In this document: piece by piece, positions 1 to 51,352 of the stretch
Numbering within the stretch: the stretch's first letter is position 1
Layout of the letters: each line of letters begins with the position of its first letter
Assembly: GCF_001953305.1 (NCBI RefSeq)
Contig: NZ_MTFE01000010.1
Span: 665,306-716,657, forward strand
Length of the DNA: 51,352 bases
Direction of reading: 5' to 3'
Origin: Cnuella takakiae
GTDB taxonomy: Bacteria > Bacteroidota > Bacteroidia > Chitinophagales > Chitinophagaceae
Program-made: the position numbers and the translations under genes
Notes under the pieces: generated by a model
What the model was told of the DNA's origin: nothing
The model's input: only the letters and a program-made list of their open reading frames with translations
Databases searched by the model: none

Positions 1-97
1 TTTTGCGCCGCAAAGCTGGTATTTATTTATACAGAAAGGACTGGTGTAGATAAATTTTCTATCCGCTTGCAGGTACTGGGGTGGCACATCTTTTTAG

Positions 98-153
98 GAT
101 CGTGAATCGTGGGGCGTTCGTCGTCTGTTGTCTGTTGTCCATCGCCCATCACC
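98..153. repeat. Degenerate heptad repeat array, 8 units
   Basis: The 56 bases read as eight consecutive 7-bp words, for example GATCGTG, AATCGTG, TGTTGTC (twice), CATCGCC and CATCACC. It ends 18 bases before the ATG of the first small gene. No complementary arm was found here, unlike most other arrays of this type in the window. Confidence 0.6.
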
Positions 154-171
154 AAATTCAAACTATCCCAT

Positions 172-396
172 ATGGAAGAACTTTTCACTACCCAGATTTC
201 TCAAGGTGCCGGCAGCATGGCCTACCGTGTGGTATTTGACCAGGAGCAGTACCAGTTTATTCCCAATGGTTTTGAAGGCAGCAGCTTTGCCTTTCGCCGG
301 GAGCACGACGAGTGGCACCCGGTGGAACCCTTGCCCGAGACAGTGCAGGACCAGGCAGTGGAAGCACTGGAAAAATACCTCCTCTCGCAGCATTAG
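172..396 (+). CDS. Small conserved-looking hypothetical protein (74 aa)
   Basis: The ATG at 172 gives a 74-aa acidic protein without a signal peptide or membrane segment. An upstream in-frame start at 109 would run through the heptad repeat array, so 172 is preferred. The product has alternating hydrophobic and aromatic residues in the first 50 positions (AYRVVFDQEQYQF) and an amphipathic C-terminal helix ending EALEKYLLSQH. I do not recognise a named family. It lies directly upstream of the 2H phosphoesterase gene, separated by a 35-bp REP-like palindrome that begins six bases after the stop. It is therefore probably transcribed on its own. Function unknown. Confidence 0.6.
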   Translation: MEELFTTQISQGAGSMAYRVVFDQEQYQFIPNGFEGSSFAFRREHDEWHPVEPLPETVQDQAVEALEKYLLSQH

Positions 397-401
397 CTTT
401 T

Positions 402-436
402 CAACCCTATAAGGTTTTAAAAACCTTATAGGGTTG
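402..436. repeat. REP-like palindrome, class B
   Basis: A 35-bp near-perfect palindrome with 17-bp arms (left arm CAACCCTATAAGGTTTT) around a single central A. It lies just after the stop of the 74-aa gene and could act as a terminator. The same core, CCTA(T/C)AAGG with its complement, recurs at 29309-29343 close to the RAYT transposase gene. Confidence 0.75.
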
Positions 437-501
437 CCCGTACAGCAAGCTGCAGAAATCCTTCCTGGCAATTCTTTCAAAATCCTATCAATCACTGGTT
501 C

Positions 502-1023
502 TTGGTTCCCCTCATCCTTACGCTTCACCTCGACGAGGCTTCCTTTCAGTACTTCAACCAGTTGCGCAAAGCGCATTTTCCACCGGAGCGCAACTTTATA
601 GCTGCGCACCTGACGCTTTTTCACCACCTGCCCGATACACCTGAACTGCGGCAGCAGCTTGCCGGTGCTGCAGGCACCCAACAGCCCTTGCAGCTGGAAG
701 TTACCGGCCTGCGGTCGTTGGGTGGTGGCGTGGCTTTCCGCCTGCACTGCCCGCCTTTGCAGGCCTGGCACCGGCAGCTGCAGCAACAATGGTTTGACCT
801 GCTCACCCCGCAGGACCGGCAGCCCCTGCAGCCACATATAACGGTACAAAACAAGGTAATGCCGCCAGCAGCCCGCCAGCTCTTACAACAGCTTGAAGCC
901 GGTTTCACCCCATTCCACGTGCAGGCAGCCGGCGTACAGCTATGGGCTTATATGGGCGGTCCCTGGCAGCTATTGCAGGATTACCCTTTTGCTTCCTCTT
1001 CCGGCCAGGCGGCTGCAGTTTAG
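502..1023 (+). CDS. 2H phosphoesterase family protein (2'-5' RNA ligase / LigT-like)
   Basis: The 173-aa protein carries two H-x-[ST]-h signatures of the 2H phosphoesterase superfamily: HLTLFHHL at about residue 36 and PHITVQNKV at about residue 111. The length and the spacing of the two motifs fit single-domain LigT-like enzymes, which hydrolyse or ligate 2'-5' or cyclic phosphodiester bonds in RNA or nucleotides. The actual substrate cannot be told from sequence. The likely start is TTG at 502, because no in-frame ATG lies between the class B palindrome and the conserved N-terminal strand (LILTLHL). It is cytoplasmic, with no signal peptide. It is the last gene before an 800-bp gap. Confidence 0.85.
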   Translation: MVPLILTLHLDEASFQYFNQLRKAHFPPERNFIAAHLTLFHHLPDTPELRQQLAGAAGTQQPLQLEVTGLRSLGGGVAFRLHCPPLQAWHRQLQQQWFDLLTPQDRQPLQPHITVQNKVMPPAARQLLQQLEAGFTPFHVQAAGVQLWAYMGGPWQLLQDYPFASSSGQAAAV

Positions 1024-1822
1024 CCGGCCTGGAAACATTGCCTTGAGAACATACTACCGTTATTATTGGTCTAACCTTATTCCCACCCTGTCCCCACCTT
1101 CCTCCCACCATATCCCAGGTATAAGCCGTGTATATCCCTACTTTGTTCCCACTTTACCGTAACAGTGGGAATAGAAAATGGGAACTATGGTGCAGTTTGT
1201 CCAAATGCTGACCTGCGATCGGAACCGAAAAGCAGTTAAAAGCAATCAGTACTTTGTTATTTCCATGTGCTGCTTTGGAGTGGCAGGGTTTGCAGGTAGG
1301 CCCAAGCTATGATCGGGTTAAGCATGCAGGTACGCCGCTGCTACAATGGGGTGAACTCCGCCGAGCACAATCTGACCTAAGGCTTTGGTAAGCAGATAGA
1401 GCGAAGTGCATAATTGGATTGTGGTTCGCCCTGCAGCCATGCGTGGGCTTTTTATTTATACAGAATAACCCCTTCAAGGAGCGTTGTAAAACAGAAGCTG
1501 TTGGCCAAAATTTCCTGAGTTGCAAAGGTGTTGCTATGGTCAGGAGGATAGCTGTATCCCACCGCTTTCCTGCAATTATGGGTGCATCTACGCGGCCACC
1601 CGCGGAAAACTACGTCTCCCCTTAACAGAAAGTACTTTTTAGCTATATGTGTTTTCCATTAGCCTCCCGTTTTTACGCGTTTTTACGCGTTATACCTGAG
1701 CTGGTCTTACTAGTTTGGTGTTTGTTTTTCCTGTGCAGCTGACCTGCCGGCCTGCATTTGCACCAGCAAAAGTCCTGCATTTAGTCCGTAGTCCAAACCA
1801 AACAGGCACTTAGCCGTATCCC
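1024..1822. other. 800-bp intergenic region
   Basis: No convincing gene is present; the short ORFs have no recognisable family or start context. The region holds a hairpin at 1146-1171 (TTCCCACT with AGTGGGAA, plus an inner TTAC/GTAA pairing) and a direct repeat of TTTTTACGCG near 1673-1690. It also holds the 13-mer GCCCAAGCTATGA at 1300-1312, which recurs at 8387-8399 upstream of the second giant gene. The promoter of the first giant gene must lie here, but no full TAnnTTTG box was found. Confidence 0.5.
1146..1171. other. Stem-loop after the 2H phosphoesterase gene
   Basis: TTCCCACT pairs with AGTGGGAA, extended inward by TTAC with GTAA and one bulged C, giving about 12 paired bases. No T-run follows, so it may be an operator or a weak terminator. 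Confidence 0.4.
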
Positions 1823-4800
1823 ATGAATTCTAGCAAAACAACAATATGCGTTGGATTGCAGCACCTGTTACTGTTGCTTTTGTGTATGACGCTATGGAGC
1901 GTTCGTACACGGGCTGCTTCCGTTTATTTCAACAATGTTTACCAAGGAGCTGGTACTGGTTATAATGCGAGCAGCAGCCCCATTGCCAATATTACCCTGT
2001 TACAGGGTACCGGCTTCCGCTTTACTTCGCTCAACCCCGATGCTCCCAACTTTGTGGCCGATGCTGGTGGCAACGATATACGCGGTACGCTCAATTATGT
2101 GGATCCTACCGGAAGAGTAATACAGATTACCGGTATTGTTTCCCGTTTAGATAAAATAAACGGGGTTCCGGAAGGATTCTATTTCGTTGACCTGGTAAAT
2201 GGGAAAGGCTACCTGCTGGTGTTGGCAGGATCAGAGAGTATGTACAGAGCAGGTACCGATGTACGCACCTCGTCCGAAAGCACCCTGTTGTCTTCGCTGA
2301 ATACCACTGTAACAGACCAGCAGTCGGAGCCCCGCCTATCCATTGCCAATACATCGGCAGTGGAAAATGCAGGCTTTATGGTTTTCAACCTGACGGTAAA
2401 CCCCGCAGCATCCAGCAATTTTTCTTTTACGCCCACCCTTGCTGCAGGCACGGCAACATCGCCTTCCGATTACACCACTTCCATGCAGTACAATACCGGC
2501 AATGGGTGGCAACCCGTGTCGGGCCCCATCAACGTGTCGGCCTCTGTTACTTCTTTCCAGATAAGGGTGCCGCTGGTAGATGATAATGTTGTGGAAAGCA
2601 ATGAAACTTTTATCCTGAACTCGGGGCCCATTACCGGGGGCAATTTCCTGAACCACCAGGGCACGTTTGGGCAAGCCTCCATCCTCGACAACGATGGCAA
2701 CCCGGCACCCATCAGCCAGTCCGATGTGGTATATACCTATGGCGATGGGCCGTTTACGCTCAACCCCAGCTCTCCCAACACTACCGGTGGCTACACCTAC
2801 AGCGTAACGGGTCCGGGAGGCGTGGTAATGCAAATGCAACAAACCAACAACTTTAGCATCCTGGGTGTGGGGGTTACACAGGTAACCATTTACCAGGCAC
2901 CAGGCAGCGGCTATGGCATGGGAACCCAGGTAGTTAAGGTAACGGTGCTGCCTGCTTCCCTGCAGATAAAGGCAATCGATAAAACGAAACTGTATGATGG
3001 CCTGGCATTTACCGGCGGCAACGGGGTTACATATACCGGGCTGGTGTACGGCGAAACTCCGGCCGTGCTTTCCGGAACCCTCCAGTACAGCGGCAGCTCG
3101 CAACAGGCGGTGAATGCCGGCACCTATGGCATCACTCCCGGCGGGCTGTCCAGCAACAACTACTCCATTACCTATGTGGGTGGCCAGCTCCATGTATTGA
3201 AAGCATCCCTCACCATCACTGCTGCCGACGAGGTGAAAACCTACGATGGCCAGCCATACAGCGGCGGCAACGGCGTAGGCTATGCGGGTTTTGTGGCGGG
3301 AGAAACAACTGCCGTGCTGCAGGGAGCGCTCAGGTATGGCGGCACAGCGCAGGGAGCAAAAAACGTTGCCACTTATGCCATCGCTCCATCGGGCTTTACG
3401 GCCACCAACTACAATGTCAGTTATATTAGCGGCAGGCTGGTGATCGATCCTGCACCGCTTACCATTTCTGCACAGGCGCAAAGCAAGGTGTACAACGGTC
3501 AGGTGTACAGCGGTGGCCACTCGGTTACCTACAATGGTTTTGTAAGCGGCGACAATGAAACCAATGCGCTTACAGGTACCCTTTCGTATACAGGCAACTG
3601 GCAGGGCGCCACTGCCGCCGGCACCTATACCATTACGCCACAGGGACAAACAGCGCCCAACTACATCATCACCTATGCCGATGGTACCTTGTATATCAAT
3701 AAGGCCACGCTGACCATTACCGTGCTGAACCGCACCAAAAACTACGACGGGCAGGTGTACAGCGCCGGTTATGATATTTCTTATGGTGTTTTTGTAAATG
3801 GCGAAAATCCGTCGGTATTAAGTGGAACGCTGGTATATGGCGGCAACGCACAGGCGGCGGTAAATGCCGGTAACTATACCATTACAGCCGGTGGGCTTTC
3901 TGCTGCCAATTATAATATCAATTATGTAACGGGCATCCTCACCATCAACAAGGTGCCATTGGAGGTGCGGCCCAACAACCATAGCAAAACCTACGATACA
4001 CAACCCTACAGTGGTGGCAACGGGGTGAGTTTTTCCGGTTTTATGAACGGCGAAACGCAAACGGTGCTGGGTGGCAATCTCACCTTTGGCGGTGCTGCGC
4101 AAGGCGCCGTAAATATGGGCAACTATACCCTTACTGCCAGCGGCTTTACGGCTGCCAACTATACCATTAGCTATACTGCGGGTACGCTCACCATCAACCC
4201 GGCGGTGCTTACTGTAACCACCCTCAGCCATACCAAGGCTTATGACGGTCTGGCTTACCAGGGCGGCAATGGTGTGCGCTATAGCGGGTTTGTAGGTAAC
4301 GAAACAGAAACTGTGCTGGGAGGCAACCTCCAATACAGCGGTGCTGCACAAGGAGCAAAGAATACCGGTACTTACGCTTTGTCGGCAGGCGGGTTGGCAG
4401 CCGCAAATTATACCATTCAGTACATGGCTGGTACGCTTACCATCACGCCCGCTCCACTAACCGTGCAGGCTCTTGCGCAAACAAAAGTGTACGACGGAAC
4501 GACTTTTGGCGGTACCCACAGTGTGCGCTACTCGGGCTTTGTGGCCGGTGAGTCGGAGGCGGTGCTGAACGGAACCCTCAGCTTCGGCGGCAACTGGCAA
4601 CCGGCCACTGCCGTGGGTGACTATTCCATCCAGCCTTTGGGTCTAACGGCTGCCAACTACCAAATCAACTATGTGGGCGGCACCCTCTCCATCACACCCG
4701 CAAACCTTGTTGCAACGGTTGACAACAAACAAAAAATTTATGACGGTCAAGTCTATGGCGGCGGCTATACCCTGTCGGTAAGCGGCTTTGCTCCCGGCGA

Positions 4801-7800
4801 GAACTACCAGGGCGTGTTGAGCGGCACCCCTGTTTTTGGAGGCTTTGCTTCAACGGCTGTTGGTGCGGGTAGCTATGCTATCAGTGCAGGCGGGCTTTCG
4901 GCTGCCAACTATACCATTACCTATGTGCCGGGTACCCTTACCATTAGTAAGGCGTCCCTGTTGGTAAGTGCCGGATCGGCTACCAAAACTTACGATGCCC
5001 AACCTTATGCAGGTGGAAACGGGGTCAGCTATAGCGGCTTTGTAGCTGGCGAAGATGCCACCATACTTGGGGGTAACCTTGTTTATGGTGGCACTGCGCA
5101 GACTGCCGTTCATGTGGGCAGCTATAGCATTATTCCCAGCGGACTTTCGGCAGCCAACTACGATATCACCTATAACAACGGTACCCTCACCATTAACCCG
5201 GCCCTGCTTACCGTTGCGGTAAACAGTATTGCCAAAACCTATGATGGTACAAGCTATAGTGGCGGCAATGGCATCAGCATCACCGGCTTTGTTGGTGGTG
5301 AAGATGCTTCCGCTTTGAGCGGCACTGCAGTTTACGGCGGTTCGGCACAAGGTGCCAGGGATGCGGACAGTTACACCTTAACGGCAAGTGGCTTGTCTGC
5401 ATACAACTATACCATCACCTATGTGGCGGGTACCCTTACCATCAACAAGGCACCTTTGCAGGTAAGGGCTGCAAATCAGATCAAAACCTACGATGGGCAG
5501 GTATTCAGTGGCACACATAGTGTTGTCTACACCGGCTTTGTGGTGGGAGAAACAGCAGCCGTGCTGGGAGGTACTATCAATTACGGCGGTAGCTGGCAAA
5601 GGGCTACCGGTGTTGGCACCTATGCCATACAGCCTTTTGGGCTAACGGCTGCCAACTACACCATTACCTACGAAGCTGGTGCCCTGGAAATCAGGCCTGC
5701 CCTGCTTACCATAATGGTGGACAATAAAGAGAAGACCTATGATGGCCGCCCATTTTCTGGTGGTTATACCCTCAGTTACCGTGGTCTGGTAGGCAATGAA
5801 ACAGCGCAAACGGCTCTTGTGGGTAACCCCCGTTTTGAAGGTGCTGCCATCAGTGCTACCTATGCGGGTAGCTACGGCATCACAGCGTCGGGGCTTACTG
5901 CTGCCAATTATACCATCCAATACGAGGGAGGTACGCTTACCATCCGTAAAGCGGCCCTGGTAGCTGCCGTTCAGTCTGCAGCCAAAATATATGATGGCCG
6001 CACTTACTCGGGTGGCAATGGTTTAAGCTTTACCGGTTTTGTGGCCGGTGAAAACGCCGCTGTGCTTGAAGGCAGTGCGCGTTACGGCGGTACGGCGCAG
6101 GGTGCCAAAAATGTAGGCAGCTATACCCTTACTGCCGATGGACTTTCGGCAGCCAACTACCTCATTAGCTATGTACCGGGTACCCTGGCAATCAGTCCCG
6201 CTACCCTGATAGCCAGGCTGGTCAATGCCGAAAAAATTTATGATGGCAAGCCCTGGCAGGGTGGGAGCGGTATTACCTACACCGGTTTTGTGCCGGGTGA
6301 AGATGCATCGGTGGTGGGAGGCAATCCCCAGTACGGTGGCACAGCACAGGGTGTGCGCCGGGCAGGTACCTATACCCTTAGCCTCAGCGGATTGCAGGCT
6401 GCCAACTATACCATTACTTATGAACCTGCTACCTTAACCATCCGCCCCGCACCACTTACGGTGAAGGTGCACGATGCCCGCAAGGTGTACGACGGCCGTC
6501 CATATGCCGGCACCCATGGCGTGAGCTATGCCGGTTTTGTAGCCGAGGAAACGCCAGCGGTGCTCACCGGAACCCTGGCCTACAGCGGCAACTGGCAGAC
6601 GGCCATCAATGCGGGTTCCTACCAGATTGTACCCGGCGGTATTGCGTCCGTCAACTATGCCATCAGTTTTCTTCCGGGCAGCCTGGTAATTGCCAAAGCG
6701 CCTCTTTTGGTAACGGCAGAAAATAAATCAAAGACCTACGACGGTCAGCCTTTCAGCCCTGCGGGGTATACGGTTGGCTACCAGGGTTTTGTTGCCGGTG
6801 AAGATGAACGCCAGCTTTCGGGCAGGCTCCTTTTTGGCGGTGCTGCCGCTACCGCCACCCGGGCAGGCAGTTATGCCATTGTTCCGGACGGACTGTGGGC
6901 GGCCAACTACGAACCCCATTTTGCCGCAGGCACCCTGGTTATCAACAAGGCGCCCCTGGTGGTGAAGGCCCTCGACCATTCCAAAACCTACGATGGGCAG
7001 CCTTTTCCTGCCACGGCTTATAAAGTAAGCTTTGGCGGTCTGGTACGGGGCGAAGAGCCGGGTACCGTGCTGCAGGGTACCCTGAAATTTGCCGGAACCG
7101 GCGTTACTGCTACCGATGCGGGCAGCTATGCCGTGCGTCCCGGTGGACTGAACGCCGCCAACTACGATATACGGTACGAGGATGGACTGCTCACCATCCA
7201 GAAAGCCGACCCCGTACTGGTGCTGCCCGACGTGGTAAAAACCTATGGCGACCCCGACTTCAGGCTGGCAACCCCGCAAAGCAAGAGCACGGGCCGGTTT
7301 AGTTTTGCCCTCAACAACGATTCGGTGGCCCTGCTGGCGGGCAGTACGGTAAAAGTGCTGAGCGTGGGCACGGCACCCATTATGGTATGGCAGGCCGAAG
7401 ACCGCAACTACAATGCGGCCAGCGCCAGTGCCCGCCTGGTGGTGAACAAGGCGCCCCTTATCGTAGTGGCCAATGGCGCTTACCGTTGTGTAAACGACAG
7501 CAACCCCACCCTTTCCTATACCATCAGGGGTTTTGTAAAAGGCGAGCATGCTGCCGTGCTGAGCGCCCAGCCGCAGGTAAGCACCACCGCTACCGCCAGC
7601 AGTCCCGCCGGCCTTTACCCCATCACCCTTACGGGCGGAGCCGCTGCCAACTACAGCTTTCGTTATGTGGAAAGTACCCTGCGGGTGAACAAACCGGTGC
7701 GCCAGCCGGTAGAGCTGCCGCTGGTATCGATGGTAAAAGGGGAAAGCGCACAACTCCATGCCCGTCCTTTTGGCACTGCTTACCAGTGGCTGCCGGCCAC

Positions 7801-8203
7801 AGGTCTTAGTGCGCCCAATGCGGCCAGCACCGAGGTGCGGGTGCAGCAGGACCAGGAGTTTACCGTAAAAGTGACCGAAAATACGGGTTGCGTGGTGGTG
7901 GACCGGGTGAAAGTGCGGGTATTTGAACAGGGCGGCCTTTATGTGCCCAATGCTTTTTCGCCCAACGGCGATGGCCGCAACGACCAGCTGCGGGTGATCG
8001 GGCCCGGGCTGAAGCTGAAATTCTTCCGGGTGTTCAACCGCTTTGGACAGATCATGTTTGAAACTGCCGACGCCAGCAGGGGCTGGGATGGCACCTTCAG
8101 GGGGACCCCTCAACCTGAGGATACCTATGTATGGGTGCTGATGGCAGAGAAAAAAGACGGCAGCCCATTGGAAGGAAAAGGGTTTGTGATCATTACCCGG
8201 TAA
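1823..8203 (+). CDS. Giant secreted MBG-repeat protein with T9SS type B sorting domain
   Basis: 2,126 aa. Order of parts: signal peptide (hydrophobic core LLLLLLCMTLW, cleavage near residue 32); a 130-aa module starting SVYFNN that is shared with the next giant protein; a Calx-beta-like domain (about 170-290, motif SAVENAGFMVFNLTV); one MBG-like domain; 17 tandem MBG-type repeats of about 83 aa (about 380-1795, core KxYDGxxYSGGNGV...AANYTITYxxGTLTI); two further MBG-like domains; an Ig/PKD-like domain; and a C-terminal domain (about 2037-2126, VPNAFSPNGDGRND...WDGTFRG) of the CHU_C / T9SS type B class. Such C-termini direct export through T9SS and go with PorP/SprF partners; a PorP/SprF gene lies downstream. 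A role as an adhesin or surface stalk is inference. The repeats fall into a four-domain higher-order period. Confidence 0.9.
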   Translation: MNSSKTTICVGLQHLLLLLLCMTLWSVRTRAASVYFNNVYQGAGTGYNASSSPIANITLLQGTGFRFTSLNPDAPNFVADAGGNDIRGTLNYVDPTGRVIQITGIVSRLDKINGVPEGFYFVDLVNGKGYLLVLAGSESMYRAGTDVRTSSESTLLSSLNTTVTDQQSEPRLSIANTSAVENAGFMVFNLTVNPAASSNFSFTPTLAAGTATSPSDYTTSMQYNTGNGWQPVSGPINVSASVTSFQIRVPLVDDNVVESNETFILNSGPITGGNFLNHQGTFGQASILDNDGNPAPISQSDVVYTYGDGPFTLNPSSPNTTGGYTYSVTGPGGVVMQMQQTNNFSILGVGVTQVTIYQAPGSGYGMGTQVVKVTVLPASLQIKAIDKTKLYDGLAFTGGNGVTYTGLVYGETPAVLSGTLQYSGSSQQAVNAGTYGITPGGLSSNNYSITYVGGQLHVLKASLTITAADEVKTYDGQPYSGGNGVGYAGFVAGETTAVLQGALRYGGTAQGAKNVATYAIAPSGFTATNYNVSYISGRLVIDPAPLTISAQAQSKVYNGQVYSGGHSVTYNGFVSGDNETNALTGTLSYTGNWQGATAAGTYTITPQGQTAPNYIITYADGTLYINKATLTITVLNRTKNYDGQVYSAGYDISYGVFVNGENPSVLSGTLVYGGNAQAAVNAGNYTITAGGLSAANYNINYVTGILTINKVPLEVRPNNHSKTYDTQPYSGGNGVSFSGFMNGETQTVLGGNLTFGGAAQGAVNMGNYTLTASGFTAANYTISYTAGTLTINPAVLTVTTLSHTKAYDGLAYQGGNGVRYSGFVGNETETVLGGNLQYSGAAQGAKNTGTYALSAGGLAAANYTIQYMAGTLTITPAPLTVQALAQTKVYDGTTFGGTHSVRYSGFVAGESEAVLNGTLSFGGNWQPATAVGDYSIQPLGLTAANYQINYVGGTLSITPANLVATVDNKQKIYDGQVYGGGYTLSVSGFAPGENYQGVLSGTPVFGGFASTAVGAGSYAISAGGLSAANYTITYVPGTLTISKASLLVSAGSATKTYDAQPYAGGNGVSYSGFVAGEDATILGGNLVYGGTAQTAVHVGSYSIIPSGLSAANYDITYNNGTLTINPALLTVAVNSIAKTYDGTSYSGGNGISITGFVGGEDASALSGTAVYGGSAQGARDADSYTLTASGLSAYNYTITYVAGTLTINKAPLQVRAANQIKTYDGQVFSGTHSVVYTGFVVGETAAVLGGTINYGGSWQRATGVGTYAIQPFGLTAANYTITYEAGALEIRPALLTIMVDNKEKTYDGRPFSGGYTLSYRGLVGNETAQTALVGNPRFEGAAISATYAGSYGITASGLTAANYTIQYEGGTLTIRKAALVAAVQSAAKIYDGRTYSGGNGLSFTGFVAGENAAVLEGSARYGGTAQGAKNVGSYTLTADGLSAANYLISYVPGTLAISPATLIARLVNAEKIYDGKPWQGGSGITYTGFVPGEDASVVGGNPQYGGTAQGVRRAGTYTLSLSGLQAANYTITYEPATLTIRPAPLTVKVHDARKVYDGRPYAGTHGVSYAGFVAEETPAVLTGTLAYSGNWQTAINAGSYQIVPGGIASVNYAISFLPGSLVIAKAPLLVTAENKSKTYDGQPFSPAGYTVGYQGFVAGEDERQLSGRLLFGGAAATATRAGSYAIVPDGLWAANYEPHFAAGTLVINKAPLVVKALDHSKTYDGQPFPATAYKVSFGGLVRGEEPGTVLQGTLKFAGTGVTATDAGSYAVRPGGLNAANYDIRYEDGLLTIQKADPVLVLPDVVKTYGDPDFRLATPQSKSTGRFSFALNNDSVALLAGSTVKVLSVGTAPIMVWQAEDRNYNAASASARLVVNKAPLIVVANGAYRCVNDSNPTLSYTIRGFVKGEHAAVLSAQPQVSTTATASSPAGLYPITLTGGAAANYSFRYVESTLRVNKPVRQPVELPLVSMVKGESAQLHARPFGTAYQWLPATGLSAPNAASTEVRVQQDQEFTVKVTENTGCVVVDRVKVRVFEQGGLYVPNAFSPNGDGRNDQLRVIGPGLKLKFFRVFNRFGQIMFETADASRGWDGTFRGTPQPEDTYVWVLMAEKKDGSPLEGKGFVIITR
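2956..7206 (+). repeat. 17 tandem MBG-type domain repeats (about 249 bp each)
   Basis: Seventeen units, each starting near a K-x-[YK]-YDG motif and ending at ANYxIxYxxGxLxI. Units 3, 7, 11 and 15 share GTHSV/GGHSV and N/S-WQ. Units 2, 6, 10 and 14 share AQGA[KR] (QGVR in 14). Units 4, 8, 12 and 16 share GY(T/D)-type cores and, in 8, 12 and 16, a preceding DNK/ENK. The array is thus four copies of an A-B-C-D block plus one extra D-like unit. Confidence 0.85.
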
Positions 8204-8688
8204 GTACATCATGGTTTATGCCGTAGCCAGGGAGCAAAAACCTGTATGTATCAATTTGGAAGGCACTTCCTACAGGTTGGGGCAATAATTGACGGGATCC
8301 TTATCCTGCACATTAAAATATACACGGCGCCTGTTTGATGGGCTTTATCCTATTTGGCTGAAGGCCCATCGCCAGCATCCTAGTATGCCCAAGCTATGAG
8401 GACTACGTATTTATCATAAGCGAAACCACGCAATACTCAATCCCGGTATTTACGGGCAAAAAAGAGTAGTGTTGCCGCCATTTTCGAAAAAATTCTAATA
8501 TGGCGTAGTGGTAAACCCTAACTGGAAAGATGGTGGTTATTATGTAGTACAGTTTATTTCAGGTTATAATGTATCATTATGCGCTATATATATAGTTGCT
8601 TTGCAAAAAAATCCATTTGCGCTAGCCGTTCCCCCATTTGCCCGGTGGTGCCGGTATCTTTTTGCCTGATGGAGCATACCTATTATTC
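8204..8688. other. 485-bp intergenic region between the two giant genes
   Basis: No gene was seen. A weak inverted repeat GATGGGC (8337-8343) with GCCCATC (8364-8370) could be a terminator, though without a T-run. The 13-mer GCCCAAGCTATGA at 8387-8399 is shared with the region upstream of the first giant gene. The last 180 bases are AT-rich and presumably carry the promoter of the second giant gene; I could not place a clear -7 box. Confidence 0.45.
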
Positions 8689-11600
8689 ATGTATCCAATC
8701 TTTGCTGCCCGCCTCTTGCGCAACGAGCAACCCCGTGCTGCCCGTACCCAACCTGCTTTGCCTGTATTGAAAAACAAAAACTTCGTTTTCCTGGCCGTGC
8801 TCACCCTGGTTTGCACCCTGGTTGCCGGTGCCAAAACAACCGGGCGTCTCGAGGGAGCACCCATTGAAAAAACCATCCAGCATACCCGCACCAGCCTGGT
8901 GGAGAAGATCGGCAAAGCCCTGCAGGTGCCCGGTGCAGCAACCCGGTTCTTCCAGTTGTTCAACGGTGGCGCCAGCCAGCCTTCTGCTTTTTGGCAGGCA
9001 CGCCTGGCCATTTTGGCCAATAATCCCGAAACCGCACTGAGCGTAAGCATCCAGCAGTTGAGCAACGAGCAGCTGAGGGGTGCCTATGGTGCTTTTACCC
9101 GTAAAGGGGTAAACGGCCAGCCTGCCATTTACCTCAACCATTACTGGCTGGAACAACTGGCCAGCAAATCGGGTGTGGAAAGGGTACTGGCAGAGGAAAT
9201 GGGCCATGCAATTGATTATTACCTCAACGGCAACCTGGAAACCCCCGGCGACGAAGGCGAGGCTTTTGCCCACAGCCTGCTGCACCTGCCGGTAAATGAA
9301 GCGGAAGCCAAACGCATGGCGGAAGAGAACGACATAGAGGCACTGGTAATAGCGGGCAAGGAAGTAGTGGTGGAAGAAGCTACCATTTATTTCAACAATA
9401 TGTACAAGGGTACGGGTATGTATACCTTGCAGGACAACACGGTAACTGGTATACAGCCTATTGCCGGGTCAGGATTTCGTTTTACTTCAGCCAACCCCAA
9501 TGATGCCACTTTTGTAAAAAGCGGCAATAACGTAAGTGGTTTTATAACCTATGTGGACGTTAACGGCGTGGTGCAAACCCTGACCGGTGTTATTTCACGC
9601 CAGGATAAATCAGGATCCACCACCACTGCACTCCAGTTTCTGCTGGCAACCAACCCCACCAACACCACACAGGCACAGGTTTACTGGCTGATTATGCCTG
9701 GCCACGAATCGCGTTACAGTACGGGTGGTACCATCACCACTTCTTCGGACCCCAACTACGACCGGGATATGAACACCGTGCTGGCCAACCAGCAGAGTGC
9801 GCCTAAAATAACCGTAAGCAATCCTACGGTTGCAGAAAATGCAGGTTCGGTTGTTTTCGACCTGACAGTAAGCCCCAATGCTACTTCCACCTATTCTTTT
9901 ACCCCCACGCTTACTGCGGTAACAGCTGTTGCCGGCACCAACTACACAACAACCGGCATACAGTATAAAACCAATAGCAACGGTACCTATACCAATTACA
10001 CCGGTGGCGCCCTTTCTTTTGGTACAACGGTAAACAGCATACAGATCAAAGTGCCTGTACTGAATGATGGCGTAACTGCACCCACCTTGTATTTCAACCT
10101 GAATACAGGTGCCATTTCCAACGGGGGCATCTTAAACAATGCAGGCGCTTATGGGCAGGCAGGCATTACCGATGTGACGCCGGCCTCAACCATTACGCAT
10201 GCCGATGTGGTAAAAACCTATGGCGATGCAGCCTTCTCCCTGAACCCTACTTCTAATAATGCTACGGGTGCATTCAGCTATGCCGTTACCGGAAACGGTA
10301 ATGTATTGTCGGCCAGCGGCAACAACTTTACTATCCTGGGCGCCGGTACCACCCAGATCACTATTACCCAGGCTCCCGGAAGCGGTTATGGTCAGGGTAC
10401 CAAGGTGGTGAATGTTACCGTAAACAAAGCCAGCCTTTCGGTAACGGCTGATGGTAAAACAAAAACTTATGGCGGGGCCAACCCCACGCTGACGGCTTCT
10501 TACAACGGGTTTGTTTACAACCAAAACCTGGCAAGCAGCGGCGTAACCGGCACACCCGCCCTGTCTACTACCGCTACTGCTACCAGCGCTGTTAATACTT
10601 ACCCTATTACTGCTGCCGTGGGTACGCTTGTTTCCGGCAACTATAGCTTTACCTATACCCCGGGTACGCTTACCGTGAACAAAGCAACGGTAACCGTTCG
10701 GGCCGACGACCAGGTGAAAACTGCCGATGGCCAGCCCTTTACAGCATTTACCTCCAGCTACTCGGGCTTTGTAAATACCGACAACAGCTCCGTGGTGACC
10801 GGCTCCATTATTTATGGCGGGGCTGCCACTACTGCTACTGCGATTGGTACTTATGCTATTGTACCTGATGTAAGTGGCCTCAGTGCCGCCAACTACAACT
10901 TTGTGGCATCAGGCACCGATGGTACCCTCACAATTTCCAACCAAACGGTTGCACCTATTACCCAGGCGGATATTGTAAAAACCTATGGTGACAACAGTTT
11001 CACCATGAGCCCCATTTCGGCCAATACTACCGGTGCTTATACCTACCAGGTAACGGGTGCTGCCGGTGTGGTAACCGAAAGCAACGGCACTTTCACCATT
11101 GTGGGTGCGGGTACCACGCAAGTAACCATCAGCCAGGCTTCGGTGGGTGCTTATGCGCCGGGTACCAAAGTGGTAAACGTTACGGTAAATCCCCGTACCC
11201 TGACGGCCACCGCTACCGCCACCTCCAAAATGTACGATGGCAATAACACGGCTGCCGTATCCCTCGGCGATGACCGCCTGGCTGGTGATGCTGTAACGGT
11301 AAACTATACCGGCGCTACGTTCAACAATGCCAACGTGGGCACCAACAAAGCAGTAACGGTTTCAGGCCTGAGTCTTTCGGGTACTGCTGCTGGCAATTAT
11401 ACTTTGGCAGCTACCACCGCTTCAGCCAACGCAGATATTACTGCTGCACCGGTAACCGTTACCGTTGCACAAACTTCCAAAACTTATGGTACGGCTGATC
11501 CTGCGTTTACCTATACAGCCGCAGGCCTAATAGGCAGCGACCAGCTGACCGGCACGGTAACCCATGCTGCCGGTATCACTGTGGGTACCTATGCTTTCAG

Positions 11601-14600
11601 CGGCCTGAGCAACAGCAACTATACCGTAACCTTTGCGCCTGCCAGCTTCAGCATTGTGCAGGCTACCCTGGTGGTGACGGCTGCTGCAACCGATAAACAA
11701 TATGACGGCAATAACACTGCTACTGTAACCCTGGGCGATAACCGGGTGGTTGGTGACCAGGTGACCGTTTCCATTACAGGTGCCACCTTTAGTGATGCCA
11801 ACGTGGGTAATGGTAAAACGGTTACTGTTGCAGGTCTGAGCCTGTCGGGTACAGATGCCGGTAACTATATATTGGCCGCAAATACTGCAACGGCTACTGC
11901 CAGCATTACGGCCAAACAGGTAACGGTTGTCGTGAGCCCCGCTTCGAAAGTTTATGGCACCACTGACCCCAATTTTACAGCTATACCCACCGGGCTGGTA
12001 GGCAACGATGTGCTCACCGGAACCCTGGTGCGTGCCAGTGGTTCGGCTGTGGGTACCTATGCCTTTAGCGGACTGAGCAACGGCAACTATACTATTATAT
12101 ATAATAACAGCTTTGCCATCACACCAGCAACGCTGACCGTAACTGCTTTGGCCTCCGGCAAGCAGTACGATGGCAACAACACGGCAAGTGTTACGCTGAA
12201 CGACAACCGCGTAAGCGGCGACCAACTGACGGTAAGCAATACCGGCGCAACCTTCAGCAACGCCAACGTAGGCAACGCCAAAACCGTTACGGTTGCAGGC
12301 CTGGGCGTTTCGGGTGCCGATGCAGGCAACTATACCTTGGCTGCTACCAGCATTACCACTACTGCCGATATCACGGCTGCCGCAGTAACCGTGGTGGTGA
12401 GCCCCACAACCAAAGTGTATGGCGCTGCCGATCCCGCATTTACCTACACATCTACCGGCCTGGTGGGCAGCGATGCGCTGACCGGCTCGGTTACCCGTGC
12501 TGCAGGTACTGCAGTAGGCAGCTATGCCTTCAGTGGTTTAACCAACAGCAACTATACTATTACATATAGCCCTGCCAGCTTCGGCATCACTGCACGTACG
12601 CTTGTGGTAGCCGCTTCGGCCAGCAATAAAACCTATGATGGCAACAGCACGGCTACCGTTTCGCTGAACGACAACCGCGTAAGCGGCGATGTGTTCACTG
12701 TAAACCGCACCTCGGCTACCTTCAGTGATGCCAACGTAGGCAATGGTAAATCCGTGACTGTTGCAGGCCTGAGCATCTCGGGTGTTGATGCCGGTAATTA
12801 TACCCTTGCTGCAACAACAGCTACCGCTACTGCCGACATTACAGCCAAGACTGTGACCGTAGCAGTGACGCCCGCCACCAAAGTGTATGGTGCTGCCGAT
12901 CCTTCGTTTACCTATAACCAAACAGGACTGATAGGCCAGGACCAACTGACCGGCACCATCACCCGCGCTGCCGGTACCGGTGTGGGTACCTATACGTTCA
13001 GCGGCCTGAGCAACGGTAACTATACTATTACATATAGCCCTGCCAGTTTCAACATCACTGCCCGTACGCTTACCGTCACAGCTACTGCCAGCAACAAGCC
13101 CTATGATGGCAACAACACCGCTACCGTAACCCTGGCCGATGACCGGGTGGCTGGTGATGTGTTTAACGTAAACCATACTGCCGCCACCTTTAACGATGCC
13201 AATGCCGGCAATGGTAAAACCGTAACCGTTGCAGGCCTGAGCCTGACGGGTGCTGCTGCCGGCAATTATACCCTGGCTGCAAATACTGCAACGGCTACTG
13301 CCAGCATCACGGCAAAGGCAGTTACTGTAACTGTGGCACCTGCTACCAAAATATATGGTGCTACCGATCCCCTGTTTACCCCAACCATCACCGGCCTTGT
13401 AGGCAGCGATGTGCTGAATGGTTCCCTGGTGCGTGCTGCAGGAAACGGTGTGGGTACTTATGCCTTCAGTGGTCTGATCAACAGCAACTATACCATTACC
13501 TATAGCCCAGCCAGCTTTGGCATCACTGCACGTTCGCTGAACGTAACCGCCACGGCCAACAACAAGCCTTATGATGGCAATACCGCGGCTGTTGTAAACC
13601 TGGGCGACAACCGCGTGGCCGGTGATGTGCTGACCGTAAACTATACTGCGGCCACGTTCAACAATGCCAATGCAGGTACGGCCAAGCCCGTAACGGTTAC
13701 CGGTATCAGCATCGGCGGTATGGCTGCTGCCAACTATACCCTGGCTGCTACCAGTGCCGCTACCACGGCCAATATCACGGCGGTGCCTGTAACGGTTACC
13801 GTGTCGCCTGTTTCCAAACCTTTGGGAACACCTGACCCCGTATTTACCTACACCACTGCAGGCTTGCTGGGCAGCGATGTGCTCACGGGTACCGTGGTGC
13901 GTGCCACCGGTGAAACCATGGGTACTTATGGCTTTAGTGGTTTGGCCAACAGCAACTATACTATTGCCTATACCCCTGCATCGTTCACCATTACGCAGAG
14001 CCCGCTTGCTATCAGCGGCCAGCCACAGGGTGCAGCGCTTTGCCAGGGTGGTACCCTCAGTCTTTCGGTAACGGCGGCAAATGCTACGGGTTACCAGTGG
14101 TATAAAAACGGGGTGGCCATTAGCGGTGCTACCAGCGCCACATATGTCAAGAACAACCTGACTGCCGCTGACGCAGGCACCTATACGGTGGTTGTAAGCG
14201 CAGCAGGCAACGTTACCGTTACCAGCGCCAATGCTACCGTAACGGTGAGCCAGCCGGTAACGGCGGCCATCACCCCTGGCGGCAGCGCGGCCTATTGCCC
14301 CGGATCTTCGGTGGTGCTCTCGGCCAACAGCGGCGCGGTATCCTACCAGTGGCTGCGCAACGGTACCGCCATCAACGGCGCTACTGCCCGCACATATACC
14401 GCAACGGCTCCCGGCAGCTATACGGTTGTGATCAATATGGGTACGGCCTGTGGCAATACCACCAGTGCTGCCTTTGTATATGCCATGGACCCCGCAGGCG
14501 ACTGCGATGGCGATGGTATCACCAACAGCATTGAGTGCCCTTCGCTGGGTGCCAGCTGTGCGGATACCGATGGTGATGGTACTCCCGACTACCTGGACCT

Positions 14601-15570
14601 CGACTCCGACGGCGATGGTATTTCCGACGCCATTGAAAAAGGACCTTCCGGTACGCCAGTGGACACCGATGGCGATGGTGTGCCTGATTTCCGTGACCTC
14701 GATACGGACAATGACGGCATCCCCGATGCTGTTGAAAAAGGCCCCAACGGCACACCGGTAGATACCGATGGCGATGGTACGCCTGATTTCCGCGAACTCG
14801 ATAGTGATAAGGATGGCATCCCTGATGCAACCGAAAAGGGCCCCAATGCAACACCCCGTGATACGGACGGTGATGGTGTGCCCGACTTCCGCGACCTGGA
14901 CAGCGATAATGACGGCATTCCTGATGCGGTAGAAAGAGGTTCCAGCGCTACGCCCTTGGATACCGATGGCGATGGCATACCCGATTTCCGGGATGTGGAC
15001 TCCGACAACGATGGCATTACCGATGCCCAGGAAAAGGGCAACGGCAGCCAGCCTTTGGATACCGATAACGATGGTATCCCTGATTTCCGCGACCAGGATT
15101 CAGACAATGATGGTATTTCGGACCGTGTGGAACGCGGTTCTGCTGCCCAGCCCATTGATACTGATGGGGACGGCATCCCCGACTTCAGGGAACTGGATTC
15201 GGATAACGACGGCAAACCCGACAACCAGGAAGGTGGTACCGAAGACTGCGATGGCGATGGCATCCCCAATTTCCGCGACCAGCAGGAATGCCTGATCGAC
15301 ATCCTGGTGCCCGATGTGTTTACACCCAATGGCGATGGCATCAACGATGTGATCAAGCCTGTACTGCCCGGCATCGTACAGTTCAAATCCTTTAAGGTGT
15401 TCAACCGCTGGGGTAACCTGCTGTATGAAACCCGTGAAGCCGGTAAAGGCTGGGATGGCCGCTACCTGGGTGCGCTGCAGCCCACCGAAACCTACCTCTG
15501 GTTTGCCGAAGGCCTGGGTAAGGATGGTCGCAACATCATCAAACGCGGTACGCTGAGCCTGCTGCGCTAA
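8689..15570 (+). CDS. Giant secreted YDG/MBG-repeat protein with peptidase-like module, TSP3 repeats and T9SS type B domain
   Basis: 2,293 aa from the ATG at 8689; the frame also opens at a TTG at 8638, but the ATG gives the tidier signal segment (hydrophobic NFVFLAVLTLVCTLVAGA, about 29-47). Order of parts: a helical module with VLAEEMGHAID (EEMGH at 169-173) and PGDEGEAF; the SVYFNN-type module shared with the upstream giant protein (about 233-365); Calx-beta-like domain; four MBG-type domains; six alternating YDG-MBG pairs of about 155 aa (about 836-1769); two Ig-like domains; seven 33-aa calcium-binding thrombospondin type 3 repeats (about 1960-2190); and a CHU_C / T9SS type B domain (VFTPNGDGINDV...WDGRYLG). 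Export by T9SS is expected from family knowledge; an adhesive surface role is inferred. The module keeps only the second half of an HExxH motif, so catalysis is doubtful. Confidence 0.9.
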   Translation: MYPIFAARLLRNEQPRAARTQPALPVLKNKNFVFLAVLTLVCTLVAGAKTTGRLEGAPIEKTIQHTRTSLVEKIGKALQVPGAATRFFQLFNGGASQPSAFWQARLAILANNPETALSVSIQQLSNEQLRGAYGAFTRKGVNGQPAIYLNHYWLEQLASKSGVERVLAEEMGHAIDYYLNGNLETPGDEGEAFAHSLLHLPVNEAEAKRMAEENDIEALVIAGKEVVVEEATIYFNNMYKGTGMYTLQDNTVTGIQPIAGSGFRFTSANPNDATFVKSGNNVSGFITYVDVNGVVQTLTGVISRQDKSGSTTTALQFLLATNPTNTTQAQVYWLIMPGHESRYSTGGTITTSSDPNYDRDMNTVLANQQSAPKITVSNPTVAENAGSVVFDLTVSPNATSTYSFTPTLTAVTAVAGTNYTTTGIQYKTNSNGTYTNYTGGALSFGTTVNSIQIKVPVLNDGVTAPTLYFNLNTGAISNGGILNNAGAYGQAGITDVTPASTITHADVVKTYGDAAFSLNPTSNNATGAFSYAVTGNGNVLSASGNNFTILGAGTTQITITQAPGSGYGQGTKVVNVTVNKASLSVTADGKTKTYGGANPTLTASYNGFVYNQNLASSGVTGTPALSTTATATSAVNTYPITAAVGTLVSGNYSFTYTPGTLTVNKATVTVRADDQVKTADGQPFTAFTSSYSGFVNTDNSSVVTGSIIYGGAATTATAIGTYAIVPDVSGLSAANYNFVASGTDGTLTISNQTVAPITQADIVKTYGDNSFTMSPISANTTGAYTYQVTGAAGVVTESNGTFTIVGAGTTQVTISQASVGAYAPGTKVVNVTVNPRTLTATATATSKMYDGNNTAAVSLGDDRLAGDAVTVNYTGATFNNANVGTNKAVTVSGLSLSGTAAGNYTLAATTASANADITAAPVTVTVAQTSKTYGTADPAFTYTAAGLIGSDQLTGTVTHAAGITVGTYAFSGLSNSNYTVTFAPASFSIVQATLVVTAAATDKQYDGNNTATVTLGDNRVVGDQVTVSITGATFSDANVGNGKTVTVAGLSLSGTDAGNYILAANTATATASITAKQVTVVVSPASKVYGTTDPNFTAIPTGLVGNDVLTGTLVRASGSAVGTYAFSGLSNGNYTIIYNNSFAITPATLTVTALASGKQYDGNNTASVTLNDNRVSGDQLTVSNTGATFSNANVGNAKTVTVAGLGVSGADAGNYTLAATSITTTADITAAAVTVVVSPTTKVYGAADPAFTYTSTGLVGSDALTGSVTRAAGTAVGSYAFSGLTNSNYTITYSPASFGITARTLVVAASASNKTYDGNSTATVSLNDNRVSGDVFTVNRTSATFSDANVGNGKSVTVAGLSISGVDAGNYTLAATTATATADITAKTVTVAVTPATKVYGAADPSFTYNQTGLIGQDQLTGTITRAAGTGVGTYTFSGLSNGNYTITYSPASFNITARTLTVTATASNKPYDGNNTATVTLADDRVAGDVFNVNHTAATFNDANAGNGKTVTVAGLSLTGAAAGNYTLAANTATATASITAKAVTVTVAPATKIYGATDPLFTPTITGLVGSDVLNGSLVRAAGNGVGTYAFSGLINSNYTITYSPASFGITARSLNVTATANNKPYDGNTAAVVNLGDNRVAGDVLTVNYTAATFNNANAGTAKPVTVTGISIGGMAAANYTLAATSAATTANITAVPVTVTVSPVSKPLGTPDPVFTYTTAGLLGSDVLTGTVVRATGETMGTYGFSGLANSNYTIAYTPASFTITQSPLAISGQPQGAALCQGGTLSLSVTAANATGYQWYKNGVAISGATSATYVKNNLTAADAGTYTVVVSAAGNVTVTSANATVTVSQPVTAAITPGGSAAYCPGSSVVLSANSGAVSYQWLRNGTAINGATARTYTATAPGSYTVVINMGTACGNTTSAAFVYAMDPAGDCDGDGITNSIECPSLGASCADTDGDGTPDYLDLDSDGDGISDAIEKGPSGTPVDTDGDGVPDFRDLDTDNDGIPDAVEKGPNGTPVDTDGDGTPDFRELDSDKDGIPDATEKGPNATPRDTDGDGVPDFRDLDSDNDGIPDAVERGSSATPLDTDGDGIPDFRDVDSDNDGITDAQEKGNGSQPLDTDNDGIPDFRDQDSDNDGISDRVERGSAAQPIDTDGDGIPDFRELDSDNDGKPDNQEGGTEDCDGDGIPNFRDQQECLIDILVPDVFTPNGDGINDVIKPVLPGIVQFKSFKVFNRWGNLLYETREAGKGWDGRYLGALQPTETYLWFAEGLGKDGRNIIKRGTLSLLR
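11196..13995 (+). repeat. Six alternating YDG-MBG domain pairs (about 467 bp each)
   Basis: Each pair has a YDGNNTA-type domain (ending AGNYTLAA) followed by an MBG-type domain opening KxYGxxDPxFT and ending NSNYTITYxPASF. The sixth MBG unit is degenerate (KPLGTPDP). Strong nucleotide similarity between units makes copy-number change by recombination likely. Confidence 0.85.
14566..15235 (+). repeat. Seven 99-bp units coding TSP3 calcium-binding repeats
   Basis: Each unit encodes about 33 residues of the form DTDGDGxPDFRDLDSDNDG plus a linker such as IPDAVEKGPNGTPV. Asp-rich DxDxDG loops are the calcium ligands of thrombospondin type 3 repeats. The last unit is partial and is followed by a single DCDGDG loop. 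Confidence 0.85.
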
Positions 15571-15582
15571 TCAATCCTTATT

Positions 15583-15613
15583 TCCCTGTTCCTGCCCCGT
15601 GCAGGAGCAGGGA
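15583..15613. other. Stem-loop between giant gene and porP/sprF gene
   Basis: A 13-bp stem (TCCCTGTTCCTGC with GCAGGAGCAGGGA, one G-T pair) around a 5-base loop. No T-run follows, so it may be an RNA-processing or stabilising hairpin, or a partial terminator lowering expression of the downstream gene. Confidence 0.55.
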
Positions 15614-15657
15614 TCATATAACCACCAATCCGGAAAAACCTCCTTGCATCTTTTGTC

Positions 15658-16620
15658 ATGAAAAAACTGCTCCTCATTGCTTTAGGTCTTGCCACCGGTG
15701 CCCTTGCCCAGGCCCAGGACCTGCACTACAGCCGCATCCAGGAAATGCGCACCTGGTACAACCAGGCCCTGCAAACGGATCGCCAGGCTACCGGCGCCCT
15801 CAACTATCGCACGCTGGATTACCAGGGCATCATTGCCTTCCGCACCGCCACCGGCCTTGTGGATGTGCCCCTGCTGCGCAAGGATGCCCATGATGCCAAC
15901 AACGGTTACCTGAGCCTCACCGGGGGCGTGAGCATTGATAAAAGCAATAGCCGCGTGTTGCAAAACTTCAGTGGTATGGCCGGTGTCAGCTACTCGCTAC
16001 CCGTAAATGCCGCCCGCAACACTTATGTGGCTGCGGGTTTCCAGGGTGCTTTTTTCCAGAACAGCACCAATATGGGTTCGGCTACCCTGCCCGACCAGTA
16101 CGATAATTACCGCCTGGTGCCCAACCGCGCCACCGCCGATCCTTACGGCTCCGCAGAAGTGCATTATATCAGCCTGAATGCCGGCCTGAGTGTGTTTCAC
16201 AAAAGCGAAGCGGTACAGTGGTATGCCGGTGCATCGATGCGGCACCTCAACGAGCCGCAGGCCAGCAACAGCAAGGGCGCCGGTTATAACCTGCCCCGCA
16301 CCTATAGCGCACAGCTGGGTTATGTACGCCAGATTGACGGCGACCAGCGCATCGGGGTGCACACCGCCCTCAACTGGAAAGCCGAAGCCTATGAACACCT
16401 GGCCAACCTGCAGTACAACTACGAGTTCAACCGCTTTGGCTTCGACCGTGGACTGGGTTTTGGCCTGGGTTACCGCTACCAGGATGCCATCATCCCCAAC
16501 TTCGAGTTTCGATTGGAGAAAACCACCTTTGGGTTTAACTATGATATCAATGTGGGCGGTATCCATAAAATGGGTATGCGCCGCACCAGCATGGAACTGG
16601 GTATCAAGCACCGGTTTTAA
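15658..16620 (+). CDS. PorP/SprF family T9SS outer-membrane protein
   Basis: 320 aa with a signal peptide (MKKLLLIALGLATGALAQAQ) and the usual layout of PorP/SprF proteins: QDLHYSRIQEMRTWYNQAL at the mature N-terminus, then alternating beta-strand pattern through the length, ending in an aromatic-flanked strand (GIKHRF) typical of outer-membrane barrels. Family members assist secretion or anchoring of proteins with type B T9SS C-terminal domains and are commonly encoded next to their clients. Here the gene starts 88 bp after the second giant gene on the same strand, so a functional pairing with one or both giant proteins is likely. A strong stem-loop in the gap and a good terminator after the gene frame it. 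Confidence 0.9.
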   Translation: MKKLLLIALGLATGALAQAQDLHYSRIQEMRTWYNQALQTDRQATGALNYRTLDYQGIIAFRTATGLVDVPLLRKDAHDANNGYLSLTGGVSIDKSNSRVLQNFSGMAGVSYSLPVNAARNTYVAAGFQGAFFQNSTNMGSATLPDQYDNYRLVPNRATADPYGSAEVHYISLNAGLSVFHKSEAVQWYAGASMRHLNEPQASNSKGAGYNLPRTYSAQLGYVRQIDGDQRIGVHTALNWKAEAYEHLANLQYNYEFNRFGFDRGLGFGLGYRYQDAIIPNFEFRLEKTTFGFNYDINVGGIHKMGMRRTSMELGIKHRF

Positions 16621-16642
16621 TGTTATTCACAAATAAATGGTC

Positions 16643-16669
16643 AGCCCTCGCAGTTGCGGGGGCTTTTTT
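16643..16669 (+). terminator. Rho-independent terminator after porP/sprF
   Basis: AGCCCTCGC pairs with GCGGGGGCT (one T-G pair) around AGTT, followed by a run of six T. It lies 23 bases after the stop codon. Confidence 0.85.
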
Positions 16670-16678
16670 GTTGGTGCT

Positions 16679-16903
16679 CACAGATGGCACGGATGATTTC
16701 TTGGACATTTTGTACTAACTGCATGGTTGCTGGTTGCCGGTATTTTGAACTTAGGTGCAAGCCAATTGAGATGGGTAGGACTGTGTAGCGCTACCGCGAT
16801 TTTGCGGTGGGTTTCATGCAAATGGCGCGGAGCAGCAGAGGGCACAAAGGAATGCTTTGGTACAAAACCAAGTACCCATCCGTGTTTATCTGTGCCATCT
16901 GTG
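16679..16903. repeat. Widely spaced inverted repeat CACAGATGGCAC
   Basis: CACAGATGGCAC at 16679-16690 and its exact complement GTGCCATCTGTG at 16892-16903 flank about 200 bases with no gene. Both arms continue with GGAT and ATCC-type sequence, the right arm holding about 10 extra bases. It fills most of the 343-bp gap before the DUF4126 gene. Confidence 0.6.
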
Positions 16904-16963
16904 AAACATACCCCTGATCTTAGGCTAGCCAATTGCATATTGCCATCTAAACTTGCAATCCCA

Positions 16964-17542
16964 ATGACTACAGAAGTACTTACCGCTACCGCCATGGGTA
17001 TTGCCCTGAGTGCCTGTTGCGGCTTCCGGGTGTTCATCCCGGTGCTGGCGGCCTCGCTTGCCGGCAGGCTGGGTGTGGTAGACCTGCCCACCGATATGGA
17101 TTGGATGGCATCCCTGCCCGCCCTGATTGCTTTTGGGCTGGCAGCCGTACTGGAAATAGCGGCTTACTATATTCCCCTGGTAGACAACCTGCTCGATACC
17201 ATTGCAACGCCACTTTCGGTGGGAGCAGGTACGGTACTGGCTTCTTCTTTATTGCCGCTCACCGAAGCGGAGCCCTTGCTGCGCTGGGGCACGGCCCTGG
17301 TGGCGGGTGGTGGTGCAGCCGGCACCATTCAGTTGGGTACAGGCCTGCTGCGGCTGATCTCTTCCAAAGCAACTGCCACCGTGGGCAACCCGGTGGTGGC
17401 CACTACCGAGAATGCCGCCGCAATAGGGGGCGCCATTTTCAGTTTTATCATACCGGTGGTGCTGGCGCTGATCTTATTGGTGCTGGTGGTGTGGGTGTTG
17501 GGAAAACTGGTGCGGACGGCGAGGAGGATGGGAAATGGATGA
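16964..17542 (+). CDS. DUF4126 family membrane protein
   Basis: 192 aa from the ATG at 16964 (MTTEVLTATAMGIALSACCG). An in-frame extension back to 16727 lacks the family pattern and crosses the spaced inverted repeat, so it is rejected. The protein has about four hydrophobic segments, with glycine-rich middle parts (GTALVAGGGAAGTIQLGTG), and ends in a strong helix (FIIPVVLALILLVLVVWVLG) followed by a basic tail. This matches DUF4126 inner-membrane proteins of unknown function. The last codons and the TGA stop lie inside a heptad repeat array. It is convergent with the following gene. Confidence 0.8.
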   Translation: MTTEVLTATAMGIALSACCGFRVFIPVLAASLAGRLGVVDLPTDMDWMASLPALIAFGLAAVLEIAAYYIPLVDNLLDTIATPLSVGAGTVLASSLLPLTEAEPLLRWGTALVAGGGAAGTIQLGTGLLRLISSKATATVGNPVVATTENAAAIGGAIFSFIIPVVLALILLVLVVWVLGKLVRTARRMGNG

Positions 17543-17635
17543 TAGCCCATGGATAATGGACGATGGACCATGGTAGGAAAAGCTGCCTACTTTCCATAGT
17601 CTATCGTCAATGGACCATGGTCTGTCCTCAATGCT
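17528..17635. repeat. Heptad repeat hairpin between convergent genes
   Basis: The left arm is seven 7-bp words (17528-17576, for example ATGGATA, ATGGACG, ATGGACC). The right arm is six words (17594-17635, for example CCATAGT, CTATCGT, CCATGGT), partly complementary to the left. The array includes the stop codons of both flanking genes. It may serve as a two-way terminator. Confidence 0.75.
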
Positions 17636-18302
17636 CCTGATTCAGCAACCGGAACAGCTGCACCAAGGCTGCTTCGTTCTTCAGTTTGAGCTTGTGCTTT
17701 TCTGTAAGCTGGCTGATGGCTGCAGCCTGTGCTGGCATTTGTTTAACCAGGTAGTCTTTGTCTTTTTTAACTGGTATTATTTTACCATCCGGCAGACTGG
17801 CATACAGCATTTCCTTTTTATAACCGCGTTCCTCTTCCGGGATATCTTCTTTGGCCAGGTAAATGGATTTAGCCTTGCAGCGTAGCAGCTGTACAGGCCC
17901 ATCGGCCAGCAATTCGTAAAAAGTAGCTTCATCGTTGCGCTGTACCGGCGGGTAGCCGCTGCGGTATACTACCTGTATGCTATCGTCTTTTTTGATGATG
18001 CCCATGGAAAACTGCTGCACAGGATCGAGGAACTCCATCACCTGCCCGTTCTGCTGGTAGAAAAGCTGGTTGTTGTACACGTCAAAAAGCAAGGGCAGTT
18101 GTCTTTGCTGACCGCTGGTTTTGAGCGTCACCACGCCCGGCGACCACTGTTGTTTAATAAACAGCTTTTGTACATCATCGGTGACCTCCACCGGCGGCAG
18201 CGAGCCCATGGCAAGAGGCCGGGGTGTATAGCGCAACTCCTGCTGTTGGGAAAAGGCGGAACAGGCCATCAGCAGGTAAAAGGAGAGGAGGAGGGGCTTC
18301 AT
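17628..18302 (-). CDS. Secreted hypothetical protein (224 aa)
   Basis: The ATG at 18302 gives a clean signal peptide (MKPLLLSFYLLMACSAFSQQ); the longer open frame to 18425 runs through a heptad array and is rejected. The mature part has LRYTPRPLAMGSLPPVEV, a beta-rich middle (LPLLFDVYNNQLFYQQNGQ) and a basic C-terminal half (KKEMLYASLPDGKIIPVKK, KHKLKLKNEAALVQLFRLL). I recognise no named domain. It is presumably periplasmic or surface exposed. It shares orientation with mqnC but is separated from it by a heptad hairpin of about 75 bp, so co-transcription is uncertain. Function unknown. Confidence 0.75.
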   Translation of the reverse strand: MKPLLLSFYLLMACSAFSQQQELRYTPRPLAMGSLPPVEVTDDVQKLFIKQQWSPGVVTLKTSGQQRQLPLLFDVYNNQLFYQQNGQVMEFLDPVQQFSMGIIKKDDSIQVVYRSGYPPVQRNDEATFYELLADGPVQLLRCKAKSIYLAKEDIPEEERGYKKEMLYASLPDGKIIPVKKDKDYLVKQMPAQAAAISQLTEKHKLKLKNEAALVQLFRLLNQEH

Positions 18303-18362
18303 GGTTAGCGGGTTTGGTTTCAAGTTCGGAAAAAAACCAAAACCACAGGGGGAATAAAGATG

Positions 18363-18435
18363 ATGGACGATAGACCATGGACCATAGTAAGAATAGTTGC
18401 CTTCTTTCCACCGTCCATGGTCCATCGTCCATGGT
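18363..18435. repeat. Heptad repeat hairpin between mqnC and the secreted hypothetical gene
   Basis: Left arm words ATGGACG, ATAGACC, ATGGACC and ATAGTAA (18363-18390); right arm words CCACCGT, CCATGGT, CCATCGT and CCATGGT (18408-18435). The arms are complementary over most of their length, with a TTC/GAA closing near the loop. Confidence 0.75.
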
Positions 18436-18442
18436 CTGATTC

Positions 18443-19567
18443 CTAATAGTCCACCACCTGCTCCACAATAGCCTCGGGCAGCTCGCGCCAGCCGTACTGC
18501 TGGTTGCGGAGCTGGGGCTCGAAGCCTGCCTCGCGGATGGCATCCTGGATGGTGCGGCTGGTAAAGCGGTGGGGAGCACCGGCGGCACTCACCACGTTTT
18601 CTTCGATCATGATGGAGCCAAAATCGTTAGCGCCGGCATGGAGGCAGGTTTGTGCGGTTTGTTTGCCCACGGTAAGCCAGCTGGCCTGTATGTTCTTTAC
18701 GTTGGGTAGCATGATACGGCTGATGGCCACCATGCGGATATACTCTTCGGGTGTGGTGAGGTTCTGCACGCCACGGATGCGGGTAAGCAGGGTGTCCACA
18801 TCCTGGAAGGTCCAGGCAATAAAAGCCAGGAAACCCTTGGCCTGCTCCGGCTTTTTGGCCTGCACCTCGCGGATGCGCACCAGGTGCTCGAAGCGCTCCT
18901 GTATGGTTTCCACGTGGCCAAACATCATGGTAGCCGATGTGGTGATATCCAGTTTGTGTGCTTCGTGCATGATGGCCAGCCATTCGTCGGCGCCGCACTT
19001 GCCTTTGGAGATGAGGCGGCGTACGCGGTCCACCAATATCTCGGCGCCGGCACCGGGCAGCGAGTCCATACCCGCTTCCTTGAGGGCTTTCAGCACCTCG
19101 TGGTGGCTGGCCTTTTCCAGCTTACAGATATGGGCCACTTCGGGTGGCCCGAGGGCGTGGAGGCGGATATCGGGGAACTCGGCTTTGATGGCCCTGAAGG
19201 TGTCTACATAAAACTGGAGGCCCAGCTCGGGGTGGTGGCCGCCCTGCAGCAGCAACTGGTCGCCACCATAACGGATGGTTTCCTCGATCTTGCGGCGGTA
19301 GGTAGGCATATCGGTGATATATGCCTCGGCATGGCCGGGTATGCGGTAGAAATTGCAAAACTTACAGTTGGCCACGCACACGTTGGTGGTGTTCACATTG
19401 CGGTCGATCTGCCAGGTAACCTTGCCATGGGGTACCTGCTTTTTGCGCAGCTCGTCGGCAATCATCATCAGGTCGGTAAGCGGTGCGTGGTGGAAGAGGT
19501 GCATGCCTTCTTCAACACTCAGAAAACCAAAGTCCAGGGCTTTGGCATACAATGCGGATAAATCCAT
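18443..19567 (-). CDS. mqnC: Cyclic dehypoxanthinyl futalosine synthase (radical SAM)
   Basis: 374 aa. The radical SAM cluster motif CVANCKFCNFYR lies near residue 64, giving C-x3-C-x2-C. Further family signatures are GGDQLLLQGGHHPELG, SLPGAGAEILVDRVR, GADEWLAIMHEAHKL, TSATMMFGHVET and LAFIAWTFQDVDT. This is the pattern of MqnC, which closes the spiro ring of dehypoxanthine futalosine in the futalosine route to menaquinone. The related MqnE has a different length and motif set. The product pathway feeds menaquinol to the ACIII complex encoded downstream in this window. The gene is divergent from the retropepsin gene, with a heptad hairpin in the shared upstream region. A TAAATTTG sequence on the minus strand (19575-19582) could be a -7 box. 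Confidence 0.93.
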   Translation of the reverse strand: MDLSALYAKALDFGFLSVEEGMHLFHHAPLTDLMMIADELRKKQVPHGKVTWQIDRNVNTTNVCVANCKFCNFYRIPGHAEAYITDMPTYRRKIEETIRYGGDQLLLQGGHHPELGLQFYVDTFRAIKAEFPDIRLHALGPPEVAHICKLEKASHHEVLKALKEAGMDSLPGAGAEILVDRVRRLISKGKCGADEWLAIMHEAHKLDITTSATMMFGHVETIQERFEHLVRIREVQAKKPEQAKGFLAFIAWTFQDVDTLLTRIRGVQNLTTPEEYIRMVAISRIMLPNVKNIQASWLTVGKQTAQTCLHAGANDFGSIMIEENVVSAAGAPHRFTSRTIQDAIREAGFEPQLRNQQYGWRELPEAIVEQVVDY

Positions 19568-19574
19568 AGAACTG

Positions 19575-19582
19575 CAAATTTA
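19575..19582 (-). promoter_or_regulatory. Possible -7 box of mqnC
   Basis: The minus strand reads TAAATTTG, matching the Bacteroidota consensus TAnnTTTG. It lies only 8 bases from the mqnC ATG, which would give an almost leaderless mRNA, and no good -33 TTTG is seen. Tentative. Confidence 0.3.
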
Positions 19583-19650
19583 GGTTACCGGGCTTTCCCT
19601 TTTACGAAGGAGCAGAAACAGAGCGAATTGGGGGTTAACTTTAAGAAAAT

Positions 19651-19720
19651 AGTTTGGGGTTAGGAGTTTGGGGTTTGGGATTAAACCAACCCCAAACCCC
19701 AAACTCCTAACTCTTAACCT
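19651..19720. repeat. Heptad repeat hairpin in divergent promoter region
   Basis: Seventy bases reading as ten in-phase 7-bp words, five on the left (such as AGTTTGG, GGTTAGG) and five on the right (such as CAAACCC, CTAACTC). TTAGGAGTTTGGGGTTTGGG pairs perfectly with its complement over 20 bp. It ends five bases before the retropepsin ATG. Confidence 0.85.
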
Positions 19721-19725
19721 AATCC

Positions 19726-20916
19726 ATGCGCACCCTTTTGCTTGCCCTTCTTTGCTTGCTGCATGCTGTAAACACGCTGGCCCAGGAAGAGTTCATCCAG
19801 CCTTCCCGGTATCTTACCCGTGTGCCCATGGAGCTGCTTACCGGCGGCGTCATCATCATGCAGGCACGTTTTGCCAGTTTCCCTGATACGCTCAACTTTA
19901 TCCTGGATACGGGCAGCGGCGGCATCTCGCTCGACAGCAGTACCTCGCGGTACCTGGGACTGGAGCCTACCCCGTCGGACCGCACCATCCGGGGTATTGC
20001 GGGCATCCGGCAGGTGAGTTTTTTATACAACCAAAAACTGCATTTCCCCGGCCTTACCATCGACAGCCTTAACTTCCACGTCAACGATTACGAACTGCTC
20101 ACCTCTGTGTACGGTCTCCGCATCGATGGCATTATCGGATACTCGGTGCTGAGCCGGTACATCGTCAAGATCAACTACGATTCTTCTTATGTGGAGTTCT
20201 GGAGCCGTGGCAATATCCGGTACCCGCGGGGAGGCTTTATGCTGCGGCCCATCATTGCCAGCCAGCCGGTAACCTTTATGCGGGTAAGGGAAGAGCGCGA
20301 CCTGACCAGCCGCTTTTTGTTTGACATCGGCGCCGGCCTCAACCTGATGCTAAGCACCGATTTTGTACGCGACAGTGCCGTGCTGAGCGGCAAACGCAAA
20401 ATGTATGTCAAACAGGTGGAGGGCCTGGGCGGTAAGGTGGATATGAAAATGACGGTGCTGAAAGAAGTGAAGATCGGGCCGTACAAGTTTCGCAATGTAC
20501 CCATCTATGTTTTTGAGGACGAGTTCAATATCACTTCCTATCCTTACCTGGGGGGTATTTTGGGCAATGACCTCCTGCGCAGGTTCAACCTCATCATGAA
20601 CTACGAAAAGCGCGATTTTTACCTTACGCCCAATACGCATTACAACGATATTTTCGATTATACCTATACCGGCCTGGAACTCTACTACCTCGACGGCAAG
20701 ATTTTGCTGGGCGATGTGGCCCGCGGCTCGCCTGCCGAAAGGGCGGGGCTGAAGGAAGAAGACGTGGTTGTGGCCATCAACAAGAAGTTTACCCAAAACC
20801 TGCAGGCATTCAAAAACGAACTGCAGAACAGCCGCGAAAAGATCAAGATCATCGTGCTGCGCGGCGGCGAGCTGAAGGAGTTTGAGTTTAAGGTAGAAAA
20901 CATCATGAAGCGGTAG
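19726..20916 (+). CDS. Secreted retropepsin-like aspartyl protease with PDZ domain
   Basis: 396 aa. A signal peptide (MRTLLLALLCLLHAVNTLAQ) is followed by a duplicated retropepsin-like region. The first half has the catalytic-type motif FILDTGSGGISLD (about 65) and the flap-like GLRIDGIIGYSVL. The second half has FDIGAGLNLMLS (about 203), where DIGA replaces the usual DTG[AS], and GGILGNDLLRRF. A PDZ domain ends the protein (about 315-390, GDVARGSPAERAGLKEEDVVVAINKK). The arrangement suggests a periplasmic clan AA peptidase whose activity or substrate choice is governed by the PDZ domain. Its substrate is unknown. The start is the only ATG giving a signal peptide. It is divergent from mqnC. 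Confidence 0.85.
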   Translation: MRTLLLALLCLLHAVNTLAQEEFIQPSRYLTRVPMELLTGGVIIMQARFASFPDTLNFILDTGSGGISLDSSTSRYLGLEPTPSDRTIRGIAGIRQVSFLYNQKLHFPGLTIDSLNFHVNDYELLTSVYGLRIDGIIGYSVLSRYIVKINYDSSYVEFWSRGNIRYPRGGFMLRPIIASQPVTFMRVREERDLTSRFLFDIGAGLNLMLSTDFVRDSAVLSGKRKMYVKQVEGLGGKVDMKMTVLKEVKIGPYKFRNVPIYVFEDEFNITSYPYLGGILGNDLLRRFNLIMNYEKRDFYLTPNTHYNDIFDYTYTGLELYYLDGKILLGDVARGSPAERAGLKEEDVVVAINKKFTQNLQAFKNELQNSREKIKIIVLRGGELKEFEFKVENIMKR

Positions 20917-20956
20917 GGGAAGGTTGGGGGTTTTAGAGTTTGGCGTTGGCGTTGGG
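20917..20956. repeat. Decayed heptad array after the retropepsin gene
   Basis: Immediately after the stop, G-rich words such as GGTTGGG, GTTTGGC and GTTGGGC follow at 6-7 bp spacing. They resemble the 19651 and 30773 arrays but are imperfect, with no clear complementary arm. Confidence 0.4.
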
Positions 20957-21146
20957 CGCCTGCAAGGGAGTAGGGTTAGTGAGGCGAAAACAGGGCAGCA
21001 GCCTTGGGCTTGCGCCACAGCCCAGGTGAAAAGCGGAACTTTTAGATTTTACCCACACTACGCTGGCTTTTAAGCCAGCTTAATCCTTCAATTTTTTCCG
21101 GAAAACACCTTAGCAGTGAATATTGCTTTCGTATCAACGTGATCTT

Positions 21147-21554
21147 ATGAAAACTGGTCTTTCAGGCGGTCAGCGAATCCTTGTTGTTTTTGTATGGTTT
21201 GTAGTGGTCATTATTGGTTTTATGATAAAGCTGCCATCGGGTTTCCGGCACATTGATAAAGAATTGCACGCAACCTTTTACTTTCTGGCGGCTGCTTTTT
21301 TGAATGTTTTATTTGCACGGACAAACCTTGTCAGGCATGTGCTGATCTTTATTGGGCTTTACCTGTTCGGTATGGCAATAGAATTCGGGCAGGCCTACTC
21401 TAATAGATTCTATCGCCGCCGGATACATGGGCGCTTCGACCCGGAAGATCTTCAATGGAACTTAAAAGGTTTAATGGCCTTTTCGCTGTTTTGGTTGATT
21501 TGTATAGCCGGTATAATTCTTTACAACAAAGCCACATCAAAAAACAAGCTGTAA
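21147..21554 (+). CDS. VanZ-like family membrane protein
   Basis: 135 aa from the ATG at 21147; an in-frame TTG at 21123 is less likely. Four hydrophobic segments are visible (ILVVFVWFVVVIIGFMI, ATFYFLAAAFLNVLFA, VLIFIGLYLFGMAIEFGQ, LMAFSLFWLICIAGIIL). Family landmarks are the conserved DKELHATFYF stretch and IEFGQ followed by RRxxxxRFDPEDLQWNLKG, the usual VanZ C-terminal signature where Asp-Asn residues occur. The biochemical role of VanZ-like proteins is unsettled; the founding member gives low-level teicoplanin resistance. No resistance genes lie nearby, so a general envelope role is more likely here. Confidence 0.8.
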   Translation: MKTGLSGGQRILVVFVWFVVVIIGFMIKLPSGFRHIDKELHATFYFLAAAFLNVLFARTNLVRHVLIFIGLYLFGMAIEFGQAYSNRFYRRRIHGRFDPEDLQWNLKGLMAFSLFWLICIAGIILYNKATSKNKL

Positions 21555-21636
21555 GATTCGCCCCACGACAGCGGCCTTGAATTGTGGCCGCACGAGCCAG
21601 TGAAAATCTGGAATAAACCTCCTTTACCGCCGTTCA

Positions 21637-21665
21637 TTTGGTTCGATGCTGTTCGGCTATCTTTG
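21637..21665 (+). promoter_or_regulatory. Bacteroidota-type promoter of the methyltransferase gene
   Basis: TTTG at 21637-21640 (-33 element) and TATCTTTG at 21658-21665 (-7 element, consensus TAnnTTTG) with 17 bases between. Transcription would start near 21671, about 58 bases before the ATG at 21729. This supports that start over the longer open frame from 21582. Confidence 0.6.
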
Positions 21666-21728
21666 CGGCCACCTCAGTGGAAAAGGCCGCTGCCGGCTGT
21701 AAAGCCAGGGGTGCAAATAATTTTTTGG

Positions 21729-22697
21729 ATGCTCCAACCCACTTATACGGAACTGCTAGCCTGTCCTTCCTGTAAATCGCCTTTGGAGGCGCAGGGCCAG
21801 CGGTATGTGTGCCAGAACGAAGCCTGCCAGGGCATGTACCCCATTCAGGGCGGCATCCCGGTGCTCATCAGCGAAGACAATGAAATTTTCAGCCAGCAGG
21901 ATTTTGCCCGGGAGCAGGATATTTATTTCCGTACCTACAAAAGCCGGCTGATGCAGGTGCTGCAAAAGGTTCAGCCTGATGTGAGCACCAACCTGAGCGC
22001 GGCAAGGAACTACCGTTTTTTGGCCCGCGAGCTGGCTTCCCGCAAGGGGTTGCGCATACTGGTAATTGGCGGCAGCATCGATGGCTATGGCATCGGCGAG
22101 CTAAAACAAAACCTGCCCGCCGATGCGCTGTTGGTGGAAGCCGATGTATCGTACGGGCCCAATACCAAAATGATCTTTGACTCGCACCAGATACCTTTCC
22201 GGGACGAAACCTTCGACCTGGTGGTGGCGCAGGCCGTGCTGGAGCATGTGCTCGACCCCTTTGTCTGTGTAGCCGAAATGCACCGGGTGCTGAAGACGGG
22301 TGGAATGGTATACGCCGAAACGCCCTTTATGCAGCAGGTGCACGGCGGCCGTTACGATTTTCACCGCTTTACCCACCTGGGCCACCGAAGGCTGTTCCGC
22401 CATTTTGTACAGGTGGAAAGCGGTATTGTTTCGGGGGCGGGCTCCGCATTGGCATGGGCCTTGAAATATGTGGTCACCAGTTTTGCCCGCAACAAGAAGA
22501 TGGACAAGGTGCTCAGCTATTCGGCGCCCTTCCTCTTTTTTTGGGTTAAATACCTCGACCTGCTGATTGGCCGGACGCGGGGATCGCTCGACTCGGCATG
22601 TGGCTATTTTTTTATGGGCCGCAAAGAGCCGGGTTATGTACTTTCCGATAAAGAATTGCTGGCATCGTACAAGGGGTTGCGGGGAAATGTAAATTAG
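21729..22697 (+). CDS. SAM-dependent methyltransferase with Trm112-like zinc domain
   Basis: 322 aa from the ATG at 21729, placed downstream of a consensus promoter. The N-terminus is a Trm112p-like zinc ribbon (LLACPSCKSPLE...YVCQNEACQGMYPIQGGIPVLI) with CxxC and CxxxxC pairs. A class I methyltransferase follows: ILVIGGSIDGYGIGEL is the motif I region, LVEADVSYGPNTKMIFD leads to the acidic residue region, and FDLVVAQAVLEHVLDP and MHRVLKTGGMVYAETPFMQQVHGG are the Methyltransf_11-type motifs. The substrate is not evident; similar fusions occur in glycan and surface-lipid gene sets, but none is next to this gene. Confidence 0.85.
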   Translation: MLQPTYTELLACPSCKSPLEAQGQRYVCQNEACQGMYPIQGGIPVLISEDNEIFSQQDFAREQDIYFRTYKSRLMQVLQKVQPDVSTNLSAARNYRFLARELASRKGLRILVIGGSIDGYGIGELKQNLPADALLVEADVSYGPNTKMIFDSHQIPFRDETFDLVVAQAVLEHVLDPFVCVAEMHRVLKTGGMVYAETPFMQQVHGGRYDFHRFTHLGHRRLFRHFVQVESGIVSGAGSALAWALKYVVTSFARNKKMDKVLSYSAPFLFFWVKYLDLLIGRTRGSLDSACGYFFMGRKEPGYVLSDKELLASYKGLRGNVN

Positions 22698-22717
22698 TAT
22701 CTCAGACGGTCTACATT

Positions 22718-22725
22718 TAGATTTG
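22718..22725 (+). promoter_or_regulatory. Possible -7 box upstream of the M16 pair
   Basis: TAGATTTG matches TAnnTTTG, in the 161-bp gap before the first M16 gene. No convincing -33 TTTG at the right distance was found, so this is tentative. Confidence 0.3.
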
Positions 22726-22858
22726 TATAGATAAGGGCGTTATGGGGATGAATACGGAACATGGCACAAGGAGAACCGTGCTACTCTGTGTCCTCCCTGT
22801 CTCCGTGGTTCCCTGATCTGATTGCAGCTGTCGTTATCAAAACAACCTGCAAGGGGTT

Positions 22859-24136
22859 GTGCATCGAATTATTCCAAACAATAAAATTTTTACCAACGTG
22901 GTTCAGTTTGACCGATTTGTGCTGGCTAACGGCCTGCGGGTGCTGGTGCACCAGGATACTTCCACGCCCATGGCGGTGGTGAACGTGATGTACGATGTGG
23001 GTGCCCGGGACGAAAACCCTGCGCAAACGGGCTTTGCGCACCTCTTTGAGCACCTGATGTTTGGCGGCTCCATCAACATCCCCGAATACGACGAGCCCCT
23101 GCAGATGGCCGGAGGCGAGAACAATGCCTATACCTCCAACGACGTTACCAACTACTATATACAGCTGCCCGCCGACAACATTGAGACGGCCTTTTGGCTG
23201 GAAAGCGACCGCATGCTGTCGCTGGCCTTTACCGATAAAAGCCTGGATGTGCAACGCAAGGTGGTGTGCGAGGAGTTCAAGGAGCACTACCTCAACAAAC
23301 CCTATGGCGACGTGTGGCTGAAGATGCGCGAGCTGGCCTATACCACGCATCCTTACCGCTGGATGACCATTGGTAAAGAGTTGTCGCATATTGAAAATGC
23401 GCAGCTGCAGGATGTAAAGAATTTCTTCTTCAAACACTACCGGCCCAACAATGCCATATTGGTGGTGGCAGGTAATGTTACTACAGAAAAGGTGAAGGAA
23501 CTGGCGGAAAAATGGTTTGGTCCTATCGAGGCGGGTGAGCCCTATGTGCGCAACCTGCCGCAGGAGCCCGCACAATCGGCGCCCCGCAAACTGGAAGTGA
23601 ACGCACCCGTGCCGCTGGATGCTTTATACAAATGCTGGCATATCTTTTCGCGTACGGATGACCGTTATTATGGCACCGACCTCATTACCGAAATCTTGGG
23701 TGGCGGCGGCTCATCCAGGCTGTACCAGGCCCTGGTAAAAGAGCAGAAGCTTTTTTCCAATATCGAGTGTTATCACCACGGCACCATCGATGCGGGTCTG
23801 CTCACCATTGAAGGCAAGCTGGTAAAAGGCGTGAACATCGCCGATGCGGAAAAAGCCATCGATGCCGAACTGGAAAAACTGAAAGCCGAGATCATCAGCG
23901 AAACAGAACTGCAGAAAGTGAAGAACAAAACCGAGAGCATGATTGCTTTTGAAGACATGAGCGTGATGAACCGCGCCAACAGTCTTGCGTTTTACGAACT
24001 GCTGGGCGATGCCACCATGATGAATACCGAACTGCAGCGCTACCAGAAAGTATCGGCGCAGGACATTCACCAACTGGCCAACGATATTTTTAAAGAAAGC
24101 AACTGCAGCACGCTGTGGTATTTATCAAAAAACTAA
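22859..24136 (+). CDS. M16 family zinc peptidase, catalytic subunit
   Basis: 425 aa. The inverted zinc motif HLFEH (HxxEH) lies in GFAHLFEHLMFGGS near residue 62, with the distal glutamate in the CEEFKEHYLNKPYG region about 75 residues on, so the active site looks complete. The C-terminal M16 half (about 235-400, including LITEILGGGGSSRLYQALV) follows. The start is GTG at 22859; no in-frame ATG precedes the conserved FDRFVLANGLRVLVH strand. There is no signal peptide, so it is probably cytoplasmic or exported by an unusual route. It pairs with the next gene, a non-catalytic M16 homologue, as in two-subunit M16B peptidases. Confidence 0.9.
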   Translation: MHRIIPNNKIFTNVVQFDRFVLANGLRVLVHQDTSTPMAVVNVMYDVGARDENPAQTGFAHLFEHLMFGGSINIPEYDEPLQMAGGENNAYTSNDVTNYYIQLPADNIETAFWLESDRMLSLAFTDKSLDVQRKVVCEEFKEHYLNKPYGDVWLKMRELAYTTHPYRWMTIGKELSHIENAQLQDVKNFFFKHYRPNNAILVVAGNVTTEKVKELAEKWFGPIEAGEPYVRNLPQEPAQSAPRKLEVNAPVPLDALYKCWHIFSRTDDRYYGTDLITEILGGGGSSRLYQALVKEQKLFSNIECYHHGTIDAGLLTIEGKLVKGVNIADAEKAIDAELEKLKAEIISETELQKVKNKTESMIAFEDMSVMNRANSLAFYELLGDATMMNTELQRYQKVSAQDIHQLANDIFKESNCSTLWYLSKN

Positions 24137-24208
24137 AAGTCAAAAGGCAATATTCAAAAACGCTCGAAATGGGCAAGGTCACTTGACTTTTGATTTTTGC
24201 CTCAATAG
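24134..24208. repeat. Heptad repeat hairpin between the two M16 genes
   Basis: Left words AAAAGTC, AAAAGGC, AATATTC (from the stop codon of the first gene); right words ACTTGAC, TTTTGAT, TTTTGCC. AAAGTCAA pairs with TTGACTTT. It interrupts an otherwise operon-like pair. Confidence 0.6.
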
Positions 24209-24217
24209 CCCAACTCC

Positions 24218-25513
24218 ATGGAAAAGATACATCCGCAAACGCTCAACCGCACACAGCCTCCGCGCATCAAGGATGCTGTTGAGTTTGACCTGCACCTGAA
24301 GTCTTATGAAAAGTTTACCCTCGACAACGGTATTGAAGTGTATGCCGTAGATGCAGGCGCTGAAGAAGTGATGCAGATCGAGTGGGTGTTTTATGCAGGC
24401 AACTGGTTTGAGCAGAAAAACCTCGTGGCTGCCTCTGCCAACTTCCTGCTGAAGAACGGCACCAGCACCAAAACGGCTTTCGAGATCAACGAGCATTTTG
24501 AATACTATGGTGCTTATCTCAACCGCACCTGTTATAATGAAACGGCAAGCGTTTCGATGCACACCCTGTCGAAGCACCTGGAGCACCTGTTGCCCGTGGT
24601 AAAGGAGCTGATCACGGATTCCGTGTTTCCGCAGGAAGAGCTGGACACCTACCGCCAGAACATGCAGCAAAGGTTGCGGGTAAACCTGAAGAAGGGCGAC
24701 TTTGTTGCCAACCGCCTCATTGATGTATACCTCTATGGTGAGGAGCATCCTTATGGTAAGTATGCGAAGAGTGAAGACTTTGACGCACTCACCCGCGAAG
24801 AGATCCTCCAGTTTTATAAAGAGTACTACCAGGAAGGAAGGCTGGTGATTTTTGTTGCAGGCAAGCTGCCGGCCAACACTTTTGAGCTGCTCAACAAAAG
24901 CTTTGGCGACCTGAAGACCAGGCCCGTTGAAGTGTCCCCCATCCTGGCCCTGCCTGCCGCAGAAAAGAAGTACCGCGTTACCAATGATGCCAGCGGCGTA
25001 CAGGGTGCCATCCGCATCGCGCAGCCCTTCCCCAACAGGCACCACCCCGACTTCATGAAGGTGCAGGTGCTCAACAACCTTTTTGGCGGTTTCTTTGGTT
25101 CGCGCCTGATGAGCAATATCCGCGAAGACAAGGGTTATACCTATGGCATCTACAGCTACCTGCAAAATCATATCCAGCAAAGTGCCTGGGTGATTTCCAC
25201 CGAGGCCGGCCGCGATGTGAGCGAGGCTACGGTGCAGGAAGTGTACAACGAAATGGAGCGCCTGCGCAAGGAGCCGGTGGGCGCCGAGGAACTGCTGTTG
25301 GTGCAGAACTATATGATGGGTTCCATACTGGGCGACCTGGATGGCCCGTTCCATATCATCGGCCGCTGGAAGAATATCATTCTCAACAACCTGGAAGGCC
25401 AGTTCTTCTACGACCAGATCAATACCATCAAGAACGTATCGGCAGAGGAACTGCAGGCCCTGGCCAACAGGTACCTGCAGCCGGAGTTGTTTTACGAACT
25501 GGTGGTAGTGTAG
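24218..25513 (+). CDS. M16 family peptidase-like protein, non-catalytic subunit
   Basis: 431 aa with the two-lobed M16 fold signature but without HxxEH: the corresponding helix reads LVAASANFLLKNGTST. The C-terminal half keeps the substrate-binding-type motif REDKGYTYGIYSYL near residue 310. In two-component M16B peptidases one chain supplies the zinc site and the other supplies this Arg/Tyr site, so this protein is expected to form a heterodimer with the product of the preceding gene. ATG at 24218 follows a heptad hairpin. No signal peptide was seen. Confidence 0.88.
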   Translation: MEKIHPQTLNRTQPPRIKDAVEFDLHLKSYEKFTLDNGIEVYAVDAGAEEVMQIEWVFYAGNWFEQKNLVAASANFLLKNGTSTKTAFEINEHFEYYGAYLNRTCYNETASVSMHTLSKHLEHLLPVVKELITDSVFPQEELDTYRQNMQQRLRVNLKKGDFVANRLIDVYLYGEEHPYGKYAKSEDFDALTREEILQFYKEYYQEGRLVIFVAGKLPANTFELLNKSFGDLKTRPVEVSPILALPAAEKKYRVTNDASGVQGAIRIAQPFPNRHHPDFMKVQVLNNLFGGFFGSRLMSNIREDKGYTYGIYSYLQNHIQQSAWVISTEAGRDVSEATVQEVYNEMERLRKEPVGAEELLLVQNYMMGSILGDLDGPFHIIGRWKNIILNNLEGQFFYDQINTIKNVSAEELQALANRYLQPELFYELVVV

Positions 25514-25516
25514 GGT

Positions 25517-25646
25517 AATTAGCTAATTAGCCAATGAGCTAATGTGCTAAGCCGTTCTTAGTGCAATAGCAGCTACTTTAGCGCATAAACAAAGATGCTG
25601 GGTTAAGCTTTAGCACATTATCAATTTAGCTCATTAGCAAATCAAC
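25517..25646. repeat. Octad (8-bp) repeat hairpin
   Basis: Left arm words of 8 bp such as TAATTAGC, CAATGAGC and TAATGTGC (25517-25550); right arm TTAGCACA, TTATCAAT, TTAGCTCA and TTAGCAAA (about 25610-25641). The arms are largely complementary, with about 58 unrelated bases between. It begins right after a stop and ends before the next start. Confidence 0.75.
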
Positions 25647-25647
25647 C

Positions 25648-25995
25648 ATGGGTTTTATCTTCAACATCCTTGCTACTGCCGCAGCTGCCCTGGTGGCTGC
25701 GTATTTACTTCCGGGTGTCAGCATTTCCAGTGTGCCCACGGCAATCATTGTGGCGCTGGTGCTGGCCCTGCTCAACACTTTTGTAAAGCCCATTCTGATT
25801 ATGCTCACCATCCCGGTTACCTTGGTTACCCTTGGCCTGTTCCTGCTGGTGATCAATATCCTGATCATCAAGTGGACGGCCAGCCTGGTATCGGGCTTCC
25901 AGGTGGATGGCTGGCTGGCGGCCTTGTTGTTTAGCCTGATCGTATCGGTGGTGAACTCCGTTTTTCACGGGCTGGCCAAAAGGAGTGAAGCCTGA
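25648..25995 (+). CDS. Phage-holin-4-superfamily (YvlD-like) membrane protein
   Basis: 115 aa, almost entirely four transmembrane helices (IFNILATAAAALVAAYLLPG, AIIVALVLALLNTFVKPIL, VTLGLFLLVINILIIKW, LAALLFSLIVSVVNSVF). The motif LLPGVSI...LALLNTFVKPILIMLTIPVTL is the hallmark of the family named phage holin superfamily IV (Pfam Phage_holin_4_2), which is mostly chromosomal and of unknown function. No phage genes lie nearby, so a lysis role is not implied. Confidence 0.85.
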   Translation: MGFIFNILATAAAALVAAYLLPGVSISSVPTAIIVALVLALLNTFVKPILIMLTIPVTLVTLGLFLLVINILIIKWTASLVSGFQVDGWLAALLFSLIVSVVNSVFHGLAKRSEA

Positions 25996-26029
25996 TATAA
26001 AAAGGCTAACCTGATTGGATAAACGGGAA

Positions 26030-26050
26030 AAGCTGCAAGCTTCAAGTAAG
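26030..26050. repeat. Short heptad fragment
   Basis: Three adjacent 7-bp words, AAGCTGC, AAGCTTC and AAGTAAG. Probably a remnant or seed of a heptad array; it could be chance. Confidence 0.3.
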
Positions 26051-26093
26051 TGATTCGGTTCTGTGGTTTTCAAATACAAAGTATAATGGATGG

Positions 26094-26133
26094 AGTCAAA
26101 AAGGCGGCCTGTTGCAACAGCGCTTTTTTGACT
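26094..26133. terminator. Bidirectional-looking terminator hairpin
   Basis: AGTCAAAAAG pairs with CTTTTTTGACT, and an inner CTGTTGCAACAG palindrome forms the loop end. T-runs occur after the hairpin on both strands, so it would end transcription of the holin-like gene, 19 bases before the E1 gene start. Confidence 0.7.
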
Positions 26134-26151
26134 TTTTAATTTGTAGCGGTT

Positions 26152-28140
26152 ATGATGGAGTACCAACGCAAAGGTTTGTCCAACGAAACACTAAAAGACT
26201 TGTACCGGCGCTTGTTGTGGCCCCGGCTGATAGAAGAGAAGATGCTGGTACTGTTGCGGCAGGGGCGCATTTCCAAGTGGTTCAGCGGCATTGGGCAGGA
26301 GGCTATTTCGGTAGGCGCTACGGCTGCCCTGCAGCAGGAGGAATGGATCTTTCCGCTACACCGCAACCTGGGTGTGTTCACGGGCCGCGGTATGCCTTTG
26401 CATCAACTGTTCAAACAGTGGCAGGGTGCGCAGGATGGTTACAGCAAGGGGCGGGAGCGCAGTTTTCATTTTGGCAGTGCCGATCACCATGTGTGCGGGA
26501 TGATCTCGCACCTGGGTCCGCAATTGACGCTTGCAAACGGCGCAGCATTGGCAGCCAAACTAAAAGGTGCAGGAAAGGTGGCCCTTGCTTTTACCGGCGA
26601 TGGCGGTACATCGGAAGGCGACTTTCATGAAGCCCTCAACGTAGCTGCCGTATGGGACCTGCCGGTAATTTTTATTATTGAAAACAATGGCTACGGTTTG
26701 AGCACGCCGGTTAATGAACAATACCGCTGCACACAGCTTGCAGACAGGGGGAAAGGTTATGGCATGGAAAGCGTTACCATCGATGGCAACGACATTTTAA
26801 CGGTATACGATACCATCAAGGGTGTACGCGATTATTGCCTCCAGCACCAGAAGCCTTACCTGGTGGAATGTATGACCTTCCGGATGCGGGGGCATGAAGA
26901 AGCCAGTGGTACCAAGTATGTACCCAAGGAGTTGTTTGAAACATGGGCCGAAAAAGACCCGATCAAAAACTATGAAACATGGCTGCTGCAGGAAGGGGTG
27001 ATGGGTGCCGATGAAACAGCACATATCAGGCAAAGCCAGCAGCAACAAATAGAAGCGGAACTGGCCATGGGCTTTCAGTCGGAGCCGGTACAGGTAAGCA
27101 GCGAAAAGGAGCTTGCCGATGTATATGCGCCGCATACCGTGAAATACCCGTTGCGGCAGGTGCAGGATACTGCTGCGCGGTCCTTGCGTTTTATCGATGC
27201 CATCTCGGAAGCTTTGCGGCAAAGCATGGACTGGCACACCAACCTGGTGCTGATGGGGCAGGATATTGCCGCATATGGCGGTGCCTTCAAAATCACTGAA
27301 GGCTTTGTACAGCAATATGGCAAAGAAAGGGTGCGCAACACGCCCCTGTGTGAAAGTGCGATCATTGGTGCCGCACTGGGCCTGAGCCTGGAAGGGTACA
27401 AGAGCATGGTGGAAATGCAGTTCGCCGATTTTGTATCGGTGGGCTTCAACCAGATTGTAAACAACCTGGCCAAAATTCATTACCGCTGGGGCCAGAACGC
27501 CGATGTCGTCATCAGGATGCCTACGGGCGGTGGTGTGGGTGCAGGGCCTTTTCACAGCCAGAGCAATGAAGCCTGGTTTGTGCACACTCCCGGGCTTAAA
27601 GTGGTATACCCCTCCACACCCGAAGATGCCAAGGGCTTACTGATTGCCGCCATCAACGATCCCAACCCCGTTATTTATTTTGAACACAAAGCCCTTTATC
27701 GCAGCATCAGCGGCCCGGTACCCGAAGCTTATTATGAAGTGGAAATCGGCAAGGCCCGGCAGGTAAAGGTGGGGGAGGAACTGTCCATCATCACTTACGG
27801 CGCTGGTGTGCATTGGGCCGAAGCCTTTGCCGCCGAACACCCCGAGATCGACCTGGATATTCTTGATCTGCGCAGCCTGCTGCCTCTGGATTATGATGCC
27901 ATCCAAGCTTCGGTGCAGCGTACCGGAAAGGTACTATTGCTACACGAGGACACACTTGTGGGTGGTATTGGCGGCGAGCTGGCCGCCTGGATTGCCGAAC
28001 ACTGCTTCGAGTGGCTGGACGCACCGGTGATGCGTTGTGCTTCGCTGGATACGCCGGTGCCTTTTCATACGGAGCTGGAGCAGAACTTTCTCGCCAAAAG
28101 CAGGCTGGGGGAGGTGGTGGATAGGTTATTGGGGTATTAA
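26152..28140 (+). CDS. 2-oxoacid dehydrogenase E1 component, alpha-beta fusion
   Basis: 662 aa. The N-terminal half (to about 330) is an E1 alpha chain with the thiamine diphosphate motif GDGGTSEGDFHEALN...ENNGYGLS. The C-terminal half (from about 345) is an E1 beta chain (GQDIAAYGGAFKITEG, PTGGGVGAGPFHSQ, LLLHEDTLVGGIGGEL). Fused E1 chains of this size occur in Bacteroidota and are usually annotated as branched-chain or pyruvate-type dehydrogenase E1. They decarboxylate a 2-oxoacid and pass the acyl group to an E2 lipoyl protein. No E2 or E3 gene is in the window, so the substrate is undetermined. Two adjacent ATGs open the gene (26152, 26155). A class A REP palindrome follows the stop. Confidence 0.9.
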   Translation: MMEYQRKGLSNETLKDLYRRLLWPRLIEEKMLVLLRQGRISKWFSGIGQEAISVGATAALQQEEWIFPLHRNLGVFTGRGMPLHQLFKQWQGAQDGYSKGRERSFHFGSADHHVCGMISHLGPQLTLANGAALAAKLKGAGKVALAFTGDGGTSEGDFHEALNVAAVWDLPVIFIIENNGYGLSTPVNEQYRCTQLADRGKGYGMESVTIDGNDILTVYDTIKGVRDYCLQHQKPYLVECMTFRMRGHEEASGTKYVPKELFETWAEKDPIKNYETWLLQEGVMGADETAHIRQSQQQQIEAELAMGFQSEPVQVSSEKELADVYAPHTVKYPLRQVQDTAARSLRFIDAISEALRQSMDWHTNLVLMGQDIAAYGGAFKITEGFVQQYGKERVRNTPLCESAIIGAALGLSLEGYKSMVEMQFADFVSVGFNQIVNNLAKIHYRWGQNADVVIRMPTGGGVGAGPFHSQSNEAWFVHTPGLKVVYPSTPEDAKGLLIAAINDPNPVIYFEHKALYRSISGPVPEAYYEVEIGKARQVKVGEELSIITYGAGVHWAEAFAAEHPEIDLDILDLRSLLPLDYDAIQASVQRTGKVLLLHEDTLVGGIGGELAAWIAEHCFEWLDAPVMRCASLDTPVPFHTELEQNFLAKSRLGEVVDRLLGY

Positions 28141-28156
28141 CTCCGAAATCAGCGAG

Positions 28157-28189
28157 ACACCTAACAGGTTTTTAAAACCTGTTAGGTGT
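28157..28189. repeat. REP-like palindrome, class A, downstream of RAYT
   Basis: A 33-bp palindrome: ACACCTAACAGGT and its complement around a TTTTAAA-type centre. A partial second copy (GGCCTGTTAGGTGTAG) follows at 28197-28212. It lies in the convergent gap between the E1 gene and the RAYT gene and could terminate both. Confidence 0.85.
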
Positions 28190-28224
28190 GGCTTAAGGCC
28201 TGTTAGGTGTAGTCCTCCCTATAA

Positions 28225-28878
28225 TCAATCATCATTTTCATGTTCCAGAAAAGCCTGTCGTTCTAATACTGTATCTCGGTATTGCTCATGGTAGTGCAAA
28301 AAATTATCTCGTCCGCCAAACCATTCTAAAACTTCCTGTCGCGTCAACTTGGTAGGTACATCCCGCAACATGCTGTGAAAAGAAGTGTGTTCGTACTTTT
28401 TATAATCATTTACAAAGCCATGCTTTTGTGGATTGCCATGAATGTAAAAGACCAACTCCTGTAACATTATTCCTCTATCAACACATTTCCGCCGGAAACG
28501 TTCCTGAAACAAGCTGCCGGTGCGGTTATACGCTTTATTGATGCTTTTAGCATAAGCATTGAAGCAATTGGCAAATTGTTGGGAGAGGATACACCTAACA
28601 GGTCTTGGAGACCTGTTAGGTATGGATACAACAGGGTGCTTGTCTGAAAAGTAAAAGTCTGGCGGGTTGGGCTGCTTCATCTTTACCAAGAAATGGAAGT
28701 GATTGCGCATCAACGCATACGCATAAGTATCGGCAATGGGACTAACATACCTTGCCCAAAGTTGTAAGAAGTAATCATAGTTGCGGGGTTCAATAAAGAT
28801 ATTTTCTCTGTTGTTGCCCCTGTTATAGATATGGTAGTAGCAATTGGGAACAAGGGGTTCGAGTGTTTCCTGGTGCAT
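28225..28878 (-). CDS. REP-associated tyrosine transposase (RAYT, Y1/IS200-like)
   Basis: 217 aa. The N-terminal CYYHIYNRGNNRENIF, the HUH motif in MRNHFHFLVKM (His60 and His62), and the downstream tyrosine helix and GSLFQERFRR (about 109-130; Tyr109 or Tyr117 catalytic) define the family. RAYTs are single-copy domesticated relatives of IS200/IS605 transposases that act on REP palindromes. Consistent with this, 33-bp palindromes flank the gene on both sides. One lies within the coding sequence, encoding residues of about 86-96 between the HUH and tyrosine parts, with the frame intact. The gene has no terminal repeats of a classic insertion sequence. It may still be active, as all core motifs are present. 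Confidence 0.92.
   Translation of the reverse strand: MHQETLEPLVPNCYYHIYNRGNNRENIFIEPRNYDYFLQLWARYVSPIADTYAYALMRNHFHFLVKMKQPNPPDFYFSDKHPVVSIPNRSPRPVRCILSQQFANCFNAYAKSINKAYNRTGSLFQERFRRKCVDRGIMLQELVFYIHGNPQKHGFVNDYKKYEHTSFHSMLRDVPTKLTRQEVLEWFGGRDNFLHYHEQYRDTVLERQAFLEHENDD
28591..28623. repeat. REP-like palindrome, class A, inside the RAYT coding sequence
   Basis: Same 33-bp arm structure as the flanking copies (ACACCTAACAGGT / ACCTGTTAGGTAT). It is bordered by GGATACA on each side (28587-28593, overlapping its left end, and 28624-28630), which might be a target duplication or chance. Read on the minus strand it codes for about 11 in-frame residues. Confidence 0.85.
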
Positions 28879-28917
28879 GGTAGGTGGTTTTGGTTTTTTG
28901 CGGCAGGCTTTAGGTAA

Positions 28918-28950
28918 ACACCTGACAGGTTTTTAAAACCTGTGAGGTGT
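28918..28950. repeat. REP-like palindrome, class A, upstream of RAYT
   Basis: 33 bp, ACACCTGACAGGT with ACCTGTGAGGTGT. It is followed by GTGGCTCAA, close to the GTGGCTTAA that follows the copy at 28157, so the two flanking copies share their outer context and orientation. Confidence 0.85.
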
Positions 28951-29065
28951 GGCTCAAACTTGGGCGGTGTATTCCAAAATACAAAAGCCCACCGGGTGAT
29001 CAAAGTCACCGGAAATGTTCCTGTTCAAACATTAGTTTAGTAGCATCACTCCTAAACCTTTTACC

Positions 29066-29275
29066 ATGAAAAAGAACATGGGCGCTACCGACCGCATCCT
29101 TCGTGTTGTAATTGCCACAATAATTGTGGGCTTGTACTTTGGTAATGTTATTACCGGAACCCTGGGAATTGTATTGCTGGTGGTTGCCGGTGTATTTGCG
29201 CTGACTAGCCTGGTTGGATATTGCCCCTTGTATGCGCCTTTTGGTATCAATACCTGTGGTTATAAAAACACCTAA
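29066..29275 (+). CDS. DUF2892 (YgaP-type) small membrane protein
   Basis: 69 aa. The start MKKNMGATDRILRVVIATII, two hydrophobic helices (VVIATIIVGLYFGNVITG and LGIVLLVVAGVFALTSLVG) and the cysteine-containing end CPLYAPFGINTC are characteristic of DUF2892, the membrane domain also found at the C-terminus of YgaP rhodaneses. The function of stand-alone members is unknown; some accompany sulfur-transfer proteins, but none is adjacent here. The TAA stop lies inside a class A REP palindrome that also forms the terminator. Confidence 0.88.
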   Translation: MKKNMGATDRILRVVIATIIVGLYFGNVITGTLGIVLLVVAGVFALTSLVGYCPLYAPFGINTCGYKNT

Positions 29276-29306
29276 CAGGTTTTTGGAACCTGGTAGGTGT
29301 TTTTTT
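29268..29306 (+). terminator. REP-derived stop and terminator of the DUF2892 gene
   Basis: A 33-bp class A palindrome (29268-29300) followed by a run of seven T. The TAA at 29273-29275 within its left arm is the stop codon of the DUF2892 gene. Confidence 0.8.
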
Positions 29307-29308
29307 GG

Positions 29309-29343
29309 AAACCTACAAGGTTTTAATAACCTTATAGGTTTAA
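29309..29343. repeat. REP-like palindrome, class B
   Basis: 35 bp, AAACCTACAAGGTTTT with AACCTTATAGGTTT, matching the class B element at 402-436. It overlaps the stop codon (29340-29342) of the convergent minus-strand gene, whose transcript it would end. Confidence 0.8.
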
Positions 29344-29873
29344 TTACTTCCCTTATCCCCCACAAACCACTGCTCCTTGTTTTTAAACAGCACATTAAAG
29401 GTGGTTAGCGAGCCATAGCAACGGGTTATGTATTGTTGGAGGTTCACCTTATCCTCATCGCTCAGCGTCTTATGGGCGTTTACCTGTTGCTCCAGCACCC
29501 GCAGGCGGTCGCGGAGCATCACGATTTTGTGAAAGAAGTCTTCAATGGGCAGTTCCTTTGGCTTCAGGCCTTTGTCGGCAGGCTGCAGCAGGAGGGTACC
29601 GCCCTGCCAGCGTTCGCCCAGGGGCACTACTTCGCCAAAGCCATTCCACTGGCGCAGTATTTTGAGCAGGGAGCGCTCCACTTCGGAGTGGGTCTCTATT
29701 TCTTCCGTTACATTTTCGGGAATGATCTCTTCCAGCTGGTCGTCGGTTTTATCCACTTCCTTAATGCCATGATGGATAAAGGAGATCAGGTAAGTGGCGT
29801 AGCGAATGCCTACAATTACGCCGGGGCCGTATTGGGTATGCTGGAGACGGGTGCCGATGCCTAGGGTGAGCAT
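29340..29873 (-). CDS. Hypothetical protein with SH3-like N-terminal motif (177 aa)
   Basis: 177 aa, cytoplasmic, acidic. The N-terminus, GTRLQHTQYGPGVIVGIRY, resembles the small beta-barrel found in CarD-like and UvrD/PcrA C-terminal (DUF3553-type) domains, where a YGxGxV turn is typical; this is a weak likeness. The rest is mainly helical, with a possible coiled coil at about 125-150 (LRDRLRVLEQQVNAH). I do not recognise a named family. A heptad array lies just upstream of the start and a class B REP palindrome overlaps the stop. Confidence 0.7.
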   Translation of the reverse strand: MLTLGIGTRLQHTQYGPGVIVGIRYATYLISFIHHGIKEVDKTDDQLEEIIPENVTEEIETHSEVERSLLKILRQWNGFGEVVPLGERWQGGTLLLQPADKGLKPKELPIEDFFHKIVMLRDRLRVLEQQVNAHKTLSDEDKVNLQQYITRCYGSLTTFNVLFKNKEQWFVGDKGSN

Positions 29874-29880
29874 GGTGAAT

Positions 29881-29996
29881 GTTTGTTGTTTTTGGTTTTT
29901 GTTTTCAGTTGGATCAAACCTTTACCTACAAAGGCTTATTTGATCAATGCAACGATAAACCAAAAACTAAAAACAAAAAACTCAAAACCCCTTACT
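29881..29996. repeat. Heptad repeat hairpin
   Basis: Left words GTTTGTT, GTTTTTG (twice) and TTTTCAG (29881-29908); right words ATAAACC, AAAAACT, AAAAACA, AAAAACT and CAAAACC (29955-29989). The arms are complementary T-rich and A-rich tracts. The right arm includes the last codons and stop of the adjacent minus-strand gene. Confidence 0.7.
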
Positions 29997-30722
29997 TCTG
30001 CTCCACATCCGGTGAGCTTCCTTGATATACGCCTGGAAGTCGTAATCGTTGCTGTAAACGGTAAACTCGTAGGTAGGCCGGTGGGCTTTCATAAAGGCAT
30101 CGAGGTCTTCACCGGTCAGGTTGGTCAGGCGGCGGACCAGGGCTTTATTGAAACGGTAGTCTATGTATTTATCCTGCTCCTGCAGCAACAGGCGGGCCTG
30201 GAATCGCTCCATGCTTTTGTTCTTGCGGAACTGAAAGACGCGGATCAGTTCGTTGATATCGATACCGGCACCGGTAGGACCGATAGATGTCATGGTGCCC
30301 AGGTTGGGCCGCTGGAAGTTGAACGCCTTGGCATAATCTTCCCGGTTCTGGAGCGAATCCTCGCGGTAGTTGCGGGGCCTGATGCGCAGGTCCCGCATCA
30401 CCGTCACCCGCACCTGCAGGGCAATGTTGAACTGATTGATATCATTGATGCCCAGCACCGGGAACTTCATGGTGGGCTTGCCCAGGTAAGAAAACCAGAT
30501 GGAATCTTTTTCGCCAACGGCAATATTGTAGCGGCCATTGGCATCGGTAACGGTACCTGCACCACTGGTGCTGATCACACTCACCGCTTCCAGTGGCACC
30601 GACCGGGAAGAGTCGAACACCGTGCCCTGTATCCGGTATTGCGCCAGCGCAGCACTACCCAGCAGGCAGGCCACCACAAGCAACAACGGTTTGATCAATA
30701 CAGGTACGTGCAACAGCCTCAT
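29982..30722 (-). CDS. Secreted protein with carboxypeptidase-D regulatory-like domain
   Basis: 246 aa from the ATG at 30722; the frame also opens at a TTG three codons earlier. A signal peptide (LIKPLLLVVACLLGSAALAQ) is followed by a CarboxypepD_reg-like fold (about 30-110): YRIQGTVFDSSRSVPLEAVSV, GTVTDANGRYNIAV and a SIWFSYLGKPTMKFPV strand. The remaining region is charged and helical (NREDYAKAFNFQRPN, RFQARLLLQEQDKYIDYRFN). Such proteins are common in Bacteroidota envelopes; their role is unknown. The final codons and the stop fall in a heptad array. Confidence 0.82.
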   Translation of the reverse strand: MRLLHVPVLIKPLLLVVACLLGSAALAQYRIQGTVFDSSRSVPLEAVSVISTSGAGTVTDANGRYNIAVGEKDSIWFSYLGKPTMKFPVLGINDINQFNIALQVRVTVMRDLRIRPRNYREDSLQNREDYAKAFNFQRPNLGTMTSIGPTGAGIDINELIRVFQFRKNKSMERFQARLLLQEQDKYIDYRFNKALVRRLTNLTGEDLDAFMKAHRPTYEFTVYSNDYDFQAYIKEAHRMWSRSKGF

Positions 30723-30772
30723 GCCGGGCAAATAACGAAAGAATAAGTGAATGGTATGGTAAAAGCAACCGG

Positions 30773-30842
30773 GTTTGGGGTTAGGAGTTTGGGGTTAAGG
30801 GTTACAACCCCAAACTCCTAACCCCAAACACTTAACTATTCC
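30773..30842. repeat. Heptad repeat hairpin with perfect 24-bp stem
   Basis: Ten in-phase 7-bp words. The left arm 30773-30796 (words GTTTGGG and GTTAGGA alternate) is exactly complementary to 30806-30829, around a 9-base loop. The stop codon of the serine hydrolase gene (30836-30838) lies in the last word. The words match those of the array at 19651-19720. Confidence 0.9.
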
Positions 30843-32119
30843 AACGCCGCATACACCATATTTTTAAACTTATCATGTATTTCGCCGTGGCTGTTGGGCA
30901 GCAGGTTGATAAAGAGCTGGCCGACGATTTTCTTCTCGGGGTCTATCCAGTACTGCGAGGAGAAATAGCCGCCCCAGGAAAAACTGCCCTCGGATAGTGC
31001 AGTGTAGGCCTTGCTTTGGGGGGTTACCAGTTCGAAGCCGAGGCCAAACTTATGTCCCCAGCCGCGTTCGATGGCGCCGATCTGGTTGGTGGTCATCAGC
31101 CGCACGGTGGCGGGTGCCAGCAGCCGAACGCCGTTATAGGTGCCGCCGTTCAGCAGCATCTGCATAAATAAGGCATAGTCGTAGGCCGTGGACGAAAGAC
31201 CAGCGCCGCCGGAGAAATAAGTGCCCGGGGCAGCGGGGTAGTTGGGGTTTACGCCACGGGAAGCAGTGGCATCGGTCACCGCCAGTTTCTTGTCCCTGTC
31301 TTCTGTGTGCAGGGGCACCAGGCGGCTGTACTTGCTTTGGGGCAGGTAGAAATAAGTATCCTTCATGCCCAGCGGGGTAAAGATGCGCTGCTGGAAATAG
31401 CGGTCGAGGGGCATACCGCTGATCACTTCAATTACATAACCCAGTACATCGGTGTTGAGGCCATAGGTGAACTTTTCACCAGGCTGGTGCTGCAGGGGCA
31501 GGGTACCCAATATTTTCATTTTATCACCCAAAACCACACCCTGCGGTGCGCCAATGCCACTGATAACGCCTGCTTTGGCATAAATGGCGTTCATCTCGGG
31601 CGAGCCGATACCGGCATAGCCAATACCCGAACTATGACTCAGCAACTGCCGTAGGGTGATCTCCGATTTTGCCGGGCTCGTAGTATAAGAGGTATCGGCC
31701 TTATTAAAGGAAGCCAGCACTTTGGGGCTCCTGAACTCCGGGATGTACTTGGATACAGGATCGTCGAGCAGCAGCTTGCCTTCTTCCCACAGCATCATGA
31801 TACCCACCGAGGTGATGGCCTTGGTTTGCGAGGCAATGCGGAAAATAGCGTCTTTGGTGAGGGGTGTACCTTTGGCAACATCGCTGTAGCCAATGGCTTT
31901 GTGGTAAATGATCTTGCCATCTTTGGCCACAATGGCGGTGGCGCCGGGTATCCAGCCTTTGTCCACGTACTCCTGCAGCAGGGCATCAATACGGGCCAGC
32001 CTTGCCGCCGATACGCCGGTGGTTTGGGTGGCAGGCTGCAACAGCACCGAGGTTTTCAGGGCAGGCTGCGCCTGTGCAATGCCGCAGGCAAGAAGCAGGA
32101 TGGAAAGCAGATGTTTCAT
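30836..32119 (-). CDS. Secreted serine hydrolase of the beta-lactamase / class C family
   Basis: 427 aa from the ATG at 32119, which gives a signal peptide (MKHLLSILLLACGIAQAQ); the open frame continues upstream to 32167 through the heptad array. Catalytic motifs are SQTK (SxxK) in FRIASQTKAITSVG near residue 98 and the Y-x-N type KFTYGLNTDVLGYV. Near the end GSFSWGGYFSSQYW supplies the [HW]xG-type position. The LRQLLSHSSGIGY signature is typical of Pfam Beta-lactamase (PF00144) members, which include esterases, D-aminopeptidases and penicillin-binding-like hydrolases. A specific substrate cannot be assigned, and the family name does not imply antibiotic resistance. Confidence 0.88.
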   Translation of the reverse strand: MKHLLSILLLACGIAQAQPALKTSVLLQPATQTTGVSAARLARIDALLQEYVDKGWIPGATAIVAKDGKIIYHKAIGYSDVAKGTPLTKDAIFRIASQTKAITSVGIMMLWEEGKLLLDDPVSKYIPEFRSPKVLASFNKADTSYTTSPAKSEITLRQLLSHSSGIGYAGIGSPEMNAIYAKAGVISGIGAPQGVVLGDKMKILGTLPLQHQPGEKFTYGLNTDVLGYVIEVISGMPLDRYFQQRIFTPLGMKDTYFYLPQSKYSRLVPLHTEDRDKKLAVTDATASRGVNPNYPAAPGTYFSGGAGLSSTAYDYALFMQMLLNGGTYNGVRLLAPATVRLMTTNQIGAIERGWGHKFGLGFELVTPQSKAYTALSEGSFSWGGYFSSQYWIDPEKKIVGQLFINLLPNSHGEIHDKFKNMVYAALE

Positions 32120-32151
32120 ATTGTGTTTGGTTTGGAAGAGTTTTAGAGGCA

Positions 32152-32270
32152 ATGGACGATGGACCATGGACCATGGACCATGGTCTATCGTCTATCGTCT
32201 ATGGTCTATGGTCTATGGTCTATGGTCTATGGTCTATGGTCATTGACGACTGACGACTGACGACTGACGA
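32152..32270. repeat. Longest heptad array, 17 in-phase units
   Basis: 119 bases made of seventeen 7-bp words with no phase slip. They fall in blocks: ATGGACG/ATGGACC (4), ATGGTCT and ATCGTCT (9 in all, including a final ATGGTCA), and TTGACGA/CTGACGA (4). The ATGGACC block is complementary to the GGTCT-type block. Further words CGTCGTC, CGTAGTC and TGTCGTC at 32327-32356 complement the last block. Confidence 0.9.
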
Positions 32271-32362
32271 CTCAAAAAAAGCCACCTAAGATACAACACA
32301 CCCTCCTTCCTTTATCCGCAACCTACCGTCGTCCGTAGTCCTAGTGGTCTGTCGTCCTGCCT

Positions 32363-32941
32363 TCATCCCTGCTCCCGAAGCAGTTGCTCAATTACCCTGG
32401 GGTAGTGCTCGTGCTCCAGTTCATGAATTTTTTGGGCAAGGGAATCAGGGGTGTCGGAGGCATCCACCGGGCAGGAAGCCTGGAAGATGGTATCGCCATG
32501 GTCGTAGTGCTCGTCTACATAATGTATGGTGATGCCGCTTTCTTTTTCCGCCGCTGCCACCACTGCCTGGTGCACAAAAGCACCGTACATGCCTTTACCG
32601 CCCCATTTGGGCAGGAGGGCAGGGTGAATATTGACAATTTTCCGGGGATAGGCATCGATAAGGGTAGTAGGCACTTTCCACAAAAAACCGGCAAGTACCA
32701 CGAAGTTGATCCCTTTGGCCTGCAGTTCAGGTACATAGCCGTCGCCACGCAGGAAGCGTTCCCGTTCAATAACCAGGGTAGGTATGCCCGCGTCGGCAGC
32801 AACCTGCAACACGCCAGCGCCGGGTTTGTTGCAAACAACCAGGCTTACTTGTGCAAGGGTGGAGGCTCCGGTATTAAAATGTTCTATAATCTTACGGGCA
32901 TTGCTACCTGCACCCGAAGCAAAAACGGCCAACTGAATCAT
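32363..32941 (-). CDS. purN: Phosphoribosylglycinamide formyltransferase
   Basis: 192 aa. It shows the N-terminal FASGAGSNARKIIEHF nucleotide-binding loop and the catalytic signature VNIHPALLPKWGGKGMYG (the Asn-His pair), with the catalytic aspartate in VDEHYDHGDTIFQ. These are the three catalytic residues of GART (PurN), which transfers a formyl group from 10-formyltetrahydrofolate to glycinamide ribonucleotide in purine synthesis. The length is typical. It is cytoplasmic and divergent from actA. The stop lies next to heptad-type words. Confidence 0.93.
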   Translation of the reverse strand: MIQLAVFASGAGSNARKIIEHFNTGASTLAQVSLVVCNKPGAGVLQVAADAGIPTLVIERERFLRGDGYVPELQAKGINFVVLAGFLWKVPTTLIDAYPRKIVNIHPALLPKWGGKGMYGAFVHQAVVAAAEKESGITIHYVDEHYDHGDTIFQASCPVDASDTPDSLAQKIHELEHEHYPRVIEQLLREQG

Positions 32942-33294
32942 GCGCTAAAGCTAAGTAGTGATCTGCACACAGAAAGACAATGTTCCAACGGCGATAAATT
33001 TTGGTCCCAAATCCAGGCATCAAATAGTTAAAATTTTTTAACCGTTTGGTTTGCTCTGTGACCAAAAAAGCCCATTTTTGGGTAAGACATTAAACAAATT
33101 CACCGATTGTTGAATTGTCTGAAAATTGTCAAACAAAGCTGGTTGAACAAAGAAAATCCACGCGGCAAAAATCGCTGAAACTCAAGCTGGAAGCGGGTTG
33201 AAAAAAATTTCTAACGTTTGGATTTTTGTAAAATTCCTGTCATATTTTTGCACCCAATTCAGGAATTTATCCACAATTTAGATCACCAGCATCT
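32942..33294. other. 353-bp intergenic region upstream of the respiratory operon
   Basis: AT-rich, without a gene. It contains the actA promoter described separately. The minus-strand promoter of purN must also lie here; no clear CAAAnnTA (its complement) was found near 32942-33010. Confidence 0.6.
33217..33250 (+). promoter_or_regulatory. Promoter of the ACIII / cytochrome oxidase operon
   Basis: TTTG at 33217-33220 (-33) and TATTTTTG at 33243-33250 (-7, exact TAnnTTTG) with 22 bases between, at the long end for Bacteroidota sigma factors; a second TTTG at 33225-33228 is too close. Transcription would start near 33256, 39 bases before the actA ATG. Confidence 0.6.
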
Positions 33295-34569
33295 ATGATT
33301 TTCATCAAGCAAAAAGTGAAGAAGGCCCTATTGGCAGGAATTGTTACGCTTCTCTCTTTTACTTCCATAAAAGCACAAGACGGAAAGCAGCTCTTTCAGG
33401 GCAACTGCCAAAGCTGTCACGCTATCAACAAGCAACTGACTGGACCTGCGCTTGCCGGTCTAGAAACCCGTGGGCCCTGGACAGATCGCAAGAACCTGTA
33501 CAAGTGGATCCACAACCCTGCAGCCTTCATTCCCACTACCCCTTATACTAAGGAGCTGCAGGCGCAGTTTGGTGGCCAGATCATGCCTGCCTTCCCCCAA
33601 CTGGCTGAAGGTGACATTGACGCCATCGTAGATTATATCAACAAAACTGCCGCTGCCGATGCTGCTCCCAAAACCGATACAACGGGTGCTGGTGGCGCCG
33701 CTGCTGCCGATAGCGGTGGCCAGAGCGCAGTGGTTTTTGGTATCATCTCACTGGTACTGGCCCTGGTAGCGCTCATCCTGCTGCAGGTAAACAGCAACCT
33801 GAAAAAGCTCTCCGACGACAAAGAAGGCATCCTCCGTCCTGATCCTGTTCCTTTCTACCGCAATAAAATTTACATCTCCCTGCTGGCCCTGGTGCTGTTT
33901 GTGGTGGGTGGTTATTTTGTAAGCAAGGGCGCCATCAACATGGGCCGCCAGAAAGGATATGCACCTGACCAGCCGATCTTCTACTCGCACAAAGTACACG
34001 CTGGCGTCAACCAGATCAACTGTTTGTATTGCCACGGCAGCGCATGGGAAAGCAAACATGCCGCCATTCCCTCGGTGAATATCTGTATGAACTGTCACAA
34101 GGCCATCAACACTTACGAGAAAGGCCCCAAGCTGTACGACCAGGCTGGCAACGAGATCAACGGTACCCAGGAAATCCAGAAGCTGTACAAGTATGCAGGC
34201 TTCACTGCCGGACAGGCATGGGACCCCGCAAAAGCAACGCCGATCGAGTGGGTTAAAATTCACAACCTCCCCGACCACGTATACTTCAACCACGCACAAC
34301 ACGTAAACGCCGGTAAAGTAGCCTGCCAAACCTGCCACGGCAATATCCAGGAAATGGATGTGGTAGAGCAGAAAGCCGACCTGAGCATGGGCTGGTGTAT
34401 CAACTGTCACCGCGAGTCGAAGGTGAACTTCAACAACAGGAGCGACAGCACCGGCAACAAGTTCTACAGCATCTACGAGAAGTTCCACAACGACCTGAAG
34501 AGCGGTAAGATGGACAGCGTAACTGTAAAAGACATTGGTGGTACCCAGTGTATGAAGTGTCACTACTAA
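33295..34569 (+). CDS. actA: ACIII subunit ActA, multihaem cytochrome c with fused monohaem domain
   Basis: 424 aa, six CxxCH haem sites: C38 (CQSCH), about 243 (CLYCH), 264 (CMNCH), 344 (CQTCH), 368 (CINCH) and 419 (CMKCH, six residues from the end). A signal sequence (LLAGIVTLLSFTSIKAQ) precedes a monohaem cytochrome c domain (about 28-120, with the axial-Met-type segment GGQIMPAFPQL). An Ala/Gly-rich linker, two membrane helices (about 145-165 and 190-210) and the pentahaem region follow. ActA carries electrons from menaquinol oxidation in ACIII towards the oxidase. The N-terminal fusion adds a sixth haem to the usual five. First gene of the operon. Confidence 0.93.
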   Translation: MIFIKQKVKKALLAGIVTLLSFTSIKAQDGKQLFQGNCQSCHAINKQLTGPALAGLETRGPWTDRKNLYKWIHNPAAFIPTTPYTKELQAQFGGQIMPAFPQLAEGDIDAIVDYINKTAAADAAPKTDTTGAGGAAAADSGGQSAVVFGIISLVLALVALILLQVNSNLKKLSDDKEGILRPDPVPFYRNKIYISLLALVLFVVGGYFVSKGAINMGRQKGYAPDQPIFYSHKVHAGVNQINCLYCHGSAWESKHAAIPSVNICMNCHKAINTYEKGPKLYDQAGNEINGTQEIQKLYKYAGFTAGQAWDPAKATPIEWVKIHNLPDHVYFNHAQHVNAGKVACQTCHGNIQEMDVVEQKADLSMGWCINCHRESKVNFNNRSDSTGNKFYSIYEKFHNDLKSGKMDSVTVKDIGGTQCMKCHY

Positions 34570-34627
34570 GCCTTAGCCATAAGAAAGCACAACACGACGA
34601 ACTCAATTTTTATCAAATAAAATAGTG

Positions 34628-34643
34628 TCCCGTACCCACGGGA
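34628..34643 (+). other. Stem-loop before actB
   Basis: TCCCGT pairs with ACGGGA around ACCC, ten bases before the actB ATG. It may influence translation or stability of the actA-actB message. Confidence 0.35.
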
Positions 34644-34652
34644 TGGAGTAAC

Positions 34653-37600
34653 ATGGAAAATAAGTATTGGCAAAGTTTCGCTGAGCTGAACGACAACGAG
34701 AATTTTCAAAAGCAAAACAAAGACGAGTTCCGCGAAGAGCTGCCTTTTGGAGATATCGATGATAAAGGTCTGCTCGACAGCAAAACACCACGCCGTGATT
34801 TCCTGAAATACCTGGGCTTCTCTACTGCCGCAGCATCGCTGGCAGCCTGTAAGCAGCCCGTACGCAAAGCCGTTCCTTATGTAAACCGCCCCGAAGAAAT
34901 CGTTCCCGGTGTGGCTTCTTACTATGCTACCACTTTTACCACCGATGGTGAAGTGCTGCCCATCGTTGCCAAAGTGCGCGATGCACGCCCCATCAAAATA
35001 GAAGGTAACACCGTGTGCTCGTACACACTGGGTGGTACCTCGCCCCGCGCACAGGCTTCCGTACTGGACCTGTACGACACTTACCGCCTCACACATCCCC
35101 GCCGCAAGCAGGGCGACAAGTACCAGGAGATCCCTTCTTTCGATCAGCTGGACAAACAGGTAACAGAAGCACTGGCAGGCCTGGGTGGCCGCCCCGTGGT
35201 TCTGCTTACCCATACCATTGCCTCTCCTTCTACCCAACAGGTAATCAGCGAATTCCTGGCTAAATACCCCGGAAGCCGCCACGTTCAGTACGATGCTGTT
35301 TCGTACAGTGGTATGCTGCTGGCCAACGAAGCTTCGTTTGGTCGCCGTGTACTCCCCACCTTCGAGTTCGACAAGGCTGATGTGATTGTTAGCCTTGGCG
35401 CCGACTTCCTCGGTACCTGGGTAAGCCCCGTTGAAAATGCCCGCAAGTATTCTTTCGGCCGCAAGATCAACGAGCAGAACCCCACCATGAGCAAGCACTA
35501 CCAGTTTGAGTCGTACATGAGTATGACCGGTGCTTCTGCCGATGAGCGCTTTACCCACCGTCCTTCGGAAACCGGTGCTGTGGCACTGGCCCTGTTGCAG
35601 GCTGTAGGTGGCGCCGTTAGCGCTCCCGCCATTGCCGATGCAAAGCTGAAGGCAGGCATTGCCAAGGTAGCCGCCGACCTGAGAAAGCACAACGGCCGTG
35701 CCTTGGTGGTATGCGGAAGCAACGACCCCAACGTACAACAGGTGGTAAACGCCATCAACGCCGCTGTAGGCGCTGTGGGCACAACCCTCAACTTTGCCCA
35801 GCCCAACCTCACCAAGGCTGGTGTAGATAAAGACCTGGTAGACCTGGTAGCGCAAATGAATGCCGGTCAGGTTGGTGCCCTGCTCATTGCCGGTGCCAAC
35901 CCCGCCTACGAGTACTTTGATACAAAGGCTTTTGCGAGCGCCCTGCAAAAAGTGAAGTTCTCTGTTTCTTTCAACGAGAAAGCAGATGAAACTACCGAGC
36001 TGACCACCTACCAGGTGCCCATGCACCACTACCTGGAAAGCTGGGGTGATTTTGAACCTAAAACTGGTTATTTCGCCTTCCAACAGCCTACCATTGCGCC
36101 CCTGTTCAAAACCCGTCCGTTCCAAACCTCGCTGCTGAAGTGGGCTGGCAACGGTACTGATTACGATACTTATTTCCGCCAGTTCTGGATCAGCCGCCTG
36201 GGAGGTTTGCCCGCCCTGGACAAGGCCCTGCAGGATGGTGTGCTGGAGGGAGGTACTGCCGCCCGCAGCCTGGCAGGTATTGCCGCTGCTGCCGTTAGCG
36301 ACAGCACAGTAGCTGCTCGTGTAGTTACTTCGGTAGGTGGTGCTTCCTTCAACGGAGCCGGTGTAGGTGCTGCCGCTGCAGCCATCGCTGCCACCAAAGC
36401 AGGGAAGGACGAACTTGTTATTTACCAGAACATAGCCATGGCTTCCGGTAAGCAATCGGGCAACCCCTGGCTGCTGGAAGTTCCCGATCCGATCACCAAG
36501 GCTACCTGGGACAACTACGCCATGATCTCTACTGCCAAGGCAGACGAGCTGGGCATCAAATACAAAACTTCCGATTACGAATATTACCCCGACAAGCCGG
36601 TAATCAAAATCAGCGTAGCCGGCAAAGAAGTAAGCCTGCCCGCACTGGTAATCCCCGGTATGAACGCCAACACCATTGCAGTAGCTGTAGGTTATGGCCG
36701 CAACGCTGGATTTGGCAAAGCTTCTGAAGGTGTAGGTAAAAATGTTTTCCCCTTTGCCCGTTTCAACGGCACCACTGTTGACTATTCCAACAACGTTACC
36801 GTTGCTGCCGAAACCTTTGGCACGGAAAAGGTTGCTCAAACGCAGATCCACCAGTCGTACGAGGGCCGTACCGAAGTAGTAAAGGAAACAACCCTGGCTA
36901 CCTTCGTTGCCAATCCAACCATGTTCTCTTCTTTCCGCGAAGAGCTGGCAAAAGACTATGCGCCCAAAAGTGGTGACTACCGCAAGGAAGCTACCCTTTA
37001 CGGCGACCACGTACAGCCCGGACCCAAGTGGGGCATGTCTATCGACATGAACTCCTGTATCGGTTGCCAGGCCTGCGTTGTAGCCTGCCACACCGAGAAC
37101 AACGTTCCCGTGGTAGGTAAGAGTGAAGTGCTGCGTTACCACGATATGCACTGGCTGCGTATCGACCGCTACTTTGTGAGCGACGAGAACAACCCCGATG
37201 ACGTAAAAGCGGTGGTGTTCCAGCCCATGATGTGCCAGCACTGCGACAACGCGCCTTGCGAAAACGTATGTCCCGTAGCTGCTACCATGCACAACGAAGA
37301 AGGTATCAACCAGATGGCCTACAACCGTTGCATCGGTACCCGTTATTGCGCCAACAACTGTCCTTATAAAGTACGCCGCTTCAACTGGGCCGATTACACC
37401 GGCGCCGACTCGTTCAAAGACAACCAGGACCAGAAACTGGTAGGCGAGCTGGACCCCGTAGTATTCCAGATGAACGACGAGCTGACCCGCATGGTACTCA
37501 ACCCCGACGTTACCGTGCGCAGCCGTGGTGTAATGGAAAAATGCTCTTTCTGCGTACAGCGTACCCAGGCAGGCAAGCTGAAGGCAAAACTGGAAAACCG

Positions 37601-37913
37601 CCAGCTGAAAGGCGACGAAATCCAGAGCGCCTGTGCCCAGGCCTGTCCTACCGGTGCCATCGTTTTCGGAAACGTAAACGACGAAACCAGCACGGTAGCA
37701 CAGCTGCGTGAAAACAACAACGGCCGCCTGTTCTACGTAATCGAGCAGATCCACACCCTGCCTAACGTAAGCTACCTGGCCAAGATCCGCAACACCGAAG
37801 AGATCGTACAGGTGAAGCGTGAAACTGCCGGTGGCGAACACCAGGGCCAAGGTGAAACACCGGGTGCCAACGCCGACCAGAAAGCAGAAAAAGCAGGTCA
37901 CGAAGCGCACTAA
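34653..37913 (+). CDS. actB: ACIII subunit ActB, molybdopterin-like and iron-sulfur fusion
   Basis: 1,086 aa. A TAT-like twin arginine segment ([21 protein letters not shown]47-R48) ends in a lipobox-type cysteine (C66), so the protein is likely a periplasm-facing lipoprotein. The large middle part resembles molybdopterin oxidoreductases, which in ACIII lack the cofactor. The ferredoxin-like C-terminal part (about 800-1010) has [35 protein letters not shown] and CSFC with CAQACPTGA, ligating four clusters. Thr in place of Cys in CIGTRYC suggests that one is a 3Fe-4S cluster, as known for ACIII. The C-terminal tail is polar and alanine-rich. Second gene of the operon. Confidence 0.95.
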
Positions 37914-37946
37914 TCAAGAGGACGGAAAAAAGATAATAGAAAAGAA

Positions 37947-37988
37947 AACAGCTAACGGCTAGCAGCTTAAAGCTAAAAGCTAAATCAT
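37947..37988. repeat. Heptad array between actB and actC
   Basis: Six 7-bp words (AACAGCT, AACGGCT, AGCAGCT, TAAAGCT, AAAAGCT and AAATCAT) run right up to the actC ATG at 37989. There is no separate complementary arm, but AGCT-centred words can self-pair. Confidence 0.75.
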
Positions 37989-39431
37989 ATGGCATTACTT
38001 AAATACGAATCGCAGGTAAGACCACCCATCGTAGAGGGCAACAAAGATTACCACCAGGTAACTGAGGATATCTGCCGCCCGGTGGAAGCCAAACCATCCA
38101 AACTGTGGTGGATTGGTTTTATCATCTCCGTGGCACTGCTGATGTTTGGTGTGTTGTCGGTGTACGTAGAAGTAGTTTACGGTACCGGTCAGTGGAACCT
38201 TAACAAGACCATCGGCTGGGGTTGGGATATCACCAACTTCGTATGGTGGGTAGGTATCGGTCACGCAGGTACCCTGATCTCCGCGATCCTCCTGCTGTTC
38301 CGCCAGGGCTGGCGTACCGGTGTAAACCGCGCCGCGGAAGCGATGACGATCTTTGCGGTAATGTGTGCGGGCCAGTTCCCCATCTTCCACATGGGTCGTG
38401 TATGGAATGCATTCTTCGTACTGCCTTATCCCAACACCCGCGGCCCTTTGTGGGTAAACTTCGACTCGCCGCTGTTGTGGGACGTATTTGCGATCTCTAC
38501 TTATTTCACCGTATCGCTGCTGTTCTGGTACGCAGGTCTGCTGCCTGATATGGCTACCCTCCGCGACCGTGCCAAGGAAAAATGGCGCAAGCGCTTCTAT
38601 GGTGCAGCGGCTTTTGGCTGGACGGGTTCTACCAAGCACTGGCAGCGCCACGAAGCACTTTCGCTGGTACTGGCGGGTTTGTCAACTCCCCTCGTACTGT
38701 CGGTACACACCATTGTATCTTTTGACTTTGCCACTTCGGTAATCCCCGGCTGGCACACCACCATCTTCCCGCCTTACTTCGTTGCCGGTGCGGTATTCTC
38801 CGGTTTCGCCATGGTGCAAACCCTGCTGCTGATCACCCGTCGCGTACTGGGGCTGCAGGAGTACATCACCACCGAACACATCGAAGTTATGAACAAGGTA
38901 ATTGTACTTACCGGTTCCATCGTAGGTATCGCTTACCTCACCGAGCTGTTCATGGCCTGGTACTCGCACGTAGGTTACGAGTGGTTTGCTTTCAAAGAAA
39001 ACCGTGTAAACCTGTTCTCACCCTATGGCTGGAGCTACTGGCTGATGATGGGTTGTAACGTAATCTCTCCCCAGATCTTCTGGTTTAAGAAAATGCGCCG
39101 CAATCTCACCGTTACCTTCTTTATGTCCATCCTGGTGAACGTGGGTATGTGGTTCGAGCGTTTCGTGATCATCGTTACTTCGTTGTACCGCGATTACCTG
39201 CCCTCCAGCTGGTCTACTTACTATACCCCCACTATATGGGAGATCGGTTTCTACCTGGGTACGTTTGGTTTGTTCTTTACCTGCTACTTCCTGTTCTCTA
39301 AGTTCTTCCCTGTAATTGCCATCGCCGAGATCAAGCATATCCTGAAGAAGAACGGCGACAACTACAAGCAGAAGATGGATGTAGTGGAAGAAGAAAAGGT
39401 AGAGGAGTTTGCACACGCACACGCTCACTAA
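37989..39431 (+). CDS. actC: ACIII subunit ActC, NrfD-like quinol-binding membrane protein
   Basis: 480 aa, about ten transmembrane helices of the NrfD/PsrC type (for example LWWIGFIISVALLMFGVLSV, FVWWVGIGHAGTLISAILLL and VLTGSIVGIAYLTELFMAW). Family landmarks are the WWVGIGHAGTLISA helix and FPIFHMGRVW. ActC lies in the inner membrane beneath ActB and forms the menaquinol oxidation site. The C-terminal tail is charged and ends in alternating His-Ala residues. Heptad repeat arrays sit immediately before its start and after its stop. Confidence 0.94.
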   Translation: MALLKYESQVRPPIVEGNKDYHQVTEDICRPVEAKPSKLWWIGFIISVALLMFGVLSVYVEVVYGTGQWNLNKTIGWGWDITNFVWWVGIGHAGTLISAILLLFRQGWRTGVNRAAEAMTIFAVMCAGQFPIFHMGRVWNAFFVLPYPNTRGPLWVNFDSPLLWDVFAISTYFTVSLLFWYAGLLPDMATLRDRAKEKWRKRFYGAAAFGWTGSTKHWQRHEALSLVLAGLSTPLVLSVHTIVSFDFATSVIPGWHTTIFPPYFVAGAVFSGFAMVQTLLLITRRVLGLQEYITTEHIEVMNKVIVLTGSIVGIAYLTELFMAWYSHVGYEWFAFKENRVNLFSPYGWSYWLMMGCNVISPQIFWFKKMRRNLTVTFFMSILVNVGMWFERFVIIVTSLYRDYLPSSWSTYYTPTIWEIGFYLGTFGLFFTCYFLFSKFFPVIAIAEIKHILKKNGDNYKQKMDVVEEEKVEEFAHAHAH

Positions 39432-39433
39432 AA

Positions 39434-39535
39434 AGCTGTTGGCCATTAGCTTTTAGCTGTTGGCCAACTTAAAAGATAATTGAAAGGATAAAACAGGATT
39501 AGCTAACCGCTAACCGCCAAAAGCTAAAAGCTCCA
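39434..39535. repeat. Heptad repeat hairpin between actC and actD
   Basis: Left words AGCTGTT, GGCCATT, AGCTTTT, AGCTGTT and GGCCAAC (39434-39468); right words AGCTAAC, CGCTAAC, CGCCAAA, AGCTAAA and AGCTCCA (39501-39535). The arms are partly complementary (TTAGCTTTT with AAAAGCTAA). The left begins three bases after the actC stop and the right ends two bases before the actD ATG. Confidence 0.8.
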
Positions 39536-39537
39536 TT

Positions 39538-40128
39538 ATGGCTATCAAAAAATTTGTTGTAGGCAGTTTTTACGATGAGCAGGTGCTGTTCCCCGCTGTG
39601 AAAGCTGTACGCAAATCAGGTTATAAAATTCATGACGTATACACGCCTTTTCCCATCCACGGATTGGATACGGCAATGGGTCTGCGCGATACCAGCCTGC
39701 ACACTGCAGGTTTTATCTACGGCATCACCGGTACATCGGTAGCCTTTTCGTTCATCACCTGGGCATTCACAACCGACTGGCCGCTGAACGTAGGTGGTAA
39801 ACCGTTCTTTTCGCTGCCCGCATGGATTCCCATCATGTTCGAGTTGACCGTATTGTTTGCGGCAGTGGGCATGGTACTCACCTTTTGCTACCTGTGCCAG
39901 CTGGCGCCGTTTGTAAAAAAGGACCACTTCAACCTGCGCGCAACCGATGACACTTTTGTGATGGCCATTGAGGTTACCGACCGCACCAATGTTGCGGAAG
40001 CGCAATCCTTCCTGACCAGCCTGGGTGCTCAGGATGTGGTGTTGACAGAAAAAGAAACCGGCTGGTGGATTGGCCGCTACGACAAAAGACAGCAACTGCT
40101 GTCCACCGACCCTCAAACTGCATTGTAA
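39538..40128 (+). CDS. actD: ACIII subunit ActD (DUF3341)
   Basis: 196 aa. The N-terminal soluble part opens KKFVVGSFYDEQVLFPAVK and has YTPFPIHGLDTAMGL, a DUF3341 signature. Two membrane helices follow (GFIYGITGTSVAFSFITWAF and FELTVLFAAVGMVLTFCYL), then a soluble C-terminal domain (VMAIEVTDRTNVAEAQSFL). ActD is a structural subunit of ACIII placed against ActC and ActF. It is 20 bases from actE, consistent with the same transcript. Confidence 0.93.
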   Translation: MAIKKFVVGSFYDEQVLFPAVKAVRKSGYKIHDVYTPFPIHGLDTAMGLRDTSLHTAGFIYGITGTSVAFSFITWAFTTDWPLNVGGKPFFSLPAWIPIMFELTVLFAAVGMVLTFCYLCQLAPFVKKDHFNLRATDDTFVMAIEVTDRTNVAEAQSFLTSLGAQDVVLTEKETGWWIGRYDKRQQLLSTDPQTAL

Positions 40129-40148
40129 TAAACCGTAAGAAGAATAAG

Positions 40149-40835
40149 ATGAAAAAATTGCTGATAGCAACAGGTATTTGGGCAATGGCCGCCACCCTGG
40201 TTAGCTGTGGTGGCGCAGAAGGTAACGATCCCGGTCGCGCCTACATGCCCGATATGTATTACAGCCGTGCTTATGAAACTTACGGCTACAACAATATTGG
40301 TGATTACCAAACCCTTAAAGATCGGGGCATCAACTACAACGCGGCGCCTGTAAAAGGAACCGTAGCCCGTGGTGCCATGCCCAGCACTTTCGACTTCCCC
40401 GCAACGGATAGCGGAAAGGCGATGGCTGCCTCTTACCCCAACCCGCTCGCGGATTTCAAAATGAGCGATGCCCAGATGAAAGAAACCGAGCGCCTCTACC
40501 TGGTAAACTGCGGCATCTGCCACGGCACCAAGCTGGATGGCAACGGCCCCCTGTGGAAAGGTGGCGATGGTCCTTATCCTGCCGCCCCCCGCAACCTGCT
40601 GGATGATTACAGCAAAGGACTGGCAGACGGTGAGATGTACCATGCCATTACTTATGGTAAAGGCCTGATGGGATCTTATGCAAGCCAGGTACACCCCGAG
40701 CAGCGCTGGTGGATCATCAACTACATCCGCACCAAACAAGGTGGCGGTGCAGTACAGGCGCCAATTAAAGACACCGCAACAACAGGTGCCGGTGCCCCGG
40801 AGAACCAGGCAGCAGCGCAAATGGGTACTAAATAA
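40149..40835 (+). CDS. actE: ACIII subunit ActE, monohaem cytochrome c lipoprotein
   Basis: 228 aa from the ATG at 40149; an upstream in-frame start at 40065 would overlap actD by 64 bases and lose the signal sequence. The signal ends in the lipobox LVSC (MKKLLIATGIWAMAATLVSC). One haem site, CGICHG, lies at about residue 121, with the methionine ligand probably in GKGLMGSYASQVHPEQRWW. In ACIII, ActE is the lipid-anchored cytochrome that passes electrons to the oxidase or to a soluble carrier. The C-terminus is an Ala/Gln-rich tail. Confidence 0.93.
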   Translation: MKKLLIATGIWAMAATLVSCGGAEGNDPGRAYMPDMYYSRAYETYGYNNIGDYQTLKDRGINYNAAPVKGTVARGAMPSTFDFPATDSGKAMAASYPNPLADFKMSDAQMKETERLYLVNCGICHGTKLDGNGPLWKGGDGPYPAAPRNLLDDYSKGLADGEMYHAITYGKGLMGSYASQVHPEQRWWIINYIRTKQGGGAVQAPIKDTATTGAGAPENQAAAQMGTK

Positions 40836-40860
40836 TTAGCAAGTTTTTCAACAATACATA

Positions 40861-42087
40861 ATGGCAAGCAGAGACCAATTTGTAATTCCCAAGCGTTATA
40901 ATACCATATCACTGGCTTTGATGGGTGTAGGTATTGTATCGGTATTGATCTTATTATTCAGCCACGGCTTAAGCAACGACGAGCACGAGCAGGCACGTTT
41001 CTGGGCATCCCTGCTTCAGAACAGCGTGTACTTCCTGTTGGTAGTTAATGCTTCCATGTTTTTTATCTGCGCTACCACCCTGGCATGGGGTGGCTGGCAG
41101 ATGACCTTCCGCCGCGTTCCCGAGGCCATCTCCACGGTAGTGCCGGTACTGGGTATCATCACTTTCCTCATCCTGATGGTAATTGTTTTTGGTGGCAACC
41201 ACACCATTTACCATTGGACCGATGAACACCATGTAATGGAAGACGAAACCCTGTTGCACAAAAAGGGTTTCCTGAACAAGACTTTTTTCACTGTTTGGAG
41301 CATCATTACCATTGGTGGCTGGTGGTTTCTGGGCCGCAAGCTGCGCCAGTTGAGCCGTCAGAGTGATGCTGCACCCATGAGCATTGAAGAAGGCAAACGC
41401 TATATTTTCAAAAACACCGTATGGGCTGGTGCCTATGCAGCGCTGTTCGGTCTTACTGCGCTGTCTACAACCCCCTGGTTGTGGCTGATGTCCATCGATG
41501 CACACTGGTATTCTACTATGTATAGCTGGTACACATTTGCATCCAGCTGGGTTGCGGGTTTGGCGCTCATCACCATTTTCGTGGTGTACCTGAAAAACAA
41601 CGGTTATCTGGAATATACCAACCGCGAGCACCTGCACGATATGGGCAAGTTCATGTTCGCTTTCTCCATCTTCTGGACTTACCTGTGGTACAGCCAGTTT
41701 ATGCTGATCTGGTATGCCAACATCCCTGAAGAAACCGTATACTTCAAGCCCCGCATGCAGGGTGTGTACCGCGGTATCTTCCTGCTCAACCTGGTGATCA
41801 ACTTCCTGGCTCCCCTGCTCATCCTGATGAAGCGTGGTGCCAAGCGCAACTACGGTACCATCACCATTATGGCGGTGCTGATCATCTTTGGCCACTGGCT
41901 GGATTTCTACCAAATGGTATTCCCCAGCATCAGCGGCGACCATGTTCCATTTATGTTGGTGGATATGGGAATCGGTATTGGTTTCGTTGGTATCATCATG
42001 TATGTTACCGCCCGTTCGCTGGCGAAGCATCCCCTGGTGGCCAAGAACCATCCTTTCCTCAAAGAAAGTATCATTCACCACACTTAA
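40861..42087 (+). CDS. actF: ACIII subunit ActF, NrfD-like membrane protein
   Basis: 408 aa, about ten transmembrane helices. It is related to ActC but has the ActF pattern: an N-terminal single helix (ISLALMGVGIVSVLILLF), WASLLQNSVYFLLVVNASMF, a WSIITIGGWWFLG helix and HDMGKFMFAFSIFWTYLWYSQFMLIWY. The latter is the most conserved ActF segment, while the C-terminal helices include GHWLDFYQMVFPS. ActF is the second NrfD-type membrane subunit of ACIII and has been proposed to take part in proton movement. It ends 37 bases before coxB. Confidence 0.94.
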   Translation: MASRDQFVIPKRYNTISLALMGVGIVSVLILLFSHGLSNDEHEQARFWASLLQNSVYFLLVVNASMFFICATTLAWGGWQMTFRRVPEAISTVVPVLGIITFLILMVIVFGGNHTIYHWTDEHHVMEDETLLHKKGFLNKTFFTVWSIITIGGWWFLGRKLRQLSRQSDAAPMSIEEGKRYIFKNTVWAGAYAALFGLTALSTTPWLWLMSIDAHWYSTMYSWYTFASSWVAGLALITIFVVYLKNNGYLEYTNREHLHDMGKFMFAFSIFWTYLWYSQFMLIWYANIPEETVYFKPRMQGVYRGIFLLNLVINFLAPLLILMKRGAKRNYGTITIMAVLIIFGHWLDFYQMVFPSISGDHVPFMLVDMGIGIGFVGIIMYVTARSLAKHPLVAKNHPFLKESIIHHT

Positions 42088-42124
42088 TCCAATTGCGGTA
42101 TAAACAGAAATAACAGAAGTACGT

Positions 42125-43198
42125 ATGTCATCTAATACTTGGATCATTATCGCACTAATTCTGGGTTTTATCATCACCTTCCAGATTGCAAAGGCTAGCG
42201 AATACGTAGCCGTACTGCGGGGTGAAGAGCGCACCCGGAGAGAGAACAACCGCATCAACGCCTTCCTGTTGCTGGCCTTCCTGGTACTGGGATTGTTTGG
42301 TGTGTGGTATTGCAACGATATCCTTAAGGGAAGAATCCTGGGGGAAGCTGCTTCCGATCACGGCGAGCGCATCGACACCATGTTGTACATTACCCTGGCC
42401 ATTACAGGTATTGTATTTGTAATTACACAAGCCCTCCTGTTTTGGTTTGGTTATAAATACCAGGAAAAAGAAAACCGAAAAGCTTTCTACTTCCCACACA
42501 ACAACAAGCTGGAATTGATCTGGACTGTAATCCCTGCCATTACCCTCACCATCCTGGTAGGTTTTGGATTGTACTACTGGTTCCAGATTACCGGTGAGGC
42601 ACCAAAAAATGCACAGATTGTTGAGGTAACCGGTAAACAATTTGGCTGGGAATTCCGTTATCCAGGTCGTGACGGCAAGCTGGGTAAGAAGTATTACAAG
42701 AATATCGACGAGGCCAACTCCAACCCCTTGGGCCAGATCTGGGAGGACAAGGATAACCACGATGATATCTATGTAAGCCAGGAAATGCACATCGTAGTGG
42801 GCAAGCCTGTTAAACTGATCATCGGTGCTAAAGACGTTATTCACGACGTGGGCTTGGTACACTTCCGTATGAAGATGGACGCTGTTCCCGGTATTCCTAC
42901 TACCATGTGGTTTACGCCCAAGTTCACCACCAAGGAAATGAAGGAGAAGTACGGTCCTGATTTCAACTACGAAATTTCCTGCGACCAGATGTGCGGTTCC
43001 GGTCACTGGTCGATGAGGGGTACGGTAGTAGTGGAAACACAGGAAGAGTACGATCGCTGGCTGGCAGGTAAAACGCCTCAGTATGCAGCTGCAAAGGCAG
43101 CAGTTGCTCCGGCGCCCCCTACCGGCACAATGGCCAACGCCACCGATACGGTAAACACTTCTGTATCGAATGGCCAGCCTAAGGAGTTTGCTAAATAA
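42125..43198 (+). CDS. coxB: Cytochrome c oxidase subunit II (CuA)
   Basis: 357 aa. Three hydrophobic segments are present: an extra N-terminal helix (WIIIALILGFIITFQIA), then two around 45 and 80, and the usual WTVIPAITLTILVGFGLYYW. The periplasmic cupredoxin domain has the first His ligand in KDVIHDVGLVHF and the CuA signature CDQMCGSGHWSM (two Cys, His, Met). No haem c domain is fused, so electrons must come from ACIII (ActA/ActE) or a soluble cytochrome encoded elsewhere. The C-terminus is a low-complexity Ala/Pro/Thr tail. Confidence 0.95.
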   Translation: MSSNTWIIIALILGFIITFQIAKASEYVAVLRGEERTRRENNRINAFLLLAFLVLGLFGVWYCNDILKGRILGEAASDHGERIDTMLYITLAITGIVFVITQALLFWFGYKYQEKENRKAFYFPHNNKLELIWTVIPAITLTILVGFGLYYWFQITGEAPKNAQIVEVTGKQFGWEFRYPGRDGKLGKKYYKNIDEANSNPLGQIWEDKDNHDDIYVSQEMHIVVGKPVKLIIGAKDVIHDVGLVHFRMKMDAVPGIPTTMWFTPKFTTKEMKEKYGPDFNYEISCDQMCGSGHWSMRGTVVVETQEEYDRWLAGKTPQYAAAKAAVAPAPPTGTMANATDTVNTSVSNGQPKEFAK

Positions 43199-43228
43199 AT
43201 TGAAACGAGTTTCCTAAAATAAGAAGAC

Positions 43229-45052
43229 ATGAATCAGGAAAGCAATAACACTGTTCGCCCGGAGGTTCACGTAACACACGATGGACACCACGTGGAGCAT
43301 GACCATGGTCACGGCCACCACAAGGAAACGTTTATTACCAAATACATTTTCAGCCAGGACCACAAAACCATCGCCAAGCAATTCCTGATCTCAGGTATGA
43401 TCTGGGCGGTAGTGGGTGGTTTGATGTCGGTACTGTTCCGCCTTCAGTTGGGTTACCCCGACCAGAGCTTCGAGATCCTGGAAACATTCTTCGGCCGTTG
43501 GGCTGAAGGTGGCCAGATCAAGCCCGAGTTTTACTATGCCCTCATCACCATGCACGGTACCATCCTGGTATTCTTCGTGTTGACCGGTGGTCTGTCGGGT
43601 ACCTTTGCCAACTTACTCATTCCACTACAGGTAGGTGCACGCGATATGGCGTCGCCCCTGATGAACATGCTGAGCTACTGGTTCTTCTTTATCGCCAGCG
43701 TGATCATGATGTCTTCGCTGTTTGTACAAACAGGTCCCGCTTCCGGTGGTTGGACATCTTATCCCCCGCTGAGCGCCCTCGGACAAGCTTCTGAAGGTTC
43801 GAAAGTGGGTATGGACCTGTGGCTGTTGTCAATGGCAATGTTCATCGTGTCCTCGCTGCTGGGTGGTCTGAACTATATCGCTACCATCCTGAACATGCGT
43901 ACCAAGGGTATGAGCATGACGCGTATGCCTTTGACCATGTGGGCGCTGTTCTTTACAGCCATCCTGGGTGTATTGTCTTTCCCCGTTCTGCTGTCGGGTG
44001 CCATCCTGCTGTTGTTCGACCGAAACCTGGGTACTTCGTTCTACCTGAGCGATATCTATGTAAAAGGTCAGATCATGCCTAACGAAGGTGGTTCGGCAAT
44101 CCTGTACCAGCACTTGTTCTGGTTCCTGGGTCACCCCGAAGTATACATCATCATCCTGCCTGCGATGGGTCTGGTATCCGAGGTAATGTCGGTAAATGCC
44201 CGCAAGCCCATCTTCGGTTACATGGCGATGGTTGGTTCCTTGTTCGCAATTGCCATCCTGGCCTTCCTGGTATGGGCGCACCACATGTTTGTGAGTGGTA
44301 TGAGCCCCTTCTTGGGATCCTTCTTTGTACTGCTGACGCTCCTGATCGCCATTCCTTCGGCAATCAAGGTGTTCAACTGGATCACGACCATCTGGCGTGG
44401 TAACCTGCGACTCAACCCGCAGATGCTCTTCGCCATCGGTTTTGTGAGCATGTTTATCTCTGGTGGTCTTACCGGTATCTTCCTGGGTAACTCTACCATC
44501 GATATCCATATCCACGATACTTATTTTGTAATTGCGCACTTCCACATCGTGATGGGTGTAGCTGCCTTCTTTGGTATGTTCTGCGGTGTTTACCACTGGT
44601 TCCCCAAAATGTATGGCCGCTACATGAACAGCACACTGGGTTATATCCACTTCTGGGGTACCCTGATCGGTGCATACCTGATCTTCTGGCCCATGCACTA
44701 TATGGGTCTGGCAGGTGTTCCCCGCCGTTACATGGACTTCCGCGGCTGGACTTCTTTCAACCAATTTGGTGAGTTGAACAAGTTCATATCAATTGTAACC
44801 ATCGTGGTATTTGCCGTACAGCTGCTCTTTATCTTCAACTTCTTCTACTCTATCTGGAAAGGCCGTAAAGTGCGTTCGATGAACCCTTATGGTGCCAACA
44901 CCCTGGAGTGGACCACCCCCATCAGGCCTGGTCATGGCAACTGGGTAGGTGAGATTCCTGAAGTACACCGTTGGGCATACGACTACAGTAAAGATGGACG
45001 TGAGTTCATCCCCCAAACTGAGCCGGTGAGCCCGAACGAAACTAAACACTAA
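43229..45052 (+). CDS. coxA: Cytochrome c oxidase subunit I (aa3-type, A1 family)
   Basis: 607 aa, twelve-helix haem-copper oxidase. Visible ligands and motifs: TMHGTILVFF (haem a His), FWFLGHPEVYIIILPAMG (CuB His, the cross-linked Tyr and the D-channel Glu of A1 oxidases), WAHHMFVSGM (the CuB His pair) and HDTYFVIAHFHIVMG (the haem His pair). The N-terminal 30 residues are unusually His-rich (HVTHDGHHVEHDHGHGHH). It reduces oxygen to water and pumps protons. A small stem-loop separates it from ctaB. Confidence 0.96.
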   Translation: MNQESNNTVRPEVHVTHDGHHVEHDHGHGHHKETFITKYIFSQDHKTIAKQFLISGMIWAVVGGLMSVLFRLQLGYPDQSFEILETFFGRWAEGGQIKPEFYYALITMHGTILVFFVLTGGLSGTFANLLIPLQVGARDMASPLMNMLSYWFFFIASVIMMSSLFVQTGPASGGWTSYPPLSALGQASEGSKVGMDLWLLSMAMFIVSSLLGGLNYIATILNMRTKGMSMTRMPLTMWALFFTAILGVLSFPVLLSGAILLLFDRNLGTSFYLSDIYVKGQIMPNEGGSAILYQHLFWFLGHPEVYIIILPAMGLVSEVMSVNARKPIFGYMAMVGSLFAIAILAFLVWAHHMFVSGMSPFLGSFFVLLTLLIAIPSAIKVFNWITTIWRGNLRLNPQMLFAIGFVSMFISGGLTGIFLGNSTIDIHIHDTYFVIAHFHIVMGVAAFFGMFCGVYHWFPKMYGRYMNSTLGYIHFWGTLIGAYLIFWPMHYMGLAGVPRRYMDFRGWTSFNQFGELNKFISIVTIVVFAVQLLFIFNFFYSIWKGRKVRSMNPYGANTLEWTTPIRPGHGNWVGEIPEVHRWAYDYSKDGREFIPQTEPVSPNETKH

Positions 45053-45059
45053 ACAAGAA

Positions 45060-45089
45060 GGCACAGCAGTACAATCGTGCTGTTGTGCC
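45060..45089 (+). other. Stem-loop between coxA and ctaB
   Basis: GGCACAGCA pairs with TGCTG-TTG-TGCC (a 3-base bulge) around a 9-base loop. It is followed by CCATCAAATAAAT rather than a T-run, so it is more likely a stability or processing element than a terminator. Confidence 0.45.
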
Positions 45090-45114
45090 CATCAAATAAA
45101 TACAAGGACGAATA

Positions 45115-46047
45115 GTGAGTGAGACCACGCAACAGGCAATCCCTGCTAAGCCATCGCTGATCAAGGATTACCTGCAGTTGATGAAGCCTTCATTGAGCAT
45201 CATGGTGGTCTTCTCTAGCGTGATCAGTTACTTGCTGGCGCCCAACGTGCTCTTCGACTGGTGGCAGATTGTATTGCTTTTTGTAGGCGGTATGCTGGTA
45301 ACCGGCTCGGCCAACACCATCAACCAGGTGGTGGAAAAAGACACGGATGCGGTGATGAAGCGAACCGCTTCCAGGCCGGTAGCTTCGGGCAGGATGACGG
45401 TGCAACATGGCTGGACTTTCGCCATTGTTACCGGCATAGTAGGGGTGCTGATACTCGGGTTCTTCTTCAACTGGTTAAGTGCTGCTTTGGGTGCATTCAG
45501 TCTGGTATTGTATGCATTCATCTACACGCCGCTCAAGCGTCAAAGCGCTATCGCGGTATTTGTAGGCGCTTTTCCCGGAGCACTGCCCTGCTTAATCGGC
45601 TGGGTGGCCGGTACCAATGCTTTTTACCCCTGGGAAGAAGTGCTGGTGGCTGGCGAAAGCTATACCAACCTGGGAGGTTGGGTGCTCTTTGGATTACAGT
45701 TCCTGTGGCAGTTTCCGCATTTCTGGGCCATTGCCTGGGTTGCGCACCGCGATTATAGCACCGCAGGGTTCAAGCTTTTACCGAGCGATTTGGGTCCAAC
45801 CAAGTTCACGGCATTGCAAACCATTGTGTATGCCTTGCTGCTGGTGCCCATCGGCATCTTGCCTTATTACATCAACATGTCGGGCATTACCAGCCTGTAC
45901 GTGGTGCTGATCACCAATTTATTCCTGGTATTTCAGTGTTTCCGGTTGTACCGCGAGATGGATGTAAAGGCGGCACGCAGGGTTATGTTCAGCTCTTACC
46001 TGCATTTGCCGGTAGTGTTATTGGCCCTGTTGTTGGATAAAGTATAA
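45115..46047 (+). CDS. ctaB: Protoheme IX farnesyltransferase (haem O synthase)
   Basis: 310 aa, start GTG at 45115 (MSETTQQAIPAKPSLIKDY). A UbiA-type prenyltransferase with the first aspartate motif NTINQVVEKDTDAVMKRT and the following RPVASGRM, plus YTPLKRQSAIAVFVGAFPG and a second Asp-type region WVAHRDYSTAGFKLLP. Seven to nine membrane helices are visible. It makes haem O from haem b, the first step to the haem A needed by CoxA. The haem A synthase gene (ctaA) is not in the window. Also called cyoE in other species. Confidence 0.95.
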   Translation: MSETTQQAIPAKPSLIKDYLQLMKPSLSIMVVFSSVISYLLAPNVLFDWWQIVLLFVGGMLVTGSANTINQVVEKDTDAVMKRTASRPVASGRMTVQHGWTFAIVTGIVGVLILGFFFNWLSAALGAFSLVLYAFIYTPLKRQSAIAVFVGAFPGALPCLIGWVAGTNAFYPWEEVLVAGESYTNLGGWVLFGLQFLWQFPHFWAIAWVAHRDYSTAGFKLLPSDLGPTKFTALQTIVYALLLVPIGILPYYINMSGITSLYVVLITNLFLVFQCFRLYREMDVKAARRVMFSSYLHLPVVLLALLLDKV

Positions 46048-46069
46048 GCAAAACAAAAGCACGGAGGAT

Positions 46070-46630
46070 ATGGTTTTGGAAGGCAAAAAAAGAGGGGTTC
46101 ACCCCCACAAGTTTACCCTTTGGGTAGCCCTGGCCAGCATTGTAATGATGTTTGCCGGCCTTACAAGTGCGTATATCGTGAAAAGCAACCAGGCCAACTG
46201 GGAAGTGGTGGAAACACCCGTGGAGTTTTATTATTCCACTGTGGTAATCCTGCTGAGCAGCCTCACCATTCAATGGGCGCTTCGTTCTTTTAAACAAAGG
46301 GAGATGAGCCGCTACCGTTTGCTGATGGCCATAACCGGTGTACTCGGTATTGCCTTTATCTGGCTGCAGTGGGTAGGCTTTAATTGGATGTGGGACAATG
46401 GCGTAACCTTCCAGGGTTCTGGTGCCGGACAATTTCTTTATATCATCGCTGGCCTGCATGGCTTGCATGTGCTGGGTGGCATTGTTGCCCTGATTGTGGT
46501 GATAACAAGGGCTTTTGTTGGCCGCACACAAAGCTACAGTTCGGTACCCGTAGAGATCATGAGTACCTACTGGCACTTTGTTGATGTTTTGTGGATCTAT
46601 TTGTTCATCTTTCTTATCATAGTAAAATAA
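46070..46630 (+). CDS. Cytochrome c oxidase subunit III-like protein (short form)
   Basis: 186 aa, five transmembrane helices of the subunit III fold. HPHKFTLWVALASIVMMFAGLTSAYIV begins the conserved core, followed by YYSTVVILLSSLTIQWAL, and it ends with GLHGLHVLGGIVALI and STYWHFVDVLWIYLFIFL, the most conserved subunit III signature. The two N-terminal helices of the seven-helix form are absent, as is common for the CyoC-like shorter form. It lies directly upstream of a second subunit III gene, so the two may be alternative or jointly used subunits. Confidence 0.9.
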   Translation: MVLEGKKRGVHPHKFTLWVALASIVMMFAGLTSAYIVKSNQANWEVVETPVEFYYSTVVILLSSLTIQWALRSFKQREMSRYRLLMAITGVLGIAFIWLQWVGFNWMWDNGVTFQGSGAGQFLYIIAGLHGLHVLGGIVALIVVITRAFVGRTQSYSSVPVEIMSTYWHFVDVLWIYLFIFLIIVK

Positions 46631-46697
46631 TTCGTCTATTTGCGCTGAAGTAAAGGACGAGTGCAGAAACGGAAAAACAGAAACTGTCTTTAAAATC

Positions 46698-47570
46698 ATG
46701 GCAACAACTGCTGTAGCAACAAAAACAAACTGGTGGAGTGGTGGTAAGAGCCCCTTCAACATGGAGTACGGGAAACTGATGATGTGGTACTTCCTGATGA
46801 GTGACGCTTTTACTTTTGGCGCATTCCTGATCGCTTATGGTACCATCCGTTTCTCGCAGAACTACTGGCCCGATCCCAACGCAGTGTTCAACGCATTTCC
46901 CGGCGCTGGCCATGCCAACCTGCCGCTTGCGTTTGTATCGCTGATGACCTTTATCCTGATCGTGAGCTCGGTTACCATGGTACTGGCAGTACATGCCGGC
47001 CACCACAACAACAAGAAGGAAACCGTTAAGTGGCTTACCTGGACCGTACTCGGCGGCTTTGCGTTCCTTGCCTGCCAGGCATGGGAGTGGACCCACCTTA
47101 TTACCGGTGAGCACGCAGTACTGGTACAAAACAAACTGGATGTAATTGGTACTACCGTTCGCACCAATCCCTGGGGTAACCCTATTGAAGGGGCTATGGT
47201 AGCCGATGCCCTCAAGAATACACCCCATGAAACACTGGTGAAACTGGTGCACATGGAAAATCACGAAATGCACCTTGAGCAACTGGCTGCCATGAGCGAC
47301 GATAAGCTCCGCGCCATGGTCAACACTGCCGAACTGCATGTACGTGAGCAAGGCCCCGTAGCCTTTGGTGGTTTCTTCTTTGGTATCACCGGTTTCCACG
47401 GTTTCCACGTATTCTCCGGTGTGATCATCAACCTGGTAATGCTGGTGATGGCACAGCAGGGTGTGTTTGAGCGTCGTGGTCACTACCTGATGGTTGAAAA
47501 GGCTGGTTTGTACTGGCACTTTGTAGATCTGGTGTGGGTATTCGTATTCCTTTGTTTCTATCTAATCTAA
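46698..47570 (+). CDS. coxC: Cytochrome c oxidase subunit III
   Basis: 290 aa. The N-terminal core SPFNMEYGKLMMWYFLMSDAFTFGAFL and the C-terminal GFFFGITGFHGFHVFSGVIIN and LYWHFVDLVWVFVFLCFYL match haem-copper oxidase subunit III. A soluble, charged segment of about 70 residues (about 150-220, including KNTPHETLVKLVHMENHEM and EQLAAMSDDKLRAMVNTAE) is inserted before the last helices. Subunit III stabilises the oxidase and supports proton uptake. Same transcript as its neighbours (67 and 24 base gaps). Confidence 0.92.
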   Translation: MATTAVATKTNWWSGGKSPFNMEYGKLMMWYFLMSDAFTFGAFLIAYGTIRFSQNYWPDPNAVFNAFPGAGHANLPLAFVSLMTFILIVSSVTMVLAVHAGHHNNKKETVKWLTWTVLGGFAFLACQAWEWTHLITGEHAVLVQNKLDVIGTTVRTNPWGNPIEGAMVADALKNTPHETLVKLVHMENHEMHLEQLAAMSDDKLRAMVNTAELHVREQGPVAFGGFFFGITGFHGFHVFSGVIINLVMLVMAQQGVFERRGHYLMVEKAGLYWHFVDLVWVFVFLCFYLI

Positions 47571-47594
47571 TCAACTCTTAAACGCATTATACAA

Positions 47595-48032
47595 ATGGAC
47601 CACAATAACGAATTACAGGAAGTAACCTTCCACCACGAACCCTCTGAGGGAACCGGCCGCATCTGGAAAACATTCTGGCTCCTGCTCGGTATCACCGTTA
47701 TCGAACTGGGTTTGGGTCTGCTGATGTATGCTGTGAATATGCCTGATTGGATGCACCTCTTTATCAAAGGTGTGGTAGTAATCCTGTCGCTGGCAAAAGC
47801 CTTCTATATTGTAAGCATCTTCATGCACCTGGGCGATGAGATCCGCAACATGATCATGACCATTGTAGTGCCCCTGCTGTTGTTCGTATGGTTTATCGGC
47901 GCCTTCCTTTATGATGGCAACACCTACCGTACCCGCCGCAACCGCTACGACACTTACTTTGGCTCGCAATCTAAAGAGCAACTGAACCGCGAAGTGCGTT
48001 CGGCCGATACCACCATCAAGCCGCTCGACTAA
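47595..48032 (+). CDS. coxD: Cytochrome c oxidase subunit IV family protein
   Basis: 145 aa with three membrane helices (IWKTFWLLLGITVIELGLGL, HLFIKGVVVILSLAKAFYIV and IVVPLLLFVWFIGAF). The KAFYIVSIFMHLGDEIRNM segment is the signature of the prokaryotic subunit IV (COX4_pro) family. The tail is charged and soluble. It is the last gene before a strong terminator, so it closes the core operon. Confidence 0.9.
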   Translation: MDHNNELQEVTFHHEPSEGTGRIWKTFWLLLGITVIELGLGLLMYAVNMPDWMHLFIKGVVVILSLAKAFYIVSIFMHLGDEIRNMIMTIVVPLLLFVWFIGAFLYDGNTYRTRRNRYDTYFGSQSKEQLNREVRSADTTIKPLD

Positions 48033-48060
48033 GGTTTAACCAATATTGTCAATTTCTACA

Positions 48061-48097
48061 ACCATCGCCGCATTACCTTTGCGGCGATGGTTTTTTT
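48061..48097 (+). terminator. Rho-independent terminator of the act-cox operon
   Basis: ACCATCGCCGC pairs perfectly with GCGGCGATGGT around ATTACCTTT, followed by seven T. It begins 28 bases after the coxD stop. Confidence 0.93.
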
Positions 48098-48290
48098 ATG
48101 ACCGGTGATGGACAGGATTAAGGAAGGATTTCGAGGATAGTTTCCGCACCTTATTTTCCTTCATTTGTTTACCATGCTCCAATCATTTGTTGTTTAAAGC
48201 CAGAAGCTTAGTGCGAGCAAAATGCACGTAAATAGTTGTGGTGGTTCAGAGCCTCCTATCAATCCTTTATAAATCCTACAAATCACCGGT

Positions 48291-49091
48291 TTGAATAAGA
48301 AAGCTGCTTTTGGAATACTCATCACAGTAGTCATACCCCTGATCTGCTACCTGATAGTAAAGAACGTCAGTACCGATGCTGCGCCGATGCCGCGGCACTA
48401 CATCTTTGATACGGTGGTAACCAAAGAAGTAAAAGGTAAAGTAGTTACGGATACCGTATGGCACAAAGTGCCCGATTTTAAACTCACCAACCAACTGGGC
48501 CAGCAGGTGAGCTGGGCCGGGTTGGAAAATAAGGTGGTGGTGGCCAATTTCTTTTTTACCCGTTGCCCAACTATCTGTCCCAGGCTTACCAGGAACATCA
48601 AGCTTTTACAGGATAATATCAAGAGCTCGGAAAAAGTAGGCAACCGCTTTGCCGACTTCATGCATTTCATCTCCTTCTCGGTGGATCCGGAACGCGATAG
48701 TGTACATAACCTGAAACACTGGGCCGACCGTTTTCAGGTAAATCCTGAGAACTGGTGGCTGGTGACCGGTGACAAAAAGCAGATCTACGATCTGTCTATT
48801 AATGAAATGAAGTTGGGCCTGGTGGATGGTAAAGGCATAGATACTTCTTTTTTCCATACCGATTACCTGGTGCTGCTGGACCGCAACCGCAACATCCGTG
48901 GCTACTACCATGGTCTGGATAGCACCGCGGTAGAGCAACTGGCAAAAGACATTGTTTACCTCTACCTCGAAAAGGACCCCAAACGCAAAAGCGTATTTGC
49001 CGGGAAGTTTGAACTGTTGGCCATTGTAGCCCTTGTAACCATTGCCGCCGTTGCTTTGTTAGTATTCCTGCTTAAAAGAAAAAATCTATGA
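48291..49091 (+). CDS. SCO family copper chaperone
   Basis: 266 aa, start TTG at 48291 (MNKKAAFGILITVVIPLICYLIV, an uncleaved N-terminal anchor). The thioredoxin-like domain has the copper site FTRCPTICPRLTRN (CxxxC) and the distal histidine in SFFHTDYLVLLDRNRNIRG. A second hydrophobic segment ends the protein (LLAIVALVTIAAVALLVFLL). SCO proteins deliver copper to, or reduce, the CuA site of subunit II. Location just after the oxidase genes fits. The TGA stop overlaps the start of the next gene (ATGA). Confidence 0.92.
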   Translation: MNKKAAFGILITVVIPLICYLIVKNVSTDAAPMPRHYIFDTVVTKEVKGKVVTDTVWHKVPDFKLTNQLGQQVSWAGLENKVVVANFFFTRCPTICPRLTRNIKLLQDNIKSSEKVGNRFADFMHFISFSVDPERDSVHNLKHWADRFQVNPENWWLVTGDKKQIYDLSINEMKLGLVDGKGIDTSFFHTDYLVLLDRNRNIRGYYHGLDSTAVEQLAKDIVYLYLEKDPKRKSVFAGKFELLAIVALVTIAAVALLVFLLKRKNL

Positions 49092-49624
49092 GTTTCGTTA
49101 TTCAAAAAAATGATGGCCTTGCCAAAGGCCTGATCTGGGCGGTATCTTTTGTGGTATTTGCCGTTGTTGTAATCCTTGGCCGGGTAAAACTGGAAGTGGA
49201 CCTCGGCTTCGATGTACACGTTTTTGCGGCCATAAATGCCGTGATCAATTCTGTTGTGGCCTTCCTGTTGGTTTTAGGCCTGATATCGGCTAAAAAGGGC
49301 CAGTATGAGCGGCACAGACGTACTATGATGGCTGCCATCCTGCTGTCGCTGGTGTTCCTGGTATTTTATATTGCCCACCACCTGCTGGCAGGCGATACCC
49401 GCTTTGGCGGCGAAGACGCCATCCGGTATATCTACTACTTTATCCTGATCACCCATATTATCCTGGCAGCCATCATCTTGCCCTTTATCCTGTTTACAGC
49501 ATACCGTGCACTGATTGGTGAAAATGTGGCGCACCGCAAGCTGGCAAAGATCACCTGGCCCATTTGGTTTTATGTGGCGGTAACGGGGCCGGTAGTGTAC
49601 CTGCTGATCAGCCCGTATTATTAA
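49088..49624 (+). CDS. DUF420 family membrane protein
   Basis: 178 aa, five transmembrane helices, start overlapping the sco stop by four bases, so translationally coupled. Conserved positions of DUF420 are visible: HVFAAINAVINSVVAFLLVLG, KGQYERHRRTMMAAILLSLVFLVFYIAHH, HIILAAIILPFILFTAYRAL and HRKLAKITWPIWFYVAVTGPVVYLL. Paired histidines in the helices resemble haem or copper ligands. DUF420 members, such as CtaM, are needed for maturation of some haem-copper oxidases; that role is plausible here from position. Confidence 0.88.
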   Translation: MSFVIQKNDGLAKGLIWAVSFVVFAVVVILGRVKLEVDLGFDVHVFAAINAVINSVVAFLLVLGLISAKKGQYERHRRTMMAAILLSLVFLVFYIAHHLLAGDTRFGGEDAIRYIYYFILITHIILAAIILPFILFTAYRALIGENVAHRKLAKITWPIWFYVAVTGPVVYLLISPYY

Positions 49625-49629
49625 GTTTA

Positions 49630-49765
49630 TTGTTTTTGGTTTTTTGTTTTGAGTTATTAGCAAAGCAAAAACCTACAATTTGATGCCGGCTGCATTGTGT
49701 AGCCGGCATCTTTGTTTGGATCCAGGAACAAAAAACGAAAAACCAAAAACAAGAAACCCAAAACA
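49630..49765. repeat. Heptad repeat arms flanking a terminator
   Basis: Left words TTGTTTT, TGGTTTT, TTGTTTT and GAGTTAT (49630-49657); right words ACAAAAA, ACGAAAA, ACCAAAA, ACAAGAA and ACCCAAA (49728-49762). The two arms are complementary and enclose the rho-independent terminator at 49682-49717. Confidence 0.75.
49682..49717 (+). terminator. Rho-independent terminator after DUF420 gene
   Basis: GATGCCGGCT pairs perfectly with AGCCGGCATC around a 9-base loop, followed by TTTGTTT. Confidence 0.88.
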
Positions 49766-49790
49766 TGTTTTCCCTATCTTGCCACACCGC

Positions 49791-51296
49791 ATGAAGCTCC
49801 TTAGCCCTGCCATATCAAGATTTGCCCGGATGCGCCTCTGGTCGGCCGAACAGTGGATAACCGATCCCTTATCGGCGCAGCACAATGTGTGGCAGGACTT
49901 GCTGGCTGCCGGCCAGTATACGGAGTTTGGCCGGCAGCACCGTTTCTCCGCCATCCAATCCATTGCCGATTACAAGAAGACCGTACCCATTAGTGAGTAT
50001 AACGATCTCAAGCCTTTTATTGAACGCATGATGGAAGGGGAGGAGAACGTGTTGTGGAATACGCCGGTGAAATGGTATGCTAAAAGCAGCGGCACTACAT
50101 CCGACAAAAGCAAGTTCATACCTGTATCGGAAGAGAGCCTTGCCGACAACCACTACAAAGCCTCCAAGGATGTACTGTCATTTTATTATGCATCGCATCC
50201 CGATAGTGATTTGCTTACAGGCAAGAGCCTGGTGATTGGTGGCTCACACCAAATAAACCAGGTAAACGAAGAAGTGCAGTATGGCGATTTGAGTGCGGTG
50301 ATCCTGCAGAATTCTCCTTTCTGGAGCAACTGGATCCGCACGCCTGATTTGTCCATCGCGCTTATGGATGAATGGGAAGAAAAGATAGAGGCGCTGGCGC
50401 AAAGCACCATCAACGAAAATGTAACCTCGATGGCCGGGGTGCCCACCTGGTTGATTGTATTGCTCAAAAGAATACTGGAAATAACAGGCAAGCAAAACAT
50501 CAAGGAAGTTTGGCCCAGCCTCGAATTGTACCTGCATGGCGGGGTAAGCTTTGTGCCATACAAAGCGCAGTTCGAAAAACTCATTGGCGCACCCATCAAC
50601 TACCTCGAGATGTACAATGCATCTGAAGGTTTCTTTGCCGCACAGGATGAACTGGGTGCCGATGGCATGTTGCTGATGTGCGAACATGGCATCTTCTACG
50701 AGTTTCTGCCTGCCGATGAGTGGGGTAAGGAAGATGGCCAAACCATACTGTTGGAGGAAGTGGAATTGGGTAAGAATTATGCACCGGTGATCACTACCAA
50801 TGGAGGACTTTGGCGTTACCTGATTGGCGATACCATCCAGTTTATTTCCCTTGCGCCCTACCGCATCAAGGTATCGGGCCGCATCAAGCATTTCATCAAT
50901 GCCTTTGGCGAAGAGGTGATCATTGATAATACGGATGCCGCTATTGCCGCTGCCTGTAAAGCAACAGGGGCCATTGTAAACGATTACACCGCAGCACCGC
51001 TTTATTTTTCAGATGAAGGCAATGGCGCCCACGAGTGGCTGATTGAATTTGACAAGCTGCCAGAAAACCTGGAAGCATTTGTTGCCGCAATGGACGGCCA
51101 CCTGCGCAGCATCAACAGCGACTACGAAGCCAAGCGCCACAAGGATATCGCCCTGCGCATGCCGGTAGTGCATGTGTTGCCTACAAATACTTTTACTGAT
51201 TGGCTGGCTTCAAAAGGAAAGTTGGGTGGCCAACATAAGGTGCCAAGGTTGGCGAATGACAGGAAGGTGTTGGAGGAGATATTGGGGAATAGGTGA
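49791..51296 (+). CDS. GH3 auxin-responsive promoter family protein (acyl-adenylate synthetase-like)
   Basis: 501 aa from the ATG at 49791; the frame extends to 49680 but that part overlaps the terminator and heptad arms. The ATP-binding loop WYAKSSGTTSDKSKFIPVS is the motif of the GH3/ANL adenylating superfamily, followed by SLVIGGSHQ, YNASEGFFAAQDELG and TTNGGLWRYLIGDTIQF, all standard GH3 positions, and a C-terminal INAFGEEVIIDN segment. Plant GH3 enzymes join amino acids to acyl acids; bacterial members are numerous in Bacteroidota and of unknown substrate. The stop codon TGA is the first triplet of a heptad array. Confidence 0.9.
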   Translation: MKLLSPAISRFARMRLWSAEQWITDPLSAQHNVWQDLLAAGQYTEFGRQHRFSAIQSIADYKKTVPISEYNDLKPFIERMMEGEENVLWNTPVKWYAKSSGTTSDKSKFIPVSEESLADNHYKASKDVLSFYYASHPDSDLLTGKSLVIGGSHQINQVNEEVQYGDLSAVILQNSPFWSNWIRTPDLSIALMDEWEEKIEALAQSTINENVTSMAGVPTWLIVLLKRILEITGKQNIKEVWPSLELYLHGGVSFVPYKAQFEKLIGAPINYLEMYNASEGFFAAQDELGADGMLLMCEHGIFYEFLPADEWGKEDGQTILLEEVELGKNYAPVITTNGGLWRYLIGDTIQFISLAPYRIKVSGRIKHFINAFGEEVIIDNTDAAIAAACKATGAIVNDYTAAPLYFSDEGNGAHEWLIEFDKLPENLEAFVAAMDGHLRSINSDYEAKRHKDIALRMPVVHVLPTNTFTDWLASKGKLGGQHKVPRLANDRKVLEEILGNR

Positions 51297-51352
51297 TTGG
51301 TGATTGGTGATTGGTGATTGGTGATTGGTGATTGGTGATTGGTGATTGGTGA
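51294..51352. repeat. Perfect heptad array TGATTGG, eight units, running off the window
   Basis: Eight identical 7-bp units from 51294 to 51349 plus TGA at the edge. The first TGA is the stop codon of the GH3-family gene. Its perfect identity suggests a recent expansion. The array continues beyond the window, so its full length and any complementary arm are unknown. Confidence 0.95.

What the first reader, a model, noticed from the sequence alone, without database searches (positions are those of the whole stretch)
98..51352. Family of 7-bp-period (heptad) repeat hairpins in spacers across the window
At least a dozen spacers (98, 17528, 18363, 19651, 24134, 29881, 30773, 32152, 37947, 39434, 49630, 51294) contain runs of degenerate 7-bp words. 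The words differ between loci (ATGGACC, GTTTGGG, AGCTAAC, ACAAAAA, TGATTGG), but the period is constant. Most loci have two arms whose words are reverse complements, so the arrays form hairpins that seem to evolve together by slippage and compensatory change. Cyanobacterial STRR heptanucleotides, and the heptad arms of the Nostoc tRNA-Leu intron P6b stem, are the closest known parallel. I know of no such description in Bacteroidota. A constant period with free sequence suggests a generating mechanism, such as a polymerase, repair or nuclease footprint, rather than a conserved binding site.
Basis: partly seen in the sequence, partly recalled or inferred. Interest (0 to 1): 0.85.

Follow-up and report, generated by a model that had tools for sequence, protein, structure and literature searches.

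The report
Paired seven-base repeat arms between genes
Stretches between genes in this Chitinophagaceae genome and many relatives carry short tandem repeats with a 7-base (less often 8- or 9-base) unit, often as a facing pair near the two edges of the gap; they resemble repeats already described in Xanthomonas, but here the repeated word differs between species while the layout stays.

Summary
Eleven of the 12 named loci have strong lag-7 arrays; 24134 is weak. In 20 own-genome stretches placed without regard to content, period 7 gives 48 spacer arrays, periods 8 and 9 give 9 and 7, the other periods from 2 to 13 give 0-2; shuffles of the whole sample give 0. It recurs in 41 of 80 named loci.

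The interpretation needs changing. (1) Period is not one constant: 8- and 9-bp families exist. (2) Words are not free: they form genome-wide families that differ between species. (3) Arms pair, but without arm-by-arm compensation: partners are no more complementary than arms of other elements of the family. (4) Inverted pairs have a strong polarity, G-richer arm first: 77 of 84. (5) Loops are hardly shared.

The closest published case is Xanthomonas GGGAATC repeats with convergent pairs (PMC4692102). Heptamers in Bacteroidetes were already in print (PMC4679880, PMC4060949). Best reading: dispersed non-coding repeats shaped by slippage within arms and exchange of units among arrays; the mechanism is inferred. 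New here: several species-specific word families, replaced in both arms at orthologous spacers.

The parts
99..153 (.). period-7 array (GTCGTCT/GTTGTCC words), single, no partner array found in the spacer
17534..17573 (.). left arm, ATGGACC family (convergent spacer 17543-17627; the array reaches into the end of the left ORF call)
17594..17633 (.). right arm, inverted partner of 17534-17573
18359..18385 (.). left arm, ATGGACC family
18407..18436 (.). right arm, inverted partner
19652..19682 (.). left arm, GTTTGGG family, in a divergent spacer
19688..19718 (.). right arm, AACCCCA, ends 7 nt before the ATG at 19726
24126..24217 (.). weak, degenerate AAAAGTC-type hairpin
   Evidence: p 0.017; z -1.8
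25609..25640 (.). right arm of the period-8 element (TTTAGCACATTAGCAA)
29880..29910 (.). left arm, GTTTTTG family
29951..29981 (.). right arm, AAAAACC family
30771..30804 (.). left arm, GTTTGGG family
30806..30836 (.). right arm, AACCCCA family
32152..32272 (.). longest array: ATGGACC then ATGGTCT units (self-complementary), then TGACGAC units
37925..37984 (.). single array before ActC (AGCTAAC units at its right end), ends 4 nt before the ATG
39448..39464 (.). left arm after the ActC stop (AGCTGTT family), as matched to the right arm
39502..39532 (.). right arm before the ActD ATG (AGCTAAC family)
49625..49660 (.). left arm, GTTTTTG family, starts directly after the stop codon
49718..49764 (.). 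right arm, AAAAACC family; a terminator-like hairpin lies between the arms
51297..51352 (.). left arm, GGTGATT x8, cut by the window end; partner arm at L086:1190-1218, outside the window

Best explanation
These are dispersed, non-coding tandem-repeat arrays of the same kind as the Xanthomonas GGGAATC heptamers. Several word families with a 7- (or 8-, 9-) bp unit are spread over the genome as short arms of a few units, mostly between genes and often as facing pairs with the G-richer arm first. Shown: sharp 7-9 bp spectrum, genome-wide species-specific words, strong polarity, position near spacer edges, units alike inside an arm, loops hardly shared, no arm-to-arm compensation, replacement of the word in both arms at orthologous spacers. 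Inferred: arms grow and shrink by replication slippage in steps of one unit; units of one family are exchanged between arrays at different loci, for example by a stalled nascent 3' end switching to another array of the family, which keeps a family alike genome-wide and lets a new word replace an old one; selection removes arrays from genes and many promoter regions. Pairing of each hairpin would then be a by-product of two arms of one family in fixed polarity, not the thing selected. What sets the 7-9 bp step and what seeds the second arm are not explained.
For: Spectrum 7>>8>9 with almost nothing at 2-6 and 10-13: own placed stretches 48, 9, 7, 80 named loci 103, 55, 8, Sediminibacterium goheungense 320 kb chosen by synteny 38, 12, 0. 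Families; ATGGWCCATGGWCCATGG has 20 overlapping matches at 11 places in this genome and 0 in 57 relatives, 17 of them congeners. Units are more alike inside an arm than between loci (0.42 against 0.26 in G058; same direction in four own families). Spacer pairs with similarity fall from 713 to 6 (G058) and from 246 to 11 (own) when arms are masked. Facing pairs; polarity 77 forward, 6 reverse, 1 tie over sets without overlap; GTS arms 17:0. Edges: 40% and 48% of arrays within 8 nt of a gene, null 13% and 17%. Word replacement with a conserved flank: S. goheungense against Sediminibacterium sp. Gen4. Same layout in Xanthomonas: PMC4692102, section 10 read.
Against: Exchange between loci predicts shared unit order, and this is weak: significant in 2 of 5 families tested (G058 GTS P 0.003, own ATGGACC P 0.01; others 0.16-0.84). 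Polarity does not follow from slippage or exchange alone, and has exceptions (3 of 14 pairs in G059 reversed). Clean indels of 7 or 8 are few. Arrays with different words recur in the same spacers more than expected (11 by rule, P 0.0003; 9 by eye, P 0.0015; 9 with spacers of 60 nt or more, P 0.0034), which could mean selection at those sites. Density by gene order is not uniform between samples.
Confidence: 0.4

Rival explanations
1. Binding arrays for trans-acting factors: each word family is a set of sites for a DNA- or RNA-binding protein, with a 7-9 nt step per bound unit; polarity marks gene edges; words change when the protein's specificity changes.
For: Genome-wide families with degenerate unit positions; concerted word change; polarity in all gene contexts and gene-edge position; recurrence at the same spacers with different words.
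Against: Seven or more families in this genome would need as many factors; single arrays are common (54 of 92 own array spacers). Whether flanked genes share a theme was not tested.
Confidence: 0.22
2. RNA hairpins selected for pairing (translation coupling, mRNA stability or 3' ends), kept by compensatory change.
For: Strong predicted stems at seven window loci; arms span stop to start in operons such as ActC-ActD; arrays are rarest in divergent spacers in four samples: own placed stretches, both G058 sets and the 80 loci.
Against: Partner arms no better matched than arms of other elements; no mirrored unit order; same paired layout in divergent spacers (19568-19725; 5 further matched pairs in G058 and G059); one pair is about 530 nt apart; in the window and in 10 own stretches next to it or to dense ones, divergent spacers are not the poorest.
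Confidence: 0.15
3. REP/RAYT-like or MITE elements moved by a Y1 (HUH) or other transposase in trans.
For: Dispersed intergenic inverted repeats; one clean gain or loss of an about 84-nt period-8 hairpin next to a gene end (G006 against G014); Y1_Tnp matches in 42 of 58 genomes and 8 of 10.
Against: Loops hardly shared; this genome has 2 Y1_Tnp matches; G025 (apparently the same genome as G062), dense in arrays, has only a broken copy and a weak match, while G018 has a full-length match but no array in 20 kb; no target duplication evident in the one clean case.
Confidence: 0.12
4. Local polymerase slippage alone, with a step set by the polymerase-DNA contact.
For: Sharp 7-9 bp spectrum; within-arm likeness.
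Against: Does not give genome-wide word families, same-word facing partner arms or polarity; period goes with the word family.
Confidence: 0.06

Closest known systems
GGGAATC heptamer repeats of Xanthomonas campestris and X. axonopodis, GGGGA(C/T)T of Nostoc PCC 7120 (Rehm et al. 2015, PMC4692102; passages and section 10 read)
   Same: Degenerate 7-bp unit, mostly four units, 186 and 183 arrays per genome, 89-93% intergenic, 70 and 75 pairs in convergent orientation, more between convergent (16%) than divergent ORFs (7-8%), length differs between related species.
   Different: One G-rich word per genome studied for G-quadruplexes there; here several word families per genome, most without G-tracts (judged from the words), periods 8 and 9 as well, another phylum, and whole-word turnover at orthologous spacers.
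TAACTGA direct repeats of Beggiatoaceae, cyanobacteria and five Bacteroidetes (MacGregor 2015, PMC4679880; abstract and sections 8, 10, 23 read)
   Same: Intergenic heptamers, often just upstream of start codons, in Bacteroidetes too; indels mostly in 7-nt steps between two Cyanothece strains.
   Different: One fixed word was surveyed, mainly direct repeats (one indirect repeat in the main genome); no paired polarity described in the parts read.
Over-represented 7-bp tandem repeats in prokaryote surveys (Huang and Mrazek 2014, PMC4060949; section 9 part 1 read)
   Same: 7n3 median score 0.75 for Bacteroidetes, 0 for 4n4, 5n4, 6n3 and 8n3 to 11n2 in that phylum.
   Different: In the part read: scores per repeat-unit length only; no pairing, words, polarity or comparison of orthologous spacers.
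REP/BIME elements with RAYT transposases (recalled; PMC3733652 and PMC6006769 seen only in a search listing)
   Same: Dispersed, intergenic, inverted arrangement.
   Different: A REP is itself a small palindrome with a tag (recalled and start of abstract of PMC3733652); here the arms are tandem arrays and the loops are unrelated.

Membership tests
Intergenic heptameric repeats of the Xanthomonas GGGAATC kind | degenerate 7-bp tandem units, few copies, in spacers | tested here: met
Intergenic heptameric repeats of the Xanthomonas GGGAATC kind | facing (convergent) pairs of the same word | tested here: met
Intergenic heptameric repeats of the Xanthomonas GGGAATC kind | G-tract word able to form G-quadruplexes | tested here: not met
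   by reading the words: only the GTTTGGG family has G-tracts; ATGGACC, AAAAACC, AGCTAAC, CCAATCA do not
REP/RAYT elements | short palindromic unit copied as a whole | tested here: not met
   loops hardly shared; 4 of 138 own arrays are themselves palindromic
REP/RAYT elements | a Y1_Tnp (RAYT) gene tracks the repeats | tested here: inconclusive
   G058 has 1 strong match, G025 a broken copy and a weak match though dense, G018 a full-length match without arrays in 20 kb
MITE | shared internal sequence and target-site duplication | tested here: not met
   internal sequence hardly shared; duplication not evident in one clean case, not tested further
Known structured RNA (Rfam 15) | match at gathering score | tested here: not met
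   0 matches in the window
Selected RNA hairpin | compensatory change between the arms of one element | tested here: not met

The most novel reading that the evidence does not exclude
A trans-templated end-extension system: an enzyme with a 7-9 nt template (or copying an array elsewhere) adds repeats of one word to DNA 3' ends that face a gap between genes. This would give at once the polarity (each 3' end facing the gap gets the G-richer word), the same word but unrelated unit order in the two arms, single arms, unshared loops, genome-wide words that change with the template, and the tight 7-9 nt step, as telomerase does at chromosome ends. No enzyme or template RNA was searched for, and older spacer sequence kept between some arms speaks against a single gap-filling event.
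Probability: 0.07. Interest if true: 0.92.

Novelty: new variant of a known kind. Interest (0 to 1): 0.58.

Why it matters
Heptamer excess in bacterial genomes was noted in 2007 (as cited in PMC4692102), with a polymerase-contact hypothesis but, in what I read, no test. Bacteria in which several words per genome are spread with a strong polarity, and swap at orthologous spacers between sister species, make the question testable: the step length, the source of a new word and the rule for polarity can each be followed. It also warns that strong predicted stems in these spacers are not by themselves evidence of selected RNA structure.

Tried and rejected
Mirrored unit order between arms: not found (unit-shuffle Fisher p 0.96 own, 1.0 others; 15 of 42 own and 23 of 54 other same-period pairs were left out because they scored under 10). 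Own partner better than other partners: not found (30 of 39 G058 and 14 of 26 own elements were testable). Shared unit order among loci: a first test looked strong for G058 (54 of 54 arms) but included 7 nt of flank; without flanks it is small, so it is not a main argument. An outer-to-inner gradient of GTS units, suspected by eye, did not hold (10:6 in mixed arms, 24 against null sd 12.6). Polarity from translation (G-poor leaders): background edges before starts are C-rich too, but the polarity of pairs is also seen in convergent spacers (13:2). Indels in steps of 7: too few alignable cases. Orthologues of 30836-32143 gave no conserved context. Rfam: no match. RAYT correlation: poor. Single-linkage word clustering merged 93 of 100 words and was replaced by seeds. 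Phylum-wide spread of the GTSARTR word: 33 of 296 genomes match, but the reversed-pattern control rings in 37 by my count, so the word itself is not special.

Samples, bias and double counting: the 20 stretches L016-L035 were placed without regard to content; L080-L089 were chosen next to dense ones or to the window; in S. goheungense 200 of 520 kb (regions C-F) were chosen near matches of the GTS pattern, so its counts are raised; one search separates these. L250-L261 were counted only; L255-L258 were picked around ATGGACC sites. The array at 51297 occurs twice (window and L086); removed. L199 lies inside the G058 sample and L205 is a G059 contig, so one search counted some pairs twice; one search recounts without overlap. 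Runs of N appeared as arrays and were excluded from then on. One search scored 40 of 83 candidates, so its 54 matches are a lower bound. Gene calls are home-made; starts are approximate and some spacers hold uncalled genes. Absence in one 20-kb stretch is weak: L117 (G024) has no array, while L192, from a contig of the same length, has two.
Full report
WHAT WAS CHECKED. The window (51,352 nt) lies at C1:665306-716657 of a 5.70 Mb genome in 10 contigs. It carries genes of alternative complex III (NrfD PF03916 at 37989, taken as ActC; ActD PF11821 at 39538). The best named match of the first protein is Paracnuella aquatica at 94% (best 80 of 574 kept, and records very near the window's own genome may be left out), so the host is taken as a Chitinophagaceae bacterium. 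In the window's spacers lag-7 identity is 0.314 against 0.260 after shuffling (z 10), with z 6.8 and 6.2 at lags 14 and 21; coding DNA shows no such excess.

SPECTRUM. Twenty 20-kb stretches placed without regard to content (291 spacers, 80.8 kb of spacer) hold 48 arrays of period 7, 9 of period 8, 7 of period 9, and 0-2 at the other periods from 2 to 13; coding DNA holds 1 of period 7. The whole own sample (window plus 30 stretches, 477 spacers, one array counted twice) gives 87, 15 and 14, 0-3 elsewhere, 0 in shuffles, 3 in coding DNA. Eighty named loci (1.50 Mb, 148 kb of spacer) give 103, 55 and 8, with 0-7 elsewhere, 0-2 in shuffles, and 13 of period 7 in coding DNA; 41 of the 80 loci have a period-7 array. 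Sediminibacterium goheungense gives 38, 12 and 0 in 320 kb chosen by synteny; with 200 kb chosen near a repeat word it gives 109, 33 and 0 at a slightly lower score. Of 20 further relatives, G051 had no usable sequence; of the other 19, one stretch of about 20 kb each, 6 had period-7 arrays, one more had periods 8 and 9 only, and 12 had none at 7-9. Density is patchy in the own genome: 12 of the 30 added stretches have no period-7 array, and three later unselected stretches hold 2. Two stretches from the same class and from the same phylum, both chosen near a word match, show arrays of period 7 or 8 and, in the first, facing pairs.

WORDS. Words are not random per locus. Identical-word pairs among own arrays number 136 against 14 when letters of each word are permuted. 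With seed families, 99 own arrays fall into ATGGACC/G 25, AAAAACC 24, AGCTAAC 16, CCAATCA 11, AACCCCA 6, AGCTTGC 6, ACTCATT 3 and 8 others. ATGGWCCATGGWCCATGG has 20 overlapping matches at 11 places in this genome and none in 57 relatives, 17 of them congeners, although congeners G003, G014 and G015 have heptads with other words. In S. goheungense (GTSARWA)x3 has 251 matches, and of the 100 listed nearly all are GTSAGTA with some GTSAATA; in Sediminibacterium sp. Gen4 it has 80, and the listed ones are mostly GTSAAAA, with GTSAGTA/GTGAATA as well (reversed control 0 and 3). A degenerate word GTSARTR occurs in 33 of 296 genomes of the phylum, this genome included, but its reversed control occurs in 37 by my count: heptads are widespread, this word is not special.

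PAIRS AND POLARITY. In spacers with two or more arrays the outermost two have complementary words in 22 of 38 (own) and 27 of 45 (others), against 8% and 11.5% after permuting partners, and match in direct orientation in 1 and 10. Over five data sets without overlap, 84 such inverted pairs have the G-richer arm first 77 times, the reverse 6 times, one tie: tandem 59:4, convergent 13:2, divergent 5:0; three of the six exceptions are in G059 (11:3). GTS-type arms of S. goheungense within 250 nt of each other are 17 facing, 0 back to back, 1 same direction. Over all arrays, single ones included, the bias is weaker (left G>C 48:10 and 82:16; right C>G 44:14 and 65:17); right arms in the -- context show none (7:7 and 6:6), and spacers without arrays are also G-poor before starts. 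Arrays sit within 8 nt of a gene in 40% (own, n 124) and 48% (others, n 186) against 13% and 17% expected. Arrays per kb, convergent/tandem/divergent: own placed stretches 0.66/1.76/0.24, G058 by synteny 3.54/1.79/0.72, 80 loci 1.85/1.41/0.31; but 2.61/0.84/1.20 in the 10 own stretches next to dense ones and 6.71/1.83/3.91 in the window.

THE ARMS DO NOT COMPENSATE. If base-pairing at each locus were maintained, a unit variant in one arm should meet its complement in the other. Shuffling unit order in one arm does no harm: Fisher p 0.96 for 27 own pairs and 1.0 for 31 others. More directly, an arm is no more complementary to its partner than to partner arms of other elements of its family: 16 of 30 above the mean in G058 (p 0.98) and 8 of 14 own (p 0.55). 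In G058 units are alike inside an arm (0.42) but in the partner arm only about as alike as at other loci (0.29 against 0.26); in the own AAAAACC and AGCTAAC families the partner arm is somewhat closer (0.11 against 0.05; 0.07 against 0.04), in the other two own families not. So each arm behaves mostly as its own slipping array.

WHAT IS COPIED. BLAST of the element at 18355-18442 lists 54 matches in the genome, itself included; 47 are 20-37 nt, arms only, and six are longer (53-86 nt) at 71-76% identity. Among 89 array spacers of S. goheungense, 713 pairs are similar with arms and 6 with arms masked; among 80 own, 246 and 11. Loops are therefore not what spreads. Order of units is shared between distant loci only weakly (2 of 5 families).

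ORTHOLOGOUS SPACERS. In 15 of 17 congeners with the full gene and 79 of 80 named loci (start of the next gene found by a rule of thumb) the ActC-ActD spacer shows AGCTAAC-type pairs in several lineages, other words in others (GTTTGTG, GTGAAAG, AAAAATT, period-8 AATTTGAA), or is short and without arrays. In S. goheungense against Sediminibacterium sp. Gen4, 77 syntenic spacers hold arrays in both 16 times, in one 16 times, in none 45 times. By a one-mismatch rule 5 of the 16 have the same word and 11 different (4.8 expected, P 0.0003); by eye 7 and 9 (P 0.0015; with spacers of 60 nt or more 9 against 4.4, P 0.0034). In two spacers about 8.5 kb apart both arms read AGTGAGT/ACTCACT in one species and AAGTSAA/TTSACTT in the other, with the flank AAAAGATCTAAAATAACTATGGACCAT conserved in the first. 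One hairpin of about 84 nt (period 8) is present next to a gene end in G006 and absent in G014. Over 224 syntenic pairs from 14 comparisons, some sharing a genome, arrays are in both 28 times, in one 28 times, in none 168 times.

READING. Unshared loops and the pairing test argue against copied hairpins and against selection on pairing; family words, facing partners and polarity argue against purely local slippage. I prefer slippage within arms plus exchange of units between arrays of one family, kept where harmless; this leaves polarity and the second arm unexplained, hence confidence 0.4. Binding arrays for trans-acting factors remain a serious rival. A telomerase-like trans-templated extension would explain most features but no enzyme or template was looked for.

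KNOWN OR NEW. Rehm et al. 2015 (PMC4692102; passages and section 10 read) describe for Xanthomonas degenerate GGGAATC heptamers, mostly four units, intergenic, with 70 and 75 convergent pairs, and quote the polymerase-contact idea for heptamers. MacGregor 2015 (PMC4679880; abstract, sections 8, 10, 23 read) and Huang and Mrazek 2014 (PMC4060949; section 9 part 1 read) record heptamers in Bacteroidetes. A 2025 survey (PMC12699852, passages only) names Bacteroidota among phyla with high short-tandem-repeat density. In the listings of nine literature searches I saw no description of several heptad word families per genome in Chitinophagaceae or of word replacement at orthologous spacers; the library holds only open-licence papers. 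The cyanobacterial STRR and tRNA-Leu intron P6b parallels were not checked. Hence: new variant of a known kind.

Noticed in passing
window 11524-13976: Tandem 468-bp repeats (71-74% matches) inside a 2,310-aa open frame (8638-15570), followed by 99-bp repeats at 14566-15094 whose consensus reads, by eye, like TDNDGIPD-type repeats.
   Followed up: no
window 34566-37910 (-): A 1,114-aa open frame lies antisense to the 1,086-aa frame 34653-37913 upstream of ActC; probably a by-product of codon usage.
   Followed up: no
window 397-501: Inverted repeat CAACCCTATAAGGTTTT / AAAAACCTTATAGGGTTG; similar short palindromes at L020:6306-6405 and L021:15164-15223.
   Followed up: no
L017:13376-13863, L017:15370-15920, L080:5349-5980: Separate long palindromes (CACTGTCATGCTGAACTTGTTTCAGCATCTCC-like); L017:15370 and L080:5349 share 87 nt at 84% outside the arms, unlike the heptad loops.
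   Followed up: partly
L081:10083-10126, L084:11416-11459, L023:9055-9125, L035:12538-12590, L080:18518-18583: A period-9 family (GGGAAAGAC) with nearly perfect units at these own loci, more uniform than most heptads.
   Followed up: partly
L117 (G024) and L192: No 7-9 bp array in the first 20 kb of a 593,438-nt contig, but two period-7 arrays in a stretch of a contig of the same length: a reminder that 20 kb without arrays does not make a genome array-free.
   Followed up: partly
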